Shown one piece after another: positions 1 through 64,000 of a DNA stretch of 64,000 nt. Source of the stretch: Bacteroides caecimuris (GTDB taxonomy: Bacteria > Bacteroidota > Bacteroidia > Bacteroidales > Bacteroidaceae); assembly GCF_001688725.2 (NCBI RefSeq), contig NZ_CP015401.2, forward strand, positions 3,914,001 through 3,978,000, read 5' to 3'. Under the pieces are notes generated by a model that saw only the letters and a list, made by a program, of their open reading frames with translations, searched no databases and was not told where the DNA came from. The position numbers were made by a program, and so were the translations under genes. Within the stretch, counting starts at the first letter, position 1; the number at the start of each line of letters is the position of its first letter.

Positions 1-797
1 TCAAAACGCTCAACCATCACTTGTGTACAACCATGGGTCAGACAGTTCATGGTAGCCAGTACAACTCCAAAACAATGGAACAACGGGACGCAACAGCAGA
101 GTTTGTCATCCGCCGTAAACTTCATGTGCTCACCGGTCAGAAAACCGTTATTGGAAATATTATAATGCGTCAGCATCACTCCTTTCGGAAAACCGGTAGT
201 CCCTGACGTATATTGCATATTTACCACATCATGGCAGCTAACCTTGCTCTTGAGTTTGTTCAAACGATCATCAGCCACATTATCCCCCAGCAACAGAATC
301 TCAGCCGTGTTATACATTCCACGATGTTTTTCCTGCCCCACATACACTACATTCTTCATGTACGGAAAACGCTCACTCTTTAAATGTCCGCGTTCGCAAG
401 TTTTCAACTCGGGCAGCATTGTGTAGGTCATCTGTACGAAGTCGCTGTCCTTCTCACCATTCACGATACAGAGAGTATGCATATCCGAGTTCTGGCAAAG
501 ATATTCCAGTTCGGATTGCTTATAGTTCGTATTTACAGTAACATATACCGCCCCAATCTTGGCACAGGCATATAGCAATGTCAGCCAGTCGGGCACATTA
601 GCAGCCCAGATACCGACATGCGTACCTCGCTCCACACCGATGGCGATAAGCCCTTTTGCCATATCATCCACACGACGATTAAACTGGCTCCAGGTAAAAC
701 GGAGATTACGGTCGGAATATACAATATATTCTTTATCAGGAGTCTCTTCAGCCCAGTGTTCCAGCCACTGTCCCAAAGTACGGTCAAATAATTGCAT
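1..797 (-). CDS. AMP-dependent acyl-CoA synthetase/ligase, partial (C-terminus beyond the left edge)
   Basis: An open frame starts at the ATG at 795-797 and runs off position 1 without a stop, so about 265 N-terminal residues are visible. The product begins [15 protein letters not shown] and carries the adenylate-forming-enzyme signature [12 protein letters not shown] at about residues 197-208, followed by a HFxxGxG-like core region. Enzymes of this superfamily activate a carboxylic acid (often a fatty acid) as an acyl-adenylate and pass it to CoA in the cytoplasm. The substrate cannot be read from the part present. It lies 63 bp downstream of the XRE-cupin gene on the same strand, so the two are probably co-transcribed and functionally linked. 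Confidence 0.88.
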
Positions 798-810
798 GGA
801 GTTCTTTCTA

Positions 811-859
811 TACTTAATACTTAATACTTGATATTTAATACTTGATATTTAATACTTAA
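811..859. repeat. AT-rich 14-bp tandem repeat between two genes
   Basis: The unit ACTTGATATTTAAT occurs twice in tandem at 826-853, with degenerate partial units on either side. It fills the gap between the XRE-cupin stop codon and the ligase start. It looks like slippage-generated intergenic sequence; a similar 14-bp tandem lies at 10042-10069. Confidence 0.7.
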
Positions 860-860
860 C

Positions 861-1436
861 TCAAATCGGTGTGTAAATTACTGCCAGGATTTTTGCAGCC
901 TGTCCCTCATAAGCATGTACATGATGAGGTACAATGGAATCATAATAAATGCTATCACCTTCTTCCAGCAGATAGGTATTTTTACCATAGCTGATTTCCA
1001 TGATACCTTCCATAACCATGATAAACTCCTCTCCTTCATGAGAAGAAAGCACGAAGTCAGTATCTTCTGTCGGCATCACATCAATTATAAACGGTTCCAT
1101 GTGACGGTCCGCCTTCGACTTGGACAGTGAATGATATTCCATGTGTTTGCGAGAATGAATCGCATTATTGGAAAAACTGATCGCATCCTTGGCTTCTTTC
1201 TTACGGCATACTACCGGTCCCACTTCATCCTGATCATCAAGGAAAGTACCCAAACGTACTCCCAACACACGCGCAATCTTAATCAGCGGTGCGAGAGAAG
1301 GTATATCAATGTTATTCTCAATACGTTCAACCTGTTCGATAGCCAATCCTGAACGTTGTGCCAACTCTTCTATGCTTATTGATTTATCTTCGCGGAGGGC
1401 TTTAATTTTCTCGCCAACAATCTTACTTGTATCCAT
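861..1436 (-). CDS. XRE-family transcriptional regulator with C-terminal cupin domain
   Basis: The 191-residue protein has an N-terminal helix-turn-helix of the XRE/Cro type (about residues 8-65, including SIEELAQRSGLAIEQVERIE). Its C-terminal cupin barrel (about 110-190) contains HEGEEFIMVMEG and GDSIYYDSIVPHHVHA, the two usual cupin motifs. Such proteins bind a small ligand or metal in the cupin and control nearby catabolic genes; the ligand is unknown here. The next gene on the same strand is an acyl-CoA/AMP ligase, so its substrate or product is the obvious candidate effector (inference). The family assignment is firm, the regulatory target is not. Confidence 0.88.
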   Translation of the reverse strand: MDTSKIVGEKIKALREDKSISIEELAQRSGLAIEQVERIENNIDIPSLAPLIKIARVLGVRLGTFLDDQDEVGPVVCRKKEAKDAISFSNNAIHSRKHMEYHSLSKSKADRHMEPFIIDVMPTEDTDFVLSSHEGEEFIMVMEGIMEISYGKNTYLLEEGDSIYYDSIVPHHVHAYEGQAAKILAVIYTPI

Positions 1437-1452
1437 TTTGAAAGCATTTTAG

Positions 1453-1468
1453 TTATCAAAGGTGATAA
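1453..1468. promoter_or_regulatory. Palindrome upstream of the XRE-cupin gene, candidate auto-operator
   Basis: TTATCA-AAGG-TGATAA is a perfect 6-bp inverted repeat. It sits 17 bp upstream of the start codon and downstream of the predicted -7 box, where repressor binding would block transcription. Assignment to this regulator is by position only. Confidence 0.4.
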
Positions 1469-1486
1469 ATTATAATAATTAAGCTG

Positions 1487-1517
1487 CAAAAATAGCAAAA
1501 TCTTTAGATGAATACAA
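1487..1517 (-). promoter_or_regulatory. Bacteroides-type promoter of the XRE-cupin gene
   Basis: Read on the minus strand, TATTTTTG (complement of 1487-1494) fits the TAnnTTTG -7 consensus. A TTG lies 20 bp upstream (complement of 1515-1517), matching the -33 spacing. Confidence 0.5.
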
Positions 1518-1563
1518 TTATAACCGAAGAAAATACGATTGTCAGGAAGAAAAAGAAGAAACT

Positions 1564-1602
1564 AAAAAAAGCCGCTCCTCTATCATGAGGAACGGCTTTA
1601 AA
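1564..1602 (-). terminator. Rho-independent terminator of rpsO
   Basis: GCCGTTCCTC and GAGGAGCGGC pair (one G-U) around a six-base loop and are followed on the minus strand by a run of seven T. It lies 20 bp past the rpsO stop. Confidence 0.85.
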
Positions 1603-1621
1603 TCTTTTCGCGGCAAGCAGA

Positions 1622-1891
1622 TTACTTACGCAAACCGAGCTCTTTAACAATAGCACGATATCTTTCGATATCTCTTGCTTTCAGGTAGTCGAGTAAGCGA
1701 CGACGCTTACCTACCAACATTGTTAACGCTCTTTCAGTACTATAATCTTTTCTGTTGAGCTTCATGTGCTCAGTCAGGTGAGAAATACGGTAGGAAAACA
1801 ATGCCACTTGGGCCTCAGCTGAGCCGGTGTCAGTGTTAGACTTTCCGTACTTTCCGAAGATTTCTTGCTTTTTAGCAGCGTCTAAATACAT
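1622..1891 (-). CDS. rpsO: 30S ribosomal protein S15
   Basis: The 89-residue product MYLDAAKKQEIFGKYG...KELGLRK has the usual S15 length. It carries the conserved TGSAEAQVALFSYRI and LTEHMK...DYSTERAL segments that contact 16S rRNA. S15 is a primary binder of the central domain of 16S rRNA in small-subunit assembly. The frame stays open 15 codons further upstream, but the ATG at 1889-1891 gives the family start and leaves room for the promoter, so it was chosen. It is divergent from typA and monocistronic, with its own terminator. Confidence 0.97.
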   Translation of the reverse strand: MYLDAAKKQEIFGKYGKSNTDTGSAEAQVALFSYRISHLTEHMKLNRKDYSTERALTMLVGKRRRLLDYLKARDIERYRAIVKELGLRK

Positions 1892-1933
1892 AATTCTTAG
1901 AATTTTAATTGATAAATTATTCTTTTGAGCGTG

Positions 1934-1964
1934 CAAAGATAGGCATTATCCTTATATCACACAA
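1934..1964 (-). promoter_or_regulatory. Promoter of rpsO
   Basis: On the minus strand TATCTTTG (complement of 1934-1941) matches the -7 consensus and TTG (complement of 1962-1964) lies 20 bp upstream as a -33 element. The -7 box is 42 bp before the rpsO ATG. Confidence 0.65.
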
Positions 1965-1990
1965 CGATTTACAAGAAAAAATTGCTATCA

Positions 1991-2025
1991 TTGCACATAT
2001 TTCTAATCCTATTTTCGTACCTTTG
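1991..2025 (+). promoter_or_regulatory. Promoter of typA
   Basis: TACCTTTG at 2018-2025 matches the Bacteroides -7 consensus, with TTGC at 1991-1994 as a possible -33 element at slightly long spacing. It lies 21 bp upstream of the typA ATG. Confidence 0.6.
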
Positions 2026-2046
2026 CAGCCAAATAATAGGTATTAT

Positions 2047-3846
2047 ATGCAAAATATTCGAAACATTGCAATCATTGCCCATGTTGACCATGGGAAAACA
2101 ACGCTGGTTGACAAGATGCTATTGGCCGGAAATTTATTCCGCAGCAACCAAAATAGTGGTGAACTTATCCTGGATAACAACGATTTGGAACGCGAACGTG
2201 GTATAACGATTCTTTCCAAAAACGTATCCATCAATTACAACGGTACAAAAATTAATATTATTGATACTCCGGGACACAGCGACTTCGGTGGTGAGGTAGA
2301 ACGTGTATTGAATATGGCCGATGGCTGTATTCTGTTGGTAGATGCCTTCGAAGGTCCGATGCCCCAGACTCGTTTCGTACTGCAAAAGGCGCTCGAAATC
2401 GGTTTGAAACCCATTGTGGTAGTTAATAAGGTAGATAAACCTAACTGCCGCCCGGAAGAAGTTTACGAGATGGTTTTCGACTTGATGTTCAGCTTGAACG
2501 CAACGGAAGATCAGCTGGACTTCCCCGTGATTTATGGTTCCGCCAAAAACAACTGGATGAGCACCGACTGGCAGCAACAAACTGACAGCATCACTCCGCT
2601 ACTGGATTGTATCGTCGAAAACATTCCGGCACCGCAACAGTTGGAAGGTACTCCCCAGATGTTGATTACTTCTCTGGATTATTCTTCTTATACCGGTCGT
2701 ATTGCCGTAGGTCGCGTACATCGTGGTACATTAAAAGAAGGTATGAATATAACGCTTGTGAAACGTAACGGCGATATGTTCAAGAGCAAAATTAAAGAAC
2801 TCCATGTTTTCGAAGGTTTAGGCCGTGTGAAAACAAATGAGGTTTCTTCCGGTGACATCTGCGCGCTGGTAGGTATTGACGGATTCGAGATTGGAGATAC
2901 AGTTTGTGATTTCGAAAGTCCGGAAGCACTGCCACCTATCGCAATTGATGAACCAACCATGAGTATGTTGTTTGCTATCAACGATTCTCCTTTCTTCGGT
3001 AAGGACGGTAAGTTTGTGACTTCACGCCACATTCACGACCGCTTGATGAAAGAGCTTGACAAGAACCTGGCTCTCCGCGTAAGAAAGAGTGAAGAAGACG
3101 GTAAATGGATTGTTTCCGGCCGTGGTGTACTCCACCTTTCTGTATTGATTGAAACAATGCGCCGCGAAGGATACGAGTTGCAGGTAGGTCAGCCACAGGT
3201 TATCTTCAGAGAAATCGACGGTGTGAAATGCGAACCGATTGAAGAGTTGACCATCAACGTACCGGAAGAATATTCCAGCAAGATTATTGATATGGTTACC
3301 CGCCGTAAAGGTGAAATGGTAAAGATGGAAAATACAGGCGAACGCATCAATCTCGAATTCAACATGCCTTCACGCGGTATCATCGGTTTGCGTACCAATG
3401 TACTGACAGCTTCTGCCGGTGAAGCCATTATGGCACACCGTTTCAAAGAATATCAGCCGCACAAAGGAGAAATTGAACGTCGTACCAATGGTTCTATGAT
3501 TGCTATGGAAAGCGGAACAGCTTTTGCTTATGCCATCGACAAATTACAGGATCGCGGTAAGTTCTTTATTTTCCCGCAGGACGAAGTCTATGCAGGACAG
3601 GTAGTAGGCGAGCACTCTCATGACAACGACTTGGTTATCAACGTAACCAAATCGAAGAAGCTGACGAATATGCGTGCTTCCGGTTCGGATGACAAAGTAC
3701 GTCTGATTCCGCCTATCCAGTTCTCACTTGAAGAAGCATTGGAATATATTAAGGAAGACGAATACGTGGAAGTTACTCCAAAGGCAATGCGCATGCGTAA
3801 AGTGATTTTGGACGAAATCGAACGTAAACGTGCCAACAAGAACTAA
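2047..3846 (+). CDS. typA: Translational GTPase TypA/BipA
   Basis: The 599-residue GTPase starts [20 protein letters not shown], with the G1 P-loop AHVDHGKT at residues 11-18, then DTPGHSDF (G3) and NKVD (G4). EF-G-like domains and the BipA-specific C-terminal domain follow. BipA binds the ribosome and assists 50S assembly and growth under stress or at low temperature. The frame is open 46 codons further upstream from a TTG, but the ATG at 2047 follows the promoter and gives the family N-terminus. It is a single-gene unit divergent from rpsO, with a terminator after the stop. Confidence 0.96.
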
Positions 3847-3871
3847 CCATTCTTTCATTATATTATAATAG

Positions 3872-3912
3872 AAATCCCGGTGAAACGCTGTGTTTTACCG
3901 GGATTTCATTTT
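3872..3912 (+). terminator. Rho-independent terminator of typA, possibly bidirectional
   Basis: AAATCCCGGT pairs with ACCGGGATTT (3872-3881 with 3897-3906) and is followed by CATTTTTT. It separates typA from the convergent chromate-transporter genes. Confidence 0.8.
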
Positions 3913-3936
3913 TTCCTGCAAATATTACAAACATTA

Positions 3937-4461
3937 CTAATACAACAACAATCCTACCACACCCGCCAGACAAATCAACAGGATAGGGTGAAGATTCCAT
4001 TTCCATGTAACCAAAAAGGCTGCCGCAAAAATACCGATACTTTTATAGTCCATAAAATTTTCTCTATTCATCATAAGCAATGCAGCCGAAGCAATCAGAG
4101 CAACCGACATAGGTAACAGTCCGGACATAGCCGCCTTAATATACTTGTTATCCTTACACTTCGCAAAGAAATAAGAAATGAGCAACACCAGAATAAAAGA
4201 AGGTAAACAAACCGCTACCGTAGCTAGCACCGCTCCCCACACGCTTTGCGTTACCGCATACCCTACATAAGTAGCACTATTGATACCAATCGGCCCTGGA
4301 GTCATTTGCGAAATCGCCACCACATCCGTAAACTGCTGGGGAGTCAGCCAATGATGAATATCCACTATCTCGTGTTGAATAAGGGAAAGCATCGCATATC
4401 CGCCTCCAAAACCGAACATACCTATTTTAAGATACACCCAAAGTAATTGCAAATATATCAT
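3937..4461 (-). CDS. Chromate transporter family protein, intact half-size subunit
   Basis: The 174-residue hydrophobic protein has the CHR-family signature near its N-terminus (IGMFGFGGGYAMLSLI) and the conserved SQMTPGPIGINSATYVGY segment. Five to six membrane helices follow. Half-size CHR proteins normally work as a pair of tandem subunits to move chromate or related oxyanions across the inner membrane. The upstream partner, which overlaps this gene by 4 bp, carries a large internal deletion, so the pair is probably not functional as a heterodimer. The frame of this gene itself looks complete. Confidence 0.88.
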   Translation of the reverse strand: MIYLQLLWVYLKIGMFGFGGGYAMLSLIQHEIVDIHHWLTPQQFTDVVAISQMTPGPIGINSATYVGYAVTQSVWGAVLATVAVCLPSFILVLLISYFFAKCKDNKYIKAAMSGLLPMSVALIASAALLMMNRENFMDYKSIGIFAAAFLVTWKWNLHPILLICLAGVVGLLLY

Positions 4462-4655
4462 ACCTCTTTATTCATTATTTTTTCTTTCAACCACAACGTA
4501 TATACCAATCCTCCCAGAATTCCTGCCAACACAATATAAATAGGAGACAGTCCAAACTGCCAAATCAAAAGAGTAGCTATGGCATAGCCACCACCAATAG
4601 TAAACATTCCAATCTTCGCAAACGTCACGAACAATTTCAAATACTCTAATACCAT
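4458..4655 (-). pseudogene. Chromate transporter half-subunit with an internal in-frame deletion
   Basis: The 65-residue frame starts like a normal CHR subunit (FAKIGMFTIGGGYA, residues 12-25). It then jumps directly to what looks like the last membrane helix of the family (GLSPIYIVLAGILGGLVY, about 36-53). Half-size CHR subunits are about 170-190 residues, so roughly 110-120 central residues are missing, including the SAPGPIAxN-type motif. The frame is kept across the junction and the 4-bp overlap with the next gene is intact, so the deletion need not be polar. An annotated miniprotein is possible, but transport by it is unlikely. Confidence 0.75.
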
Positions 4656-4929
4656 TCCTACTTTCTAATTTTCCGACATTTTCTATTTATTTTCTAATAA
4701 GCCCTTCAGCCACATCATATTCAATCCGGCAGTTACATTCCTTCACTGTTTTAAAGTTTGCCTGTATCCAGATACGTCATAGCTATCATTAAAAGTAAAT
4801 AACTCCATTTTGACAAATATAGAAAAAAAACAAAACAGACAATATTCCTTTTCATAGAAAGACACAGTATAGCAATAAAAAAGGCGGTTCGAAATCGAAC
4901 CGCCTTCCAGATTATATCTGATTCTCCAA
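4656..4929. other. Intergenic stretch with a possible gene remnant and the pckA terminator
   Basis: The 274 bp between the chromate genes and pckA contain, on the minus strand at about 4691-4742, a short stop-ended frame reading TAGLNMMWLKGLLENK. It could be the tail of a lost gene, but it is too short to assign. The pckA terminator lies at its right end. Nothing else was recognised. Confidence 0.3.
4873..4906 (-). terminator. Rho-independent terminator of pckA
   Basis: A 12-bp perfect stem, AAGGCGGTTCGA with TCGAACCGCCTT (4881-4892 with 4895-4906), is followed on the minus strand by a T run. It lies 24 bp past the pckA stop. Confidence 0.9.
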
Positions 4930-6537
4930 TTAGAGTTTCGGACCAGCAGCAACCAAAGCCTTACCAGCTTCGTTGCCAGTAAATTTAGCGAAGTTCTTAA
5001 TGAAACGTCCAGCCAAATCTTTTGCTTTTTCTTCCCATTTGCAAGCACATTCGTAAGTGTCGCGCGGGTCAAGAATCTTCGGATCAACACCCGGAAGTTC
5101 TGTAGGAACAACAAAGTCGAAGAAAGGAATAACCTTAGTAGGAGCTTTGTCGATAGAACCGCTAAGGATAGCGTCGATGATACCACGAGTATCTTTGATA
5201 GAGATACGTTTGCCTGTACCATTCCAACCTGTGTTAACCAAATATGCCTTAGCACCAGTCATCTCCATCTTCTTAACCAGTTCTTCTGCATATTTAGTCG
5301 GGTGCAATGACAAGAAAGCAGCACCGAAGCAGGCAGAGAATGTCGGAGTCGGTTCAGTGATACCACGTTCTGTACCAGCCAATTTAGCTGTAAATCCAGA
5401 CAAGAAGTAGTATTGAGCCTGTTCCGGGTTCAGGATAGATACTGGAGGCAATACACCGAATGCATCAGCAGACAAGAAGATAACTTGTTTTGCGTGAGGA
5501 CCTTTAGAAACCGGTTTAACGATGTTTTCGATGTGATAGATAGGATAAGAAACACGAGTGTTTTCAGTCACGCTCTTGTCAGTGAAATCAATCTTACCGT
5601 TAGCATCAACAGTTACGTTTTCAAGTAAAGCGTCACGTTTGATAGCATTGTAGATATCCGGTTCGCTATCTTTATCCAAGTTGATAACCTTAGCGTAGCA
5701 ACCACCTTCGTAGTTGAATACACCTTCGTTATCCCATCCGTGTTCGTCATCACCGATCAATTTACGTTTCGGGTCAGTAGACAAAGTAGTCTTACCTGTA
5801 CCAGACAATCCGAAGAAGATAGCAGAGCTAGTTCCTTCCATATCAGTGTTAGCAGAGCAGTGCATAGAAGCGATACCACGAAGCGGGTTCATGTAGTTCA
5901 TAATAGAGAACATACCTTTCTTCATTTCACCACCGTACCAAGTATTCAGGATTACTTGTTCTTTAGTCTTCAGGTTGAATACTGTAGCAGTTTCAGAGTT
6001 CAAGCCCAGTTCTTTGTAGTTGTCAACTTTTGCTTTAGAAGCGTTGAAGCATACGAAATCAGGTTCTCCGTAGTTAGCAAGTTCTTCAGCTGTCGGGCGA
6101 ATGAACATGTTAGTTACGAAGTGAGCCTGCCAAGCTACTTCCATGATGAAACGTACTTTCATACGAGTAGCTTCGTTAGCACCACAGAAAGTATCAACAA
6201 CGAACAAACGTTTGCCGGAAAGTTGTTTTACAGCTTTAGCTTTCAAGTCAGCCCAAGCTTCTTCAGAACATGGTTTGTTGTCGTTTTTATATTCTTCGGA
6301 AGTCCACCATACAGAATCAGCAGAAGCTTCATTTTTAACGAAGAATTTATCTTTAGGAGAACGACCGGTGTAGATACCTGTCATTACGTTCACAGCGCCT
6401 AATTCAGTAACTTGACCTTTTTCAAAGCCTTCCAGACTCGGTTTTGTTTCTTCAGCGAACAAAACGTCATAAGACGGATTGTGCAAAATCTCGGTCACAC
6501 CTGTGATACCGTACTTGCTTAAATCTAAATTTGCCAT
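4930..6537 (-). CDS. pckA: Phosphoenolpyruvate carboxykinase (ATP)
   Basis: The 535-residue protein starts [18 protein letters not shown]. It contains the ATP-PEPCK kinase-1a loop [11 protein letters not shown] (residues 243-253), the metal/oxaloacetate region with [10 protein letters not shown], and the adenine-binding [13 protein letters not shown] segment. It interconverts oxaloacetate with ATP and phosphoenolpyruvate with CO2. In Bacteroides it works largely in the carboxylating direction on the route to succinate. The frame is open 17 codons further upstream, but the ATG at 6535-6537 gives the family N-terminus. It is monocistronic, with a strong terminator, and divergent from upp. Confidence 0.97.
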
Positions 6538-6635
6538 TTTCTTTGAATTAATTAAAAATTGGTATTTTGTTTTATTATCTCTTTTCACCTTTAATTAAGA
6601 AGGGGATTGGGAACACCCCCTTGTAAATCCGGGTA

Positions 6636-6643
6636 CAAAAGTA
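6636..6643 (-). promoter_or_regulatory. Putative -7 box of pckA
   Basis: TACTTTTG on the minus strand (complement of 6636-6643) fits TAnnTTTG and lies about 100 bp upstream of the pckA start. No convincing -33 element was seen. The long leader it implies could carry control sites, but none was recognised. Confidence 0.45.
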
Positions 6644-6735
6644 ACACTTTCTTTGGAAAGGAAGAAGGTATTAGAGAAATTTTTCCCTAATTGAATCTCT
6701 TTTATAAATTCCTAACAATATCTGCAAACTGAACG

Positions 6736-6765
6736 TTGCAATTTGAAAGATTATCACTTACTTTG
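6736..6765 (+). promoter_or_regulatory. Putative promoter of upp
   Basis: TTACTTTG at 6758-6765 resembles the -7 consensus with one deviation. TTG at 6736-6738 sits at about the right distance for a -33 element. The upp start codon is 58 bp downstream. Confidence 0.4.
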
Positions 6766-6823
6766 CAAGTCAGTATGCTAGCAATGCTGTGAAAATAAGA
6801 TTAAAATCTGAATAAAAAATAAT

Positions 6824-7477
6824 ATGAAAGTAATTGATTTTGGCCAAACTAATTCGATTCTAAACCAGTACATATCCGAAATCAGGAATGTAGAAGTGCA
6901 AAATGACCGCCTGCGTTTCCGCCGTAATATCGAGCGTATCGGAGAAATCATGGCTTACGAAATGAGTAAAGAGTTTCAATACTCGGTAAAGAACATCCAG
7001 ACACCATTGGGCATCGCTCCGGTCAGCACGCCGGACAACCAATTAGTAATCAGCACTATTCTACGTGCCGGTCTGCCTTTCCATCAAGGTTTTCTCAGTT
7101 ATTTCGACGGGGCGGAGAATGCGTTTGTTTCCGCTTACCGCAAATATAAAGATACGCTAAAATTCGATATACACATAGAATATATCGCTTCTCCCCGCAT
7201 TGATGACAAAACGCTGATTATCACCGACCCTATGCTGGCAACAGGAGGAAGTATGGAGCTTAGTTACCAAGCAATGCTGACTAAAGGACACCCTGCCGAA
7301 ATTCATGTTGCTTCGATTATCGCCAGCCAAAAGGCTATCGATCATATAAAGAATGTATTTCCTGAAGACAAGACAACAATCTGGTGCGCAGCCATTGATC
7401 CTGAAATCAACGAACATTCTTACATTGTTCCGGGACTGGGCGATGCAGGCGATCTTGCCTATGGTGAAAAAGAATAA
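6824..7477 (+). CDS. upp: Uracil phosphoribosyltransferase
   Basis: The 217-residue type I phosphoribosyltransferase has the PRPP-binding loop LIITDPMLATGGSM at about residues 127-140. It ends in the uracil-binding GLGDAGDLAYG segment typical of Upp. It makes UMP from uracil and PRPP in the cytoplasm (pyrimidine salvage). The ATG at 6824 is the only start giving the family N-terminus. It stands alone, divergent from pckA, and its stop codon lies 4 bp from that of the convergent araC-type gene, so the two transcripts may overlap. Confidence 0.95.
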   Translation: MKVIDFGQTNSILNQYISEIRNVEVQNDRLRFRRNIERIGEIMAYEMSKEFQYSVKNIQTPLGIAPVSTPDNQLVISTILRAGLPFHQGFLSYFDGAENAFVSAYRKYKDTLKFDIHIEYIASPRIDDKTLIITDPMLATGGSMELSYQAMLTKGHPAEIHVASIIASQKAIDHIKNVFPEDKTTIWCAAIDPEINEHSYIVPGLGDAGDLAYGEKE

Positions 7478-7481
7478 ACGT

Positions 7482-8360
7482 TTAAAGATCCTTCCGATAT
7501 TGCTGCGGTGAAACCCCAACCTGCTTCTTAAAGAACGTACCGAAATAGGAAGCATTGGGGAAACCGAAGGCATTTGAAATCTCCTGAATATCCTTCTGCG
7601 TATTTTTAAGTAATGAGATGCTCTTACGAATGATAGCTTTGAATACAAGTTCCTGCACGGTATATCCGCAGATACTTTTAGAAACGGCAGAAAGATATTT
7701 AGGAGACAAACACAATTTATCCGCATAAAACTCAACACCCCGTTCCTGCATATAATATTTTTCGATTAACTGGATCAAATGAATAAAGACTTCGTTTTTG
7801 CGTCCTCCCACTTCCTGCCCGTCATTGACGAGTTTGCGATTATAAATAGAGCAAATCCTGTACGTCAATGCAAGTAGAAGTAATTTCTGTTCATAAAGTT
7901 TAAATGAATTTTCCTCTGACTGTAACACATTGTCCAATAAGGACATATACTTTACTACCTCTTCTTCCTCACCAGTAGACCAGACACAAGAAGGTTCTTC
8001 GGGAGTAAGGCGGGAATACATATACATGGAAACAACCAGATTCCCCATAATATCCCGGATAGGTTCTATCTGATAGATCAAAATCCGCACCTCCATGTCT
8101 TCCGACTCTTGCAAAACCTGAAACTCACCGTCTTCGGGAATAAACAAACTTTCGCCTGCTTCTGCTAAATGCTTTTTCTGATTAAGCGAAAACTGGAAAT
8201 TACCCTGGTGGCAAATAATCAGCCCTAGTCCTTTCATTTGGAAAGGTTTCTTCAGTGAGGGGGGAAAATTTATAAATATCCCTTCGGAGCTACATATATT
8301 TTTCCCACTTAACAAATCGCGATCAAACTGCAATAAACGTTCTTGTCCGCTATCCATCAT
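7482..8360 (-). CDS. AraC-family regulator of the adjacent efflux operon
   Basis: The 292-residue protein has an N-terminal cupin-like sensory domain. Its C-terminal AraC/XylS double helix-turn-helix (about residues 195-292) includes YADKLCLSPKYLSAVSKS and FGFPNASYFGTFFKKQVG. It is the last gene after the TolC, HlyD and MFS genes, 35 bp behind the MFS stop and probably on the same transcript. This suggests it controls the operon in response to an exported compound (inference). The start is one of two adjacent ATGs at 8355-8360. Confidence 0.9.
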   Translation of the reverse strand: MMDSGQERLLQFDRDLLSGKNICSSEGIFINFPPSLKKPFQMKGLGLIICHQGNFQFSLNQKKHLAEAGESLFIPEDGEFQVLQESEDMEVRILIYQIEPIRDIMGNLVVSMYMYSRLTPEEPSCVWSTGEEEEVVKYMSLLDNVLQSEENSFKLYEQKLLLLALTYRICSIYNRKLVNDGQEVGGRKNEVFIHLIQLIEKYYMQERGVEFYADKLCLSPKYLSAVSKSICGYTVQELVFKAIIRKSISLLKNTQKDIQEISNAFGFPNASYFGTFFKKQVGVSPQQYRKDL

Positions 8361-8395
8361 ACTAATATATTAACAGATCATTATCAAAAACGACG

Positions 8396-10033
8396 CTAAG
8401 TTAGCAATTTTCGTTTAGGATAAGGAACAACAAGCACAAATATCATACAAATTAATCCACCATAAATTGTCCATCCCGCCATCTCTTTGAGTGCAGAGAG
8501 CGTGGCCTGCACCTGAATACGCCCCTTGGTAGCTATAGCAGCCATGTTACGGGCTTCCGTCTCACTCTTTCCCTGATATTTCATACCCTGTATCGTACCA
8601 AGGTAAGAAGTGGAAGCATCCGGATTAAGCAGGTCCACATTTTGCGCATAACGGGTTATATAGTGTTGCTGCCGCTCTTGCAAAACATTGGTATAAATTG
8701 CTCCGCCAATACTCGGTCCTACCACCATACGCACGGTAAGCATAATGCAGATCCAGGTGGAAAGATATTTAAAAGGCATACGTTGATTGGCATAAGCAGC
8801 CGTCAGCGCATACAGAATCATCATGCCTGTGGCACGGATGATAACTGCATATTTCAGACGCTCGTAAACTCCTGCTGTCTGTACCTCGAAATACATGAAA
8901 ACAGCTGATAAAGACAGGAAGAAGAATCCCATCGCAAACAGATACTTAAAATGTAATCCTTTACCTCCCAACGCCATAGCAATCACGGCACCAATAGCAT
9001 AACCTACCATACACCAATTACCTAATGAAGCATTTTGCAAATTATCGAGATGCATCCCCACTCCTGCAAACACATTGACAAACATAGCACTGGAGTTTAT
9101 CACCATCAATAATAAGTAAAGTAATGCTCCCATACGTATAGTACGCAGTTTGAACGCATCCAGCAAAACATAAGGCGACCGGCGCGTTACGTCCATATAT
9201 AGAAAAATTCCCGCAAACAGAATACTTACAGCTGTCGCCCAACGGATAGATTCGTCATCATACCAGTCGAGCACTTTTCCATAAACCAGCACATACGTAA
9301 GACAAGTCAGCGAAATGCAAAATGCAGTGACATTGCCGAACTTACGGAAATTAATAGGAAACCTTCCGGGAAACTTATAATTCGGCATGGTAATCAACAA
9401 AAGCAAAATAGAAATCAGAAGAATCCCCATCATAAAGTAATACACATATTTCCATTCATATTCAAAGGACAGCCAAGCCGTCAATGCCGTGCCCGACTGT
9501 CCTAGAATCATAAAAAACAGATAAACAGCCGGCTGACTCACACATCTTTCAATGTCCAATTTATTCCAACCGGCAGTATCCTTCGGCTCCAACCCCGGAG
9601 TAATATTGCGGGTAGCTTCCATTCCACCCGCATACCAAATGAGTGTGAACAGATTGACCATCATCAGTACCATACGCAAGAAACCCGTCAAAAGACTACA
9701 AAGCGCCAGCAGAAAAACGCTGTCTGTCTTTGCACAGATATAACTGAATATATACATGAACGCAAACCCGACAATACACATCATCTTCTCCCGCCGCACA
9801 CACACCAACTGATATAGGAAAGGAGCAAAGGCTGCCATACCAATAGAAGTAACAAAGTTGGCAAACTGGATATGCTCGGATATAATGCCAAGCCCGCTCA
9901 TCATTTCGGTGCTATTCACCGAATAAACCCCGCCTACCGTAAGAATCGGCAGAAAGAAAAATAACAGAATGATAATGCCCAACGGTTTGGGCATCCAGCT
10001 ATAGAAAGGATAATTTTTAGGATAAGAGGGCAT
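8396..10033 (-). CDS. MFS efflux transporter, DHA2/EmrB-like
   Basis: The 545-residue, very hydrophobic protein has about 14 predicted membrane segments, the count for the DHA2 drug:H+ antiporter family. It sits between a HlyD-type adaptor and an AraC regulator and behind a TolC-type channel. The arrangement predicts a tripartite pump spanning both membranes, as in EmrAB-TolC. Substrates are unknown; hydrophobic drugs, bile components and fatty acids are typical for the family. It follows hlyD by 49 bp. Confidence 0.88.
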   Translation of the reverse strand: MPSYPKNYPFYSWMPKPLGIIILLFFFLPILTVGGVYSVNSTEMMSGLGIISEHIQFANFVTSIGMAAFAPFLYQLVCVRREKMMCIVGFAFMYIFSYICAKTDSVFLLALCSLLTGFLRMVLMMVNLFTLIWYAGGMEATRNITPGLEPKDTAGWNKLDIERCVSQPAVYLFFMILGQSGTALTAWLSFEYEWKYVYYFMMGILLISILLLLITMPNYKFPGRFPINFRKFGNVTAFCISLTCLTYVLVYGKVLDWYDDESIRWATAVSILFAGIFLYMDVTRRSPYVLLDAFKLRTIRMGALLYLLLMVINSSAMFVNVFAGVGMHLDNLQNASLGNWCMVGYAIGAVIAMALGGKGLHFKYLFAMGFFFLSLSAVFMYFEVQTAGVYERLKYAVIIRATGMMILYALTAAYANQRMPFKYLSTWICIMLTVRMVVGPSIGGAIYTNVLQERQQHYITRYAQNVDLLNPDASTSYLGTIQGMKYQGKSETEARNMAAIATKGRIQVQATLSALKEMAGWTIYGGLICMIFVLVVPYPKRKLLT

Positions 10034-10041
10034 TAATCTTT

Positions 10042-10069
10042 GATTTATGAATTATGATTTATGAATTAT
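10042..10069. repeat. Perfect 14-bp tandem duplication between the adaptor and MFS genes
   Basis: GATTTATGAATTAT occurs twice head to tail with no mismatch, just upstream of the MFS start. Copy number could vary by slippage and change the spacing between the two genes. Confidence 0.8.
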
Positions 10070-10082
10070 AGGTGCACGGTGG

Positions 10083-11174
10083 TTAGAGTTTGGCTTTCAC
10101 TACTACCATCATGCCTGCTGCTAATCGTTCGTTGTCTTCTTTCGATAAATCGGTGAAGTCGATGCGTACGGGGATGCGCTGTTGGATCTTCACAAAGTTA
10201 CCTGCGGAGTTATCGGTCGGCACTAATGAATATTTGGAGCCGGTAGCTCCTGATATAGAGGTGACTTTGCCTTTAAACTCTTTATCGCTAATGGCATCTA
10301 CTGTGACAAATACTTCCTGTCCGATATGCAGGTTCTCGATTTGTGTCTCCTTATAATTGGCAACGATCCATTTCTGGGTATCAGGAAGAATATAGGTGAT
10401 GGTCTGCCCTGCCGAAATAAACTGTCCTTCCTCTAATGAGCGACGGCCGAGTTTTCCGTCACAAGGAGCTATTACAACCGTATAGGAAAGATTCAACCGG
10501 GCCATTTCGAGCGCAGCTGTTGCTCTTTGAATAGCCGCTTCGGTATTCATGCGACGGTAGGACACTTCATCTACACCGGAAAGAGCTGCTTTTTTCTGCC
10601 TTTTCGTAGCTTCCAGCTTCTTACGCGTAGCTTCATAATCAGTGACAATCTGTTCAAGTTGGATAGGAGTAGCCGCATTTCGTTTCACGAGGTTCTCATA
10701 TCGTTTCCGGTCTTTTTCCAGTTTCGCCAACCGTACTTCAATTTCGGCAATAGACGCATCGTAAACAGATGCTGTTGTCTGCGTGGTATTGAGTGTAGCA
10801 TTGATGACGGTCGCACCGGCTTGCGCATCTTTCAAGGCAGCTTCAGCCTCCATTACGCGAATTTTATATTCACGATCATCCAGTACCAGCAAAGTATCTC
10901 CTTTATGTACCTCCTGATGTTCTGTAAAGTAGATTTTGTCAATGTAACCTGAAGCACGTAGATTGATAGGAGACACATATTGTTCTATTTGTGCGTCGTT
11001 ACTAGTCTCCGTCTGGCTATAATTCAAAAAAAGGCAGATCACTTCAATCACTCCCCAAATAATAATAGCCACTCCAAGAAGGCTGATAGCAATCTGCCAG
11101 CGACGAAGTTTCTTCATTTTTTTTGCTTTCTCCTGATGAGCAGCGGAAGGAAGGTTATTTTCCATTGTTTCCAT
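10083..11174 (-). CDS. HlyD/EmrA-family membrane fusion protein
   Basis: The 363-residue protein has one N-terminal membrane anchor (about residues 28-50, IAISLLGVAIIIWGVIEVIC). The biotinyl-lipoyl half-motifs follow (SPINLRASGYIDKIYFTEHQ near 68-87 and the later VIAPCDGKLGRRSLEEGQF), with a long alpha-helical hairpin between them. It is the periplasmic adaptor joining the MFS pump to the outer-membrane channel. It is 22 bp behind the TolC-type gene on the same strand. Confidence 0.92.
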   Translation of the reverse strand: METMENNLPSAAHQEKAKKMKKLRRWQIAISLLGVAIIIWGVIEVICLFLNYSQTETSNDAQIEQYVSPINLRASGYIDKIYFTEHQEVHKGDTLLVLDDREYKIRVMEAEAALKDAQAGATVINATLNTTQTTASVYDASIAEIEVRLAKLEKDRKRYENLVKRNAATPIQLEQIVTDYEATRKKLEATKRQKKAALSGVDEVSYRRMNTEAAIQRATAALEMARLNLSYTVVIAPCDGKLGRRSLEEGQFISAGQTITYILPDTQKWIVANYKETQIENLHIGQEVFVTVDAISDKEFKGKVTSISGATGSKYSLVPTDNSAGNFVKIQQRIPVRIDFTDLSKEDNERLAAGMMVVVKAKL

Positions 11175-11196
11175 ATTTATGATTGTTATTTGCGTA

Positions 11197-12528
11197 TTAT
11201 TTGACTAATGATTCTATTTGTCCGGTCAGTTTAAGCAGCATCAGGTTAGTCACCCGATAATTATAATGTGCGCTGATATAGTTGTTTTGAGCTTCACTCA
11301 TCTGCATTTCATCTTGCAGCACTTCCGTCATAGAAGCAATGCCTTCCCGGTAACGGTCGGAAGTGACTGCGTACACATCTTCGGCAAGCAAGTAGTTATC
11401 CTTCTGTTTCTTAAAGTTACGCTGATTGTTCATCAGGTCGTTCACAGCATTCAGATATTGAGTTTGCAAATTCTTCCGGGCGTCTTCCCATGCCAATCTT
11501 TTATTCTCTATATCGATCATCGCCTTCTTTATTTTATAGGTTTTATCCAGTCCGTCGAAAATCGGAATACGCAAGGTTAGTCCCACTCCATAGGAACGAA
11601 ACCATTGATTGGACGGACCGGAGTGGAACCAATGATAACCTTTATCCGTATATGCAGCATATCGCCAGCTGCCTGTCAGACTAAGAGAAGGGATATATCC
11701 ATTAGTAATGATCTTCTTTTGACGTTCCGCCAGTTGCACTTGCGATTGTGAGAGTTGAAGTTCATAGATATTTTCCGACAAGCCAGTCAGGGCTACCGTA
11801 GTAATGCTATCGGCATTTACAGGTGTCAGCGCGATTTCCTTTTCAGCCGGATAATCCATAATGTATTTCAGCATATTCAACTGCTGTTTCATCATTGCTT
11901 GTGCATTGTCATATTGCACCTTCAGATTTTCCAAATTGATATTGACTCTTTTCAGATCGACTTCCATAGACATTCCGTTATCGAAGAAAGCCTGTGTAAT
12001 ATCTCTCAATTCTTCCAGACGGGTGATATTTGCTTTTATCAGCATGATTTGTTCGGCCGTGACCTGTCCGAGATAATACATCTTACTGATTTGAAGAATA
12101 ACATCTTCCCTGGCTTTTCCATAAGACAGACGACTGATTTCTTCCATCACTTTAGCTATGGACATAGAAGTATAAAGAGTCTGATTGAAAAGCGGCATCT
12201 GCATTTCCAGTCCTGCATTAGCAGAATGTTGCAATGTTTTCGTTATATTATAGGGAACTCCGTAAGATGAACCGTCTGTGACTGACACTGGAGGATCAAA
12301 ATTGTTATTATAACCGGCTATCGCATTAATTTGCGGCAGCAGCTTCGAACGGTTTTCAGATACGCCATATTTACTTTTTTGTATTTCTTTACGTTTCCCT
12401 TCTAACGACAAGTTATTGTCAATACCAATGCGGAGACAATCCTCTAATGTCAGAATCTCTACCTCCTGTGTGTTTCCACGTAACACGAACAAGAAAAAAA
12501 AGGAAAAAATGAATAGTAGTCTTTTCAT
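11197..12528 (-). CDS. TolC-family outer-membrane efflux protein
   Basis: The 443-residue protein has a signal peptide (MKRLLFIFSFFFLFVLRGNT). It begins its mature part with the EILTLEDCLRIGIDNNLSL pattern of outer-membrane efflux proteins and contains two long coiled-coil repeats. It provides the trimeric outer-membrane channel of the pump. It is first in the operon tolC-like, hlyD-like, MFS, araC. A TAAATTTG -7-like box lies 25-32 bp upstream of the start on the minus strand (complement of 12553-12560). Confidence 0.92.
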   Translation of the reverse strand: MKRLLFIFSFFFLFVLRGNTQEVEILTLEDCLRIGIDNNLSLEGKRKEIQKSKYGVSENRSKLLPQINAIAGYNNNFDPPVSVTDGSSYGVPYNITKTLQHSANAGLEMQMPLFNQTLYTSMSIAKVMEEISRLSYGKAREDVILQISKMYYLGQVTAEQIMLIKANITRLEELRDITQAFFDNGMSMEVDLKRVNINLENLKVQYDNAQAMMKQQLNMLKYIMDYPAEKEIALTPVNADSITTVALTGLSENIYELQLSQSQVQLAERQKKIITNGYIPSLSLTGSWRYAAYTDKGYHWFHSGPSNQWFRSYGVGLTLRIPIFDGLDKTYKIKKAMIDIENKRLAWEDARKNLQTQYLNAVNDLMNNQRNFKKQKDNYLLAEDVYAVTSDRYREGIASMTEVLQDEMQMSEAQNNYISAHYNYRVTNLMLLKLTGQIESLVK

Positions 12529-12774
12529 AACACAATGCTCTATTATTGGCTACAAATTTAGTAGCTTACAGCATAATAAGACTATCCACAAACTATTTGT
12601 TTATATTCATATTTTCCTTTTTCAATGAACAAGCAATAGACAACCACTCTCATAAAACATCACACTTAATATGTTTCTATGAACAGCGTTTGTTTTTTCA
12701 TATTTTTTTAGTGAATGAAAAATAAGGGCGGCGCCCTTTGTGAGGGTACAACCGTCCGCGATAGCGTATTGAAG

Positions 12775-12843
12775 CCTGCCTGTAAAGTTTCTAACTTTGC
12801 CCTAAAAATTGATTTATGGGAAAAGTTGAACTTTACAGGCAGG
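12775..12843 (+). promoter_or_regulatory. Inverted repeat enclosing the tnpA promoter and start codon
   Basis: CCTGCCTGTAAAGTT (12775-12789) is perfectly complementary to AACTTTACAGGCAGG (12829-12843). The tnpA ATG (12816) lies in the loop. A -7 box TAACTTTG (12792-12799) lies between the left arm and the ATG. A transcript from this promoter lacks the left arm, whereas one reading in from outside contains both arms and can fold over the start. Confidence 0.6.
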
Positions 12844-13385
12844 TTTTCTTGTCATTCAAGCAACTGTGTGCCGAAGGAAGACAGCCGTCTTCGTTCCGAG
12901 CCTATTGCATAGCCAACGGTGTAGATCAGAGTCAGATGCGGCAATTGCTCAAGAGCGAGTTTCAGGATATAAAGACCTTGCCGGGATATTGTTGCGTAAA
13001 TAGTCGCCTTTACGGGGAAATTTATGAGCGGTTCAAGCAATTATGCGCACAAGGCAGACAGCCCGGGACCTTATCTTCTTATTGCAGGAGTTTTGGTGTA
13101 ACATACGGTCAGTTGCATTCTTATTTGTATCGGAAGCATTTACGTGTGGCCGGATTGCCCGGATATACAGGACCGACAGGCACGGGTAACAATAAGTCTG
13201 AGGAGGTGCCTTTCGAGGATGTCATCTTTGAGGAGGCCGGTTTTCTTCCGGCTGACACGGGCAATGTGATAACAGTAAAGGTCGACGGTCATGTGGCGGT
13301 CAGCTTTCCAGCTGATACTGATGTTGCTGTCATTGCAAAGTTCGTCAGAAAGATGGGAAAGGAGGTCGGTCATGTGGGGTCTTGA
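12816..13385 (+). CDS. tnpA: IS66 accessory protein TnpA
   Basis: The 189-residue basic protein has two similar N-terminal repeats (LYRQVFLSFKQLCAEGRQPS and IYERFKQLCAQGRQPG). Each resembles a small helix-turn-helix and is followed by a variable tail. It is the first gene of the three-gene IS66 set, whose TnpA and TnpB are needed with TnpC for transposition although their biochemical roles are unclear. The ATG at 12816 is the first in frame after the internal promoter. It overlaps tnpB by 14 bp, suggesting translational coupling. Confidence 0.82.
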   Translation: MGKVELYRQVFLSFKQLCAEGRQPSSFRAYCIANGVDQSQMRQLLKSEFQDIKTLPGYCCVNSRLYGEIYERFKQLCAQGRQPGTLSSYCRSFGVTYGQLHSYLYRKHLRVAGLPGYTGPTGTGNNKSEEVPFEDVIFEEAGFLPADTGNVITVKVDGHVAVSFPADTDVAVIAKFVRKMGKEVGHVGS

Positions 13386-13728
13386 GCAGGGGTTACGGCT
13401 ATGGGTATGCCAGCAGCCGGTGTCGATGCGTTACGGCATACGCGGTCTGACCCAGATGGTGTGGTCGTGGAAGGGGCACTCTCCGGCATCGGGCGATGTG
13501 TATGTGTTTTTCTCCAAAGACCGCAAGTCCATGAAGGCTCTGAAATGGGATGGTGACGGATTTTTGATGTACACAAAAAGACTGTCGCAAGGTCGTTTCC
13601 GGGAGGTACTTAAAAAGGGCGATGACGGCGTGCGCAGGCTCCAATGGGACGATTTCTATATGCTGATGAGGGGGCTCACGCCTGTGAAGGTGACGGTCGA
13701 GAATCGCTTCAGAATGGCTGTAAAATAA
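13372..13728 (+). CDS. tnpB: IS66 Orf2-type accessory protein TnpB
   Basis: The product is 118 residues from the ATG at 13372. It shows the IS66 Orf2 signature with MRYGIRGLTQMVWSWKGHSP, VYVFFSKDRKSMKALKWDGD and FLMYTKRL. An upstream in-frame start at 13291 exists. The ATG at 13372 is preferred because a purine-rich GGAGG lies just before it and the family starts there. It overlaps the tnpA stop. Confidence 0.9.
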   Translation: MWGLEQGLRLWVCQQPVSMRYGIRGLTQMVWSWKGHSPASGDVYVFFSKDRKSMKALKWDGDGFLMYTKRLSQGRFREVLKKGDDGVRRLQWDDFYMLMRGLTPVKVTVENRFRMAVK

Positions 13729-13760
13729 GGCTTAATAATTTGTTAATCAAATAAATAAAT

Positions 13761-13806
13761 GGTGTAGAAAGTTGCAAATGTCAGATATTTTTTGTAACTT
13801 TACACC
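13761..13806 (+). promoter_or_regulatory. Hairpin directly before the tnpC start codon
   Basis: GGTGTAGAAAGTTGCAAA pairs imperfectly with TTTGTAACTTTACACC, and the right arm ends at the base before the ATG. It would hide the ribosome entry site of tnpC. Confidence 0.5.
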
Positions 13807-15408
13807 ATGAAAAAGAACGAGTTGATAGAGTTTTTGCAACGTCAGATCGAGTATCTTCAAGGACAACTTGACGAGGCGTTGTCCTCTGTCAGCTCTCTTA
13901 CTTTATCCAATGAAAAACTCCAGTCAACCAACGACAGACTGGTGGCAACAGTAGATGAGCTGCGCAAACAGATAGCCTCGTTGGAGGATGCTGTAAAAGG
14001 GAAAGGCGCGGAACTAAGCAAAGAAAAAGCTGCTCGTCAGGCCGTGCAGCGTCTGCAGGGCTCGCCGTCAGAGCGCCAGACAAAACCGATGCCGGCTCCT
14101 GCCGTATCAGAAACTCCGGAACAGAGGCCACAGAAGAAACGCACCAACAATGGAGCCAGGAGAAAGACCCATCCCGAGTGCGAGGTAGAGACGGTTGTGG
14201 TGGAGCCGGACAGCCCCGACTTCAATCCCGAGGCGGCGACGTTTATCGGCGAGTGCGATGTCGTGCGCTACGTCATGGAGCCGATGCGCTTCAAGAAAAT
14301 AATCTACAAGGTACGCAAATATGTGCAGGACGAGAAAATATACAAAGGCTCTGCTCCCGCCACGCCGCTGCTGAACTCGCAGTATACATCCTCCTTCATT
14401 GCCGGACTCGCCGAGCTACGCTATCTCCACTGCATGCCACTTGAAAATGCAGTCGAATACTTCCGTGCCCACGGCTTCGACCTTGACAAAGGCACGGCAC
14501 AAAAACTGATCAGCAAGGTAAGGGTTCATCTGGAGAATCTGTACAAGGCTCTCGGGCCGGCAGTTGTCGAAGACAATTATATCTGTGGTGACGAGACCTA
14601 TCAGAAAGTGCGGCTGCAGGTGGCCACTCCCTCGGGCAGGAAGATCAAAAAGGGCTACATCTGGGTGTTCGTCGGCATGACAACCGGGCTTGTATACTTC
14701 TTCTATGATGACGGTTCCCGCTCTGCCGAAGTCTTCAAGCAGCATATCAAAGGCTTCAACGGAGCGTTCCAATGCGATTGTTACTCGGGATACCGGCATA
14801 TCGGAATCGGTGAGATGAGCGGGATAAAACGCTTGCCATGCCTGCAGCATATAAAGCGGAAGTTCCTCGACCTGAAAGACAATCCGCAGGCGCAGGAAAT
14901 AGCAAAGCTCTTCGGACTCCTTTACCACTTCGAGCATCAGCACCGCATAGGCAAAGACGGATGGACGGCGGAAAAGCACCTTGAGTGGAGACAACGATAC
15001 TCCAAAGTGATGCTCGAGAAAATCCGCATGAGACTGACAGCGGTCAAAAATCGCATCGGCGTGCCACCCGACGACCCGCTGCTTGCCGCCACCGAACATG
15101 CGCTTAAACAATGGGACGTGATACCACGCATCTTCGCCTCACCCACCTACAGACTTGACAACAACAAAGTCGAGCGAATCAACCGCTACATATCCCTGAC
15201 CCGTCGCCGACTGACAATCGGCTCCCACTCCGGAGCCGAAGCCGCCGCCCTGTACCACTCGCTGGCCATCACCTGCCATCAGTGCGGAGTCAACGTCTTC
15301 GACTACTTCTGTGACATCATCGACCGATGTGCCGCATGGCCGCCAAACACCCCGATCGAAAAATACCGCGACCTGCTTCCCGACCGCTGGAAACCCTCAC
15401 AAAAATAG
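13807..15408 (+). CDS. tnpC: IS66-family transposase TnpC
   Basis: The 533-residue protein has an N-terminal coiled coil (about residues 1-85) and a basic linker. The IS66 catalytic domain follows, with candidate acidic residues in YICGDETY, FQCDCYSGY and LDNNKVERINRYI. It performs DNA strand transfer of the element. All signature segments are present and the frame is uninterrupted, so the element looks active. The base composition is visibly richer in G and C than that of the flanking genes, which fits recent arrival. Confidence 0.93.
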   Translation: MKKNELIEFLQRQIEYLQGQLDEALSSVSSLTLSNEKLQSTNDRLVATVDELRKQIASLEDAVKGKGAELSKEKAARQAVQRLQGSPSERQTKPMPAPAVSETPEQRPQKKRTNNGARRKTHPECEVETVVVEPDSPDFNPEAATFIGECDVVRYVMEPMRFKKIIYKVRKYVQDEKIYKGSAPATPLLNSQYTSSFIAGLAELRYLHCMPLENAVEYFRAHGFDLDKGTAQKLISKVRVHLENLYKALGPAVVEDNYICGDETYQKVRLQVATPSGRKIKKGYIWVFVGMTTGLVYFFYDDGSRSAEVFKQHIKGFNGAFQCDCYSGYRHIGIGEMSGIKRLPCLQHIKRKFLDLKDNPQAQEIAKLFGLLYHFEHQHRIGKDGWTAEKHLEWRQRYSKVMLEKIRMRLTAVKNRIGVPPDDPLLAATEHALKQWDVIPRIFASPTYRLDNNKVERINRYISLTRRRLTIGSHSGAEAAALYHSLAITCHQCGVNVFDYFCDIIDRCAAWPPNTPIEKYRDLLPDRWKPSQK

Positions 15409-15542
15409 CCGCCCAAAATCCGGACGGCTTTCTTTTTATGGCTTACCTGCTATCGCGGACGGTTGTACTTGTGAGGAGGAGTGCCGCCCTTATTTTATAA
15501 CCTTACCATACATTATGAAGGTTAATGACTATTACATTTCGC

Positions 15543-18056
15543 TTAAGACTTCTTCGCAATCTTGTTCCGCTGCGTCCACGCAAGGACCATAACTCCGATC
15601 AGCAACAAAGCCAGTGCTGCATAAGCAATACTTTCTGTAACCTGTATGCTTTGCGGGTCAAACCACATTTCGATGGTATGTTCTCCTGCCGGTACATTTA
15701 TCGCACGCAAGATATAATCTGCACGGGCAATATCGACGGGCTGACCGTCAATAGTCGCCTGCCATCCCGGATAATATATTTCGGAGAAGACAACAACTCC
15801 GTCTTTAGGAGTGAAAGCATTGTAAGCCAGACGATTCGGCTCATAACTAGTCAACTGGATGGTAGATAGAGAATCTTTATATCCTTCTGTCACACCTTTC
15901 AATTGTTCTTTAAACTTCACATCCACTACGGCTGTTTCCATTGGAAGAATATCATTCAAAGCGTCGATTTCTTCATTTGCATTATTTACATACTGTACCT
16001 TGTCTACGAACCACGCATTGCCGTATGCATAAGGATTTACCACAGGAACAGCCTGCCCTTGCTCGCCGGCAGGGAAAATGAAGTATTTTGTATTCAGCAT
16101 ATTCAGTACACGGAATTTGGAAGCGTCTACACTGTCCATCTGTCCGCCGGCAGTAGCCACCGCCTGATAGGTTTCCTGCATCTCGGGCATGATATGATGA
16201 TCTATCATTTCCTGATAGCGACGGAGCTTCGCTGCATGATAGCCACCGACACTCTTATGCCAGTATGCCGTGTTGTTTTCATTAAACGTATTACCGGGGA
16301 AACCTATAAAGTTCAACACACGATAATTTAAAGTAGTATCCTGAAGGATCATCTCATCCGCCTGTGTTTTAACAAACGCTTCTGTCTGTTTGGATTTCGG
16401 CACAAACTGTTCGTCATTCAAATAGCGTTTATTGATGCTCCACATATCTATCAGACATAAAAGCGCAATACCAGCCAGTGTGAAAGAAGCTTTCAACTTC
16501 CGCTGTTGATAAAGGAATAAAAGCACGCAACCTATCACGATAATAAAGAAACTGCGCCATGCATCCGAAGCAATAATAGCTTTACGCATTTCAGTCAGGT
16601 TTGCCACAAGCGGAGCCAAATGTTCGGCTGGAAGTCCTTGTTTCAAGGCAGCCATCTCTTGTGTCGTAATAAAACCGGAGAAGAAAATACCTGGAGCAAC
16701 AGCTAAAATCAACGCAACACCGGCAGTCAGTATCAAAGTGGCAATCGCCCCTCCACGGTTTTCTTTCAACTTCAGCGTATCCGGCTTACTCAAAATCTCT
16801 TTCAAGGCAAAAATCGCCAACAAAGGAATGGTAAATTCAGCAATCACCAGAATGGAAGACACGGCACGGAACTTATTGTACATCGGAACGTAATCAATAA
16901 AGAAGTCTGTCAGTCCCATGAAATTCTTTCCCCATGAAAGCAGAATCGAGAAGATAGTAGCTCCCAACAATGCCCATTTCAGAGGACCTTTCACTATGAA
17001 ACAACCCAATATGAACAAGAACATCACAAATGCCCCGACATATACAGGACCGGCTGTCCACGGTTGCTCACCGAAATATTGCGGCAACTGCGAATAAATA
17101 CTGTTATACATTGGATTGGCCTTTGCCATAGCAGCTTCGCTTTGCGACATCGTAGATCCTGATCCTCCTCCTTTTACGTTCGGAACCAGCAATGTCAATG
17201 TCTCGCCAATACCATAACTCCAATTGGTTATGTAGTCGCGATCCAACCCGCTACTTGTCTGGCTGGCCGCAGCGCCCTCCTGCTTCAATTCGCTCTTGCC
17301 GCGCATCGTCTCCTTACTATATTCATAAGTATGATACAGATTGGAGATATTGATGCAAACTCCTACCACGGCAGCCAATGCCAAAATTGCGCTGGCCTTG
17401 AAGAAATGAGGGAGTTCTTTCTTTTTATAAGCATCTTCAAAATACGCTCCCACGAAAAACAGGATCACAAACATGAAATAATAGCTCATCTGAATGTGAT
17501 TCGATTGAATCTGAAGGGCAATGAACAACGCTGTAATAATTCCGCCCAACAAGTATTTTTTCCGGTAAGCCAGAACAACACCCGCAATCGTGGGCGGGAT
17601 ATAAGCCAACGTCACAAACTTCCAAATGTGCCCTGCCGGTATCAGAATGAAGAAATAGGAAGAAAAAGCCCATATCACTCCGCCCAATCCTGCCAGCCAA
17701 GCCGATATTCCGAAAGCGCGCAAAAGGATATAGAATCCGAGCATCATAATAAAAGTCAGCACCACATAATCCGGGAGAAAGAGGCGATAAACCTTCTCCA
17801 CCCCTTTCAGTGACGTTGTTGAGTCGTAACTCGGAGACATCTGATAGGTAGGCATACCTCCAAAAATCGAATTTGTCCAACGCGTACGTTCTCCGGTACG
17901 TTCGAGATACTCTTTCGATTCTTGTCCCGCACCGACTCCGGCAGCCGTGTCATGCTGAAACAAGATACGACCTTCGATATCAGCCGGGAAAAAGTAAGCG
18001 AAAGAAAGAATGATAAAAGCCAGAATGGCTATTAAGTCGGGAAGAAACTTTTTCAT
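15543..18056 (-). CDS. YfhO-family multispanning membrane protein
   Basis: The 837-residue protein has a hydrophobic N-terminal two-thirds with about a dozen membrane segments and an early extracytoplasmic loop with FPADIEGRILFQHD. A soluble C-terminal part of beta type (around VVFSEIYYPGWQATIDGQPV) is followed by a last membrane helix and a basic tail. YfhO proteins resemble GT-C lipid-linked-sugar glycosyltransferases; in Firmicutes a relative glycosylates lipoteichoic acid. The Bacteroides substrate is unknown. It is a single gene whose 3' end is 48 bp from the IS66 element. Confidence 0.85.
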   Translation of the reverse strand: MKKFLPDLIAILAFIILSFAYFFPADIEGRILFQHDTAAGVGAGQESKEYLERTGERTRWTNSIFGGMPTYQMSPSYDSTTSLKGVEKVYRLFLPDYVVLTFIMMLGFYILLRAFGISAWLAGLGGVIWAFSSYFFILIPAGHIWKFVTLAYIPPTIAGVVLAYRKKYLLGGIITALFIALQIQSNHIQMSYYFMFVILFFVGAYFEDAYKKKELPHFFKASAILALAAVVGVCINISNLYHTYEYSKETMRGKSELKQEGAAASQTSSGLDRDYITNWSYGIGETLTLLVPNVKGGGSGSTMSQSEAAMAKANPMYNSIYSQLPQYFGEQPWTAGPVYVGAFVMFLFILGCFIVKGPLKWALLGATIFSILLSWGKNFMGLTDFFIDYVPMYNKFRAVSSILVIAEFTIPLLAIFALKEILSKPDTLKLKENRGGAIATLILTAGVALILAVAPGIFFSGFITTQEMAALKQGLPAEHLAPLVANLTEMRKAIIASDAWRSFFIIVIGCVLLFLYQQRKLKASFTLAGIALLCLIDMWSINKRYLNDEQFVPKSKQTEAFVKTQADEMILQDTTLNYRVLNFIGFPGNTFNENNTAYWHKSVGGYHAAKLRRYQEMIDHHIMPEMQETYQAVATAGGQMDSVDASKFRVLNMLNTKYFIFPAGEQGQAVPVVNPYAYGNAWFVDKVQYVNNANEEIDALNDILPMETAVVDVKFKEQLKGVTEGYKDSLSTIQLTSYEPNRLAYNAFTPKDGVVVFSEIYYPGWQATIDGQPVDIARADYILRAINVPAGEHTIEMWFDPQSIQVTESIAYAALALLLIGVMVLAWTQRNKIAKKS

Positions 18057-18066
18057 TTACGATGAC

Positions 18067-18208
18067 ACGATTTACTATTTACAATTGAAGTCTGAATATA
18101 AAAATAAATACGATCTGACAATCTAACATTTACAATTAACAACGGTGGAATATTGATAACAACGAAATATCAGTATCCCACATTTATCAACCATAAATAG
18201 TAAATCGT
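18067..18208. repeat. 15-bp inverted repeat in the yfhO-ahcY gap
   Basis: ACGATTTACTATTTA (18067-18081) is exactly complementary to TAAATAGTAAATCGT (18194-18208), with 112 bp of AT-rich sequence between. It may form the ends of a degraded small element or a long-range RNA stem. No coding potential was seen inside. Confidence 0.5.
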
Positions 18209-18224
18209 CAAATCGTAAATCAAA

Positions 18225-19643
18225 TTAGTATCTATAATGATCTGCTTTATAAGGTCCGTCCACTGACACACCAATATAGGCAGCCTGTTCAGGAGTCAGC
18301 TTGGTCAGTTTCACACCAATCTTTTCAAGATGCAGGCGGGCCACTTCTTCGTCCAGATGCTTCGGCAAGCGATATACATTGATATCATATTTCTTATTGA
18401 ACAGTTCTATCTGTGCCAATGTCTGATTCGTGAACGAGTTACTCATCACGAATGACGGGTGTCCGGTTGCGCATCCCAGATTTACCAGACGGCCGTCAGC
18501 AAGCAGAATGATGCTGTGACCATCCGGGAAATAATAACGGTCTACTTGTGGTTTGATGTTCACACATTTGATGCCTGGATAACGTTTCAAAGCATCTACC
18601 TGAATTTCATTATCGAAATGACCGATGTTGCAAACGATAGACTGATCTTTCATTTTCTCCATGTGGTCGATACGGATAATATCAATATTACCTGTGGTAG
18701 TCACGAAAATGTTGCCTTCCGTGCAAGCTTCTTCCATAGTCACTACTTCAAAGCCTTCCATAGCAGCCTGCAATGCACAAATCGGGTCTACTTCCGTCAC
18801 CAGCACTCGCGCTCCGTAAGAACGCATAGAATGAGAACAGCCTTTACCCACATCACCATAACCACATACTACCACCACTTTTCCGGCAATCATCACGTCC
18901 GTTGCACGCTTGATACCATCAGCCAACGATTCACGGCAGCCATAGAGGTTGTCAAACTTAGATTTTGTGACCGAATCATTCACATTGAATGCCGGGAACA
19001 ACAGTTTCCCTTCTTCCTGCATCTGATATAAACGGTGTACGCCTGTCGTAGTCTCTTCAGATACGCCGCGCACTTCTTCCGCTACACGATGCCAACGAGT
19101 ACTGTCTTCTGCCAATACTTTCTTCAAGATTGCATTCAGTTCTATTTCGTCCTCTGCATGCACTTCTTTATCCAATACGGCAGCATTATTCTCCGCATCA
19201 TAACCTACGTGAATCATCATCGTTGCGTCACCGCCATCATCAACAATCACATTCGGCCCTTTGCCACCGGCAAAGCTCAATGCCTGCAACGTACACCACC
19301 AATAATCAGCAAGGGTCTCTCCCTTCCATGCAAACACAGGCACACCCGCAGCAGCGATTGCAGCCGCCGCATGATCCTGCGTTGAATATATATTACAAGA
19401 GCACCAACGTACTTCAGCTCCTAAAGCCACTAACGTTTCAATCAACACAGCCGTCTGAATGGTCATGTGCAACGATCCCATAATGCGGGCACCTTTTAAC
19501 GGTTTGGATTCTCCATACTTTTCGCGAAGAGCCATCAGGCCGGGCATTTCTTTTTCTGCCAAATCGATTTCCTTGCGTCCGAAATCAGCAAGTGTAATGT
19601 CTGCCACCTTGTAGGGCAGAGTAGAGAATAATTCTGTAGACAT
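18225..19643 (-). CDS. ahcY: Adenosylhomocysteinase
   Basis: The 472-residue protein starts [20 protein letters not shown]. It carries the NAD-binding loop [16 protein letters not shown] and the substrate-site segments [15 protein letters not shown] and [14 protein letters not shown], and ends in the conserved [11 protein letters not shown]. It hydrolyses S-adenosylhomocysteine to adenosine and homocysteine in the methylation cycle. An ATG four codons upstream (19653-19655) is also possible. A well-formed promoter lies directly upstream; no SAM or SAH riboswitch was recognised. An adenosine-kinase-like PfkB gene lies nearby (21541-22530) and could consume the adenosine formed. Confidence 0.97.
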
Positions 19644-19671
19644 ATTGTAAATCATTTATATATAATGGATG

Positions 19672-19704
19672 CAAAGATAGAACATTCTGATTAGTAGGGC
19701 AAAA
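19672..19704 (-). promoter_or_regulatory. Promoter of ahcY
   Basis: On the minus strand TATCTTTG (complement of 19672-19679) is the -7 box and TTTTG (complement of 19700-19704) the -33 box, 20 bp apart. Both fit the Bacteroides consensus well. Confidence 0.7.
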
Positions 19705-19740
19705 GCTATCCATTTTTTTTATATTATAATAACTAGGTAT

Positions 19741-19776
19741 AAAAAACGCGACCTGTCAATGACAAAGCCGCGTTTT
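19741..19776 (-). terminator. Terminator of the S41 protease gene
   Basis: AACGCGGC and GTCGCGTT form a stem (19745-19774) followed by T residues on the minus strand. It lies 33 bp past the protease stop codon. Confidence 0.75.
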
Positions 19777-19806
19777 CTCTATGAATTATATTTGAAAAAT
19801 ATTTTT

Positions 19807-21495
19807 TTATTTCTTAGCAGCCGGGGCACTAAGCATTTCTTTGTATTTCACCGGATCATTCAGTATTTTCATCGCTTCCTTCAAACCGTCATCATCCTTC
19901 AACTGCTGGATGATATTACCACGTTGATAATAATAACGTTTGATAATTTCAGTAGCAATCATTTTCTTTATATCGGTAGAGAAATAATCCAAGTCACGGT
20001 CGAGATTATGGTTCAACTTCTTCTCTAGCGCTTTGAATTCCTCTGAAGCGTCATCCATGTATCCTTCAAACTCGACAGCTTCTTTCAATGTTTTCAGAAT
20101 TTTCTCACTCTGTTGGTCATACTTGAAGTCAGCTTTCTTCACCAATGCTTTAAAATCGTTATAATCAGCATCTGTCACCTCAAACTTCTCTGGAGCAACG
20201 ATAGTGGGATGTTTCAAACAATACTGCGTTGCATAATCGAAAATCAGATTATCGCGTACCAGATAGAATAGGATATTCGGCAATTTCTCCTGTTTGATCG
20301 TAATATCCGGCATTACACCCCCCCCGTCACGGACTTCACGTCCGGCAGCTGTATAGAAAACCTTAGTTAAACTGTCGGGAATAGTGCCGACACTTCCATC
20401 TTCATTACGATGTTTGTAATCAATAGCCTGCACGCAACGGCCGCTCGGAATATAATATTTGGAGGTAGTCACTTTCATCGTTCCACCGTATGGCAAAGAA
20501 CGGGGAACCTGCACCAACCCTTTTCCAAAAGTACGGTTACCAACGATCACAGCACGGTCGAGATCCTGCAAAGACCCGGATAAGATTTCAGAAGCAGAAG
20601 CTGTTCCGCTATTTACCAGTACGGCAATCGGAATATCCAAATCCAACGGCTCACGCAACGTTTTATAAGTGTTACTGGCCTGTTTGATTTTTCCTTTGGT
20701 CGTCACAATTACTTTTCCACGCGGCAAGAAATAATTCGCAATTTCTACTGCTTCATCCAACAGTCCGCCGCCATTACTACGAAGGTCTATCACCAATGAA
20801 GTGGCACCCTGTTTCTTCAAATCCAAAAACGCTTTCTTAAATTCTTTGGAAGGATTGCCGGAAAAAGTACTAAGGCTGATGTAACCTATATTGTTATCCA
20901 GTACGGCAGTATAAGGTATTGCCGGATTTTGAATAGACTCACGCACAATTGTGAACTCCATCGGCGTACGTCCGCCTTTCACATTCGGACGCTCAATCTT
21001 CAACTTAAAGCTGGTACCTGCCTGTCCGCGCAACATCTGGCTGACTTCCGCATTATTCTTACCGGCAAGGTCTTTTCCGTCAATCTCCATCAGGATATCT
21101 CCCGCTTTCAGTCCGGCTTTTGCAGCAGGTGTTCCCTCGAAAGGTTCGGAAATCATCGAACGCTTTAGTTTCGTATTATAAGCAATGTAAGAACCTATAC
21201 CACCGAATGATCCTTTAATCATTTGTTCCAACTCACTCTGATCTTCTTCCGGATAATATTCCGTATAAGGATCTAAGGTGTAAAGCATATTATCGATTCC
21301 TTCCCGAATCGTTTTATTCGGATCGATGGTATCTACATAGAACATATCCAGTTCTTTCACAATCGCATTAAATATATCCAGATTCTTTGCAATCTGGAAA
21401 TTACGGTCGTCTCCGCTCTTGAAACTAAAGAAAGCAACTGTGGCTATCACCGCTACTGCAACAATAGCTATCTGCCTGTTCAGCAATTTTTTCAT
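19807..21495 (-). CDS. S41-family C-terminal processing peptidase (CtpA/Prc type)
   Basis: The 562-residue protein has an N-terminal signal anchor (about residues 8-24) and a PDZ domain (about 90-170). The S41 catalytic domain follows, with Ser300 in GTASASEI and Lys325 plus Gln329 in FGKGLVQ. The 25-residue Ser-Lys spacing equals that of E. coli Prc. It cleaves periplasmic proteins from their C-terminal ends. About 200 C-terminal residues beyond the core are helical and charged. It lies 45 bp behind the PfkB gene on the same strand and may be co-transcribed with it. Confidence 0.93.
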   Translation of the reverse strand: MKKLLNRQIAIVAVAVIATVAFFSFKSGDDRNFQIAKNLDIFNAIVKELDMFYVDTIDPNKTIREGIDNMLYTLDPYTEYYPEEDQSELEQMIKGSFGGIGSYIAYNTKLKRSMISEPFEGTPAAKAGLKAGDILMEIDGKDLAGKNNAEVSQMLRGQAGTSFKLKIERPNVKGGRTPMEFTIVRESIQNPAIPYTAVLDNNIGYISLSTFSGNPSKEFKKAFLDLKKQGATSLVIDLRSNGGGLLDEAVEIANYFLPRGKVIVTTKGKIKQASNTYKTLREPLDLDIPIAVLVNSGTASASEILSGSLQDLDRAVIVGNRTFGKGLVQVPRSLPYGGTMKVTTSKYYIPSGRCVQAIDYKHRNEDGSVGTIPDSLTKVFYTAAGREVRDGGGVMPDITIKQEKLPNILFYLVRDNLIFDYATQYCLKHPTIVAPEKFEVTDADYNDFKALVKKADFKYDQQSEKILKTLKEAVEFEGYMDDASEEFKALEKKLNHNLDRDLDYFSTDIKKMIATEIIKRYYYQRGNIIQQLKDDDGLKEAMKILNDPVKYKEMLSAPAAKK

Positions 21496-21540
21496 ACCTC
21501 TTTCAATCTAAATGAGTCGTAAAAGTAGCTCAATCCTTTG

Positions 21541-22530
21541 TTATTCCGCCAGAATCCTGTTAATATTTAACTTAATTTCATCCCAGCGTTCCTGTGGTAT
21601 CGTTGTTCCGATTACCTGAATAACATTTCCCGAGAGAATAGAACCTATTTTTGCACATTTATCCAACGAATATCCGCAAGTCAATCCGTATAAGAAGCCG
21701 GAAGCAAAATAGTCACCGGCGCTGGTAGTATCTACCACTTTCTGAACCGGAATGGCCGAAACCTTTATCTCCTCCGTCCCTTTTCGGATGTAAGAGCCAT
21801 TTGCTCCTACTTTTACAATGGCAATGCTGCATTTCTTGGCAATCATTCCCAAGGCTTCTTTCGGCTCCTTGCCGGTAAAGGCTCTCGCTTCTTCTTCGTT
21901 TGCAAAAACGATGTCGACATATTTGCTTATTAATAAAGAGAAGAATTCCAGATCATTGGCCACAATGTTATAACTAGCCATATCCAGACAAATCTGCAAA
22001 CCTGCTTCCTTAGCCAGTTCAATAGCATGAAGAATCATTTCATGATCCTGAACGAGGTAGCCTTCTATGAATAGGTATGCGTAACCTTTAAACATATCCA
22101 GCGTCAGTTCTTCCGCTCTCAAAGAAGCGGCTGCTCCCAAATAGGTTCCAAAAGTGCGCTCCCCATCCGGTGAAATAAAAGTGGATGCCACGCCGGAAGG
22201 TAGTCGGTCCGAGGTCAATAATTTGTCTTCAATCTTATTTTTCTGCAGATTTTCACGAAAAAATTCTCCATAATGATCATTTCCCACTTTTCCGATAAAT
22301 CCTGTTCCGGCACCCAAACAAGCCAGTCCGAGGATGGCATTTCCTGCCGATCCGCCTGTTGCCAAGTGGGTTTTCATCTGTGAAAATTTTGCGTTAATCT
22401 GCTGTAACTTAGCGTCATCGATGAGCTGCATGCTTCCTTTGGGTAAACCCATTTCATCCAAAAGAGTATCATCCTTCAGGGTTGCGAGTACGTCTACCAG
22501 GGCGTTGCCCAATCCTATTATTTTGTCCAT
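21541..22530 (-). CDS. PfkB-family sugar/nucleoside kinase, adenosine-kinase-like
   Basis: The 329-residue protein has the PfkB N-terminal motif GGSAGNAILGLACLGAGTGF and the C-terminal ATP/anion-hole motif VDTTSAGDYFASGFLYG. It opens GLGNALVDVLA, a pattern common in adenosine-kinase-like members. It phosphorylates a sugar or nucleoside with ATP; the substrate cannot be fixed from sequence. A TATCTTTG -7-like box (complement of 22548-22555) lies just upstream, back to back with the tRNA promoter. Confidence 0.88.
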   Translation of the reverse strand: MDKIIGLGNALVDVLATLKDDTLLDEMGLPKGSMQLIDDAKLQQINAKFSQMKTHLATGGSAGNAILGLACLGAGTGFIGKVGNDHYGEFFRENLQKNKIEDKLLTSDRLPSGVASTFISPDGERTFGTYLGAAASLRAEELTLDMFKGYAYLFIEGYLVQDHEMILHAIELAKEAGLQICLDMASYNIVANDLEFFSLLISKYVDIVFANEEEARAFTGKEPKEALGMIAKKCSIAIVKVGANGSYIRKGTEEIKVSAIPVQKVVDTTSAGDYFASGFLYGLTCGYSLDKCAKIGSILSGNVIQVIGTTIPQERWDEIKLNINRILAE

Positions 22531-22555
22531 TTCAAATATTTTTTTTGCAAAGATA

Positions 22556-22586
22556 TTGCATATTTCAAAAAAACCTACTACTTTTG
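22556..22586 (+). promoter_or_regulatory. Promoter of the tRNA-Asn pair
   Basis: TTG at 22556-22558 and TACTTTTG at 22579-22586 form a -33/-7 pair 20 bp apart, 21 bp before the first tRNA. Confidence 0.65.
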
Positions 22587-22607
22587 CATCGCAATTGAGA
22601 AAAACAT

Positions 22608-22681
22608 TCTTCCTTAGCTCAGTCGGTTAGAGCATCTGACTGTTAATCAGAGGGTCCTTGGTTCAAGTCCAAGAGGAAGAG
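22608..22681 (+). tRNA. tRNA-Asn (anticodon GTT), copy 1
   Basis: It folds as a full 74-nt cloverleaf: acceptor TCTTCCT with AGGAAGA, D stem GCTC/GAGC, anticodon stem TCTGA/TCAGA around CTGTTAA, T stem CTTGG/CCAAG. The anticodon is GTT. The 3' CCA is not encoded (the next bases are CAA). Confidence 0.96.
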
Positions 22682-22709
22682 CAAAGTTGAAAATCTTGAT
22701 TGCAAATAT

Positions 22710-22783
22710 TCTTCCTTAGCTCAGTCGGTTAGAGCATCTGACTGTTAATCAGAGGGTCCTTGGTTCAAGTCCAAGAGGAAGAG
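22710..22783 (+). tRNA. tRNA-Asn (anticodon GTT), copy 2
   Basis: It is identical to copy 1 over all 74 nt and starts 28 bp after its end. Here the 3' CCA is encoded (22784-22786). The pair is probably one transcript ending at the following terminator. Confidence 0.96.
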
Positions 22784-22794
22784 CCAGAGTAGAC

Positions 22795-22826
22795 AAGCCA
22801 CCTATTTGGGTGGCTTTTTCTTTTTC
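22795..22826 (+). terminator. Terminator of the tRNA-Asn pair
   Basis: AAGCCACC and GGTGGCTT form a stem (22795-22802 with 22809-22816) with a short loop, followed by TTTCTTTTTC. Confidence 0.88.
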
Positions 22827-22851
22827 AAGACTTTGTAATTCGTTGGAAATC

Positions 22852-23033
22852 GGGATCAGTCCGAAAACCCTGTGGGACATAATATTTTGAAAAAATTCCA
22901 ATATTGCAATGTAAGAATACAGATTCTTTTAAGGCATTATAAATTAAGTATGTCAGACAACCGCTTGATTGGGTACCAGTATTATAACTCATCGTTTACG
23001 ATTAATCACCCACAGGGTTTTCGGACTGACCCC
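22852..23033. mobile_element. MITE-like 182-bp element with 25-bp terminal inverted repeats
   Basis: The 25 bp at 22852-22876 (GGGATCAGTCCG then AAAACCCTGTGGG) recur inverted at 23009-23033 with a single mismatch. The 132 bp between are AT-rich with no gene. No target duplication was found. The right end lies 4 bp beyond the comF stop codon. The size and long terminal repeats suggest a non-autonomous mobile or REP-like element, or a very long stem in RNA. Confidence 0.6.
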
Positions 23034-23037
23034 ATAT

Positions 23038-23745
23038 TTACTCCACCATTGCCAACGTCAATATACTAATCCGTATGTCCTCCACATCTACCAGACAGGA
23101 AGCACATGCCAGAGTAGTAGAACCGGTAGTCAACACATCATCCACTATCAGTATGTGTTTTCCTGCAAGTGTTTCGGGATGCTGAAGTTCAAAGATACCT
23201 TCCACATTATCCCGACGTTCAAACACAGATTTGCGCGTTTGCGTTTCCGTATTTTTCTTACGTAATATTAATTCTGTATCGATGGGGATCCCTGTTACAG
23301 CAGCAATACCACGGGCAATCCACTCACTCTGATTATAACCACGTATTTGCTGTTTTTTCTTATGAAGCGGTATGGGGATTATCACATCAATTCCCTGAAA
23401 AAAATTGGAAGACAAAAGTTCGGCAGCCATATACCGCCCCATAATTGCACCTATTTCCTTTTGTCCACCATATTTCAACCGATGAAGAATCAACCGGAAG
23501 TCGCTTCCTTTCTCATAAAAGAAAAAAGAAGTAGCCCGTTCCAAAGGGATTTGTCCCCAGAAGAGCCGTTCTACCGGATTATCTTTTCGAAGATGATAAT
23601 TAGTACGGGGTAGATTGATATTACATACTGTACAAATACATTCCTCACCCTTTGCTAACGGCCGGCCGCAAACAACGCAGCAACGGGGAAATAGCAAAGA
23701 TAAGAAGGAACTAAGCCAGTCTTTGATAAGAAGTGTGTGTTTCAT
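23038..23745 (-). CDS. ComF-family phosphoribosyltransferase-like protein
   Basis: The 235-residue protein has an N-terminal zinc-binding region (CCVVCG and CICTVC, about residues 22-40) and the IIPIPLHKKKQQIRGYNQSE segment typical of ComF. The PRPP-type loop ILIVDDVLTTGSTT (about 198-211) follows. ComF proteins act in DNA uptake in competent bacteria; in Bacteroides the role is not established. The inositol-monophosphatase-type gene lies just upstream on the same strand (43 bp). Confidence 0.9.
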   Translation of the reverse strand: MKHTLLIKDWLSSFLSLLFPRCCVVCGRPLAKGEECICTVCNINLPRTNYHLRKDNPVERLFWGQIPLERATSFFFYEKGSDFRLILHRLKYGGQKEIGAIMGRYMAAELLSSNFFQGIDVIIPIPLHKKKQQIRGYNQSEWIARGIAAVTGIPIDTELILRKKNTETQTRKSVFERRDNVEGIFELQHPETLAGKHILIVDDVLTTGSTTLACASCLVDVEDIRISILTLAMVE

Positions 23746-23788
23746 AATAATAGAGATTTAAAGTTGCAATAGCACCTACATATTGCAA

Positions 23789-24592
23789 CTACATATTCAA
23801 TGGAGGAACTTCTAACAGGAGTTTCTGAAAGAAAGGATGAAGATTTCCATTCGTTGCAATAATATGATGTCCTTCTATGAAATGATCCTCACCATAAAAG
23901 TCAGTCACCTTTCCTCCCGCCTCCTGAACAATCAGTGCTGCCGCAGAATAATCCCATTTTCCGAGAAATGCTTCCATCCAAGCATCAAAACGCCCAATAG
24001 CCACATAGCAGATTGCGGCAGCAGCCGAGCCATTCATTCGAATACCGCCCACTACCCCATAAAGCTGATCGATGAGATGAAGAGCAGTCTGTTTATATTG
24101 CAGATGATTATAAGGTAATTCTGTAATGACAAATGCATCTTTGATGTCCTCAACGTTCGACACATGAATTTCTTCACCATTCATAAACGCTTTTCCGCCT
24201 TTCCAGGCATAAAAACATTCATCCCGGCAAACTTCATAAACGACACCTAAAAGAAGTTCGGTACGGCTACGTAAAGCGATGGACACACAATAAGGAGCCT
24301 CATCATGAATATAATTCGTGGTTCCATCCAAGGGGTCAATCACCCAACAGTAGGGTTCATCCTGATAAGTGGCAGAGCCTTCTTCTGTAATGAATCCCGC
24401 TTCAGGCAATAAAGCAGTAAGGGCTTTCACCACTCGCACTTCAGATTCTTTATCTACATAAGACACATAATCATGTGCATGTTTTTCCACCACACGCTCA
24501 CGACGGAAGTTCTTTCGTTCTTCTCTCAAAAAATATCCAACTTCGGTAGCAATCCGGCATACATCAGTTGTAAGCTGCTTTAAATCCAACAT
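23789..24592 (-). CDS. Inositol monophosphatase family protein
   Basis: The 267-residue protein has the three metal-binding motifs of the family: EEGSA (residues 70-74), DPLDGTTNYIH (86-96) and KWDYSAAALIVQEAGG near 215. It is a Mg-dependent phosphatase. Possible substrates include inositol phosphate, fructose 1,6-bisphosphate and 3'-phosphoadenosine 5'-phosphate, and sequence alone does not decide. It lies 43 bp upstream of comF on the same strand. Confidence 0.9.
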   Translation of the reverse strand: MLDLKQLTTDVCRIATEVGYFLREERKNFRRERVVEKHAHDYVSYVDKESEVRVVKALTALLPEAGFITEEGSATYQDEPYCWVIDPLDGTTNYIHDEAPYCVSIALRSRTELLLGVVYEVCRDECFYAWKGGKAFMNGEEIHVSNVEDIKDAFVITELPYNHLQYKQTALHLIDQLYGVVGGIRMNGSAAAAICYVAIGRFDAWMEAFLGKWDYSAAALIVQEAGGKVTDFYGEDHFIEGHHIIATNGNLHPFFQKLLLEVPPLNM

Positions 24593-24734
24593 TTATTATT
24601 CAAATTAAAAAGTGCTCCGAAGTTATAGCTTTTCCTGCAAAAAGCATAAAGGACAATAATATTTTCGTGTTTGATACGCAAATTAATGAGACAACATCAA
24701 AACTATTATAACCAATATTTAAAAAAACATCTAA

Positions 24735-24772
24735 AAACAAGGCCGACTCATTTTCTTTTATGAGCCGACCTT
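24735..24772 (-). terminator. Terminator at the end of the fecR transcript
   Basis: AAGGTCGGCTCA pairs through G-U wobbles with TGAGTCGGCCTT (24739-24750 with 24761-24772) and is followed by TGTTTTTAG on the minus strand. It lies 60 bp beyond the stop of the last lipoprotein gene. Confidence 0.75.
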
Positions 24773-24832
24773 TCTTTACTTTTACATCAAAATATAAATG
24801 TATTGTCCTTTATTCCTTAATTTATAACAACA

Positions 24833-26362
24833 TTACTTCTGAACCACAATTTTCAACTTACAGGTACGTCCATAGAGTAATGCCACACCGTCATAAGTGA
24901 GTCCGGTTATGCCAGCTCCCGAATAGGCTGGCCCCTGGCTTCCTACCACTCCTGTAGGAGTAGCTATTTTACATCCTCCGGCAACTAACGCATCGGTATC
25001 ATTTGCGGCTTCAATGACATGAATGACACCATATTTGCCCGCCGCAGTAACAAAGGCAATATAAGAACCGTCTTTTATCTGCAAACTACAAGGATCATTC
25101 GGATATCCATCAGATGCATTGACTCTTTGCATTAACATATCGGCACCTCCTTTAGCTATACTTTCCAATACATTCAACGCCTCAAAAGTCTTGACGTCCG
25201 AAGCCGCGTTCGCCATCATCACATCAATACCAAGATCAGTAACCTTATCATCAGGTATAAGAGTAAACAACGTTTTGTTGGTAGCAACACCTGCCGGTTT
25301 AATCCAGTCATTCACATCATAAGCTCTCCCTATCGGCCCTCCATTAATTCTTGATGCACTGACAAAGGAGAAACCTCTGTTTTTAACGGCAACAAAGCTT
25401 GGATTTCTCCATATATTGATGAAAGCAAAGTCTACGCCATTTGCCTTTGAACCATATCCTTTAATTTCCTTCAAGCTTAATACATATTTCTGCACACCCC
25501 GTATCATTATTCCCTCTATGGAGAAAATATAAGGTTGATCCGGTTCTGTTGAATGTTCCCATTCGGGTGCCATTTCGATATCGTTGAAAACAAGCGCAAC
25601 ATTATTGTCAACACCCTCAAAACCTTCGATATTGATAATCTTTTCCTCTTTCAACCCCTCTATATCTTCTACCACAATCTTGATTCCATTGGTCTCTTTA
25701 TTGTCTACGACAGTTTTCAGGATAAATTCCATTTCCAACGGATTGCCTGATACCGGAATAGTCGTATATTCCTTCAGGTCACCCAGTACTTTATTACACA
25801 ATGTATGTTTTATAGACTTAATGCCCACAGCAGAACGAATCACCACAGACAGAGAAACCTCTTCATCGGGTACTAAAACAGGGAAATCTGATGGTTCGGT
25901 GAATATTTGGGATGGAAGTTTAGTTATCTTTTTAATAGGTATTACCTTTTGTGCCGTTTTTGTCAAAACATCCGTTGATGTTACCAGTATCCCGGCTGCT
26001 TCACGCGTGTTGACCTTGACATTCAAGTCAAATTCAAGTGTCATATCAGTTTGCAGAGTATCTATCTTTAAACGTTGACGTTCAGTCGCGTTTATCTCTT
26101 CATATTCTCCATTCTCATCCATCTTCAACAAGGTAGCATATATACTGTGTATACCCACAGCAGAGAAACTTCTGGCAGATACAGTCACCGTCGAGTTATA
26201 TTCCACCACATCTATTTCGGAAGGAGAAGTGAGCTCTACAGTAGGTGGCGGATATGCGTTGTCGTCCGAATAATCGGACTCACTATCACTACAATTTGTC
26301 AACAACAAACCCCATGGAAGGGCAAGTATCAGGATCATTATATTTTTGATATATTGCTTCAT
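24833..26362 (-). CDS. Surface lipoprotein with repeated Ig-like domains, function unknown
   Basis: The 509-residue protein has a type II signal peptide with lipobox LLTNC (Cys24). The lipid anchor is followed by an acidic, Ser/Asp-rich stretch (SDSESDYSDD), a type of signal known to send Bacteroides lipoproteins to the cell surface. Two bacterial Ig-like repeats follow (about 40-140 and 155-250). The C-terminal domain ends like many Bacteroides surface glycan-binding proteins (YDGVALLYGRTCKLKIVVQK). It is the last gene of the fecR transcript and could hold the PUL substrate at the surface (inference). No enzyme motif was seen. Confidence 0.75.
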   Translation of the reverse strand: MKQYIKNIMILILALPWGLLLTNCSDSESDYSDDNAYPPPTVELTSPSEIDVVEYNSTVTVSARSFSAVGIHSIYATLLKMDENGEYEEINATERQRLKIDTLQTDMTLEFDLNVKVNTREAAGILVTSTDVLTKTAQKVIPIKKITKLPSQIFTEPSDFPVLVPDEEVSLSVVIRSAVGIKSIKHTLCNKVLGDLKEYTTIPVSGNPLEMEFILKTVVDNKETNGIKIVVEDIEGLKEEKIINIEGFEGVDNNVALVFNDIEMAPEWEHSTEPDQPYIFSIEGIMIRGVQKYVLSLKEIKGYGSKANGVDFAFINIWRNPSFVAVKNRGFSFVSASRINGGPIGRAYDVNDWIKPAGVATNKTLFTLIPDDKVTDLGIDVMMANAASDVKTFEALNVLESIAKGGADMLMQRVNASDGYPNDPCSLQIKDGSYIAFVTAAGKYGVIHVIEAANDTDALVAGGCKIATPTGVVGSQGPAYSGAGITGLTYDGVALLYGRTCKLKIVVQK

Positions 26363-26375
26363 GACCGTTCATTTT

Positions 26376-27155
26376 TTATTTTAAAGATTCGATTTGTAAT
26401 TGAAAACAATGTAAATCTCCGCTTACACTTGTTTCGGTTACCCCCCTAAAAGCCCATTTGTGTGAAGTCAGGACAAATATACAATACTCGGAGTCTCTAT
26501 TTCTATTTTCCACTTCTACGAAAGAATAGGTATCAGAAGTTAAGTTAGAAGTAATTGCCGACTCAAGATTAGGCAATAACGCACGTTTAACAGTGCCTAC
26601 CAGAACCGTCTGTTCGTTTACCTTTTTCTTGAAAACGTCGACAGCCGGAGCTATCAGGTCTTCACTATTTAATGATACAGAACAGAAGAGCATATCTATT
26701 CCGTTCACTGCTTCTGTTTTTGTTTCAAGATATCTGCAATCGTTTTTTACTACATATTGTGTCATTTCGGAAATAGTAGAAGGAAAAAGAACCGTACTGC
26801 CGATTATCTTTTTCTCTCCGTTACTATAGCTGACAGGTACAAACACCGGCACTTTCTTACTCTCTCTAGCAGTCTCCGTACCCGTATTTATGATTGCAGT
26901 TTGCCCATAGACAGCGTTCGTCCTGTCCAACAATGCCACTGAATGAACAGTGTTTCTGATAGATGACGCCACCTCTTTATAACTACAAGAGCTAAATAAA
27001 TTTTGCCCTGACAAGTGCGCATAAACCAACACGTTAGTTGTTCTGAACCGGTTCCATTCCGGAATATCTTCTCCCTTGTTATCCTCATCACTACACGAAA
27101 CGAACAGGCAAGAGATGACACATATAAATAGCAGATATAGATAGTTTGATTTCAT
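26376..27155 (-). CDS. Lipoprotein of unknown function
   Basis: The 259-residue protein has a lipobox at LFVSC (Cys21), again followed by acidic residues (SDEDNKGED) that suggest surface export. No domain was recognised. The body mixes beta-rich segments with one helical stretch (DLIAPAVDVFKKKVNEQ). It lies between the EEP gene (7 bp away) and the Ig-like lipoprotein gene (13 bp away), so it is certainly co-transcribed with them and probably works on the same substrate. Confidence 0.75.
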   Translation of the reverse strand: MKSNYLYLLFICVISCLFVSCSDEDNKGEDIPEWNRFRTTNVLVYAHLSGQNLFSSCSYKEVASSIRNTVHSVALLDRTNAVYGQTAIINTGTETARESKKVPVFVPVSYSNGEKKIIGSTVLFPSTISEMTQYVVKNDCRYLETKTEAVNGIDMLFCSVSLNSEDLIAPAVDVFKKKVNEQTVLVGTVKRALLPNLESAITSNLTSDTYSFVEVENRNRDSEYCIFVLTSHKWAFRGVTETSVSGDLHCFQLQIESLK

Positions 27156-27162
27156 ATTTCAT

Positions 27163-27936
27163 TCATTTTACAAATTCAACTTCAGCAAACAAAGCCCTGT
27201 GGTCAGAAACTTCCGGATTAGATAAAACTTTAAACGACTTCACTTGCCACTTATTCTGTGGAAGTCCGAATATATAATCAATCTTGATTGTCGGCTGATC
27301 TGCCGGATAGGTGAATGTATCATCGCAGATTCTCTGCCAATTCTTCATGACTTCACAAATCACATTAGAGTCGGTCCGGGCATTAAAATCTCCCCCCAGC
27401 AGTGTCGGGGTATCTCCCGTACCAATCCGTTCATTAATCTGTTCGGCCATTGCACTCCTTATCAGGTCCGTCGAATGATCCAGGTGAGTCGTTCCTATCC
27501 TGATTACGTCTGAAGTTCCCGGTTCCTGAATATCTACATATAATAGCGTCCGGGGTTCTTTGGCCCCGTCTATCCCTTCAAAAGTTTTGTTATTGATATA
27601 AACAAAAGGATATTTTGAAAGGATAGCTACTCCATATTCTCCACCACCAGTATCCATCGCTTTCCCGAATACGGAAAACAATCCCAACTCCGCAGCCAGT
27701 TGAGTGGTGAAATCCTGATTTTTGTTCCTTTTTGTGTTGTAATCTATCTCTTGCAACATTACAACATCCGGATTGTATTTCCTGATAAATGCAGCATACT
27801 CCTTCACCGAGTAACCGGTCATTTCCCCGGACATCCGGCAATTATAGCTCATTATTTTAAGAGCCTGCGCATACGTACTTTGATACGCAAAAAAGAAAAG
27901 GCATACCCATACAATGGGCTTTAAAAGTGCTTTCAT
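27163..27936 (-). CDS. Secreted endonuclease/exonuclease/phosphatase-fold enzyme, second copy in the PUL
   Basis: The 257-residue protein has a cleavable signal peptide (to about residue 24, ...YAQA). The EEP signatures follow: MSYNCRM, VVMLQEIDYNTKR (metal Glu), GTTHLDH, LLGGDFNARTDSN and a final VSDHRALFAEV (Asp-His). This fold includes DNase I-like nucleases and phospholipid or sugar phosphodiesterases such as sphingomyelinases. Being secreted and part of a PUL, a phosphodiesterase on a glycan or glycolipid is more likely than a DNase (inference). A paralogue lies in the susC operon (37622-38413). Confidence 0.88.
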   Translation of the reverse strand: MKALLKPIVWVCLFFFAYQSTYAQALKIMSYNCRMSGEMTGYSVKEYAAFIRKYNPDVVMLQEIDYNTKRNKNQDFTTQLAAELGLFSVFGKAMDTGGGEYGVAILSKYPFVYINNKTFEGIDGAKEPRTLLYVDIQEPGTSDVIRIGTTHLDHSTDLIRSAMAEQINERIGTGDTPTLLGGDFNARTDSNVICEVMKNWQRICDDTFTYPADQPTIKIDYIFGLPQNKWQVKSFKVLSNPEVSDHRALFAEVEFVK

Positions 27937-27967
27937 AAATTTGTTTTTGTTATTAGATTAAGTTTAC

Positions 27968-28924
27968 TTATTCAACGGTATATGTATATTCTGATATTTT
28001 TTTAAAGCTAACCGGTGTTATGGATTGCATCACCTCCAACACATAGTTCAAATCGTTCCCTTTACAAACGAAGTCGTACGTAAACGAAGCAATCTTTTCG
28101 TTTTTAACTGTAATCTCTATATCAAAATGACGCGAGAGTGTTGTAAGCACCTCTTTCAATGATGCATTTCTGAAAATAAGCCGGTTACTCTTCCAACTCG
28201 AAGCATCATCGTGATATCTATCAGTTTTTATTTTTATTACATTACTCCTTTTTTCATAAACTGCAGTTTGTCCGGGAAGCATTTGCTGCATAGGCCTGCG
28301 GCTTTGCACATGCCCGATATTTATACTTCCTTCGTCGAGTGTAGTTTTGATTACCTTATCCGAAGCGTATGCTTTTACATTGAAACACGTTCCCGTCACT
28401 TGTATTTTCACATTCTCGGCAAGTACCTGAAAAGGGGATTTCTTGTTTTCTGCTATCTCAAAATAAGCCTCTCCTTCCAGCGTAACATTCCTGTTGTATC
28501 TTGCAAACTGTTCCGGATAGGTCAATTTAGAATCGGCATTTAACCACACCCGGCTACCATCAGGAAGTAATACGAGTAGCTTCTCCCCCCTTACAGCACA
28601 GACCTCCCGATAAACAAGGTTTGCCTCATTATGACTTTGATAGAAATTATATCCCACACCTATCACTAGCAAAACAATTGCACAGGCTACCGTCCACTTA
28701 AAGAACAATGGCATCCTTATTCTCCTGTTCTTTCGTTTTTCTTCCCGCATCACGGCTTCCTGAATATTCTTATAAATGCGATATTCATCAAAAGGAGGCA
28801 ATTCTCTGTCGCCCAATTCGAGCTGTTTGCCTTCTATTATCCTCTGAATGTCGTCATCCATATATTTCCCGATGCCGTCAACTACTTCAAAGTCCTGATT
28901 TATATGTTTCTTTTTTGATTTCAT
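27968..28924 (-). CDS. FecR-family anti-sigma factor
   Basis: The 318-residue protein has a cytoplasmic N-terminal part (about residues 1-75), one membrane helix (WTVACAIVLLVIGVGYNFY, about 76-94), a periplasmic FecR domain (GEKLLVLLPDGSRVWLNADS, about 115-134 onward) and a C-terminal STN-binding-type domain (FDIEITVKNEKIASFTYDF). It holds the ECF sigma factor inactive until signalled by the STN domain of the cognate SusC. It lies 108 bp downstream of the sigma gene and starts its own transcript from a promoter block shared with susC. Confidence 0.93.
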   Translation of the reverse strand: MKSKKKHINQDFEVVDGIGKYMDDDIQRIIEGKQLELGDRELPPFDEYRIYKNIQEAVMREEKRKNRRIRMPLFFKWTVACAIVLLVIGVGYNFYQSHNEANLVYREVCAVRGEKLLVLLPDGSRVWLNADSKLTYPEQFARYNRNVTLEGEAYFEIAENKKSPFQVLAENVKIQVTGTCFNVKAYASDKVIKTTLDEGSINIGHVQSRRPMQQMLPGQTAVYEKRSNVIKIKTDRYHDDASSWKSNRLIFRNASLKEVLTTLSRHFDIEITVKNEKIASFTYDFVCKGNDLNYVLEVMQSITPVSFKKISEYTYTVE

Positions 28925-28926
28925 AT

Positions 28927-28969
28927 TTCAATATCTATTAGTAATACACACTGTTACAAAAAAGTATTA
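28927..28969 (-). promoter_or_regulatory. Promoter-like block of fecR shared with susC
   Basis: Read on the minus strand, TAATACTTTTTT and GTGTATTAC-TAATAGATATTGAA also occur in the same order and spacing upstream of susC (43631-43675). The block lies just before the fecR start. Confidence 0.6.
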
Positions 28970-29032
28970 TACAGACTACGTTAAACCGTGTTAATTCAAA
29001 AGAACGTTCCATATCAGCAAAAAGTGATAAAA

Positions 29033-29623
29033 CTACATCATACAATAAAGCAACAATAGGCTAAGCTCTCCCACTGTCGCGCGAATCTGCTTCAAAGATT
29101 GGCTATATTGAAATTTAATTGTATTGATCGAAAGATTAAGTTTATCGGCTATTTCCTGATTGGAGTATTTTCCCGAAACTTTCATTTCAAAAACCTTGCG
29201 GCGTTGCGGCGAAAGTTGCTCAAGAGCTTGCTGTATGATGTTCATTTGTTCTTGTTTAAGGTTTTCGTTTTGAGAATTGTCTTCCAATTCCAAAACCATT
29301 GAAAGGCAATCCTCAAGTAAATAGATATTTTTCTTTGAGTCTCTCAACGTATTGAGCAGATCGTTCTTCAACATCGTAAAAAGGTATCTGTTTATGGGTT
29401 TTGTTTCGTCGATCTCTTCTTTTTTCAGCCAGAGTTTTAAGAATAAGTTCTGCACAGCATCTTCAGCCAATTCCTTATTCAGCAAATATTTAAATGCCAA
29501 AGAAAAGGTCTGCGCCGCATACGTCTTGTATACAATACTAAATGCCAGCTGGTTCCCCTCTTTCAGAGCCTTAACCAAAGCTTGGGCTTCATCCTGTGAG
29601 TATTTCTGGGACATCTTAATCAT
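29033..29623 (-). CDS. ECF-type RNA polymerase sigma factor of the PUL
   Basis: The 196-residue protein has sigma region 2 (ELAEDAVQNLFLKLWLKKEE, about residues 53-72) and region 4 (LSPQRRKVFEMKVSGKYSNQ and IADKLNLSINTIKFQYSQSL, about 135-175). It directs RNA polymerase to PUL promoters when released by FecR. The start is uncertain between ATGs at 29621-29623 and 29612-29614. It is divergent to nothing: 109 bp separate it from the preceding GH89 gene on the same strand, with a TATATTTG -7-like box (complement of 29669-29676). Confidence 0.94.
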   Translation of the reverse strand: MIKMSQKYSQDEAQALVKALKEGNQLAFSIVYKTYAAQTFSLAFKYLLNKELAEDAVQNLFLKLWLKKEEIDETKPINRYLFTMLKNDLLNTLRDSKKNIYLLEDCLSMVLELEDNSQNENLKQEQMNIIQQALEQLSPQRRKVFEMKVSGKYSNQEIADKLNLSINTIKFQYSQSLKQIRATVGELSLLLLYCMM

Positions 29624-29732
29624 TTTAAATATGAAAATAAAAAGCTTATTATATCAAGTCCTTACTTTCAAATATATTAATTCTTTCTGATATAGCATGA
29701 TTCGCGAGCAACAAATGAAACAGGCCTCTTAT

Positions 29733-31916
29733 TTATTTCACCAGTCTTTGATATTTGCTGAATAAAAAGGTGGAGAATGATAATAATCCGTCAGTTGTTG
29801 AATGAACATCTTTTCGAGTATCCTTCCGATCAGTTGCATTTACCCAACTTTCTTCTATTTCTTTTAATTCATCTTCAAGTTGCTTCTGATCCACCTCTAC
29901 ACCTTCCCCGACCGCTTTGATGAATGTATTGATATACACCTCCCAGCGCTTTGCATAATAATCACTTATCAGTCCTGCCCACGAACGACTAGCATAATCG
30001 TTCAGGCTTCCACCCCAAGTAGTAATCAAGTTGCGAGCATTCTTTTCATAATAGTCTTTCAACTGGGGAGAATCTCCCATCTTCCGCGCATCATCAATCC
30101 ATTTATCCAGCGAACAGTAAGGATGAAAGGCATTCAGCTTATCCAAATCATTCAATATCTCCTTCATTTTTTCGCCGCAAGCTTTCAAAGCCTGATAATC
30201 TTTGGCTTCAACCATCCTGTCAAACTCCATTTTCACATCAAGAAAGTAGTTTCCAAGCACCTGTCTGCCTACAGTAATCAAATCCAGGCGAAAAGCATCT
30301 CTCCGGTCAGAAGGTGCCTCATTCAGTTTTCTCCAGACCTCTAGTAGTTCAACATTGCTATACACATTACTTGTCCGTTTTTCACTGTTCTTATTCAATG
30401 CAGGGCGATACCCGGGTAAAGTACCCAATGTGCGCGGCACCTGTACATAAATGTCATTGAATAATCGTTTCCAAGCATCGCGCACAGACAGCGACACACA
30501 TCCCACATGTCTGTCAGCCAGACATTCAATCCATTTATTATCACCTACATTCAGGTTCCATGCTTTCTCAAGAATGTATTCGTAGGGAAATTGCATCACA
30601 TCCAATCCTTCCAGCGTAGAGCCGATTCCTTTAAGATTGCCTCCACCGTTAATGAGAGCATTCTCAAGTCGCGCGCCACTTTCTTTGACGTTACCTGTCA
30701 AAGTTGTGTTTCCCCCGAAATTGCCCAGATAACACCAAATATAGGGCTGATTATGAAAATGCTCTGTTCTTTTCCATAATTCAACATTTTCACAATGATA
30801 ATCAAGTAATATCATTTTATTCTGTGGCACTCCTGTCAGCAAAGCCTTCATTCGCTCGGAAGTCCATTTATCTTTATCAAAATAAAACATCCACGTCATT
30901 TGCATCCATTGGGCTTTGGGATCGGCAGCCGTCAATGTAGCGTACATATCCGATGCTATCTTCCGCAAATATTCGGGTTCGAAACTGGGCGGGTCAACCT
31001 CGTTGAAAGGATCTAAACCATAAATATGATCGGTTCCGAAAAGTTTTTTTTGTTCATCAAGAAATAGCTTCTGAATTTTCGCAAACAAAGCATCGTTAGG
31101 GTTCAGAAAATTACAACGGTATGCATCAGCAAAGCCGGCCCATTTGCCCAAATGTTGAATATCGGCCTCGGGATAGATCCGTTTTAAATCGGCAGGTACA
31201 TGTCCGGCAAAGGCTGGTAATACGGGCTTCATATTCAGTTCACGCTCACGTGCGAGTATTTTTTTCTGCAAGCTTACCTGGTGTTCCAGCCATTCCATTG
31301 GCAACGGACCGTTCCAGCGATCTATGTTAGCCATCCGATGCCAGGGCAGATACGGCGGTCCCGTGAAGTAAGAGCGTATTTCGATGTCCGACATTCCCAT
31401 TTTCGACCAAACTTTATACCACACAGCTTCTTGTCCGGTAATGGCCAAAGGCATATTTATACCATTAAGGGCCATCCAGTCAATAAAGCGCTCCCATTCT
31501 TTCCATTGCCACCAAGGCATCGTGTAACCATACGTGCAGTAATTCAGGAAAAAACGAGTATCCACTCGCGCTTCCGAAACCACCTTCTCACCAACCATCG
31601 GCAATTCTTCAGGAATTTCAACGGCTATATCCGCATACCATGACACTGTAGTGAGACAGTAATATTTCAAGTAATGGTTCAGTCCCATCGCCATTGAATT
31701 GGCGTTGTTTCCACTGATTACAATTTTATCTTTTACGGACTCTATCGTAAAGCAGTCTTTCTCTCCTTTCAACTTTTGAAACTGAAAACTCTCGATGTAT
31801 GATGGAAGCAAACGTTTCAATAATGCTTCCGCAACAGCTACGTCTTTGTCTTTAGCCTGAAGAACCAACGACATAAACAACATAACCAGACACGTGTATA
31901 CACTTTTTCTTTTCAT
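29733..31916 (-). CDS. GH89 alpha-N-acetylglucosaminidase, divergent copy
   Basis: The 727-residue protein has a signal peptide (to about residue 21) and the NAGLU N-terminal, catalytic and C-terminal helical domains. The proton donor is Glu306 in DPFNEVDPPS. The expected nucleophile is Glu436 in GSTLEGLDV. GH89 removes terminal alpha-linked N-acetylglucosamine. The stretch after the nucleophile reads LDVMQFPYEYILEKAW, whereas the second copy here has the more usual ESNEVVYELLADMGW, so the substrate pocket may differ. It is the last gene of the susC operon, 6 bp after the DUF5009 gene. Confidence 0.92.
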   Translation of the reverse strand: MKRKSVYTCLVMLFMSLVLQAKDKDVAVAEALLKRLLPSYIESFQFQKLKGEKDCFTIESVKDKIVISGNNANSMAMGLNHYLKYYCLTTVSWYADIAVEIPEELPMVGEKVVSEARVDTRFFLNYCTYGYTMPWWQWKEWERFIDWMALNGINMPLAITGQEAVWYKVWSKMGMSDIEIRSYFTGPPYLPWHRMANIDRWNGPLPMEWLEHQVSLQKKILARERELNMKPVLPAFAGHVPADLKRIYPEADIQHLGKWAGFADAYRCNFLNPNDALFAKIQKLFLDEQKKLFGTDHIYGLDPFNEVDPPSFEPEYLRKIASDMYATLTAADPKAQWMQMTWMFYFDKDKWTSERMKALLTGVPQNKMILLDYHCENVELWKRTEHFHNQPYIWCYLGNFGGNTTLTGNVKESGARLENALINGGGNLKGIGSTLEGLDVMQFPYEYILEKAWNLNVGDNKWIECLADRHVGCVSLSVRDAWKRLFNDIYVQVPRTLGTLPGYRPALNKNSEKRTSNVYSNVELLEVWRKLNEAPSDRRDAFRLDLITVGRQVLGNYFLDVKMEFDRMVEAKDYQALKACGEKMKEILNDLDKLNAFHPYCSLDKWIDDARKMGDSPQLKDYYEKNARNLITTWGGSLNDYASRSWAGLISDYYAKRWEVYINTFIKAVGEGVEVDQKQLEDELKEIEESWVNATDRKDTRKDVHSTTDGLLSFSTFLFSKYQRLVK

Positions 31917-31922
31917 TCTGAT

Positions 31923-33008
31923 TTATAATTTTATATAGATTTTTCTTTTTAACAAAACATACCCCAACAGCCCATTGAACAACAGGAAAAATACACCGTA
32001 CATAAATGAACCGAAGTAATTTCCGAATAACGGGTTAAGCAAATTACTGAACACAGCCGTATGGATATGCCAATGCACAAGCAATCCTCCGGCTATGCAG
32101 CTAAACACATAAATTACAAGCGGATTCGCTCCAAATGCTTTGAAAAACGAAAACCACTTTTTATTCTGCTTTACATCAATGATATAAAGCAGCAATGCCA
32201 ATGACAATGCCGCAATCCCACAAGTGAGCAAAACGAACGAAGGAGACCACAAACGTTTGTTCAAAGGACAGGCATAGCTTAACAAATAGCCGACAAACAA
32301 CAGCGTGGTACCTATAAGAAATAGATTCAGCATCCGGCGGTCATTGTCTTTAATGTCAATGATTATCTTTCCGCAAACAAAACCGATCATCACTTGAGAC
32401 ACAGCGGGAATCGTACTAAGTATCCCCTCGGGATCGACAAACTGGCGGCCCTGAAGATACATGTGGTTAGATCCTAAAATAGCCGAATCAATCATCCCGA
32501 CGATATTATCCGCACTCTTTTCAAATCCGTTTCCAAATAACTGAAAAATAAAGTAGACAACCAGCAAGATAATAGCTAATGGCATAAACCTCTTATGCGG
32601 TATTGTTACAGCCAACAAGGCTGTAATACCATAACAAATCCCAAGCCGTTGCATAACTCCCATCAACCGGAGCTGACTCAAATCAAAATAGTTACCACTA
32701 TCGATTGATGTAATGAACCACTCCATAACCAGACCTATAAATATTAATAAGAGACTTCTTTTTATGATTTTCGCAATGGCCGGTCGACACTGGAAGTTAT
32801 ACTTACACAAGGAAATGTAGGTCGAAATCCCCATCAGGAACATAAACATCGGAAAGACCAGATCGGCCGGCGAAAAGCCATCCCACTTGGCATGTGCAAA
32901 CACAGCATAGTTATAGCCACACTTTCCTGTGTTGTTGACCAAGATCATCCCGGCAACAGTAATACCCCGAAGTACATCAAGCGAAAGTAACCGTTTGTTC
33001 GGATTCAT
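31923..33008 (-). CDS. HGSNAT-like membrane acetyltransferase (DUF5009)
   Basis: The 361-residue protein has about ten membrane segments. It opens with RLLSLDVLRGITVAGMILVN, the family motif shared with human heparan-alpha-glucosaminide N-acetyltransferase, and keeps the FDLSQLRLMGVMQRLGICY and ANPLVIYVFS regions. Human HGSNAT transfers acetyl groups across the lysosomal membrane to terminal alpha-glucosamine, making a substrate for NAGLU (GH89). Here it sits between two GH89 genes, so acetylation of alpha-glucosaminyl ends in the periplasm is a direct hypothesis. Activity in bacteria is inference. Confidence 0.85.
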   Translation of the reverse strand: MNPNKRLLSLDVLRGITVAGMILVNNTGKCGYNYAVFAHAKWDGFSPADLVFPMFMFLMGISTYISLCKYNFQCRPAIAKIIKRSLLLIFIGLVMEWFITSIDSGNYFDLSQLRLMGVMQRLGICYGITALLAVTIPHKRFMPLAIILLVVYFIFQLFGNGFEKSADNIVGMIDSAILGSNHMYLQGRQFVDPEGILSTIPAVSQVMIGFVCGKIIIDIKDNDRRMLNLFLIGTTLLFVGYLLSYACPLNKRLWSPSFVLLTCGIAALSLALLLYIIDVKQNKKWFSFFKAFGANPLVIYVFSCIAGGLLVHWHIHTAVFSNLLNPLFGNYFGSFMYGVFFLLFNGLLGYVLLKRKIYIKL

Positions 33009-33022
33009 AATATTTGATTCTT

Positions 33023-34279
33023 TTAATTACTTATTATATATAAAATAGTCGTTCCGGCAGCTAACACTATCCCTATAAGCGATTCATAAGGTATCAGCTT
33101 CAGACGTTCCTTAAAATTGAGTTCGCATACGCCTCCTGTCGCATAAAAGAACGAACCATGTGGCAAATGGTCAAGAACTGTAGCTCCGGAATTAATCATA
33201 GCCGCTCCCCAAATTGCAGAAATGCCTATAGCCAATATCGTTTCAGCAAACGAAGAAGAAGCCAGTGTCGCTCCGGCTGTTGTCGATGCGGTAGCCGCCG
33301 ACATCAACGCGCCTGATATAGGAGCAATCAATGCATCACTCATATGAGCATGATCCAATCCTGTAAGAATCCAATCTTTCAAAGAAGAGTTCTTTATGAT
33401 ACCGGCAATAGTTCCGGTTCCTATCAACAGAATAGCTACCACAGACATCTTTTGCAGTCCATATTCTATACTGGGAAGAATATTTTTCCATTGTTTCATA
33501 CAGATAGCACCACATAAACCACCTACCGGCAAAGCTATCAAAGGGTCAATATTGATTCCTGCCGCAGGACGTAATGCCAATAAAACAATCGTAACAACAG
33601 GAGCAATCAGACTGGTTCTTAACGAGGGCAGATTTCTCTCTTCCTCTTTATCCTCTGTTTGCATCATCGTTTTTTTGTTTTTTACCGATTGAGGCATTAG
33701 ATGGACAATAACGAAAACAGTGAAAAACAGACCGATCACTGCCGGCAAGATATTGGCAAACATTACAGCCGATAGATCTGCATTAAAATTTCCGGCTGCT
33801 ATAATGGTGTTCGGGTTAGGTGATATGATATTTCCACATTTACCTCCCCCGATCATAGCAATAAGCAATACAGATGGAGACAGGTTTAGACGCTTGCCTA
33901 TCGAAAGAGCCACCGGCGCAACGGTTATCACAGCCACATCAATAAAGACGCCTACCGTACAAAGCAACATCGTTGCGAGTGACAATGCCATAAATACCCG
34001 TTTTTCACCCATTTTGTTTATAATCGCATTGGAGATGACCGTGGTAGCCCCGGTTTGTATTAATATGCCTGACAAGACTCCGGCTGTCAGAATCCGCAAT
34101 ACCGCCGGGGTGACCTCTTTCACCCCTTCGGTCATCACCGTAACAGTCTCATTTAAAGATAGTCCTCCCAACAACCCTCCGACTATCGCTCCGATAATCA
34201 GACTGTATGTCGGAGAAAGCTTTCTTATGATTAACAGTATGGATAATGAAAGCCCGATTAATGCGCCTATCGCTGTCAT
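33023..34279 (-). CDS. GntP-family sugar-acid permease
   Basis: The 418-residue protein has 12 or so membrane segments. GntP-family signatures are seen in IGGGKCGNIISPNPNTIIAA and ISGALMSAATASTTAGATLA, and the C-terminal part ends with DHLPHGSFFYATGGVC. The family brings in gluconate and related acids, including glycerate, with protons. Its gene lies 6 bp after a glycerate kinase gene, which makes glycerate the leading substrate. Its presence in a PUL implies that an organic acid is released from the glycan. Confidence 0.9.
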   Translation of the reverse strand: MTAIGALIGLSLSILLIIRKLSPTYSLIIGAIVGGLLGGLSLNETVTVMTEGVKEVTPAVLRILTAGVLSGILIQTGATTVISNAIINKMGEKRVFMALSLATMLLCTVGVFIDVAVITVAPVALSIGKRLNLSPSVLLIAMIGGGKCGNIISPNPNTIIAAGNFNADLSAVMFANILPAVIGLFFTVFVIVHLMPQSVKNKKTMMQTEDKEEERNLPSLRTSLIAPVVTIVLLALRPAAGINIDPLIALPVGGLCGAICMKQWKNILPSIEYGLQKMSVVAILLIGTGTIAGIIKNSSLKDWILTGLDHAHMSDALIAPISGALMSAATASTTAGATLASSSFAETILAIGISAIWGAAMINSGATVLDHLPHGSFFYATGGVCELNFKERLKLIPYESLIGIVLAAGTTILYIISN

Positions 34280-34285
34280 TGAGTA

Positions 34286-35428
34286 TTATTTAGTAAATTG
34301 TTTTATGATTCTCACCACCTGTCGCACCGTTCTCTCTATATTTTCTTTCGTAAACTCCGGTTGCATCGCCTCTTCAAGTGTTACCGGAAAAGGTTGAATA
34401 GGCAGTACGGCAGTAAACCCCATCCTATTAAGCGCTTCGGTGGCTTCGACCGCTCCCCCCAACGCTATCACCGGAACCTGACATTTCTCACCGACACGTA
34501 AAATTCCGTCCAGCGCCTTTCCCATACCAGTCTGGCGATCCAGTTTCCCCTCTCCGGTCAGTATCAGGTCTGCCTGTCGGACGACCTCCTCGAAACGAAG
34601 CGTTTTCAATATAACTTCTATTCCGGATTGCAATTCTGCATTCAAAAACGGAAGCAAGCCGCCTCCCATTCCTCCAGCTGCTCCAGCACCGGGAAGCTGG
34701 GATATATCCATATTTGTATATTCCTTTATCACCTGTGCATAATGCCGCAACCCATTGTCCAACTCTATCACTTGCAACATAGTTGCCCCTTTTTGGGGAG
34801 CATATACATAGGCCGCACCCTCTTCTCCAAAAAATAGGTTACTAACATCACAGGCAATCGTAAATTTACTTTCCTTCAATGCCGGATTTAATTGGAAAAT
34901 ATCTATTTGATGAACTTTTATCAGATTTTCGCCGACAGGCTCCAACTCATCGTTTCCGCTATCTAAAAAGCGTGCACCTAAAGCCTTCAGCATACCTATT
35001 CCCGCATCATTCGTAGCACTTCCGCCGATCCCGATAATGAATTCCCGACACCCGCGTTTTAATGCGTCAGCAACCATTTCTCCAACTCCATAAGTCGTAG
35101 TCTTCATGGGATTTCTTCGATTTGAATCAATCAATGGCAGACCGCAGGCCGAGGCCATTTCGATAATAGCCATCGCACCATTGTTTACGATACCATACGA
35201 TACTTCAATTGGCTTCATGAATGGATCATGCACCCGACATGACACCGTTTGGGCATGAAGGGCAGAGCATAGAGCTTCTGTAGTCCCTTCGCCGCCATCA
35301 GCTATGGGGAAACGTATAATCTGACAGTCGGGTAATTCCTCCTGAATCGCTTTTTCGGCAGCTTTCGCTATCTCGAAAGAACCGACCGAACCTTTAAACG
35401 AGTCGAATGCCAATACAATCTTTTTCAT
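34286..35428 (-). CDS. Glycerate kinase (GarK/GlxK type)
   Basis: The 380-residue protein starts MKKIVLAFDSFKGSVGSFEI. It has the family segments PIADGGEGTTEAL, GIGGSATNDAGIGMLKALGA and LTGEGKLDRQTGMGKALDGI. It phosphorylates glycerate with ATP (to 2- or 3-phosphoglycerate, depending on the subfamily), feeding lower glycolysis. An ATG four codons earlier (35438-35440) overlaps the GH89 stop; the ATG at 35426-35428 gives the family N-terminus. It lies 8 bp after a GH89 gene and 6 bp before the GntP permease gene. Confidence 0.92.
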   Translation of the reverse strand: MKKIVLAFDSFKGSVGSFEIAKAAEKAIQEELPDCQIIRFPIADGGEGTTEALCSALHAQTVSCRVHDPFMKPIEVSYGIVNNGAMAIIEMASACGLPLIDSNRRNPMKTTTYGVGEMVADALKRGCREFIIGIGGSATNDAGIGMLKALGARFLDSGNDELEPVGENLIKVHQIDIFQLNPALKESKFTIACDVSNLFFGEEGAAYVYAPQKGATMLQVIELDNGLRHYAQVIKEYTNMDISQLPGAGAAGGMGGGLLPFLNAELQSGIEVILKTLRFEEVVRQADLILTGEGKLDRQTGMGKALDGILRVGEKCQVPVIALGGAVEATEALNRMGFTAVLPIQPFPVTLEEAMQPEFTKENIERTVRQVVRIIKQFTK

Positions 35429-35436
35429 AAAAGCTA

Positions 35437-37593
35437 TCACTTATTTGTTTTCTCTATTAAACTCAATGCAGCCTCGACCGGATCATCAAACGGAGTTGTA
35501 CTGTTACTCCAAGGAGATGTAATCCATTGCTCCTCCCATTCTCGGATTTTATTCCGGTCTTTTGTGAAATAGAGCTGTATACGAGGGATATAGTAGTCTT
35601 TAATCAATCCGCTCCAGAAACGGGCAGCATAATCTTCCTGAATACCACCCCAACTTGTAATCAAGCGTTTGGCATTTGCTTCATAAGCATCTTTTTCCTG
35701 AAGAGTTGTTCCGCTATTGCGCGCAAGTTCCACCCATTCTTCTAATCGATATAAAGGATGAGAAGCCAACAGCCTGTCAACGTCCATCAACAAATCAACA
35801 GTTTGTTGCAGATTACGTTGCGCTGCGAGAACACGATTCTCCGAATCATCTTTCAAGGCCTGTTTATAAAAATTTTCAGCTTTAGCCGCTACATAATACG
35901 AAACAAACTCTATGAGGTCGTTTCTGTATAATTCAGAGCTTTTCAGTTCGTCAGCACAACTGGCATACAAACGTATAGCCTGCAAGTAATCATCACTAAG
36001 GTCGATTTTACTGATCCGCCGTTGATCAGGAATTACAGTTTGCCAGGTAAAACGGGGGTATGAATATAAAGAACTATATGCTGTTTTCCGAAAAAGCTTC
36101 CAAGCTTCCTCCATGGCATCGGGATATCCTCCATAACGGGCCTCACAGTATATCTTCATCCAATCGTCCAGGTCGATACTATCTGATGACCATCCCATAT
36201 CGGCTAACAGTTCGTAAACAACCTCATTGCTTTCGAGTCCTTCAGGGGCAGAACCGAACCCAATCAAGTTACCTTTATTAGCTGCACGTAACGCTTTGAC
36301 CGAGGAGCTTGCATACATATCCAAGTCTCCTGTCATGGTGTTTTTCCCACCAAAGTTGGGTACATAGCTGAATATCCATTTCTTTCCGTAAAATCCATCA
36401 TGTACTTTCCATGTTTGTTCGGTGTTCCATACCCATTTCGGATAATCATTGCCCAAATCAATGATAATCATTTTATCATCAGGTACATTGCTTAACAAGG
36501 CTTTAAGCGATTCTTTATCCCAGAATGAATGTTGATATCCGAATGTCCATCCCTGTGTAACCCAAACGGCATCCGGGTTTCCGGCTGTAATTGATTTATA
36601 GATCGTTTCTCCATACTCGGCCAATAACTTATATTTCGCTTCTTTATCCTCCTTATCGATAGGCAGCTCCATCTCGTTAAAACTGTCCGAGAGATAATAC
36701 GTATTTTCTCCAAACTCTTTTTCCCACTCTTCGACAAACAGTTTGCCTATCTCTTCGAAAAAAGGTGAATCCGGTGGCAATACATAGGCGTTGTACTCTT
36801 CATCAAAACCACCCCACCGCATGTGCCGGAATTGTGTGTCGGGATGTTTCTGGACGAATCCTTCCGGCACGAAACCTGCAAACGCAGGTGCTATGGGCTG
36901 CATACCCAACTCGCGCATACGGGTCAGGATTTGATGCTGCAAAGCGATTTGGTTCTGTTGCCATGCATCAGATAAGGGACCGTCCCACTTGTTCAGATTG
37001 CCCATGCGATGCCAGGGAAGGTGTGCGGGGGCAGTGAAAAACTCACGGATTTCTTCTTTGTTCAATCCCATACGCAGCCATACCCGTTCCGCAATGGCTT
37101 CGCTGGCCACAGTAGCCAAAGGCATATTTACACCATAAAGAGCCATCCTGTCAATTTCCTTTTCCCAACGCTCCCAGTCCCAGTAAGGGGTAGTGTAGCC
37201 GAATGTACAAACATTAAGGAAATAGCGCAACTCATAAGGGGACACCTGTTCATACAGTTCATAATCGGGCCATGGCATCACCGACGTTATGTGTTCACCA
37301 CTCCATGTTTTCATACTCTTGCAGGCCTCTTTCATGTACGTATGAAAAGCGTAACAGATAGCAACGGAGCTGCTTCCCCTTAGGGTAAGCCGGCCGTCGC
37401 TTGCTATCACTTCGAATATATCTTTACCGTCGGATGGTTCGATATATTCAAAGTGGATAGACTGTGCTCTTTCCCCAATCTGACGTTCTATTAACTGTTT
37501 GGCGGGGGTGGTAATATCCGTCTTGGGCTTGTGGCATGAGCAGAAAAAAAGCGTTGCTGAAATCAGTAAATACTTGATTATTGTATGTATCAT
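35437..37593 (-). CDS. GH89 alpha-N-acetylglucosaminidase, canonical copy, lipoprotein
   Basis: The 718-residue protein has a lipoprotein signal (FFCSC, Cys20). It carries the GH89 catalytic domain with Glu307 in SDSFNEMELP (acid/base) and Glu451 in GSAPEGLESNEVVYELL (nucleophile), both by analogy with human NAGLU Glu316 and Glu446. It removes alpha-GlcNAc from non-reducing ends. As a lipid-anchored enzyme it may act at the periplasmic or outer face, whereas the other GH89 has an ordinary signal peptide. The gene lies 28 bp after the EEP gene. Confidence 0.93.
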   Translation of the reverse strand: MIHTIIKYLLISATLFFCSCHKPKTDITTPAKQLIERQIGERAQSIHFEYIEPSDGKDIFEVIASDGRLTLRGSSSVAICYAFHTYMKEACKSMKTWSGEHITSVMPWPDYELYEQVSPYELRYFLNVCTFGYTTPYWDWERWEKEIDRMALYGVNMPLATVASEAIAERVWLRMGLNKEEIREFFTAPAHLPWHRMGNLNKWDGPLSDAWQQNQIALQHQILTRMRELGMQPIAPAFAGFVPEGFVQKHPDTQFRHMRWGGFDEEYNAYVLPPDSPFFEEIGKLFVEEWEKEFGENTYYLSDSFNEMELPIDKEDKEAKYKLLAEYGETIYKSITAGNPDAVWVTQGWTFGYQHSFWDKESLKALLSNVPDDKMIIIDLGNDYPKWVWNTEQTWKVHDGFYGKKWIFSYVPNFGGKNTMTGDLDMYASSSVKALRAANKGNLIGFGSAPEGLESNEVVYELLADMGWSSDSIDLDDWMKIYCEARYGGYPDAMEEAWKLFRKTAYSSLYSYPRFTWQTVIPDQRRISKIDLSDDYLQAIRLYASCADELKSSELYRNDLIEFVSYYVAAKAENFYKQALKDDSENRVLAAQRNLQQTVDLLMDVDRLLASHPLYRLEEWVELARNSGTTLQEKDAYEANAKRLITSWGGIQEDYAARFWSGLIKDYYIPRIQLYFTKDRNKIREWEEQWITSPWSNSTTPFDDPVEAALSLIEKTNK

Positions 37594-37621
37594 AGAAAAT
37601 CATAAATGTTATAAGTGAGTA

Positions 37622-38413
37622 TCAATATTTTTTCTTCGATGCTTCTTTCACATATTCCAGTTCCGTAATAATCGGTAAATGGTCTGACAAAAGCGACTGA
37701 ACAGTTTGTGTACTAATCACACGCCATCCTTTTTGCGGGTAAGCAAACAAGTAATCGATTTTAATCACAGGTTTCCATGCCGGCATTCCAAAATCATCGT
37801 TGCTTGCAGCAAACCAGCTATCCATACCACGTATTGCCTCGGAGTAATGACGCGCGTTGAAATCACCTCCCAAAATTACAGGATATTTATAATTTTTGAA
37901 ATGCCCGGTAATAAATTCTATTTGCTCTGCCCGTGTTTCTTGAGAGTTGACATCCAGATGCGTAGAGGTAAAAACAATGGTATCATTACCCATTTCGAAT
38001 AATCCCTCCAGCATGGCCCGCCTCTCATGCTCTTTGACCGGATGGGGCAGCATTATCTTTTGGACAGAAATATATGGATATTTACTTAACATCCCAATAC
38101 CGTAATAACCGGTAGAATAGTCAATCGTTTTTCCGTAAAGCCCAAACATCCCTGTATGATAGGCAAGTTCGGATATAAAATCCTTCCCCTTCTGATGCGG
38201 GGTACGCTTACGGTCTGTTTTGCTATCCACTTCCTGAAGCGCCACAAAATCAGGCTTGAAAGATTTGATGTGATGAGCAAGTTCCTCTAAAGATGCCAGT
38301 TCGCCAAATCTTAAATTATAGGTCATTACCCGCACCCGTAGAGTATCTTGCGCATAGGCAACGCCCAAAGTCAGGCATAAAAACAATAATAAATATTTCT
38401 TCATTGAATACAT
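37622..38413 (-). CDS. Secreted endonuclease/exonuclease/phosphatase-fold enzyme
   Basis: The 263-residue protein has a signal peptide (to ...VAYAQ, about residue 22). The EEP signatures follow: MTYNLRFGE, FVALQEVDSKTDRKR (metal Glu), TSTHLDVNSQ, ILGGDFNARHYSE and the final LLSDHLPIITEL. It is a metal-dependent hydrolase likely to cut phosphoester bonds. Together with SusD it is one of the first three genes of the operon, suggesting an early role in handling the substrate, for instance removing a phosphodiester group. The start may also be the ATG at 38402-38404. Confidence 0.9.
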   Translation of the reverse strand: MYSMKKYLLLFLCLTLGVAYAQDTLRVRVMTYNLRFGELASLEELAHHIKSFKPDFVALQEVDSKTDRKRTPHQKGKDFISELAYHTGMFGLYGKTIDYSTGYYGIGMLSKYPYISVQKIMLPHPVKEHERRAMLEGLFEMGNDTIVFTSTHLDVNSQETRAEQIEFITGHFKNYKYPVILGGDFNARHYSEAIRGMDSWFAASNDDFGMPAWKPVIKIDYLFAYPQKGWRVISTQTVQSLLSDHLPIITELEYVKEASKKKY

Positions 38414-38432
38414 GGTTTCTATTTTTTAATGA

Positions 38433-40166
38433 TTACTTTTCCCAGCCCGGATTTTGTCCTAACAGAGGATTCTTCTGGCGCTCGGGATTAGGCACGGGCC
38501 ACAAATAATGTTTCGTTGCGTCGAAGTAGCGTGCTCCGCCTTCCGCAGTAGACTTTTCGTAGATAACATCACCAAACTCATCCACTCCGGTATCGGGATA
38601 CGGGTTGGCGCCCAAATCATTCATACAAACTTTCAGGCTGGGACCGGTGATGGCACGTCCAAAGCGAAGTTCGCCTTCACGCCAGCGCATCACATCGGCG
38701 TATCTTGTTCCTTCACCTGCCAACTCAATGCGGCGTTCTCTTCTCAATTCGGTTTCGAGATCCATCCCCCATGCGCTAAGTTCGTCAAGGTTCATACGAT
38801 GCATATTCACACGATCTCTAAGCCTGTTGATGGAGTAATCAATCTGTGTTTGTGTCAGTTTCTTGCCTTGTAGTTCGAAAGTGGCTTCGGCATAAATCAG
38901 CAAGATTTCGGCAAAGCGGATGACATTGAGATTCCCATGTCCACCCACACTTGAGCCGGCCAAATCAATATCGTTATACTTTTTCAGATAGAAACCTGTA
39001 CGGCTATTTGCCCCCACACGGTTATTATCTTGCAATGAAGCAAAACGAGGCAGATTAAATATCTCGTTGGCCTTATCCGTATCAGGATCACCGTCATCTC
39101 CTCCCGGCCATTTGTCACCCGGAGCATATAAAGTCATCTTCATTCTAGGATCTCTGTTCTGGAAGTAATCCACATAATGCTCTTCAGGCGACTTGTATAA
39201 CGATGAGGTCTGCACACCGGTCTTTTTATAATATTCCAATCCGGTTTTTGCCGGTTTACCGTCTGTACACAGATAAGCATCCACTAACGACTTCGTTGGA
39301 TTGAGGCGTATATAGTCTGTCGGACTGCAAGTTTCATTGGGCAGACTTTGTGTACGGATTTCAGGTACAAAAAGACTATATACGATAGCTTCGATATTTT
39401 TCGGATCATTCTCGACATCCCCTTCGTGATGAAATAGTTTTTCGTATTCATACAGGCCATAGGGACTGTTTTCGATGATATATTCACTCGTTTTTGCAGC
39501 CAGTTCCCATCTTTCGTTTTGCAAAGCAATACGTGCCAATATAGCTAAAGCGCCCCAGCGGTCGAGTCTTCCCAGTTTATCGCCCGTATACCTTTCTTCA
39601 GGCATACGCTCTGCCGCCCATTTCAAATCCTCGACGAGCTGGTCAATGACTTTCTCTCTGGGAGTACGTTCGATATATGCATCTTCGGGCTGGATGACTT
39701 CTCCTACCCAGGGTACATCACCCCAAAATGTCGTGAGGTAAAAGTACATAAGCGCCCGGATGGTTTTTACTTCTGCGGCATAAACGTCCTTCTTATTTTG
39801 AGCTACCTGCGCTTTATTATAGTTGTCCAGAAAATTATTGCAGCGATAAATATAGCTATACGCTCCTGTCCAATAGGTAGTGAAAGGGAAGCCGTCAGTA
39901 TAAGAGTGCTTGCCTCCCGAAACCTTACTTAGTCCACTAGTAATATTCCCCCACATAACAGTTTCGGCCGTCGATTCACTCCAATTCACGAGATAGTCTT
40001 TTTGTAAAGCTTCGTAACAGGGAGGCAAGGCATTTTTAAGCTGATCTTCATTCACCCAGAATGTTACATTGTCCGGCTCGTTAGGGTTCGTTCTATCCAG
40101 AAAATCACTACATGAGGTAACTATGCCAAATAAAGCAATGATTAAAAAGTATTTTGAGTATTTCAT
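38433..40166 (-). CDS. SusD/RagB-family outer-membrane glycan-binding lipoprotein
   Basis: The 577-residue protein has a lipobox IVTSC (Cys19) and typical SusD features: SDFLDRTNP after the anchor, the TPR-like helical core, RFAEILLIYAEA, and the C-terminal YLWPVPNPERQKNPLLGQNP. It caps the SusC channel and binds the substrate at the cell surface. It is 20 bp after susC and precedes the EEP enzyme gene. Confidence 0.95.
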   Translation of the reverse strand: MKYSKYFLIIALFGIVTSCSDFLDRTNPNEPDNVTFWVNEDQLKNALPPCYEALQKDYLVNWSESTAETVMWGNITSGLSKVSGGKHSYTDGFPFTTYWTGAYSYIYRCNNFLDNYNKAQVAQNKKDVYAAEVKTIRALMYFYLTTFWGDVPWVGEVIQPEDAYIERTPREKVIDQLVEDLKWAAERMPEERYTGDKLGRLDRWGALAILARIALQNERWELAAKTSEYIIENSPYGLYEYEKLFHHEGDVENDPKNIEAIVYSLFVPEIRTQSLPNETCSPTDYIRLNPTKSLVDAYLCTDGKPAKTGLEYYKKTGVQTSSLYKSPEEHYVDYFQNRDPRMKMTLYAPGDKWPGGDDGDPDTDKANEIFNLPRFASLQDNNRVGANSRTGFYLKKYNDIDLAGSSVGGHGNLNVIRFAEILLIYAEATFELQGKKLTQTQIDYSINRLRDRVNMHRMNLDELSAWGMDLETELRRERRIELAGEGTRYADVMRWREGELRFGRAITGPSLKVCMNDLGANPYPDTGVDEFGDVIYEKSTAEGGARYFDATKHYLWPVPNPERQKNPLLGQNPGWEK

Positions 40167-40186
40167 CTTTATAGTCGTTTAATAGG

Positions 40187-43100
40187 TTAGAATGTTATTG
40201 ATAATCCAAAAACATAGGTTTTTACTTGCGGGTAAACATCTCCGCTGGTGGTCCTCACTTCAGGGTCATAAGCTCCGAAGTAATCGGTTTTAGTAAACAA
40301 GTTATCTGCCGAAGCATATACTCTAAGACTATTAATGCCAAGAGGTGCCACCATTCGGGCAGGAAAACGATAACCTATCTGAATATTCTTCAGACGCAAG
40401 TACGATGCATCCTCTTTCCAGTAGTCACTGAAGAGCCTGTTGTGCTCCTGCGACTGATAAAGTCTGGGATAAGAAGCATTTGGATTCATAGGCGTCCATC
40501 TGTCAAGATGCTCTTTTTTAGGGATTGAGTAGTCATTGATAAACGCATGCCGAGCCTCATCCTCAAGGTAACCGGCAACTTTGCCTACGCCTTGCAAATA
40601 GAAACTGAAATCAATGCCTTTCCATTCCAAACCACCCTTGATTGCATAGGTGTAATGGGGCTCTTTCTCGCCAAACACCACTTTGTCGTAGTCATCAATT
40701 ACCCCGTCGGGAGCGCCGTCAGGACCACTGATGTCCCGATACTTAATATCTCCGGGCTGTACAATGCCGTTTTGTGATGCAACAAGAGGAAATTTTGGTT
40801 TCTGGTACTTACCTGTAGTTGTATTCACTGATTCAAAGTCATACACTTGCGCCAGCCCATCAGTCAGATAACCATAGAAAGCACCTATCGGATCACCTAC
40901 CCGACGATACGAACCGGAAGCCGTACTGGTCAGCGACTCCGGAGTTCCACCCAAATCGGTAATCTTATTACGGGCGTCCGACAGATTGAACCCGAAATTG
41001 TAATTTACATTTCCGATCTTATCACGCCATGACAGATTAAGTTCCCATCCTTTGACATCAATCTTACCAAGATTGACATAACCTACGTTACTACTGGAAA
41101 CCCCGACAATAGCCGGAACATCGGGACGAACCAATGCATCAATATTTTCTTTCTTATACCAATCAAAGTCCACATTCAGTCTATTGTTCAAAAAACTAAG
41201 GTCTACTCCGAAATTAAGCATGCGGATGGTTTCCCACTTGATGTCGGGATTACCGATTTTGTTTTGCCAAAGTCCCATAACAGGTGTATTAGAAGCTCCG
41301 ATAGGATAAGACTCTTCGGTTATGATAGGTGACAAGTAGGGGTAGTAATTACCGGGAATGTTTTGATTTCCCAATTCACCCCAGGAAGCACGCAGCTTAC
41401 CCGAACTCAATACCGAAGTAGCGAACTCCATGAATTTTTCACGTGAGAAGTTCCATCCTGCCGAGAACGATGGAAAATATCCCCAACGATTGCCCTTGGC
41501 AAATCTTGAAGTTCCGTCGGCACGCAGGTTAGCTTCAAACAGGTATTTACCGTCAAAAGCATAGTTGACACGACCAAAGTAAGAACGCAAAGCCCACTCG
41601 TCTTTTGTTCCGCTATTCATAAAATTAATCATTCCGGCGCTAATAACGTGAATATCCTCAACCATCACATTATCACGCGTAGCACCCAGTGTGCTTCTGT
41701 TTTCCCACTCTTGCGAAAATCCCATCAATGCTCCCAACTCGTGGCGTCCTATGGTCTTATTAAAGTTCAGGGTGAATTGCAACGTTTGGGTCATAACGTC
41801 AAGATGGCTTTGTGAGATATAGTCCTTGGCATCTTCATTTGCTTTCAACGGGCTACCGTCCGAGTAATAAGACAACATCTTCGGGTTAAACTCATCCACT
41901 TGGCGGGTATATATATTTGCAGAGTACTGCATACCTACGTTCAGTCCGTCTATAATTTTGAGATCTGCATTGAAAATACCATTGAGCACGCGTGTTTTCC
42001 GTTCTTCCATTCCCGACTCATAAGCTACCTGCAAGGGGTTACGTACCGAACCGTACGACCAGTTCTCACTATCTACCATCCGGCCATTCTCGTCAGGAAT
42101 TTGCCACATGACGGGAAGTAACGGAGACATACGCTGTGACAGGCGGAATACTCCTGATGTGCCGCTATAACCTAAGTCCTTTTTATAGAAATCGACATAG
42201 CTCATCTGTCCGGTCAGTTTCAGACGATCATACACCTCCGTGTTTACACTGATACGCGCATTATGTCTCTTGGAACTATATCCGTCACCTACAACCAGTC
42301 CATCCTGATCCAGGAAACCATACGACATAAAAAATCCGGTTTTCTCGCTTCCACCCCGTGCACTTACATTATGCCCTGTCTGAAAAGCTCGGCTTTTGTA
42401 TATTTCGTCAATCCAGTCTGTATTGGAATATTCGTTGGGATACAGTCCCGAATCATATTTATCGAAAGCCTCTTGTGTATAGGGCTTGGAAAATCCGGCA
42501 GCACTCATGGCTTCGTTGGAGAGTTCCATGTATTCCCTTCCGTTAACAAGTTTGGGCAATGCTGTGGGAGTCTGGAATCCGGCATATCCGTTATATTGGA
42601 ATACTACACGTTCTTTCTTTTCTCCCTTTTTAGTCGTTACAAGAATAACACCGTTAGCGGCACGTGCTCCATAAATGGCCGATGAGGCGGCATCTTTCAG
42701 TACGGATACGCTTTCGATGTCCGAAGGATTCAATAAGTTGATGTCTCCCCCGGCTACTCCATCAATCAAGATCAAAGGTGCTGTACTACTGTTGATGGTT
42801 CCCGTACCACGAATGTTGATACTGGGCACAGCACCCGGTTGTCCCGAAGAGGAAACGATACTAACTCCAGGCAACAATCCTTGCAGACCCGTAGTTACGT
42901 TAGTAATAGGTCGGTTCTCGATAGCCTCCGCTTTGACCATAGATACAGCACCTGTTACATTCACTTTCTTTTGTACGCCATAGCCTACAACTACTACATC
43001 TTCCAGGCTGACAGCATTCTCTTTCATCACTACGTTTACTGTCGTTGCTTTCGCTATGACGCTTTCTTCACGGTAGCCGACGTATGAGTACCGAAGTGTA

Positions 43101-43606
43101 CTTCCATAGGGTACCTTGATGGAATACTGACCATTGATATCGGTGATTGTACCTGTAGTCGATCCTTTTACCGATACGGTGGCTCCGATGATCGGTTCCG
43201 TATTCTCGTCAGTAACTTTACCTTTCACATACAGTTCCTTCTTCTCTCCTTGTGAATCAACAGGTTCAGTTTTATTTTGATATTCTTTATTATAAAATAA
43301 AATACTGTCATCCAGGAAACGGAACCCAATGTTAGTCCCTTTTAGCAAAAGAGTTAGTGCTTTGTTTACATCTGTGTCTTTTACCTCCAATGACACTTTC
43401 CTACTCGTATCCACAAATTCTTTACTATAGGCTACATTCATCGATGCCTTCTCTGCTATCTGACTGATAGCTTCTTTAAGAGGAAGCTCTTTGATACTAA
43501 CCGATATTTTTTGCTGTTGTGCATAAACAAAAACTGTGACAAATATGCACATTAAGGTTACAATACACCTTCTGCCGGTGGATGAAAAAGGAGAATCTTT
43601 TTCCAT
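40187..43606 (-). CDS. SusC/RagA-family TonB-dependent transporter with STN signalling domain
   Basis: The 1139-residue protein has a signal peptide (about residues 10-29), an STN domain (about 33-110, KISVSIKELPLKEAISQIAE), a carboxypeptidase-like regulatory domain (about 125-195, VKGKVTDENTEPIIGATVSV) and the plug with the SusC box VVVVGYGVQKKVNVTGAVS. A large beta-barrel follows, ending in YVFGLSITF. It imports the glycan in a TonB-driven way and signals its presence through STN to FecR. It heads the PUL operon under the promoter block shared with fecR. An STN domain is absent from the other SusC in the window. Confidence 0.96.
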   Translation of the reverse strand: MEKDSPFSSTGRRCIVTLMCIFVTVFVYAQQQKISVSIKELPLKEAISQIAEKASMNVAYSKEFVDTSRKVSLEVKDTDVNKALTLLLKGTNIGFRFLDDSILFYNKEYQNKTEPVDSQGEKKELYVKGKVTDENTEPIIGATVSVKGSTTGTITDINGQYSIKVPYGSTLRYSYVGYREESVIAKATTVNVVMKENAVSLEDVVVVGYGVQKKVNVTGAVSMVKAEAIENRPITNVTTGLQGLLPGVSIVSSSGQPGAVPSINIRGTGTINSSTAPLILIDGVAGGDINLLNPSDIESVSVLKDAASSAIYGARAANGVILVTTKKGEKKERVVFQYNGYAGFQTPTALPKLVNGREYMELSNEAMSAAGFSKPYTQEAFDKYDSGLYPNEYSNTDWIDEIYKSRAFQTGHNVSARGGSEKTGFFMSYGFLDQDGLVVGDGYSSKRHNARISVNTEVYDRLKLTGQMSYVDFYKKDLGYSGTSGVFRLSQRMSPLLPVMWQIPDENGRMVDSENWSYGSVRNPLQVAYESGMEERKTRVLNGIFNADLKIIDGLNVGMQYSANIYTRQVDEFNPKMLSYYSDGSPLKANEDAKDYISQSHLDVMTQTLQFTLNFNKTIGRHELGALMGFSQEWENRSTLGATRDNVMVEDIHVISAGMINFMNSGTKDEWALRSYFGRVNYAFDGKYLFEANLRADGTSRFAKGNRWGYFPSFSAGWNFSREKFMEFATSVLSSGKLRASWGELGNQNIPGNYYPYLSPIITEESYPIGASNTPVMGLWQNKIGNPDIKWETIRMLNFGVDLSFLNNRLNVDFDWYKKENIDALVRPDVPAIVGVSSSNVGYVNLGKIDVKGWELNLSWRDKIGNVNYNFGFNLSDARNKITDLGGTPESLTSTASGSYRRVGDPIGAFYGYLTDGLAQVYDFESVNTTTGKYQKPKFPLVASQNGIVQPGDIKYRDISGPDGAPDGVIDDYDKVVFGEKEPHYTYAIKGGLEWKGIDFSFYLQGVGKVAGYLEDEARHAFINDYSIPKKEHLDRWTPMNPNASYPRLYQSQEHNRLFSDYWKEDASYLRLKNIQIGYRFPARMVAPLGINSLRVYASADNLFTKTDYFGAYDPEVRTTSGDVYPQVKTYVFGLSITF

Positions 43607-43630
43607 AATATTAGTCTTTAAAGTTAATAG

Positions 43631-43675
43631 TTCAATATCTATTAGCTAATACACAAGAGGTATTAAAAAGTATTA
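43631..43675 (-). promoter_or_regulatory. Promoter-like block of susC shared with fecR
   Basis: On the minus strand TAATACTTTTT, then GTGTATTAGCTAATAGAT and ATTGAA, match the block before fecR (28927-28969) over about 43 bp with few differences. It ends 25 bp before the susC start. It is a candidate target of the PUL sigma factor. Confidence 0.6.
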
Positions 43676-43943
43676 CAGCAAATAAGTTAATGAATATTAA
43701 TTCAGGAAATATAGGAGAACTTGCCGGAAATCAATCCATACTTGATAAAAAAGAAAGAAAACACTTCAAAGGTATCGTTTTTAGAAGAAAATATAAAGGG
43801 GGGATATCGTATTTTCTCATTTAATGCATAAATTAGTGTCTTTACCTGAAATAATTAATACCTTTGAGTGCATGAATTAATTCATTTGACTATAGTGTTT
43901 CTTTCGTTAGAGTATAGTCAAATAAAAGAAGTACTATAGTCAA
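43676..43943. other. Intergenic region between susC and the IS pair, with promoter and operator array
   Basis: This AT-rich stretch has no gene. It holds TACCTTTG at 43859-43866, a -7-like box facing right with no clear -33 element. Three copies of a palindromic motif follow at 43886-43943. In the uninterrupted sequence this would be the promoter region of the HU-like gene now at 46688. Confidence 0.55.
43887..43943. promoter_or_regulatory. Array of palindromic sites TGACTATAGTCA, three left-hand copies
   Basis: Sites 43887-43898, 43909-43920 and 43931-43942 match TGACTATAGTCA with centres exactly 22 bp apart (43892.5, 43914.5, 43936.5). A fourth, perfect copy lies beyond the insertion (46615-46626) and falls at the same 22-bp step once the inserted DNA is removed. 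The even phasing of two helical turns suggests cooperative binding of a dimeric regulator on one DNA face. Confidence 0.65.
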
Positions 43944-45264
43944 CAGGGCAGACGCATTATATTTTGTCTATCAATTAGTCAACTATTATCTATATTTCAT
44001 TTTTATTATTTGTCTTATTATTAATCTATTAATATTTTGTATATTAATTATTTATTTGTATTTTTGTTGTATTGAATTTAAACAAAAATAAACCCTAAAA
44101 TGAGCTTAATTAGTCTTTGTAAACAACTTGAAGATCCTCGTATTGACCGAAAAAAAGAACACTCTTTGGAAGTCATCGTTTATATAGCCTTGTGTGCTGT
44201 AATCTGTGGAAGTGAAAGCTGGAATGAAATAGAACGGTTCGGTATTTGTAAGTTTGACTTCTTTAAACGTCGTTTTCCTGATTTAGTAAAGATCCCAAGT
44301 CATGACACTTTCAATCGTTTTTTCAGTTTACTCAAACCCGGTTATTTTGAATTGGTCTTTCGTGATTGGGTATCTGAGCTTTGTGGTAAGTATGAAGGGG
44401 TTGTTGCTATAGACGGTAAAATGCTTCGTGGAGCAAGTAAGTGCAGCAAAGACAATCCCTTTGGCAAAAAAGGATTCAAGCTTCATATGGTTAGTGCCTG
44501 GGCTGTTTCCAATGGAATCAGTATGGGTCAGGTAAAAGTAGATGATAAAAGCAATGAAATCACCGCTATTCCTTCTCTTATAAAATCTCTGGATTTGCAG
44601 GATTGCATAGTGACAATTGATGCTATTGCATGCCAAACAGATATTGCCGAAGTAATAATAGAAAATAATGCAGACTATATTCTGGCATTAAAGGCCAATC
44701 AAAAAAACAGGTTAATGGATGTGGAACGATGGCTAGACGAGATGGATGGTGTTGATATTGATCGGCCGGTATACCGTTCACACTATGGAAAATATGTCAC
44801 AGAGGAGGTTTCTCATGGGAGAATTGAGACTCGTGAATGTCTGGTTTATAGCCCGGGAAAGATTATGGAATCAATGCTGAAAGATAAATTTGAGGGGGTC
44901 AAGTCCATCGTAAGAATTAGTACCGAAAGACTGGAGGTAGCCACTAAAAAACTTTCCGTAGAAAAAAGATATTACATTACTTCACTAGGGCTAAAACCGA
45001 AAGAAATTTCAGAGGCTATAAGATCGCATTGGGATATAGAAAACAGGCTACATTGGCAGTTAGACGTATCGTTTAGAGAAGACGCAGGAAGGAAAGTAGG
45101 TAATGCTGCGCAAAATTTTTCTTTAATTAATAAGATGGCCCTTTATATCATCAAACAAGATGAAACAAAGGGCAGTGTAGCAGCCAAAAGAAAAAACGCA
45201 GGATGGAATGATGAATATTTGTTCAAACTATTAAATAAGATAAAAATATAATGCGTTTGCCCTG
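43944..45264 (+). mobile_element. ISAs1-family insertion sequence, copy 1 (1321 bp)
   Basis: It is bounded by 22-bp inverted repeats CAGGGCAGACGCATTATATTTT (shown in part: CAGGGCAGACGC...) on the left and CAGGGCAAACGC... inverted on the right, with one mismatch. It contains one transposase gene with its own promoter (TTTTG at 44035-44039, TATTTTTG at 44059-44066). It is intact. Confidence 0.93.
44100..45251 (+). CDS. ISAs1-family transposase, copy 1
   Basis: The 383-residue DDE transposase has the N-terminal DDE_Tnp_1-associated region (LEDPRIDRKKEHSLEVIVYI) and the catalytic core. Candidate acidic residues lie in VVAIDGKMLRG, IVTIDAIACQTDIAE and SHWDIENRLHWQLDVSF. The segment DYILALKANQK is a family hallmark. 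It cuts and joins the element ends. The stop codon is formed 13 bp before the right tip, inside the terminal repeat. The frame is intact and identical to copy 2. Confidence 0.95.
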   Translation: MSLISLCKQLEDPRIDRKKEHSLEVIVYIALCAVICGSESWNEIERFGICKFDFFKRRFPDLVKIPSHDTFNRFFSLLKPGYFELVFRDWVSELCGKYEGVVAIDGKMLRGASKCSKDNPFGKKGFKLHMVSAWAVSNGISMGQVKVDDKSNEITAIPSLIKSLDLQDCIVTIDAIACQTDIAEVIIENNADYILALKANQKNRLMDVERWLDEMDGVDIDRPVYRSHYGKYVTEEVSHGRIETRECLVYSPGKIMESMLKDKFEGVKSIVRISTERLEVATKKLSVEKRYYITSLGLKPKEISEAIRSHWDIENRLHWQLDVSFREDAGRKVGNAAQNFSLINKMALYIIKQDETKGSVAAKRKNAGWNDEYLFKLLNKIKI

Positions 45265-45274
45265 CTATAGTCAA

Positions 45275-46595
45275 CAGGGCAGACGCATTATATTTTGTCT
45301 ATCAATTAGTCAACTATTATCTATATTTCATTTTTATTATTTGTCTTATTATTAATCTATTAATATTTTGTATATTAATTATTTATTTGTATTTTTGTTG
45401 TATTGAATTTAAACAAAAATAAACCCTAAAATGAGCTTAATTAGTCTTTGTAAACAACTTGAAGATCCTCGTATTGACCGAAAAAAAGAACACTCTTTGG
45501 AAGTCATCGTTTATATAGCCTTGTGTGCTGTAATCTGTGGAAGTGAAAGCTGGAATGAAATAGAACGGTTCGGTATTTGTAAGTTTGACTTCTTTAAACG
45601 TCGTTTTCCTGATTTAGTAAAGATCCCAAGTCATGACACTTTCAATCGTTTTTTCAGTTTACTCAAACCCGGTTATTTTGAATTGGTCTTTCGTGATTGG
45701 GTATCTGAGCTTTGTGGTAAGTATGAAGGGGTTGTTGCTATAGACGGTAAAATGCTTCGTGGAGCAAGTAAGTGCAGCAAAGACAATCCCTTTGGCAAAA
45801 AAGGATTCAAGCTTCATATGGTTAGTGCCTGGGCTGTTTCCAATGGAATCAGTATGGGTCAGGTAAAAGTAGATGATAAAAGCAATGAAATCACCGCTAT
45901 TCCTTCTCTTATAAAATCTCTGGATTTGCAGGATTGCATAGTGACAATTGATGCTATTGCATGCCAAACAGATATTGCCGAAGTAATAATAGAAAATAAT
46001 GCAGACTATATTCTGGCATTAAAGGCCAATCAAAAAAACAGGTTAATGGATGTGGAACGATGGCTAGACGAGATGGATGGTGTTGATATTGATCGGCCGG
46101 TATACCGTTCACACTATGGAAAATATGTCACAGAGGAGGTTTCTCATGGGAGAATTGAGACTCGTGAATGTCTGGTTTATAGCCCGGGAAAGATTATGGA
46201 ATCAATGCTGAAAGATAAATTTGAGGGGGTCAAGTCCATCGTAAGAATTAGTACCGAAAGACTGGAGGTAGCCACTAAAAAACTTTCCGTAGAAAAAAGA
46301 TATTACATTACTTCACTAGGGCTAAAACCGAAAGAAATTTCAGAGGCTATAAGATCGCATTGGGATATAGAAAACAGGCTACATTGGCAGTTAGACGTAT
46401 CGTTTAGAGAAGACGCAGGAAGGAAAGTAGGTAATGCTGCGCAAAATTTTTCTTTAATTAATAAGATGGCCCTTTATATCATCAAACAAGATGAAACAAA
46501 GGGCAGTGTAGCAGCCAAAAGAAAAAACGCAGGATGGAATGATGAATATTTGTTCAAACTATTAAATAAGATAAAAATATAATGCGTTTGCCCTG
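45275..46595 (+). mobile_element. ISAs1-family insertion sequence, copy 2 (1321 bp)
   Basis: It has the same length and ends as copy 1 and apparently identical sequence throughout. It lies in the same orientation and is separated from copy 1 only by the 10-bp CTATAGTCAA. The internal promoter lies at 45366-45397. Confidence 0.93.
45431..46582 (+). CDS. ISAs1-family transposase, copy 2
   Basis: The 383 residues are identical to those of the transposase at 44100-45251, including every catalytic-core segment. Full identity means the duplication is very recent or maintained by recombination. If the assembly is right, either copy can supply transposase for both. It reads toward the HU-like gene 105 bp downstream and could deliver read-through transcription to it. 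Confidence 0.95.
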   Translation: MSLISLCKQLEDPRIDRKKEHSLEVIVYIALCAVICGSESWNEIERFGICKFDFFKRRFPDLVKIPSHDTFNRFFSLLKPGYFELVFRDWVSELCGKYEGVVAIDGKMLRGASKCSKDNPFGKKGFKLHMVSAWAVSNGISMGQVKVDDKSNEITAIPSLIKSLDLQDCIVTIDAIACQTDIAEVIIENNADYILALKANQKNRLMDVERWLDEMDGVDIDRPVYRSHYGKYVTEEVSHGRIETRECLVYSPGKIMESMLKDKFEGVKSIVRISTERLEVATKKLSVEKRYYITSLGLKPKEISEAIRSHWDIENRLHWQLDVSFREDAGRKVGNAAQNFSLINKMALYIIKQDETKGSVAAKRKNAGWNDEYLFKLLNKIKI

Positions 46596-46614
46596 CTATA
46601 GTCAACATTTTAAA

Positions 46615-46626
46615 TGACTATAGTCA
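46615..46626. promoter_or_regulatory. Fourth palindromic site, perfect copy
   Basis: TGACTATAGTCA is a perfect 12-bp palindrome. With the two IS copies and two target copies removed (2662 bp) its centre is 22 bp from the third site. It lies 62 bp before the HU-like gene start. Confidence 0.65.
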
Positions 46627-46687
46627 AACGAATAAAATCATGTAGCCGGAGACAATATTTACTGAATAACTAAAAACAAAATAAGAT

Positions 46688-47287
46688 ATGAGTGTTTATT
46701 ATGATCTTTATGCCAGTGGCAACCCACAAAAAAAGGATGAGCAGCAACCACTTCACGCACGAGTGATTCCATCAGGAACTCTTGATGCTAAGAAGTTTAT
46801 AGAATTAGTATCTAAAAGCAACGGCTTCAGTCAGGCTACCATTGAAGGATGCTTGCAAGCAGTCACCGATGAGTTACAACATTGGTTGAAACAAGGCTGG
46901 ATTGTGGAAGTCGGAGAATTAGGTTATTTCTCCTTATCGCTGAAATGCGACCATCCGGTAATGGAGAAGAAAGAAATCCGCTCTCCTTCCATCCACCTGA
47001 ATAAAGTGAACCTTCGCATCAACAAGAAATTCCGTGAGAGTTTGGAACCATTGCCGTTGGAACGCATGGAATCGCCTTACCGAAGCAATGGCAATCCCGA
47101 TGAAGACAAATGCCGTAGCATCCTTATGCAACATCTGGATGAACAAGGTTGCATCACTTGTGTCGATTTCACGAGACTGGCCGGCATAAGCCGGTACAAG
47201 GCAACTATACTGTTAAATACCTATTTAGAAGAGGGAATTATACGAAAATACGGAGGAGGAAAGACGGTGGTATATTTAAAAAGATAA
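46688..47287 (+). CDS. HU-like DNA-binding protein with C-terminal winged-helix-like domain
   Basis: The 199-residue protein begins with an HU/IHF-like domain of the HU-HIG type (about residues 1-125, with RVIPSGTLDAKKFIELVSKS and VEVGELGYFSLSLKCDHP). It ends in a helix-turn-helix-like part (GCITCVDFTRLAGISRYKAT then EGIIRKYGGGKTVVYLKR, about 150-199). It is probably a nucleoid or regulatory DNA-binding protein. Its own promoter region is split by the two IS copies, so its expression has probably changed. The HU fold call is good, the winged-helix call moderate. Confidence 0.8.
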   Translation: MSVYYDLYASGNPQKKDEQQPLHARVIPSGTLDAKKFIELVSKSNGFSQATIEGCLQAVTDELQHWLKQGWIVEVGELGYFSLSLKCDHPVMEKKEIRSPSIHLNKVNLRINKKFRESLEPLPLERMESPYRSNGNPDEDKCRSILMQHLDEQGCITCVDFTRLAGISRYKATILLNTYLEEGIIRKYGGGKTVVYLKR

Positions 47288-47534
47288 TTGGCATTAACTC
47301 TTCTGGGCAGTTGGATTCAGTGAAACATCTCCGGAATTAGAGGAACGTTTTCCATTATTATTTCCTTTAATTCAGGAAACAATTTAAATCTTTGTCATGT
47401 AAAACAGGAAACTCCATGAGAAAAGATATCATTAAGTCGCTATTGCTATCAAGCAAATTGAAAGGCTTGTTGGAAGCCACTTCTGTACTGGATGCGAAAA
47501 TCTTATCATTATCACGAAGGGGAGCGTAAAATAA

Positions 47535-47596
47535 AATGTGTCAAAAGTTTAAGAAATCCGCAAAAATGGTCTTAAACTTTTGACACATTCATTTTT
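47535..47596. terminator. Strong 20-bp hairpin, probable bidirectional terminator
   Basis: AATGTGTCAAAAGTTTAAGA (47535-47554) is perfectly complementary to 47570-47589, with a 15-base loop. It is followed by CATTTTTT on the plus strand. Confidence 0.75.
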
Positions 47597-47847
47597 TACT
47601 ATTCAAAGCGAACTTCAGAGATACCTACGGATTTTCCCTGTCGAGCATCTATATTCAAACGTATAGCCTCTACTTCAACAAGTGCCCTGTCATAATCATG
47701 GAGTCCAGTCAGTACGTCAACCTATGCCATAATCCTCATAAAAAAGGAGACCGAGCCTATGTAAACATTATAAAACACACAAGTACTTATCGCACAAAGT
47801 TTTACTTCAATATTAATTATTTTATTAACGCACTTCTTCAAAATCGC

Positions 47848-47878
47848 TTGCACAGCAAATTCCGATACCATATCTTTG
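47848..47878 (+). promoter_or_regulatory. Promoter of the second HU-like gene
   Basis: TTG at 47848-47850 and TATCTTTG at 47871-47878 form a -33/-7 pair 20 bp apart, 57 bp before the start codon. Confidence 0.65.
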
Positions 47879-47934
47879 CAACGTGATCACAAAATAATAA
47901 CTAGATTTACTAACGATTAAAACTATTAAGAATT

Positions 47935-48417
47935 ATGGCACTGAAATATGTAGTCAAGAAAACAACCTTTGGCTTTGATAAGGAAAAAGCCGAAAAATAT
48001 GTAGCAAGACCATTCAACGTGGTTACTGTTGATTTTAAAATGCTATGCGATCAGGTTACAAAAGTAGGATTCGTTCCACGCGGTACTGTAAAATCAGTAC
48101 TCGACGGATTGATAGATTCGTTGATAACCTATATGGAAATCGGAGCTTCAGTAAGCCTTGGAGAATTCGGAACATTTCGTCCATCTTTCGGGTGCAAAAG
48201 TCAGGATGATGAAAAGGAAGTGACTACGGACACCCTAAAGAATCGTAAAATAATTTTCACTCCCGGAAGTATGTTTAAAGACATGATAAAGTCAGTAAGT
48301 ATCCAAAAATTGGATAGTTCTAAAAGCAATAGTTCCGGTATGCCTGGCAATGGAAATGGAGGCAACGGAGAAGGTGGAAATGAAGGCGGCGGTGAAGCAC
48401 CGGATCCGGCAGCATAA
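47935..48417 (+). CDS. HU-like DNA-binding protein with Gly-rich tail
   Basis: The 160-residue protein has an HU-HIG-type domain (about residues 1-125, MALKYVVKKTTFGFDKEKAE and SLGEFGTFRPSFG). A low-complexity tail of Gly, Asn, Glu and Pro follows (about 133-160, GMPGNGNGGNGEGGNEGGGE). It is a likely architectural DNA-binding protein; proteins of this class are abundant in Bacteroides, often with such tails. It has its own promoter and terminator, so it is monocistronic. Confidence 0.85.
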   Translation: MALKYVVKKTTFGFDKEKAEKYVARPFNVVTVDFKMLCDQVTKVGFVPRGTVKSVLDGLIDSLITYMEIGASVSLGEFGTFRPSFGCKSQDDEKEVTTDTLKNRKIIFTPGSMFKDMIKSVSIQKLDSSKSNSSGMPGNGNGGNGEGGNEGGGEAPDPAA

Positions 48418-48438
48418 GAAACGGTATTAATATGTAAA

Positions 48439-48475
48439 AAATCGGGCTTGACATTGTTCAAGCCCGATTTGTTCT
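48439..48475. terminator. Terminator between the HU-like gene and rusR
   Basis: A 13-bp perfect stem, AAATCGGGCTTGA with TCAAGCCCGATTT (48439-48451 with 48458-48470), has T-rich flanks on both strands. It serves both convergent genes. Confidence 0.88.
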
Positions 48476-48488
48476 ATTATCTAAAATA

Positions 48489-49505
48489 CTACTTTCTATC
48501 AGTTAACACCTTTATCGAATCCCGTTTTATAATATTAGGTTTCAAAAGAATCTCCGAATGTAGTTCAGTTTCTTCCAAAATCTTCTGCATCAACATTTTT
48601 ACAGCAATAATGCCAATATTCTCCAGTGATTGTGCAATACGAGTTATAGGAGGATTTAGATAGTCCAGATATAAGTTATCATCAAACGAAATGATAGACA
48701 TATCTTGAGGAATTCTCACTTTATGCTCATTTAATGCTTTGACGGCTCCCAAAAGAATTGTACTACTTAACGCAAATATAGCAGTAGGCTTTGTGGTAGA
48801 GTTCAGAGCCAACTTAGTCTCAATATAACCATTCTGAATCGAGAACTCATTTCCTCTTATCATTGCGTTATCCTGATAACCAGCTTCGCGAAGCGCATCA
48901 AGATACCCGCGCACACGTTCCTTAGTTGTTATAGAAATATCCGGTCCCTGAATACAGAGAATCTTACTATGCCCCGATTCTAATAATAATTTCGTTGCCT
49001 GATAAGCTCCTACATAATTATCAGTAGCTACGTATGGCAAATTATGCTTCTCAAAATAGCGGTCAATCAGCACAATCGGAGTTTTAGCACTAATCTCCTC
49101 CAGTTTAGAAGGATTTTCACCGGTTGGAACCAAAATAATCCCATCTATTTTACGCGATAGAAGCGAATCGATAGCTTTATTTTCCTGAACAGGATCTTCC
49201 AGGGTATCGATAAGCATGACAGTATAATTATAACGTTGTGCTTCACGGATGACAACACTTGCTATATTGGCAAAAAAAGGATTATCTATGTGTGGTACAA
49301 GAAGACCTATAGTATATGTCGTGTTGTTGCGCAAACTTTGCGCAACTATATCAGGCTGATAGTCCAATTCTTTAACGGACTGCAAAATAACCTCCTTAGC
49401 AGACTGGCTTATTCTATATTTCTCCGATTTACCATTTAAGACCCTAGAAATCGTAGAGATAGAGTACCCAGTTTTCTTTGATACATCAATCAGAGTTTTC
49501 TTCAT
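48489..49505 (-). CDS. rusR: LacI-family regulator of the rus ribose locus
   Basis: The 338-residue protein starts MKKTLIDVSKKTGYSISTIS, a LacI-type helix-turn-helix with hinge (to about residue 60). A periplasmic-binding-protein-like sensor domain follows. The frame is open 34 codons further upstream, but the ATG at 49503-49505 gives the family N-terminus. By position it matches the LacI-type regulator of the described B. thetaiotaomicron rus locus. It is divergent from rusK1 and probably binds the palindrome at 49589-49612, releasing it when a ribose-derived ligand binds (inference). Confidence 0.92.
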   Translation of the reverse strand: MKKTLIDVSKKTGYSISTISRVLNGKSEKYRISQSAKEVILQSVKELDYQPDIVAQSLRNNTTYTIGLLVPHIDNPFFANIASVVIREAQRYNYTVMLIDTLEDPVQENKAIDSLLSRKIDGIILVPTGENPSKLEEISAKTPIVLIDRYFEKHNLPYVATDNYVGAYQATKLLLESGHSKILCIQGPDISITTKERVRGYLDALREAGYQDNAMIRGNEFSIQNGYIETKLALNSTTKPTAIFALSSTILLGAVKALNEHKVRIPQDMSIISFDDNLYLDYLNPPITRIAQSLENIGIIAVKMLMQKILEETELHSEILLKPNIIKRDSIKVLTDRK

Positions 49506-49521
49506 TACTGGTTGTTTTTTG

Positions 49522-49553
49522 CAAAAATAACATTTTATTTGAGAAAAAAGCAA
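49522..49553 (-). promoter_or_regulatory. Promoter of rusR
   Basis: On the minus strand TATTTTTG (complement of 49522-49529) and TTG (complement of 49551-49553), 21 bp apart, match the Bacteroides pattern. The -7 box is 16 bp before the rusR start, leaving a very short leader. Confidence 0.6.
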
Positions 49554-49582
49554 GAAAAATATTTTGTTTTGAAAATAATCTC

Positions 49583-49590
49583 TATATTTG
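49583..49590 (+). promoter_or_regulatory. -7 box of the rusK1-rusT operon
   Basis: TATATTTG fits TAnnTTTG. A TTTTG lies upstream at 49562-49566, a little closer than usual. The box overlaps the left base pairs of the operator. Confidence 0.6.
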
Positions 49591-49612
49591 CGCAAACGAT
49601 TGCGCATCGTTT
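49589..49612. promoter_or_regulatory. Nested palindromic operator, probable RusR site
   Basis: TGCGCAA-ACGA-TTGCGCA (49589-49606) is a perfect 7-bp inverted repeat. It overlaps a second one, AAACGAT-TGCGC-ATCGTTT (49594-49612). LacI-family operators often have such a CG-centred AAACG...CGTTT form. It begins at the end of the -7 box, so binding would block initiation. Confidence 0.7.
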
Positions 49613-49648
49613 ACGATTCAATTCGCCTTAATACTTAATACTCATTAT

Positions 49649-50557
49649 ATGGACACAAAGAAGAAAATCGTAGTGATAGGTAGTAGTAATACGGACATGG
49701 TTATCAAATCAGACCGTCTACCCAAACCAGGAGAAACAATTCTGGGAGGAAACTTCTTAATGAATCATGGCGGCAAAGGAGCTAACCAAGCCGTAGCTGC
49801 TGCAAGACTAGGCTCCGAAGTAACATTCATCTCTAAGATTGGTTATGATCTATTCGGTTTGCAAGCCTTAGAAATATACAAATCAGAGAAAATCAATACT
49901 GAATTCATCTTTACTGATCAGAAAAGCCCGTCAGGTGTAGCACTTATTTCTGTCGATTCGTTTGGTGAAAACAGTATTATTGTAGCGCCGGGTGCCAGCC
50001 GTTCGCTTTCGATAGAAGACATCAATAAAGCTGAAAAAAAAATCAAGGAAGCTGATATTATACTCATGCAACTTGAAGTTCCGATAGAAACAGTGGAATA
50101 TGCAGCCACTATTGCCAACCAATATGGTAAGAAAGTAATACTAAATCCGGCGCCTGCGTCTACATTAAGCAATTCATTCTTAAAGAATGTACACACTATA
50201 TTGCCTAACCGTATAGAAGCAGAAATGTTATCAGGAATTAAAGTAATGGATATCGAAAGTGCCCACCAAGCAGCTAAAACCATTGGAGAGAAAGGAATAG
50301 AAAATGTTGTCATCACTTTAGGAAAAGACGGAGCCTATGTCAAAGAAAAAGATACATATACCATGATTCCTGCTAAAGAAGTAGAAACCATTGACACAAC
50401 AGGAGCAGGAGATGTCTTCTGTGGAGCATTCAGCGTTTATCTCTCGAAAGGGTATTCACTAGCAGAATCTGTAAGATTTGCGAATGCAGCAGTTATTGCT
50501 GTGACACGCATCGGAGCTCAAAGTGCTATTCCATATAAAAGAGAAGTTACTTTATAA
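49649..50557 (+). CDS. rusK1: Ribokinase-like PfkB kinase RusK1
   Basis: The 302-residue protein starts MDTKKKIVVIGSSNTDMVIK. It has the ribokinase N-terminal motif NHGGKGANQAVAAARLG and the C-terminal IDTTGAGDVFCGAF anion-hole and base motif. It phosphorylates ribose or a related pentose with ATP in the cytoplasm. The frame is open well upstream, but the ATG at 49649 follows the operator and is the first sensible start. It is the first gene of the operon, followed by a second ribokinase gene after 40 bp, as in the described B. thetaiotaomicron locus. Confidence 0.93.
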   Translation: MDTKKKIVVIGSSNTDMVIKSDRLPKPGETILGGNFLMNHGGKGANQAVAAARLGSEVTFISKIGYDLFGLQALEIYKSEKINTEFIFTDQKSPSGVALISVDSFGENSIIVAPGASRSLSIEDINKAEKKIKEADIILMQLEVPIETVEYAATIANQYGKKVILNPAPASTLSNSFLKNVHTILPNRIEAEMLSGIKVMDIESAHQAAKTIGEKGIENVVITLGKDGAYVKEKDTYTMIPAKEVETIDTTGAGDVFCGAFSVYLSKGYSLAESVRFANAAVIAVTRIGAQSAIPYKREVTL

Positions 50558-50597
50558 AACAAATAAAACCTAGGTTAATCACATAAATCTGATTCAA

Positions 50598-51533
50598 ATG
50601 AAAGTAGTAGTTATTGGAAGTTCAAACATCGACATGGTTGCACAAGTCAGCCATCTCCCGGCACCCGGCGAAACAATCGGAGATGCAAATTTCATGCAAT
50701 CTCTCGGAGGTAAAGGAGCCAACCAAGCTGTAGCAGCAGCCAGGCTTGGTGGTTCTGTGACATTTGTCACATCCTTAGGGAATGATATGTATGCAGACAT
50801 CTTAAAAAATCACTTTAAAAAAGAAGGTATTACCACTGATTACATTATTGATGATGTCAATAATCCTACAGGAACCGCACTGATTTTTGTGGCCAACAGT
50901 GGCGAAAACTGTATTGCAGTAGCTCCTGGGGCTAACTATTCTTTATTACCCGGTTCGATTACCCATTTCTCTGAAGTAATTGATGAGGCTGATATCATCG
51001 TCATGCAGGCTGAAATTCCTTATGAAACAATTAAAAAAATAGCTCTATCGGCAAAGCAAAAAGGTAAAAAAGTATTGTTTAATCCCGCACCCGCCTGTCT
51101 GATTGATGAAGAACTGATGAAGGCCATTGATATACTAGTTGTCAATGAACTGGAAGCAGCATTCATCTCAGGAATTGATTATACAGATAACAACCTCGAG
51201 GAAATTGCCAAAACATTGCTGAAAGCGGGTACAAGTAATGTAGTTATCACACTGGGAAGTCAAGGTGTGTACATGAAAAATAGAAAAGAAACAATTCAGC
51301 TTCCCGGTTGTAAAGTAAATGCGATTGATACTATTGCGGCTGGTGATACTTTTTGTGGAGCACTAGCTGTATTTTGCGCCCAAAGAGAAATAGATCGAGA
51401 AGCACTGAGTTTCGCCAATACCGCAGCCGCGATTGCTGTTACACGATCAGGTGCCCAACCATCTATCCCTACTCTCGATGAAGTAAAACACTTCATGTCA
51501 GAAAAAGAATTAGCCTTATCATTCAACTTTTAA
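50598..51533 (+). CDS. rusK2: Ribokinase RusK2
   Basis: The 311-residue PfkB kinase has GGKGANQAVAAARLGGSVTF near its N-terminus and IDTIAAGDTFCGAL near its C-terminus. The DTIAAGD form equals that of E. coli RbsK, making this the more classical ribokinase of the two. It makes ribose 5-phosphate for the pentose phosphate pathway. It is 40 bp after rusK1 and 12 bp before rusC. Confidence 0.94.
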   Translation: MKVVVIGSSNIDMVAQVSHLPAPGETIGDANFMQSLGGKGANQAVAAARLGGSVTFVTSLGNDMYADILKNHFKKEGITTDYIIDDVNNPTGTALIFVANSGENCIAVAPGANYSLLPGSITHFSEVIDEADIIVMQAEIPYETIKKIALSAKQKGKKVLFNPAPACLIDEELMKAIDILVVNELEAAFISGIDYTDNNLEEIAKTLLKAGTSNVVITLGSQGVYMKNRKETIQLPGCKVNAIDTIAAGDTFCGALAVFCAQREIDREALSFANTAAAIAVTRSGAQPSIPTLDEVKHFMSEKELALSFNF

Positions 51534-51545
51534 ATTTAATGGATT

Positions 51546-54500
51546 ATGAAAACTAATCGACATTCTACTCTCTTAAAGAAAAGTGTCCACCTGATAACTT
51601 ATAACTCAAGTCATAAGCTTATCTGCCTGCTAAGCTGCCTACTTTTATATTCAATGAATACGTATGCTCAGAATTATGTATCAGGAACAGTAAAAGATAA
51701 TAATGGAGAACCTTTATTGGGAGTTTCCATAAAAGTAAAAGATGGAAATATAGTATCCGGAACTGTCACTGACTTTAACGGATACTATCAAGTGAAAGCA
51801 GATCCAAGTTCAACTATCGAATTCAGTTACATCGGATTTAAAACAGTCCAATTTACAGTAGGTGATAGAAAAATGATAAACGTAACACTGGGAGTTGACG
51901 AGAATTTATTAGATGAAGTGGTCGTTGTAGGTTATGGTACCCAAAAGAAGATTAATTTAACCGGTTCCGTCGGAGTCATTGACTCGAAAGCATTCGAAGC
52001 AATCCCTGTATCCAATGCAGTCCAGGCATTACAAGGGCAGGTTCCCGGTTTGAATATTTATAGCAATCAGGGAGGAGGTCTCAATCAGAAACAATCGATC
52101 AATGTACGTGGAGTCGGAACTATCGGAGAAGGCTCTACAGGAAGCGCCCTAGTCTTGATAGATGGTATGGAAGGAGATATTTATTCCATTAATCCGCAGG
52201 ATATAGAATCTATTTCAGTTCTGAAAGATGCGGCAGCTTCTTCTATTTATGGTTCCAGAGCACCATTCGGAGTAATCTTAGTAACGACCAAGAAGGGAAA
52301 GACCGGTAAAGCGCAAGTTAACTACAACAACAGTTTCCGTGTAAGTAGCCCTATCAACATGCCTTCTTCATTAGACTCTTACACGTTTTCTTTATATTAT
52401 AATGATGCAGCCGCCAATTCCGGATGGGGACCTTACAACTGGGTTTCGGAAGAAAGGATAAACCGCATCAAAGACTATATGGCCGGCAAGATTACCGATT
52501 CTACCATCCCCGTGCCCAATAATCCTTCGTTATGGGCAGACGGATATTCACAAGGAAATGATAATATTGATTATTATAACTATTTTTTCAAAGACAATGT
52601 CTTTGCACACGAGCACAATATCAGCGTTACTGGCGGGACAGACAAAATACAATACTATTTATCAGCGAACTATTTAGGTCAGGATGGAGAGCTCAGAATC
52701 GGAGATGAATACTCAAACAGATATACTGCATCTGCAAAAATCAACGCACAATTATCAAAAATAGTATCAGTCGGATTCAATACTCGCTTTATCAGAAGTG
52801 ACTATGTACAGCCGACACATCTTAATGAAAGTTTTTTTGCCGAAATCGGACGCCAATGTTGGCCTACCAAACCTCTCTATGATCCAAATGGTATTCTATA
52901 TGACGACCATGTGCTCCAAATGCAAAACGGAGGTGAAAAACAAGAGCGAAACACCTGGCTCTACCAACAACTGAATATAACGGTAGAACCTATCAAAGGG
53001 TGGCGACTGATTGGAGATTTAAGCTATCGATACAACACACAATATTCACACTGGGATTACTTAACTGTTCATCAGACAGGTGTTGACGGAAAGACTAAGG
53101 GCAATACATGGAATAACGATTCCCAAGTACATGAAGGCACTTATGCCAGCGATTATTTCAATGTGAATCTCTATACTGATTATGCAAAGACCTTTGCGAA
53201 ATCACACAATATGAAAGTTCTTTTCGGATTTCAGGCTGAACAAAATAATTATAAAGATATAGCTGCTGAGAAGCTAGGAGTCATTTATCCGGGAAAACCG
53301 ACTATCAACACTTCTACCGGAATGGATTCAAATAACCAAAAAGTTGCTCCGAATGTAGCAGGTGGACACAATAGATGGGCTACCGCCGGATTCTTCGGCA
53401 GATTGAATTATGATTACCTGGAAAAATATCTTCTAGAAGTAAATCTACGCTATGACGGTTCCTCACGTTTTCGTAGCGACAGTCGTTGGGGATTTTTCCC
53501 TTCCGCATCAGTAGGCTGGAACATAGCCAGAGAAAAATTCTTCCTGCCTGTTAGCAAGGTTATCAACACATTTAAAGTCAGAGTCTCTTATGGTAGTTTG
53601 GGTAACCAAAATACATCCTCTCTATATCCGACTTATTCTACAATCGGTGCAGGAACAGGATCATGGATTATTGATGGAACGTTAGCCAATATTGCCTGGG
53701 CACCTTCACTCGTCAACTATAATCTCTCCTGGGAGAAAATCCGTAGCTGGAACACCGGAATTGACTTTGGTCTGTTTAACAATCGACTAACCGGCTCTTT
53801 TGATTATTACATTCGTAAAACTGACGATATGGTCGGCCCTTCGGAGAAATTGCCTGTAGTCCTTGGAACAGCCGTTCCCAGTTCCAATAATACAAATCTT
53901 AAAACATTCGGATGGGAACTGGAACTAATGTGGAAAGACCGGTTAAATAATGGATTGAATTATAGTGCCCGCTTTACACTTGCCGACAGTCGTACCAAGA
54001 TTACTCGTTATTCAAATCCTTCCGGACTGATAGATGGATTTTATGCCGGAAAATACGTGGGTGAAATATGGGGATATGAAACGATAGGCATTGCACAATC
54101 TGACCAGGAAATGGCCGAACACATCGGAAGATTAATCAACGGTGGACAAAGTAATCTCGGACAAGACTGGAAAGCCGGAGACATTATGTATAAAGATCTG
54201 AATGAAGACGGAAAAATTGATGCCGGAAGCCGCACCTTACAAGATCACGGTGATTTAAAAAGAATCGGTAACTCCACACCCCGATATAATGTAGGGCTGG
54301 AATTAGCTGCTGACTGGAAAGGGTTCGATATCAGAATGTTCTGGCAAGGAACATTGAAAAGAGATTATTTTCAAGGTAGTTACTATTTTTGGGGTGCAAA
54401 CGGCAAACAGGGTCCCTGGTTTTCCACAGCACTAAAAGGACACGATGATTATTTCCGGAATGACGAAGCAAGTCCATTGGGAACGAATCTGAATTCCTAC

Positions 54501-54797
54501 TATCCAAGACCTTTATTCAACACCGATAAAAACCAGCAATCACAAACTAAATATTTACAAGATGCATCTTATCTACGTCTGAAGAATCTGCAGATAGGAT
54601 ATAGCTTGCCACACAACATCGTACAAAAAATGGGAATGCAGCACCTTAGGATATTCGCATCCGGTGAAAACTTGTTCACCATTACGAGCCTTATTGACTT
54701 CTTCGACCCCGAATCAATCGAAGGCGGTAGTTGGGGACACGGAAACGTTTACCCACTATCCCGAACATTCTCTTTTGGATTAAATGTCACATTCTAA
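51546..54797 (+). CDS. rusC: SusC-like TonB-dependent transporter RusC
   Basis: The 1083-residue protein has a signal peptide (about residues 24-42), a carboxypeptidase-like regulatory domain (VSGTVKDNNGEPLLGVSIKV), the SusC box VVVVGYGTQKKINLTGSVG and a plug. The long beta-barrel ends in SFGLNVTF. It carries ribose-containing compounds across the outer membrane. Unlike the SusC at 40187-43606 it has no STN domain, which agrees with control by the LacI-type RusR instead of sigma/FecR. It is 12 bp after rusK2 and 12 bp before rusD. Confidence 0.95.
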   Translation: MKTNRHSTLLKKSVHLITYNSSHKLICLLSCLLLYSMNTYAQNYVSGTVKDNNGEPLLGVSIKVKDGNIVSGTVTDFNGYYQVKADPSSTIEFSYIGFKTVQFTVGDRKMINVTLGVDENLLDEVVVVGYGTQKKINLTGSVGVIDSKAFEAIPVSNAVQALQGQVPGLNIYSNQGGGLNQKQSINVRGVGTIGEGSTGSALVLIDGMEGDIYSINPQDIESISVLKDAAASSIYGSRAPFGVILVTTKKGKTGKAQVNYNNSFRVSSPINMPSSLDSYTFSLYYNDAAANSGWGPYNWVSEERINRIKDYMAGKITDSTIPVPNNPSLWADGYSQGNDNIDYYNYFFKDNVFAHEHNISVTGGTDKIQYYLSANYLGQDGELRIGDEYSNRYTASAKINAQLSKIVSVGFNTRFIRSDYVQPTHLNESFFAEIGRQCWPTKPLYDPNGILYDDHVLQMQNGGEKQERNTWLYQQLNITVEPIKGWRLIGDLSYRYNTQYSHWDYLTVHQTGVDGKTKGNTWNNDSQVHEGTYASDYFNVNLYTDYAKTFAKSHNMKVLFGFQAEQNNYKDIAAEKLGVIYPGKPTINTSTGMDSNNQKVAPNVAGGHNRWATAGFFGRLNYDYLEKYLLEVNLRYDGSSRFRSDSRWGFFPSASVGWNIAREKFFLPVSKVINTFKVRVSYGSLGNQNTSSLYPTYSTIGAGTGSWIIDGTLANIAWAPSLVNYNLSWEKIRSWNTGIDFGLFNNRLTGSFDYYIRKTDDMVGPSEKLPVVLGTAVPSSNNTNLKTFGWELELMWKDRLNNGLNYSARFTLADSRTKITRYSNPSGLIDGFYAGKYVGEIWGYETIGIAQSDQEMAEHIGRLINGGQSNLGQDWKAGDIMYKDLNEDGKIDAGSRTLQDHGDLKRIGNSTPRYNVGLELAADWKGFDIRMFWQGTLKRDYFQGSYYFWGANGKQGPWFSTALKGHDDYFRNDEASPLGTNLNSYYPRPLFNTDKNQQSQTKYLQDASYLRLKNLQIGYSLPHNIVQKMGMQHLRIFASGENLFTITSLIDFFDPESIEGGSWGHGNVYPLSRTFSFGLNVTF

Positions 54798-54809
54798 AAA
54801 CAGGATATT

Positions 54810-56810
54810 ATGAAAAGACTTACGATATCAACCTTATTGAGCGGAGTGCTCTTTTTGACAAGTTGCAATGATTTCCTAAATCAAGAACCTCTTGATCAAC
54901 TTTCTCCAAATGAATATCTGACAACAGAAAGTAATATTGCAGCTTTTGCTACTGATCAATATCAAGTACTGCCTACTCATGGCACCTATGGATATGGAAC
55001 TTTTGAAATTGACAATAACACAGATAATATGGCCGGTATGCAACCTAACGTAATGTATGCACCCGGATACTGGAAAGTAGGACAAGAAGGAGGCTCATGG
55101 TATTTCGCTGATATTTACCGATGCAATTATTTCTTTGAAAATGTGCTTCCATCGTATGAAAACAATGCCATTGTCGGAAACACGACCAATATCAAACACT
55201 ATATCGGAGAAATGTATTTCTTCAGAGCTTTCATGTATTTTGAAAGATTAAAATCATTAGGCGACTTTCCTATTATTACTAAAACTTATCCTAATGAACG
55301 TGAAGCTCTGATAGAAATCAGCAAACGTGCACCCAGAAATGAAGTAGCCAGGTTTATCTTATCTGATCTAGACAAGGCTATAGAAATGATGCAAGACATA
55401 GCTCCTTCCGGGGGTAAGAACCGACTAAGCAAAGACTGCGCTATCCTTCTCAAATCAAGAGTCGCACTTTACGAAGGCTCGTGGCTGAAAAATTTTAAAG
55501 GAACAGCTTTTGTACCCAATGGAGCGGGATGGCCGGGAGCAAATAAAAATTATAATGCTAATTACTCATTTAAATCCGGAAGTATTGAAAAAGAATCAGA
55601 GTTCTTCTTTGATGAAGCTATTAAAGCGGCACAAATCATAGCAGAAAAATATAATGTATTAACTACCAATACAGGAGTATTCCCGCAAACTTCTTCGGAG
55701 CCTGAAAATCCTTATTTCAGCATGTTCTGCGATATTGACATGGAAAAATACAATGAAGTACTTTTATGGAGACGCTACAACACTGGATTAGGAGTAGCAA
55801 ATGAAGTTTGTCAATACGGATGTGTCGGTAACAATGGAGTAGGTACTACTAAAAGCATGATTGACGCCTTTATTCTAAAAAACGGAGAACCTATTTATGC
55901 TTCCCCAATGTGGGCAGATGAAAATTCATCTTATTGGGGAGATAATAATATCATTCACATCACTAAAAACAGGGATAGCCGCGCAGACATCTTCATCAAA
56001 AAACCGGGACAGAAAAATCTGCATACTCCGGCAGGAGATCATGGGGTAGTAGAAGAATGGGGGCCCAATATAACCGCCTCTTCTGTTACAGAAAAGTACA
56101 ATACAGGCTATGCCTTACGAAAAGGATTGAACCCTGACGGGAAATACACAAATAACACTCAAAGTATTGTCGGTTCTATCATATTCCGTACAGCCGAAGC
56201 CTATCTTAACTATATAGAAGCTTATTATGAATTGCATGGTTCACTCGACTCCTATGCAGAAAAGTACTGGAAAGCGATTCGTCGCAGAGCCGGCATTGAT
56301 GAGGACTATACCAAAACAATCAGGCTTACAGATATGTCAAAAGAAGCAGAAACTGATTGGGGGGCATATTCCGGCGGAGAAATTATTGATGCCACACGTT
56401 ATAATATCCGCCGTGAACGAAGATGTGAGTTGATGGCGGAAGGTTTACGTAGCATGGACTTACATAGATGGCGTTCAATGGACCAGATGATTACCAAACC
56501 CTACCATATCCTAGGAATGAATTTATGGCAGGAAATGTATGGCTGGGACTGGTATAAAGATTCTAACGGCAACTCCATTCTTAAAGAAGGAGAAAATGTT
56601 TCACCACGTAGCTTCAATACTTATCTTGCTCCTTATCACATCACAGCCAATAACATTGTTTACAACGGCTATAAATGGAATATGGCACACTATCTCGATC
56701 CAATAGCAGCAGAACATTTTCTGGTTACTTCATCCGAGAGTGATTTGAATTCTTCTCCTATCTATCAGAATCCGGGCTGGCCTATGACAGGAGGGGGAAT
56801 CCCGCAATAA
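54810..56810 (+). CDS. rusD: SusD-like lipoprotein RusD
   Basis: The 666-residue protein has a lipobox FLTSC (Cys19) followed by NDFLNQEPLDQLSPNEY, typical of SusD. The conserved IIFRTAEAYLNYIEAYYEL helix follows, and the end is SSPIYQNPGWPMTGGG. It caps RusC at the outer surface and binds substrate. It is longer than usual SusD (about 550-600 residues), with extra length in the middle. It is translationally close to rusC (12 bp). Confidence 0.95.
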   Translation: MKRLTISTLLSGVLFLTSCNDFLNQEPLDQLSPNEYLTTESNIAAFATDQYQVLPTHGTYGYGTFEIDNNTDNMAGMQPNVMYAPGYWKVGQEGGSWYFADIYRCNYFFENVLPSYENNAIVGNTTNIKHYIGEMYFFRAFMYFERLKSLGDFPIITKTYPNEREALIEISKRAPRNEVARFILSDLDKAIEMMQDIAPSGGKNRLSKDCAILLKSRVALYEGSWLKNFKGTAFVPNGAGWPGANKNYNANYSFKSGSIEKESEFFFDEAIKAAQIIAEKYNVLTTNTGVFPQTSSEPENPYFSMFCDIDMEKYNEVLLWRRYNTGLGVANEVCQYGCVGNNGVGTTKSMIDAFILKNGEPIYASPMWADENSSYWGDNNIIHITKNRDSRADIFIKKPGQKNLHTPAGDHGVVEEWGPNITASSVTEKYNTGYALRKGLNPDGKYTNNTQSIVGSIIFRTAEAYLNYIEAYYELHGSLDSYAEKYWKAIRRRAGIDEDYTKTIRLTDMSKEAETDWGAYSGGEIIDATRYNIRRERRCELMAEGLRSMDLHRWRSMDQMITKPYHILGMNLWQEMYGWDWYKDSNGNSILKEGENVSPRSFNTYLAPYHITANNIVYNGYKWNMAHYLDPIAAEHFLVTSSESDLNSSPIYQNPGWPMTGGGIPQ

Positions 56811-56843
56811 TTCAATAATCTACTAATTTAATAAAGATCAATC

Positions 56844-58463
56844 ATGTATAAAAGAATAATAATACTAACTTACGCACTAGTTTTCTCTTCATTGTTCGCA
56901 ACAGCCTGTTCTGACAATAACAATGAAACATACGTCGAACCAATACTTTCTCAAATAGAAGTAAGTAAACTAGTGACAGAGAACAACAAAACATATGTTT
57001 CCGTTGATGGTAAACCATTTCCGTTTCTTGGTGCACAAATACGCCTTGATGCTCTTCTCAATTGTGACAAGATGGCTATTAACGAAGTGGAAAACTACTT
57101 CAAAAAAGCTCAGGAACTGGGACTAAATTGTGTGCAAATTCCAATTTCATGGAATATGGTAGAGCCTAAAGAGAACAAGTACGATTATAGTATCGTAAAC
57201 TCAATCTTGCAGTTCGTCAACAAGTATAATCTGAAAATGGAATTACTTTGGTTCAGTACAAATATGGTAGGAGATTCATTCTCCTACCTGATACCTCAAT
57301 ATGTGCTTCAAGAATATAACAAAAGATTCAGCCGGAATGATGAAGGAAATTTTTGGAACTATTATGGTTATCAATACACCATGATTCTTGATGATGAATG
57401 GGTACTGGAAAGAGAAACAAAAGCCATCACCGCCTTATTTAACCACATCCGATACTGGGATTCTCAGAATGGAGACAAGCACCCCATTATATCAGCGCAG
57501 ATCCATAATGAACCTGATGCCTTAATGCGCTGGAGAATCGACCAAAAAGATTTAAAATATCGGGATGGGACTCCTCTAAGCAAAGAGAAAGCCTGGACAA
57601 TGATCACAAATGCATTAAATAGTGTAGGAAAAGCTGTAAAAAACAGTTCTTACAAAGTAGTAACTCGTGTCAACCTAATTTACGGTGATGGTATTAACCC
57701 ATTTCCAGAGGCAACCAATGCTCGCCCCAAAGATGTATTCGATCTTCAAGGCATTGATTTCATTGGTGTTGATGCTTATAAAGATAACATTAAACATCTC
57801 AAAAATGAAGTCATGGCATATGCATCAATTGCTGGAAATTATGCGTTGGTTGCCGAGAACAAAGGTAGTTATGCAAACACTCCAAGTCTTATCTTGACAT
57901 CTTTTGCATTAGGAGGAGGCTATGATATTTACGATTTGGCTACCAGTAATTTCTTTATCAACAATACTACCGAACCGGACCAAATTGACCACGGAATTTA
58001 TACGTGGGATTTACAAGAAAAAGGTTTTACGCCCCTTACTCGTAGTCTCATAAAAGGCTTGGCGGCAGCTTATATAGACATTGCCAAAGTAAAACCAGAA
58101 AATTTTGCGGCATTTAATATCAACGATAATCAGCCAAAAGAAAAATTAGAACAACTAATATGTACTACTGGAGCACAAATCACATTCCAGACAAATAATG
58201 CTTCTTTAGGTTTTGTATTAGACATGCACAATTATCTACTGATTTATAGTTTGAATGACTCTCAATTCAAACTAGAGAATGGTAAATTTGGAGAAATCAT
58301 TTCCGGAAGATATGATGTAAATGGCACATTTACCAAAGAAGGAACTGCAACTTTAGAAAATCAGACCCTCCATGCCAAAGGAGGCGTACTTTATAAAGTA
58401 ACTTATTCCTCGCAACAATCATTAACCAGCAATACAATTGAGAATATTGGTAATAACTTATAA
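56844..58463 (+). CDS. rusGH: Putative glycoside hydrolase RusGH (GH-A fold, DUF4978-like)
   Basis: The 539-residue protein has a lipobox ATAC (Cys22). Its (beta/alpha)8-type domain carries QIPISWNMVEPKENKYDYS, a candidate acid/base Glu223 in AQIHNEPDAL and a candidate nucleophile Glu338 in ALVAENKGSY, the GH clan A pattern. A small beta-rich C-terminal domain (about 430-539) follows. It may release ribose or nucleosides from larger molecules at the surface or in the periplasm. The substrate is not known from sequence. It follows rusD by 33 bp. Confidence 0.85.
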   Translation: MYKRIIILTYALVFSSLFATACSDNNNETYVEPILSQIEVSKLVTENNKTYVSVDGKPFPFLGAQIRLDALLNCDKMAINEVENYFKKAQELGLNCVQIPISWNMVEPKENKYDYSIVNSILQFVNKYNLKMELLWFSTNMVGDSFSYLIPQYVLQEYNKRFSRNDEGNFWNYYGYQYTMILDDEWVLERETKAITALFNHIRYWDSQNGDKHPIISAQIHNEPDALMRWRIDQKDLKYRDGTPLSKEKAWTMITNALNSVGKAVKNSSYKVVTRVNLIYGDGINPFPEATNARPKDVFDLQGIDFIGVDAYKDNIKHLKNEVMAYASIAGNYALVAENKGSYANTPSLILTSFALGGGYDIYDLATSNFFINNTTEPDQIDHGIYTWDLQEKGFTPLTRSLIKGLAAAYIDIAKVKPENFAAFNINDNQPKEKLEQLICTTGAQITFQTNNASLGFVLDMHNYLLIYSLNDSQFKLENGKFGEIISGRYDVNGTFTKEGTATLENQTLHAKGGVLYKVTYSSQQSLTSNTIENIGNNL

Positions 58464-58474
58464 AAATTCAAGAT

Positions 58475-59491
58475 ATGTTCAAATATATAGCAATCATTCT
58501 AATAACCATCTCTTTATTCTGTTCCTGTGTACAACAAAAAGAGACAACTTCTGCAATTCCTGTCATACTCGACACAGATGTTGGAAATGATATCGATGAT
58601 GTTTTAGCCATGCAAATGCTGCTTAATTATGAGAAAAAAGGAAAAATTGATTTGTTAGGCATCACTATAAGCAAGTGTAATCCTTATTCACTGGAATATA
58701 TTGACGCTTATTGTCGTTTCAATGACAAAAATGACATACCTTTAGGCTATGCTTATAATGGAATGAATACAGATGACGGACATTATCTCCGCCAAACGCT
58801 GGATACTATTATTGATGGAAATAAAATATTGCATTCTAAAAGAAACCTAAAAGATCATATTCCGGAAGGATATAAGCTGTTGCGTAAATTGCTGGCAGCG
58901 CAAGAAAATCATTCTGTAGTATTTATAGCTTTAGGCCCGGAAACAAATCTAGCCCGTTTACTCATCTCGGAAGCAGATGAATACAGCGAGTTGGATGGAA
59001 AAGCCTTGGTAGCACAAAAGGTAAAATTACTATCTGTCATGGGAGGACTCTATGGTAATGAATTCGACTTCCCTGAATGGAACATTATTAATGACCTAAA
59101 TGCAGCCCAAATTACTTTCAAAGAATGGCCTACTCCAATTATTGCCAGCGGATGGGAACTAGGAAACAAGATTCGATATCCTCATCAAAGTATATTAAAT
59201 GATTTCGCTGACAGTTATAAACATCCTCTGTGCGTATCATATAAAATATATCAGGAAATGCCATATGACAGAGAAACATGGGATTTGACATCCGTGCTAC
59301 AAGCCATAGAACCGGACAATAATTATTTCAATTTATCCGAGAAAGGAACAATCACCATAGACAGTATCGGACAAAGTATGTTTTCTACTTCTGAAAATGG
59401 GAAACACCAATATCTCACTATTCAAGGGGAAGAAAATATTCAGGCAACCCGCAAGGCACTTATAAGACAAGTGACAGGAAAAGAAAATTGA
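58475..59491 (+). CDS. rusNH: Inosine/uridine-preferring nucleoside hydrolase RusNH
   Basis: The 338-residue protein has a lipoprotein signal (FCSC, Cys18) and the nucleoside hydrolase calcium motif DTDVGNDIDD (residues 33-42). VMGGLYGNEFDFPEWNIIND follows. It splits nucleosides into base and ribose; being lipid-anchored it acts outside the cytoplasm, so free ribose then enters through RusT. It is 11 bp after rusGH and overlaps the first possible (TTG) start of rusT. Confidence 0.94.
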   Translation: MFKYIAIILITISLFCSCVQQKETTSAIPVILDTDVGNDIDDVLAMQMLLNYEKKGKIDLLGITISKCNPYSLEYIDAYCRFNDKNDIPLGYAYNGMNTDDGHYLRQTLDTIIDGNKILHSKRNLKDHIPEGYKLLRKLLAAQENHSVVFIALGPETNLARLLISEADEYSELDGKALVAQKVKLLSVMGGLYGNEFDFPEWNIINDLNAAQITFKEWPTPIIASGWELGNKIRYPHQSILNDFADSYKHPLCVSYKIYQEMPYDRETWDLTSVLQAIEPDNNYFNLSEKGTITIDSIGQSMFSTSENGKHQYLTIQGEENIQATRKALIRQVTGKEN

Positions 59492-59511
59492 AACCTTTAA
59501 AAAAAATCATT

Positions 59512-60516
59512 ATGTATATAGTCAATAGTTACCCCTTAGCTATTATCTTCTGCTTTATCACAATGATATGCTGGGGATCGTGGGGGAATACCCAAAAACT
59601 GGCCAGTAAGAATTGGCGTTATGAACTTTATTATTGGGACTACACCATCGGCATCTTGCTGTTCGCCCTACTTCTGGTATTCACACTAGGAAATTTCGGA
59701 GATTCGGGAAGAGGTTTTCTGGAAGACATCCAACAAGTGGAAGCGGCATATATTGCCAGTGCACTTATCGGAGGAGTTATTTTCAATGCTTCCAATATTC
59801 TCCTTTCCGCCTCTGTATCCATTGCCGGGATGGCGGTAGCTTTTCCATTAGGAGTAGGACTGGCATTAGTATTGGGAGTGTTCATTAATTATTTCAGCTC
59901 TCCCAAAGGAGATCCGTTCTGGCTATTCACAGGAGTCGTGCTGATTGTTATCGCCATCATTTGCAACGGTATTGCAGCCGGTAAGAATCAGAAGGCGGGA
60001 ACCAATAACAGCAAAAAGGGAATTATTCTTGCTGCTATTGCCGGTATACTGATGTCATTCTTTTACCGGTTTGTCGCCGCTGCCATGGATTTGAACAACT
60101 TTGAATCACCGACAACCGGAATGGCAACTCCTTATACCGCATTCTTCATCTTTGCTATCGGAATCTTCCTAAGCAACTTCCTCTTCAATACACTTGTGAT
60201 GAAGCGTCCGTTCGTCGGTATACCTGTCACCTACAAAGAATATTTTGCAGGGAAAGCGAGTACACACATGGTAGGAATTCTCGGAGGATGCATCTGGGGA
60301 TTAGGTACGGCATTAAGCTACATTGCTGCAGGAAAAGCGGGAGCAGCCATTTCTTATGCACTTGGACAAGGAGCACCGATGATTGCTGCTCTTTGGGGTG
60401 TTTTCATCTGGAAAGAATTTACCGGTAGCCCCAAAGCAACAAACAGACTTTTGGGAGTCATGTTTATATTATTCATTTTAGGCCTGACATTCATTGTCAT
60501 CTCAGGAGGAAGCTAA
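59512..60516 (+). CDS. rusT: Inner-membrane ribose transporter RusT (DMT superfamily)
   Basis: The 334-residue protein has ten membrane segments in two five-helix halves. It begins MYIVNSYPLAIIFCFITMIC and contains CWGSWGNTQKLA and GQGAPMIAALWGVFIWKEF. It resembles RhaT/GlcU-type sugar:proton symporters of the drug/metabolite superfamily and brings ribose into the cytoplasm for RusK1/RusK2. A TTG eight codons upstream (59488) overlaps rusNH; the ATG at 59512 is preferred because it gives the normal N-terminus. Confidence 0.92.
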   Translation: MYIVNSYPLAIIFCFITMICWGSWGNTQKLASKNWRYELYYWDYTIGILLFALLLVFTLGNFGDSGRGFLEDIQQVEAAYIASALIGGVIFNASNILLSASVSIAGMAVAFPLGVGLALVLGVFINYFSSPKGDPFWLFTGVVLIVIAIICNGIAAGKNQKAGTNNSKKGIILAAIAGILMSFFYRFVAAAMDLNNFESPTTGMATPYTAFFIFAIGIFLSNFLFNTLVMKRPFVGIPVTYKEYFAGKASTHMVGILGGCIWGLGTALSYIAAGKAGAAISYALGQGAPMIAALWGVFIWKEFTGSPKATNRLLGVMFILFILGLTFIVISGGS

Positions 60517-60564
60517 AATAAAAAAAGAAGTAAAGGAACTATAGGTATTATCAACATAAATAAA

Positions 60565-60600
60565 TCACCCCAAAAGTTTAGTATCTAACTTTTGGGGTGA
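60565..60600. terminator. Terminator hairpin of the rus operon
   Basis: TCACCCCAAAAGTT pairs perfectly with AACTTTTGGGGTGA, a 14-bp stem with an 8-base loop, 48 bp after the rusT stop. No strong T run follows, so efficiency is uncertain. Confidence 0.65.
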
Positions 60601-60746
60601 AATTCAATTTTATGATTCAAGCTATCATATACATTATTCAGACCGTTATATCCAACAAGGTTTCTCCCTTTGCATTCAACATCCTGACTCTGAGTTCTTC
60701 TTACGATCTTTGATGCACAGGGCAGTCAGTTTATCATCATTTCCTA

Positions 60747-60884
60747 TCACAGTTCTACCACTTTAATCTTTCCTTCTAGATTGAGAACGAATGTACCACG
60801 ATAAACCATACCCTCTTCTTCGATATATACACCCAGTGTATGCCTCAAAGCATCTGTCGGGTCTGCCAATATCAGAAACAACAT
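60747..60884 (-). pseudogene. Fragment of alkyl hydroperoxide reductase ahpC
   Basis: A 45-residue frame, with LADPTDALRHTLGVYIEEEG and MVYRGTFVLNLEGKIKVVEL, matches the centre of AhpC peroxiredoxins (usual form LADPT...RGTFVINPEGKIK). Both the peroxidatic-cysteine half before it and the resolving-cysteine tail after it are missing. It starts at an ATG behind a good -7 box, so it might be expressed, but it cannot be a peroxidase. Confidence 0.8.
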
Positions 60885-60993
60885 TTTATTTATTGTTTTC
60901 GGGGCAAAGATAAAGGCAGAAAGCCCGCCCTTTCAGAAAAGTCCAATCGAATATTTCTATGCTATGATAGCTGAAATTAATAAAAGCATTTTA

Positions 60994-61001
60994 TACCTTT
61001 G
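60994..61001 (+). promoter_or_regulatory. -7 box of the Nudix gene
   Basis: TACCTTTG fits TAnnTTTG and lies 36 bp before the start codon. No clear -33 element was seen. Confidence 0.5.
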
Positions 61002-61037
61002 CGTACATAAACAAAAAAACTGGAAGTATATACGATT

Positions 61038-61562
61038 ATGAAACACCCTCTAGCTCAATTCCTATATTGTCCTGAATGTGGTTCTCCGCATTTCGAGGTA
61101 AATAACGAAAAGTCCAAAAAATGTACAGATTGCGGCTTTGTCTATTACTTTAACCCTTCCGCTGCTACTGTGGCACTTATCTTGAATGAGAAAAACGAAT
61201 TGCTTGTTTGCCGACGTGCTAAAGAACCGGCAAAGGGAACTCTTGATCTTCCCGGAGGATTTATTGATATGAACGAGACAGGTGAAGAAGGTGTTGCCCG
61301 CGAAGTACTGGAAGAAACAGGGCTGAAAGTTAAAAAAGCCGTTTACCAGTTCACACTTCCCAATATTTATGTTTATTCAGGTTTCCCTGTACATACTCTC
61401 GATATGTTTTTCCTCTGCACTGTAGAAGACATGAGCCATTTCTCCGCCATGGATGATGTAGCAGATTCTTTCTTCCTACCTCTCTCCGAGATTCATCCGG
61501 AAGATTTTGGGTTGGATTCTATCCGTCGCGGACTTAGCTTGTTTCTAGCTCAATGCCGCTAA
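61038..61562 (+). CDS. Nudix hydrolase with N-terminal zinc ribbon
   Basis: The 174-residue protein has a zinc ribbon (CPECG and CTDCG, about residues 11-36). The Nudix box (about 75-97) reads GGFIDMNETGEEGVAREVLE followed by ETGL, with all metal-binding Glu present. Such enzymes hydrolyse nucleoside diphosphate derivatives, and the zinc-ribbon form resembles NADH pyrophosphatases. In Bacteroides some Nudix proteins are instead sugar-responsive regulators, but those carry a C-terminal winged helix that is absent here. It is monocistronic. Confidence 0.92.
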   Translation: MKHPLAQFLYCPECGSPHFEVNNEKSKKCTDCGFVYYFNPSAATVALILNEKNELLVCRRAKEPAKGTLDLPGGFIDMNETGEEGVAREVLEETGLKVKKAVYQFTLPNIYVYSGFPVHTLDMFFLCTVEDMSHFSAMDDVADSFFLPLSEIHPEDFGLDSIRRGLSLFLAQCR

Positions 61563-61813
61563 GATAATCTCATCAGCCTGATAGATTGAGAGTATTTCAT
61601 TTATAGTTATGTCCCATTTTTAAGATATTCCTCCAAAACATCAGATAAAAAAATAATGATCTGGAGAATAAAATGCATAAAAACATGCAACTGTATGCAA
61701 AATCATAGGCAAATACCGTATAAATTCAAGTCGAATATGCATCTTTTTCTATCAAGAAAAGATTCGTTGGTTTAAAACCAAGGAGTTCTTCCCCACTGAG
61801 GAACGCTTCCTTT

Positions 61814-61844
61814 CTCACCGACGAAGCAACTTTTGCTCGGTGAG
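61814..61844. repeat. Hairpin in the gene-free stretch
   Basis: CTCACCGA pairs with TCGGTGAG (61814-61821 with 61837-61844). The inner AGCAA/TTGCT continues the stem after a three-base bulge. The flanking CTTCC...GGAAG extends it. It may be structured RNA or a repeat remnant. Confidence 0.5.
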
Positions 61845-62254
61845 GAAGAAAAATAAGGGAAAATTAAGACCGTTTTTCTTCTATTTCATCACAAATATCG
61901 AAAAGGCAACAAACAACAAAATGCCAGTTTCTAACCACATTTCAGTTTACACAACAAGTGAAAAAGAAGAAAAGCATTACAATTTAATCGACAAATATCT
62001 CCTATAACAAAAAGAAAGAATTTCGCACCTACAAATCTCTGCGTTTTTTTATATTTCTCAATCCCTCCCAGTAATTACGCCTTTTATTCCCGTTCAAATA
62101 TTCCTTTTTTTAAGATGAGCCATTTTTCAGTAGTCAATTGATGTATTTGTAAAATAGAAGCTCATCTCAACTAAATAGATCAGAGCAATTTATCACACAA
62201 TCTTAAACAATCATATTATATTACTATAAATGAAGAAAATACAACATATTGTGT

Positions 62255-62299
62255 TATCTTTGTAACCACTATTAATTTAACGGCTATTAAATTAACCGC
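62255..62299 (+). promoter_or_regulatory. Promoter and 15-bp direct repeat before the AAA ATPase gene
   Basis: TATCTTTG at 62255-62262 fits the -7 consensus. CTATTAATTTAACGG (62269-62283) is followed directly by the near copy CTATTAAATTAACCGC (62284-62299). Repeats at the transcription start suggest a repressor site. Confidence 0.45.
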
Positions 62300-62317
62300 C
62301 ATTAAGATAGCAATAAT

Positions 62318-63628
62318 ATGAAGTTCTACGACCGAAAGAAAGAAATGGCGATACTGTATGCAGCTAAAGAGCAATCACAAACGAGCGCTTGCTTTACTGT
62401 AATGACCGGACGCCGACGAATCGGAAAAACAGCTCTACTCTTAGAGTCTGCCAAAGACACCCGATTCGTATATATATTTGTAGCAAGAAAGAGTGAAGTC
62501 CTGCTTTGCGCACAATATCAACCAGTCATTCAGGAAACGCTTGGCATTCGTATCTATGGAGAAATCAGAGAGTTCGCACAGCTCTTTGAACTGCTGATGC
62601 AACATTCCCAAAAGGAAAATTTCACATTAATCATTGACGAATTTCAAGAATTTCTCTATATCAATCCGTCTATCGTCAGTGACATACAACGTATTTGGGA
62701 CCAATATCACGCGACTTCCAAAATCAATTTCATTGTATGCGGTTCTGTTTATTCAATGATGAAAAGAATATTCGAAGACCGCAAGGAGCCACTATACGGA
62801 CGCCTTACCGCCCGAATTGCCCTGCATCCATTCACCACCACCGTTATCAAAGAGATTCTAGCAGACCATGCCCCCCAATTCACAGCGGAAGATTTGCTTT
62901 GCTTGTATTTGCTGACAGGTGGAGTAGCCAAATACATCACCCTATTGATGGAAGCGAAAGCATTTAATAAAACTGCCATGATAAATTATGCACTTTCCGA
63001 AGGCTCACCATTTCTGACAGAAGGCAAAGACATGTTGATTTCCGAGTTCGGGAAAGACTATGCCAATTATTTTTCTATCCTATCTCTCATTGCAGAAGGA
63101 AAAACAACACAACGAGAAATCGATTCCATCATCAATAAAAACACCGGTTCCTATTTAGCCAACCTTGAGGATGAATATTCATTAATCAAAAAAGTGAAAC
63201 CGATGTTCGCTAAACCTAATAGTCGTGCTACCCGTTATTGCTTGCAAGACAATTTTCTACGATTCTGGTTTCGCTTTATTTTCTCAAACAACGCAGTACT
63301 GGAAATGGGGAAAAACCATTTACTGATAGAATATGTAGAAAAGAACTATGAACAATACAGCGGCCTACTGTTAGAAAAATATTTCCGTGAACTTATCGCT
63401 GAAGAAGAGGAAGTTACCGATGTAGGTAACTATTGGGACAAAAACGGAGAAAATGAAATAGACCTGATCGCCCTCAACCGCTTTAACAAAACAGCACTTA
63501 TCGGAGAAGTAAAAAGAAATTCGAGAAAAATAAGTATCCCAGCATTGGAAAAGAAAGGAGAAACTTTACATAAAGAATTAAATGATTATAAAATAACTTT
63601 CAAAGGATTCTCATTAAAAGATATGTAG
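62318..63628 (+). CDS. AAA ATPase of the DUF234 (archaeal-type) family
   Basis: The 436-residue protein has a Walker A motif TGRRRIGKTALL (about residues 30-41) and Walker B FTLIIDEFQEFLY (about 103-115). A winged-helix middle part follows, and then the C-terminal DUF234 domain with a PD-(D/E)xK nuclease-like core (NEIDLIALNRFNKTALIGEV then KRN). This family is common in Bacteroides and archaea and its role is unknown; a nucleic-acid-related or defence role is possible but unproven. It is a single gene preceded by a repeat-bearing promoter. Confidence 0.85.
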   Translation: MKFYDRKKEMAILYAAKEQSQTSACFTVMTGRRRIGKTALLLESAKDTRFVYIFVARKSEVLLCAQYQPVIQETLGIRIYGEIREFAQLFELLMQHSQKENFTLIIDEFQEFLYINPSIVSDIQRIWDQYHATSKINFIVCGSVYSMMKRIFEDRKEPLYGRLTARIALHPFTTTVIKEILADHAPQFTAEDLLCLYLLTGGVAKYITLLMEAKAFNKTAMINYALSEGSPFLTEGKDMLISEFGKDYANYFSILSLIAEGKTTQREIDSIINKNTGSYLANLEDEYSLIKKVKPMFAKPNSRATRYCLQDNFLRFWFRFIFSNNAVLEMGKNHLLIEYVEKNYEQYSGLLLEKYFRELIAEEEEVTDVGNYWDKNGENEIDLIALNRFNKTALIGEVKRNSRKISIPALEKKGETLHKELNDYKITFKGFSLKDM

Positions 63629-63651
63629 TATTTTTGCATAAACACCCGATT

Positions 63652-64000
63652 ATGAAAAAAGAAATTACTAGACTCATTTGTGCCGCCATCTGCTGCACGC
63701 CCATTATAGGATTTGCCCAGACAAGTGATAAGTTCACTTCGACTGACAACCTTTATAAAGAAGGAAAAGAACTTTTCCAAGAAAAGAATTATGCAGCTGC
63801 TTTGCCGGCCTTGAAAGCATTTGTAAAACAGAAGCCTGCAGCCGGTCTTCTTCAGGACGCAGAGTATATGCTGGTCAGTTCGGCTTACGAACTGAAAGAT
63901 AAAAACCGTATCGAACTCCTCCGCAAATATCTCGACCGTTACCCTGATACTCCATACGCTAACCGCATTTATGCGCTGTTAGCCTCCTGCTATTTCTACG
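63652..64000 (+). CDS. Secreted tetratricopeptide-like protein, partial (runs off the right edge)
   Basis: About 116 N-terminal residues are present. A signal peptide (MKKEITRLICAAICCTPIIG, cleaved near FAQ) is followed by helical repeats of TPR type (LYKEGKELFQEKNYAAALPA, then LLQDAEYMLVSSAYELKD, RIELLRKYLDRYPDTPYANR). It is probably a periplasmic or outer-membrane-associated scaffold protein. A TATTTTTG -7 box lies at 63629-63636, just after the ATPase stop codon. Confidence 0.8.
   Translation, partial: MKKEITRLICAAICCTPIIGFAQTSDKFTSTDNLYKEGKELFQEKNYAAALPALKAFVKQKPAAGLLQDAEYMLVSSAYELKDKNRIELLRKYLDRYPDTPYANRIYALLASCYFY

Follow-up and report, generated by a model that had tools for sequence, protein, structure and literature searches.

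The typical PUL of Bacteroidota has a SusC/SusD pair, glycosidases, surface lipoproteins and an ECF sigma factor paired with a FecR-type anti-sigma factor. In human lysosomes, HGSNAT transfers an acetyl group across the membrane to terminal alpha-GlcN before the GH89 enzyme NAGLU cleaves it. The substrates described for the characterised GH89s (human NAGLU, CpGH89 of Clostridium perfringens, and one enzyme of Bacteroides thetaiotaomicron) are heparan or heparosan, or the GlcNAc-alpha-1,4-Gal of mucin, with neither glycerate nor teichoic acid among them; the B. thetaiotaomicron enzyme cleaves heparosan oligosaccharides (PMC8225759). Phosphodiesters at C6 of GlcNAc are cleaved by GlcNAc-PDase, an EEP enzyme that groups with Cwh43/PGAP2IP. 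Its subfamily is described mostly from Clostridium species, and the assays described used phosphorylcholine and phosphoethanolamine groups, not a 6-P-6 glycan bridge (PMC10704324). Phosphodiesters of the 6-P-6 type occur in the lipoteichoic acid (LTA) of Clostridioides difficile, whose repeat is [6)-aGlcNAc-(1-3)-[P-6]-aGlcNAc-(1-2)-D-glycerate] and whose residue L is about 15% GlcN (PMC10642750). The same repeat is given in PMC5270738, which describes anti-PS-III antibodies that cross-react with other clostridia. Searches of the open-licence part of PubMed Central listed no paper whose title and abstract opening described a teichoic-acid PUL or a locus combining GH89 with a glycerate kinase.

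We analysed a window of 64,000 nucleotides of Bacteroides caecimuris (the whole stretch of DNA under study, NZ_CP015401.2, positions 3,914,001-3,978,000). All the genes named in the first-pass annotation were found in place on the minus strand (Table 1). Domain matches confirmed its operon of susC/susD, two GH89, HGSNAT-like, GntP, glycerate kinase and secreted EEP genes, and the gene positions bore out its second EEP and two lipoproteins after fecR. The ECF sigma gene that precedes fecR was absent from its gene list. Head to tail, the order is susC, susD, EEP1, GH89a, glycerate kinase, GntP, NagX/HGSNAT-like and GH89b, with gaps of at most 28 bases in this set of eight. Downstream of GH89b, a gap of 109 bases leads to the ECF sigma gene and one of 108 bases to fecR, which is followed by EEP2 and the 259-aa and 509-aa lipoproteins with gaps of at most 31 bases. 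The adjacent susC and susD, with two GH89 genes behind them in the same direction, make this a PUL, and it resembles the typical one in its glycosidases, surface lipoproteins and sigma/anti-sigma pair. It differs by the addition of phosphodiesterases, a transmembrane N-acetyltransferase and a pair for the import and phosphorylation of glycerate, and by its predicted substrate, a clostridial LTA. The domain search matched no lyase or sulfatase family in the operon, as the first-pass annotation had stated.

Table 1. Features of the locus, with positions counted from the first base of the window.
Feature	Positions	Strand	Evidence
susC, TonB-dependent outer-membrane importer with STN domain	40187..43606	-	Pfam STN, Plug, CarbopepD_reg_2
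susD, surface glycan-binding lipoprotein	38433..40166	-	Pfam SusD_RagB, SusD-like_3
EEP1, secreted EEP-superfamily phosphodiesterase	37622..38413	-	Pfam PF03372 71.1 bits (cut-off 24.5); motifs intact
GH89a, alpha-N-acetylglucosaminidase	35437..37593	-	Pfam NAGLU 418 bits; E307/E451
Glycerate kinase (PF02595/TIGR00045)	34286..35440	-	Pfam 473.3 bits (cut-off 23.3); TIGR00045 457.2 bits (cut-off 168)
GntP-type inner-membrane permease	33023..34279	-	Pfam GntP_permease 101 bits, CitMHS 63 bits
NagX/HGSNAT-like transmembrane protein, predicted glucosaminide N-acetyltransferase	31923..33008	-	NCBIfam NagX 157.6 bits; human HGSNAT homology
GH89b, second alpha-N-acetylglucosaminidase	29733..31916	-	Pfam NAGLU 459 bits; E306/E436
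ECF sigma factor	29033..29623	-	Pfam Sigma70_r2, r4_2
FecR-type anti-sigma factor	27968..28924	-	Pfam FecR, FecR_C
EEP2, second secreted EEP phosphodiesterase	27163..27936	-	PF03372 81.3 bits (cut-off 24.5); PF23226 (PGAP2IP-type) 27.3 bits; motifs intact
259-aa lipoprotein	26376..27155	-	homologues flanked by two EEPs in 18 other loci; EEP-family profile match
509-aa lipoprotein	24833..26362	-	profile match to Rikenellaceae-type lipoprotein

An inositol monophosphatase gene (23789-24592) lies 240 bases downstream of the cluster. It also adjoins the cluster in the near-identical genome G021, and none was seen in the fetched stretches of G081, G087, G034 and G077 (that of G081 ends soon after the cluster). 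We therefore set it aside as a part of the system.

The two GH89s are 33% identical to each other. Both have NAGLU domains above the curated cut-off and the two catalytic glutamates, aligned with E316 and E446 of human NAGLU (numbers derived from chain positions). They thus share family, domains and catalytic residues with the characterised GH89s, whereas the substrate predicted here is a teichoic acid with glycerate. The two EEPs exceed the PF03372 cut-off and keep the TYN/SYN, QE, THLD, GDFN and SDH motifs. Like GlcNAc-PDase they are secreted EEPs, and that subfamily's described activity is on phosphodiesters at C6 of GlcNAc (PMC10704324). We gauged this relation through the neighbouring PGAP2IP-type model PF23226; EEP2 scored just above its cut-off of 27, and EEP1 (25.5 bits) below. 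EEP1 had no match in the PDB at E 0.001. In Bacteroides pyogenes, EEP1 and GH89a are fused in one protein.

The profile of the mature 259-aa lipoprotein matched the EEP family at 91.8% over 131 columns, with ten control profiles at 1.4% or less (an earlier comparison that included the signal peptides gave 97%). No EEP catalytic motifs were seen by eye in its alignment, and it is probably a degenerate EEP with a binding role. The 509-aa lipoprotein matched at 97% the profile of a lipoprotein whose gene separates EEP1 from GH89a in 18 Rikenellaceae-type loci, with 11 other profiles at 0.7% or less, and is a predicted surface glycan-binding protein. The NagX-like protein is a homologue rather than an equivalog, since the NagX cut-off is 480 bits. 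Its best solved relative is human HGSNAT (E 4.8e-25), with which it shares a conserved histidine: its His39 aligns with chain His297, which we take to be the catalytic histidine. This histidine and both GH89 glutamates are thus conserved with the lysosomal HGSNAT and NAGLU, but the pair in the window is predicted to act in the periplasm on a Gram-positive polymer, and its acetyltransferase is optional.

To place the locus among its relatives, we compared the best 80 of 165 confirmed GH89a loci, a sample in which distant GH89a are under-represented and contig ends truncate part of the loci, and counted genes as tblastn matches of the window proteins at E 1e-8. GH89a was at least 50% identical in 50 loci and less in 30; the split was picked once the identities were known, and falls between L120 (50.8) and L123 (48.9). 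The close loci encoded a second GH89 (44), an EEP (43), two or more EEPs (41), a glycerate kinase (35) and GntP (31), whereas the distant ones had no EEP, kinase or GntP and in two cases a second GH89. An EEP was unmatched in seven close loci, one of which begins its contig at GH89a (L103) while six have flanks (L085, L099, L108, L116, L117, L120); protein clustering found one EEP-like frame in L117. The susC orthologues were 56-66% identical in NagX-type, B. pyogenes and Prevotella-like loci, and mostly 39-44% in the other loci with susC. The recurrence of this set in diverged genomes shows that it is not a chance grouping.

GH89a is the constant member of the cluster. By listed coordinates, six of 148 genomes (that of the window plus 147 relatives) have the kinase next to two GH89s, each with one kinase match at E 1e-20, and the matches with GH89a's match length of 1041 bases fell in these six genomes. 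The kinase gene overlaps GH89a by 4 bases and gives the single PF02595 match in its genome, above both curated cut-offs. In a midpoint-rooted tree that included 20 non-cluster loci (those of 24 tried that passed the open-frame filter), the cluster kinases formed three well separated groups, of which two long-branched ones may be falsely joined; two non-cluster loci (L010, L011) fell inside a cluster group. Two cluster kinases were incomplete (L078 is split between frames; L104 matched over 31%). In L086, a MOFRL glycerate kinase and a GntP of another subfamily directly follow the GH89 pair. The spread of the cluster kinases over at least three lineages, together with the MOFRL replacement, means that the selected function is probably the use of glycerate, and GntP is a predicted glycerate importer. 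We set aside the idea that the kinase and permease are housekeeping passengers: the kinase is the genome's sole PF02595 match, and the pair is replaced in place elsewhere.

One published polymer fits this gene set, the LTA of C. difficile, because there are two GH89s for its two aGlcNAc bonds, EEPs for its phosphodiester, an HGSNAT-like protein for its GlcN, and GntP with a kinase for its glycerate. By gene content, nearly every bond of the repeat and the uptake of glycerate have a suited gene. From sequence and the published polymer structure together, we consider it likely that the locus is a PUL for C. difficile-type LTA (PS-III/LTA) or for a polymer of the same repeat. SusD and the two lipoproteins would hold the polymer, SusC would import the pieces, and the EEP enzymes would break the GlcNAc6-P-6GlcNAc phosphodiester. 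Exposed alpha-GlcN ends would be re-acetylated from cytoplasmic acetyl-CoA by the NagX/HGSNAT-like protein, in the manner of human HGSNAT ahead of NAGLU. Of the two GH89s, one would then cut aGlcNAc-(1->3)-GlcNAc and the other aGlcNAc-(1->2)-glycerate, after which GntP would import D-glycerate and the kinase would convert it to 2-phosphoglycerate for glycolysis. The action of the related GlcNAc-PDase at C6 of GlcNAc and the match of EEP2 to the PGAP2IP-type model support the LTA reading. Some relatives encode an alkaline phosphatase (L078), PafA (L093), calcineurin-type phosphoesterases (five loci; Pfam checked in L106 and L093), or a GlcN6P-deaminase-like protein with two ROK-family proteins (L093), as expected if the products are GlcNAc, phosphate and glycerate.

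The first-pass annotation had proposed that an alpha-GlcN(Ac) polymer with phosphate and glycerate is cut by EEP and GH89 enzymes and that its glycerate goes to the GntP/kinase pair; the conserved unit, the tie of kinase and permease to it, and the bonds of the LTA repeat support this core. Its two further expectations, that the whole gene set would be conserved and that the kinase/GntP pair would be linked to the glycan, agree with the counts in the close loci and with the swap for another kinase family. Periplasmic acetylation of alpha-GlcN before GH89 fared less evenly. The homologue with its histidine is there, but the gene occurs in 13 of the 50 close loci and 3 of the 30 distant ones, which is no enrichment (Fisher p 0.15). 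We therefore treat it as optional rather than essential, and acetylation is the weakest link of the proposed pathway.

Besides this optional gene, the LTA reading has to accommodate the seven close loci lacking an EEP match, three Prevotella-like genomes with an EEP and two GH89s in which neither PF02595 nor MOFRL was matched (L087, L090, L096), and a related kinase-GntP pair found without GH89 (L071). The window's own operon had no match to a dedicated phosphomonoesterase, EEP1 falls under the PGAP2IP cut-off, and the NagX match is far under that of the equivalog. Several carriers (Rufibacter, Pontibacter, Gramella) are, by name, soil or marine bacteria, and we know of no C. difficile-type LTA in such settings. 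These non-gut Bacteroidota, and the accessory genes that vary among versions of the cluster (GH97, sulfatase-family and GH127 in some loci), would suit another phosphodiester glycan with alpha-GlcNAc-glycerate units, such as a capsule, an O-antigen or a secondary cell-wall polymer, degraded by the same chemistry. We regard such a source as unlikely: the LTA repeat needs no added residues to account for the enzymes encoded in the window's operon, and the open-licence literature, in a narrow search that is a weak test, yielded no other repeat of D-glyceric acid with GlcNAc.

Use of heparan, heparosan or the alpha-GlcNAc of gastric mucin, with the kinase and permease as unrelated passengers, would agree with the known substrates of GH89, including the heparosan oligosaccharides cleaved by the B. 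thetaiotaomicron enzyme (PMC8225759), and with the action of lysosomal HGSNAT on heparan. It is very improbable given the lack of lyase or sulfatase matches in the operon, the fusion of an EEP to GH89, and the replacement in place of kinase and permease, either by remote counterparts or by a kinase from a different family, which is unexpected for passengers; plain heparan, already doubted in the first-pass annotation, fits worse than LTA. That annotation had also listed GPI-like glycolipids, which we disfavour. An EEP like PGAP2IP/Cwh43, acetylation of GlcN-inositol by the HGSNAT-like protein and removal of GlcNAc from inositol by GH89 would make use of the EEP2 match and of the inositol monophosphatase gene nearby. 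Yet the operon had no mannosidase match, the glycerate kinase and GntP are left without explanation, the monophosphatase gene adjoins the cluster in G021 and was not seen in the four other stretches, and the GPI core has one alpha-GlcN bond for two GH89s; we give this reading almost no credence. Teichoic acids of the ordinary polyglycerol-phosphate type that bear alpha-GlcNAc side groups, which EEP phosphodiesterases and alpha-N-acetylglucosaminidases would suit, are equally hard to credit: they yield glycerol, which requires a glycerol kinase and not a glycerate kinase, and the operon gave no match to a GlpQ-type (GDPD) family.

A synthetic dimer of the LTA repeat has been described (PMC6972965), which makes the LTA prediction directly testable. 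On balance, we favour the broader view that gut Bacteroides and many other Bacteroidota have a dedicated, bond-by-bond system to eat glycerate-containing clostridial LTA, including that of C. difficile, by periplasmic phosphodiester cleavage, HGSNAT-style re-acetylation and removal of GlcNAc from glycerate by GH89. Should this hold, Bacteroidota would have a locus for a teichoic-type polymer of Gram-positive bacteria, GH89 and EEP enzymes would gain a new class of substrate, and the presence of a glycerate kinase in a glycan locus would be explained. The locus would also supply enzymes able to cleave the LTA of C. difficile, which is a vaccine-candidate glycan, and could serve as a genomic marker to predict consumers of glycerate-containing LTA. 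The occurrence of the system in soil and marine species would imply that such LTA is far commoner than known. One gut phylum would then feed on the envelope of another, and the surface polymer of a pathogen would be a nutrient for commensals.

By comparison of gene content with the published repeat, each feature of C. difficile lipoteichoic acid (LTA) is paired with a candidate gene of the locus (table below). The repeat is [-6)-aGlcNAc-(1-3)-[-P-6]-aGlcNAc-(1-2)-D-glyceric acid], with 6-P-6 phosphodiester joints, and about 15% of the L residues are apparently GlcN (PMC10642750). Two other papers give the same repeat (PMC6972965, PMC5270738), and the latter reports cross-reaction of antibodies against the repeat with other clostridia. 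The two alpha-GlcNAc bonds would correspond to the two GH89 enzymes, the GlcNAc6-P-6GlcNAc diester to the EEPs, the free alpha-GlcN to the HGSNAT-like acetyltransferase, and the D-glycerate to the GntP permease and glycerate kinase. PMC10704324 describes an EEP enzyme that cleaves phosphodiesters at C6 of GlcNAc and groups with Cwh43 and PGAP2IP.

Features of the locus and of related stretches, with coordinates
Sequence	Feature	Coordinates	Strand	Remark
Window	susC, susD, EEP1, GH89a, glycerate kinase, GntP-type permease, NagX-like, GH89b	24833-43606 (region)	minus	gaps of at most 28 bases
Window	ECF sigma factor, fecR, EEP2, two lipoproteins	24833-43606 (same region)	minus	behind GH89b
Window	two identical DDE transposase genes	43933-46608		head-to-tail tandem
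Own genome	second NagX/HGSNAT-like protein and third GH89	C1:89719-90819 and C1:10742-11743		outside the locus
L071 (G062)	kinase-GntP pair	4726-7132		
L078 (Bacteroides nordii draft)	kinase, GntP, GH89b	12296-18065		
L115	distant NagX-like protein	14380-15492		
L093 (Gramella)	GlcN6P-deaminase-like protein with PIG-L domain	6945-8864		
L094	protein whose beginning resembles that of L093	5153-7072		

Both GH89 proteins (GH89a and GH89b, the first and second of the operon) keep the two glutamates aligned with E316 and E446 of human NAGLU, numbered from chain positions of the solved structure. The motifs are likewise intact in EEP1, a secreted EEP-superfamily enzyme, and in EEP2; against a PGAP2IP-type model EEP2 scored just over the cut-off and EEP1 just under it. 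The NagX-like protein, a predicted transmembrane glucosaminide N-acetyltransferase, keeps a histidine that lines up with chain His297 in the human HGSNAT structure and that we take to be catalytic. Since the genome encodes a second such protein (51% identical), GlcN acetylation may not depend on the copy in the locus. The 1152-bp frames of the 383-aa transposases are identical and start 1331 bp apart; the stretch of identity starts some 330 bp upstream of susC and might influence the operon promoter.

The two lipoproteins behind fecR also have counterparts elsewhere. Homologues of the 259-aa lipoprotein lie between the two EEPs in 18 other loci. Its profile matched the EEP profile at 91.8% over 131 columns (at most 1.4% for ten control profiles) and the EEP catalytic motifs were not seen in its alignment, as would fit an EEP that has become a binding protein. 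The profile of the 509-aa lipoprotein matched the Rikenellaceae-type lipoprotein encoded between EEP1 and GH89a at 97% (at most 0.7% for eleven other profiles), which links the genes behind fecR to the same system.

Among the window's own genome and 147 relatives, glycerate kinase matches occurred in 77 of the 148 and GH89 in 64. By the coordinates listed, six genomes have the kinase next to two GH89s, and each of them has a single kinase match: G021, G081, G087, G034, G077 and the window's own, where it is the sole PF02595 match. The entire locus is present in G021 and G081 (at least 94% identity). G087 has EEP1 through GH89b at 59-75% and further EEPs at 28-30%, in a fetched stretch that excludes its susC and susD. 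G034 and G077, which correspond to two Bacteroides pyogenes records (L083 and L082), carry the locus at 57-68%, except for a separate EEP at 32%; their second EEP is fused with GH89a in one frame, and their loci lack the NagX-like gene.

Named genomes were scanned with a GH89a alignment, and the best 80 of 165 confirmed loci were kept. The closest named carrier among these was Bacteroides xylanisolvens XB1A, 97-100% identical gene by gene, with the last lipoprotein truncated at the stretch end. GH89a was at least 50% identical to the window's in 50 of the 80 (close loci) and below this in 30. Close loci encoded a second GH89 (44/50), an EEP (43/50), at least two EEPs (41/50), susC (39/50), the kinase (35/50), GntP scored by similarity to the window's (31/50) and a NagX-like protein (13/50), whereas the 30 distant ones had no EEP, kinase or GntP; 2 encoded a second GH89, 3 a NagX-like protein and 9 susC. 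The contrast was strong for EEP (Fisher p 1e-15), kinase (8e-11) and GntP (2e-9), and not significant for the NagX-like protein (0.15), which is an optional member of the cluster. With f for fecR, C susC, D susD, E EEP, A GH89a, B GH89b-like, K kinase, P GntP and N NagX-like, the order f-C-D-E-E-A-B-K-P occurred in 10 loci, C-D-E-E-E-A-K-P-N-B in six, and the others in smaller classes. GH89a is the constant partner; where Rikenellaceae-type and environmental loci have a second GH89, it differs in type from GH89b (34-39% identity). We know of no nameable source of C. difficile-type LTA for the environmental carriers. In L115 the kinase and the second GH89 flank a distant NagX-like protein, which scored 266 bits against the NagX model and is 27% identical to the window's; this suggests a second recruitment of the acetyltransferase function.

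EEPs accompany 42 of the 44 close loci with two GH89s, among the best 80 of 165, and are fused to GH89a in B. pyogenes. Phosphatases are also encoded in some relatives: B. nordii (L078) has an alkaline phosphatase, Gramella (L093) has PafA, and five loci share a phosphoesterase family of the calcineurin type, Pfam-confirmed in two. The Gramella cluster also encodes two ROK-family proteins and a GlcN6P-deaminase-like protein, fused to a PIG-L (GlcNAc de-N-acetylase) domain and adjoining the GH89 genes. In eight loci (L088, L095, L104, L111, L112, L113, L078, L099) the cluster or its flanks encode a member of the sulfatase/alkaline-phosphatase superfamily that may act as either a sulfatase or a phosphoesterase; both proteins checked (L095, L104) matched PF00884 and SGSH_C.

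The 42 close loci with an EEP and two GH89s encode a PF02595 kinase in 34 cases and a MOFRL-type kinase in L086; three others (L089, L102, L124) stop at a contig edge. The kinase is absent from the locus in L087, L090, L094 and L096. The L094 genome has a PF02595 kinase on a different contig; the other three had no match to PF02595 or MOFRL, hence some carriers do not use glycerate via such kinases. Cluster kinases formed three well separated groups (most Bacteroidales; L100, L106, L110 and L152; L103, L109 and L118) in a midpoint-rooted tree that drew a long-branch warning from the program. In L086 the slot after the GH89 pair holds a GntP of another subfamily and the MOFRL kinase, of a family considered unrelated to PF02595, and GntP permeases also stand beside the kinases of L103, L106 and L118. 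Unlike genes thus repeatedly fill the same two functions, which points to glycerate import and phosphorylation as the trait under selection. The related pair in L071 (59% and 64%) has no GH89 in the fetched stretch, so it may also serve other glycerate sources. The L078 frames are broken or short, which may reflect either decay or sequencing error.

From these predicted functions, the steps probably run as follows. The polymer would be bound by SusD and the lipoproteins, and pieces imported through SusC. The EEPs would cleave the phosphodiesters; the EEP encoded after susD has, in some relatives, an N-terminus that reads as a lipoprotein signal, and may act on the cell surface there. Phosphate would then be taken off by an EEP or an unlinked phosphatase, and GlcN ends re-acetylated by the NagX-like protein. 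The two GH89s would remove GlcNAc in turn, the final cut releasing D-glycerate; as GH89a is constant and the second GH89 varies in kind, our guess is that GH89a may be the GlcNAc-glycerate enzyme. D-glycerate would pass through GntP to the kinase and, as 2-phosphoglycerate, enter glycolysis.
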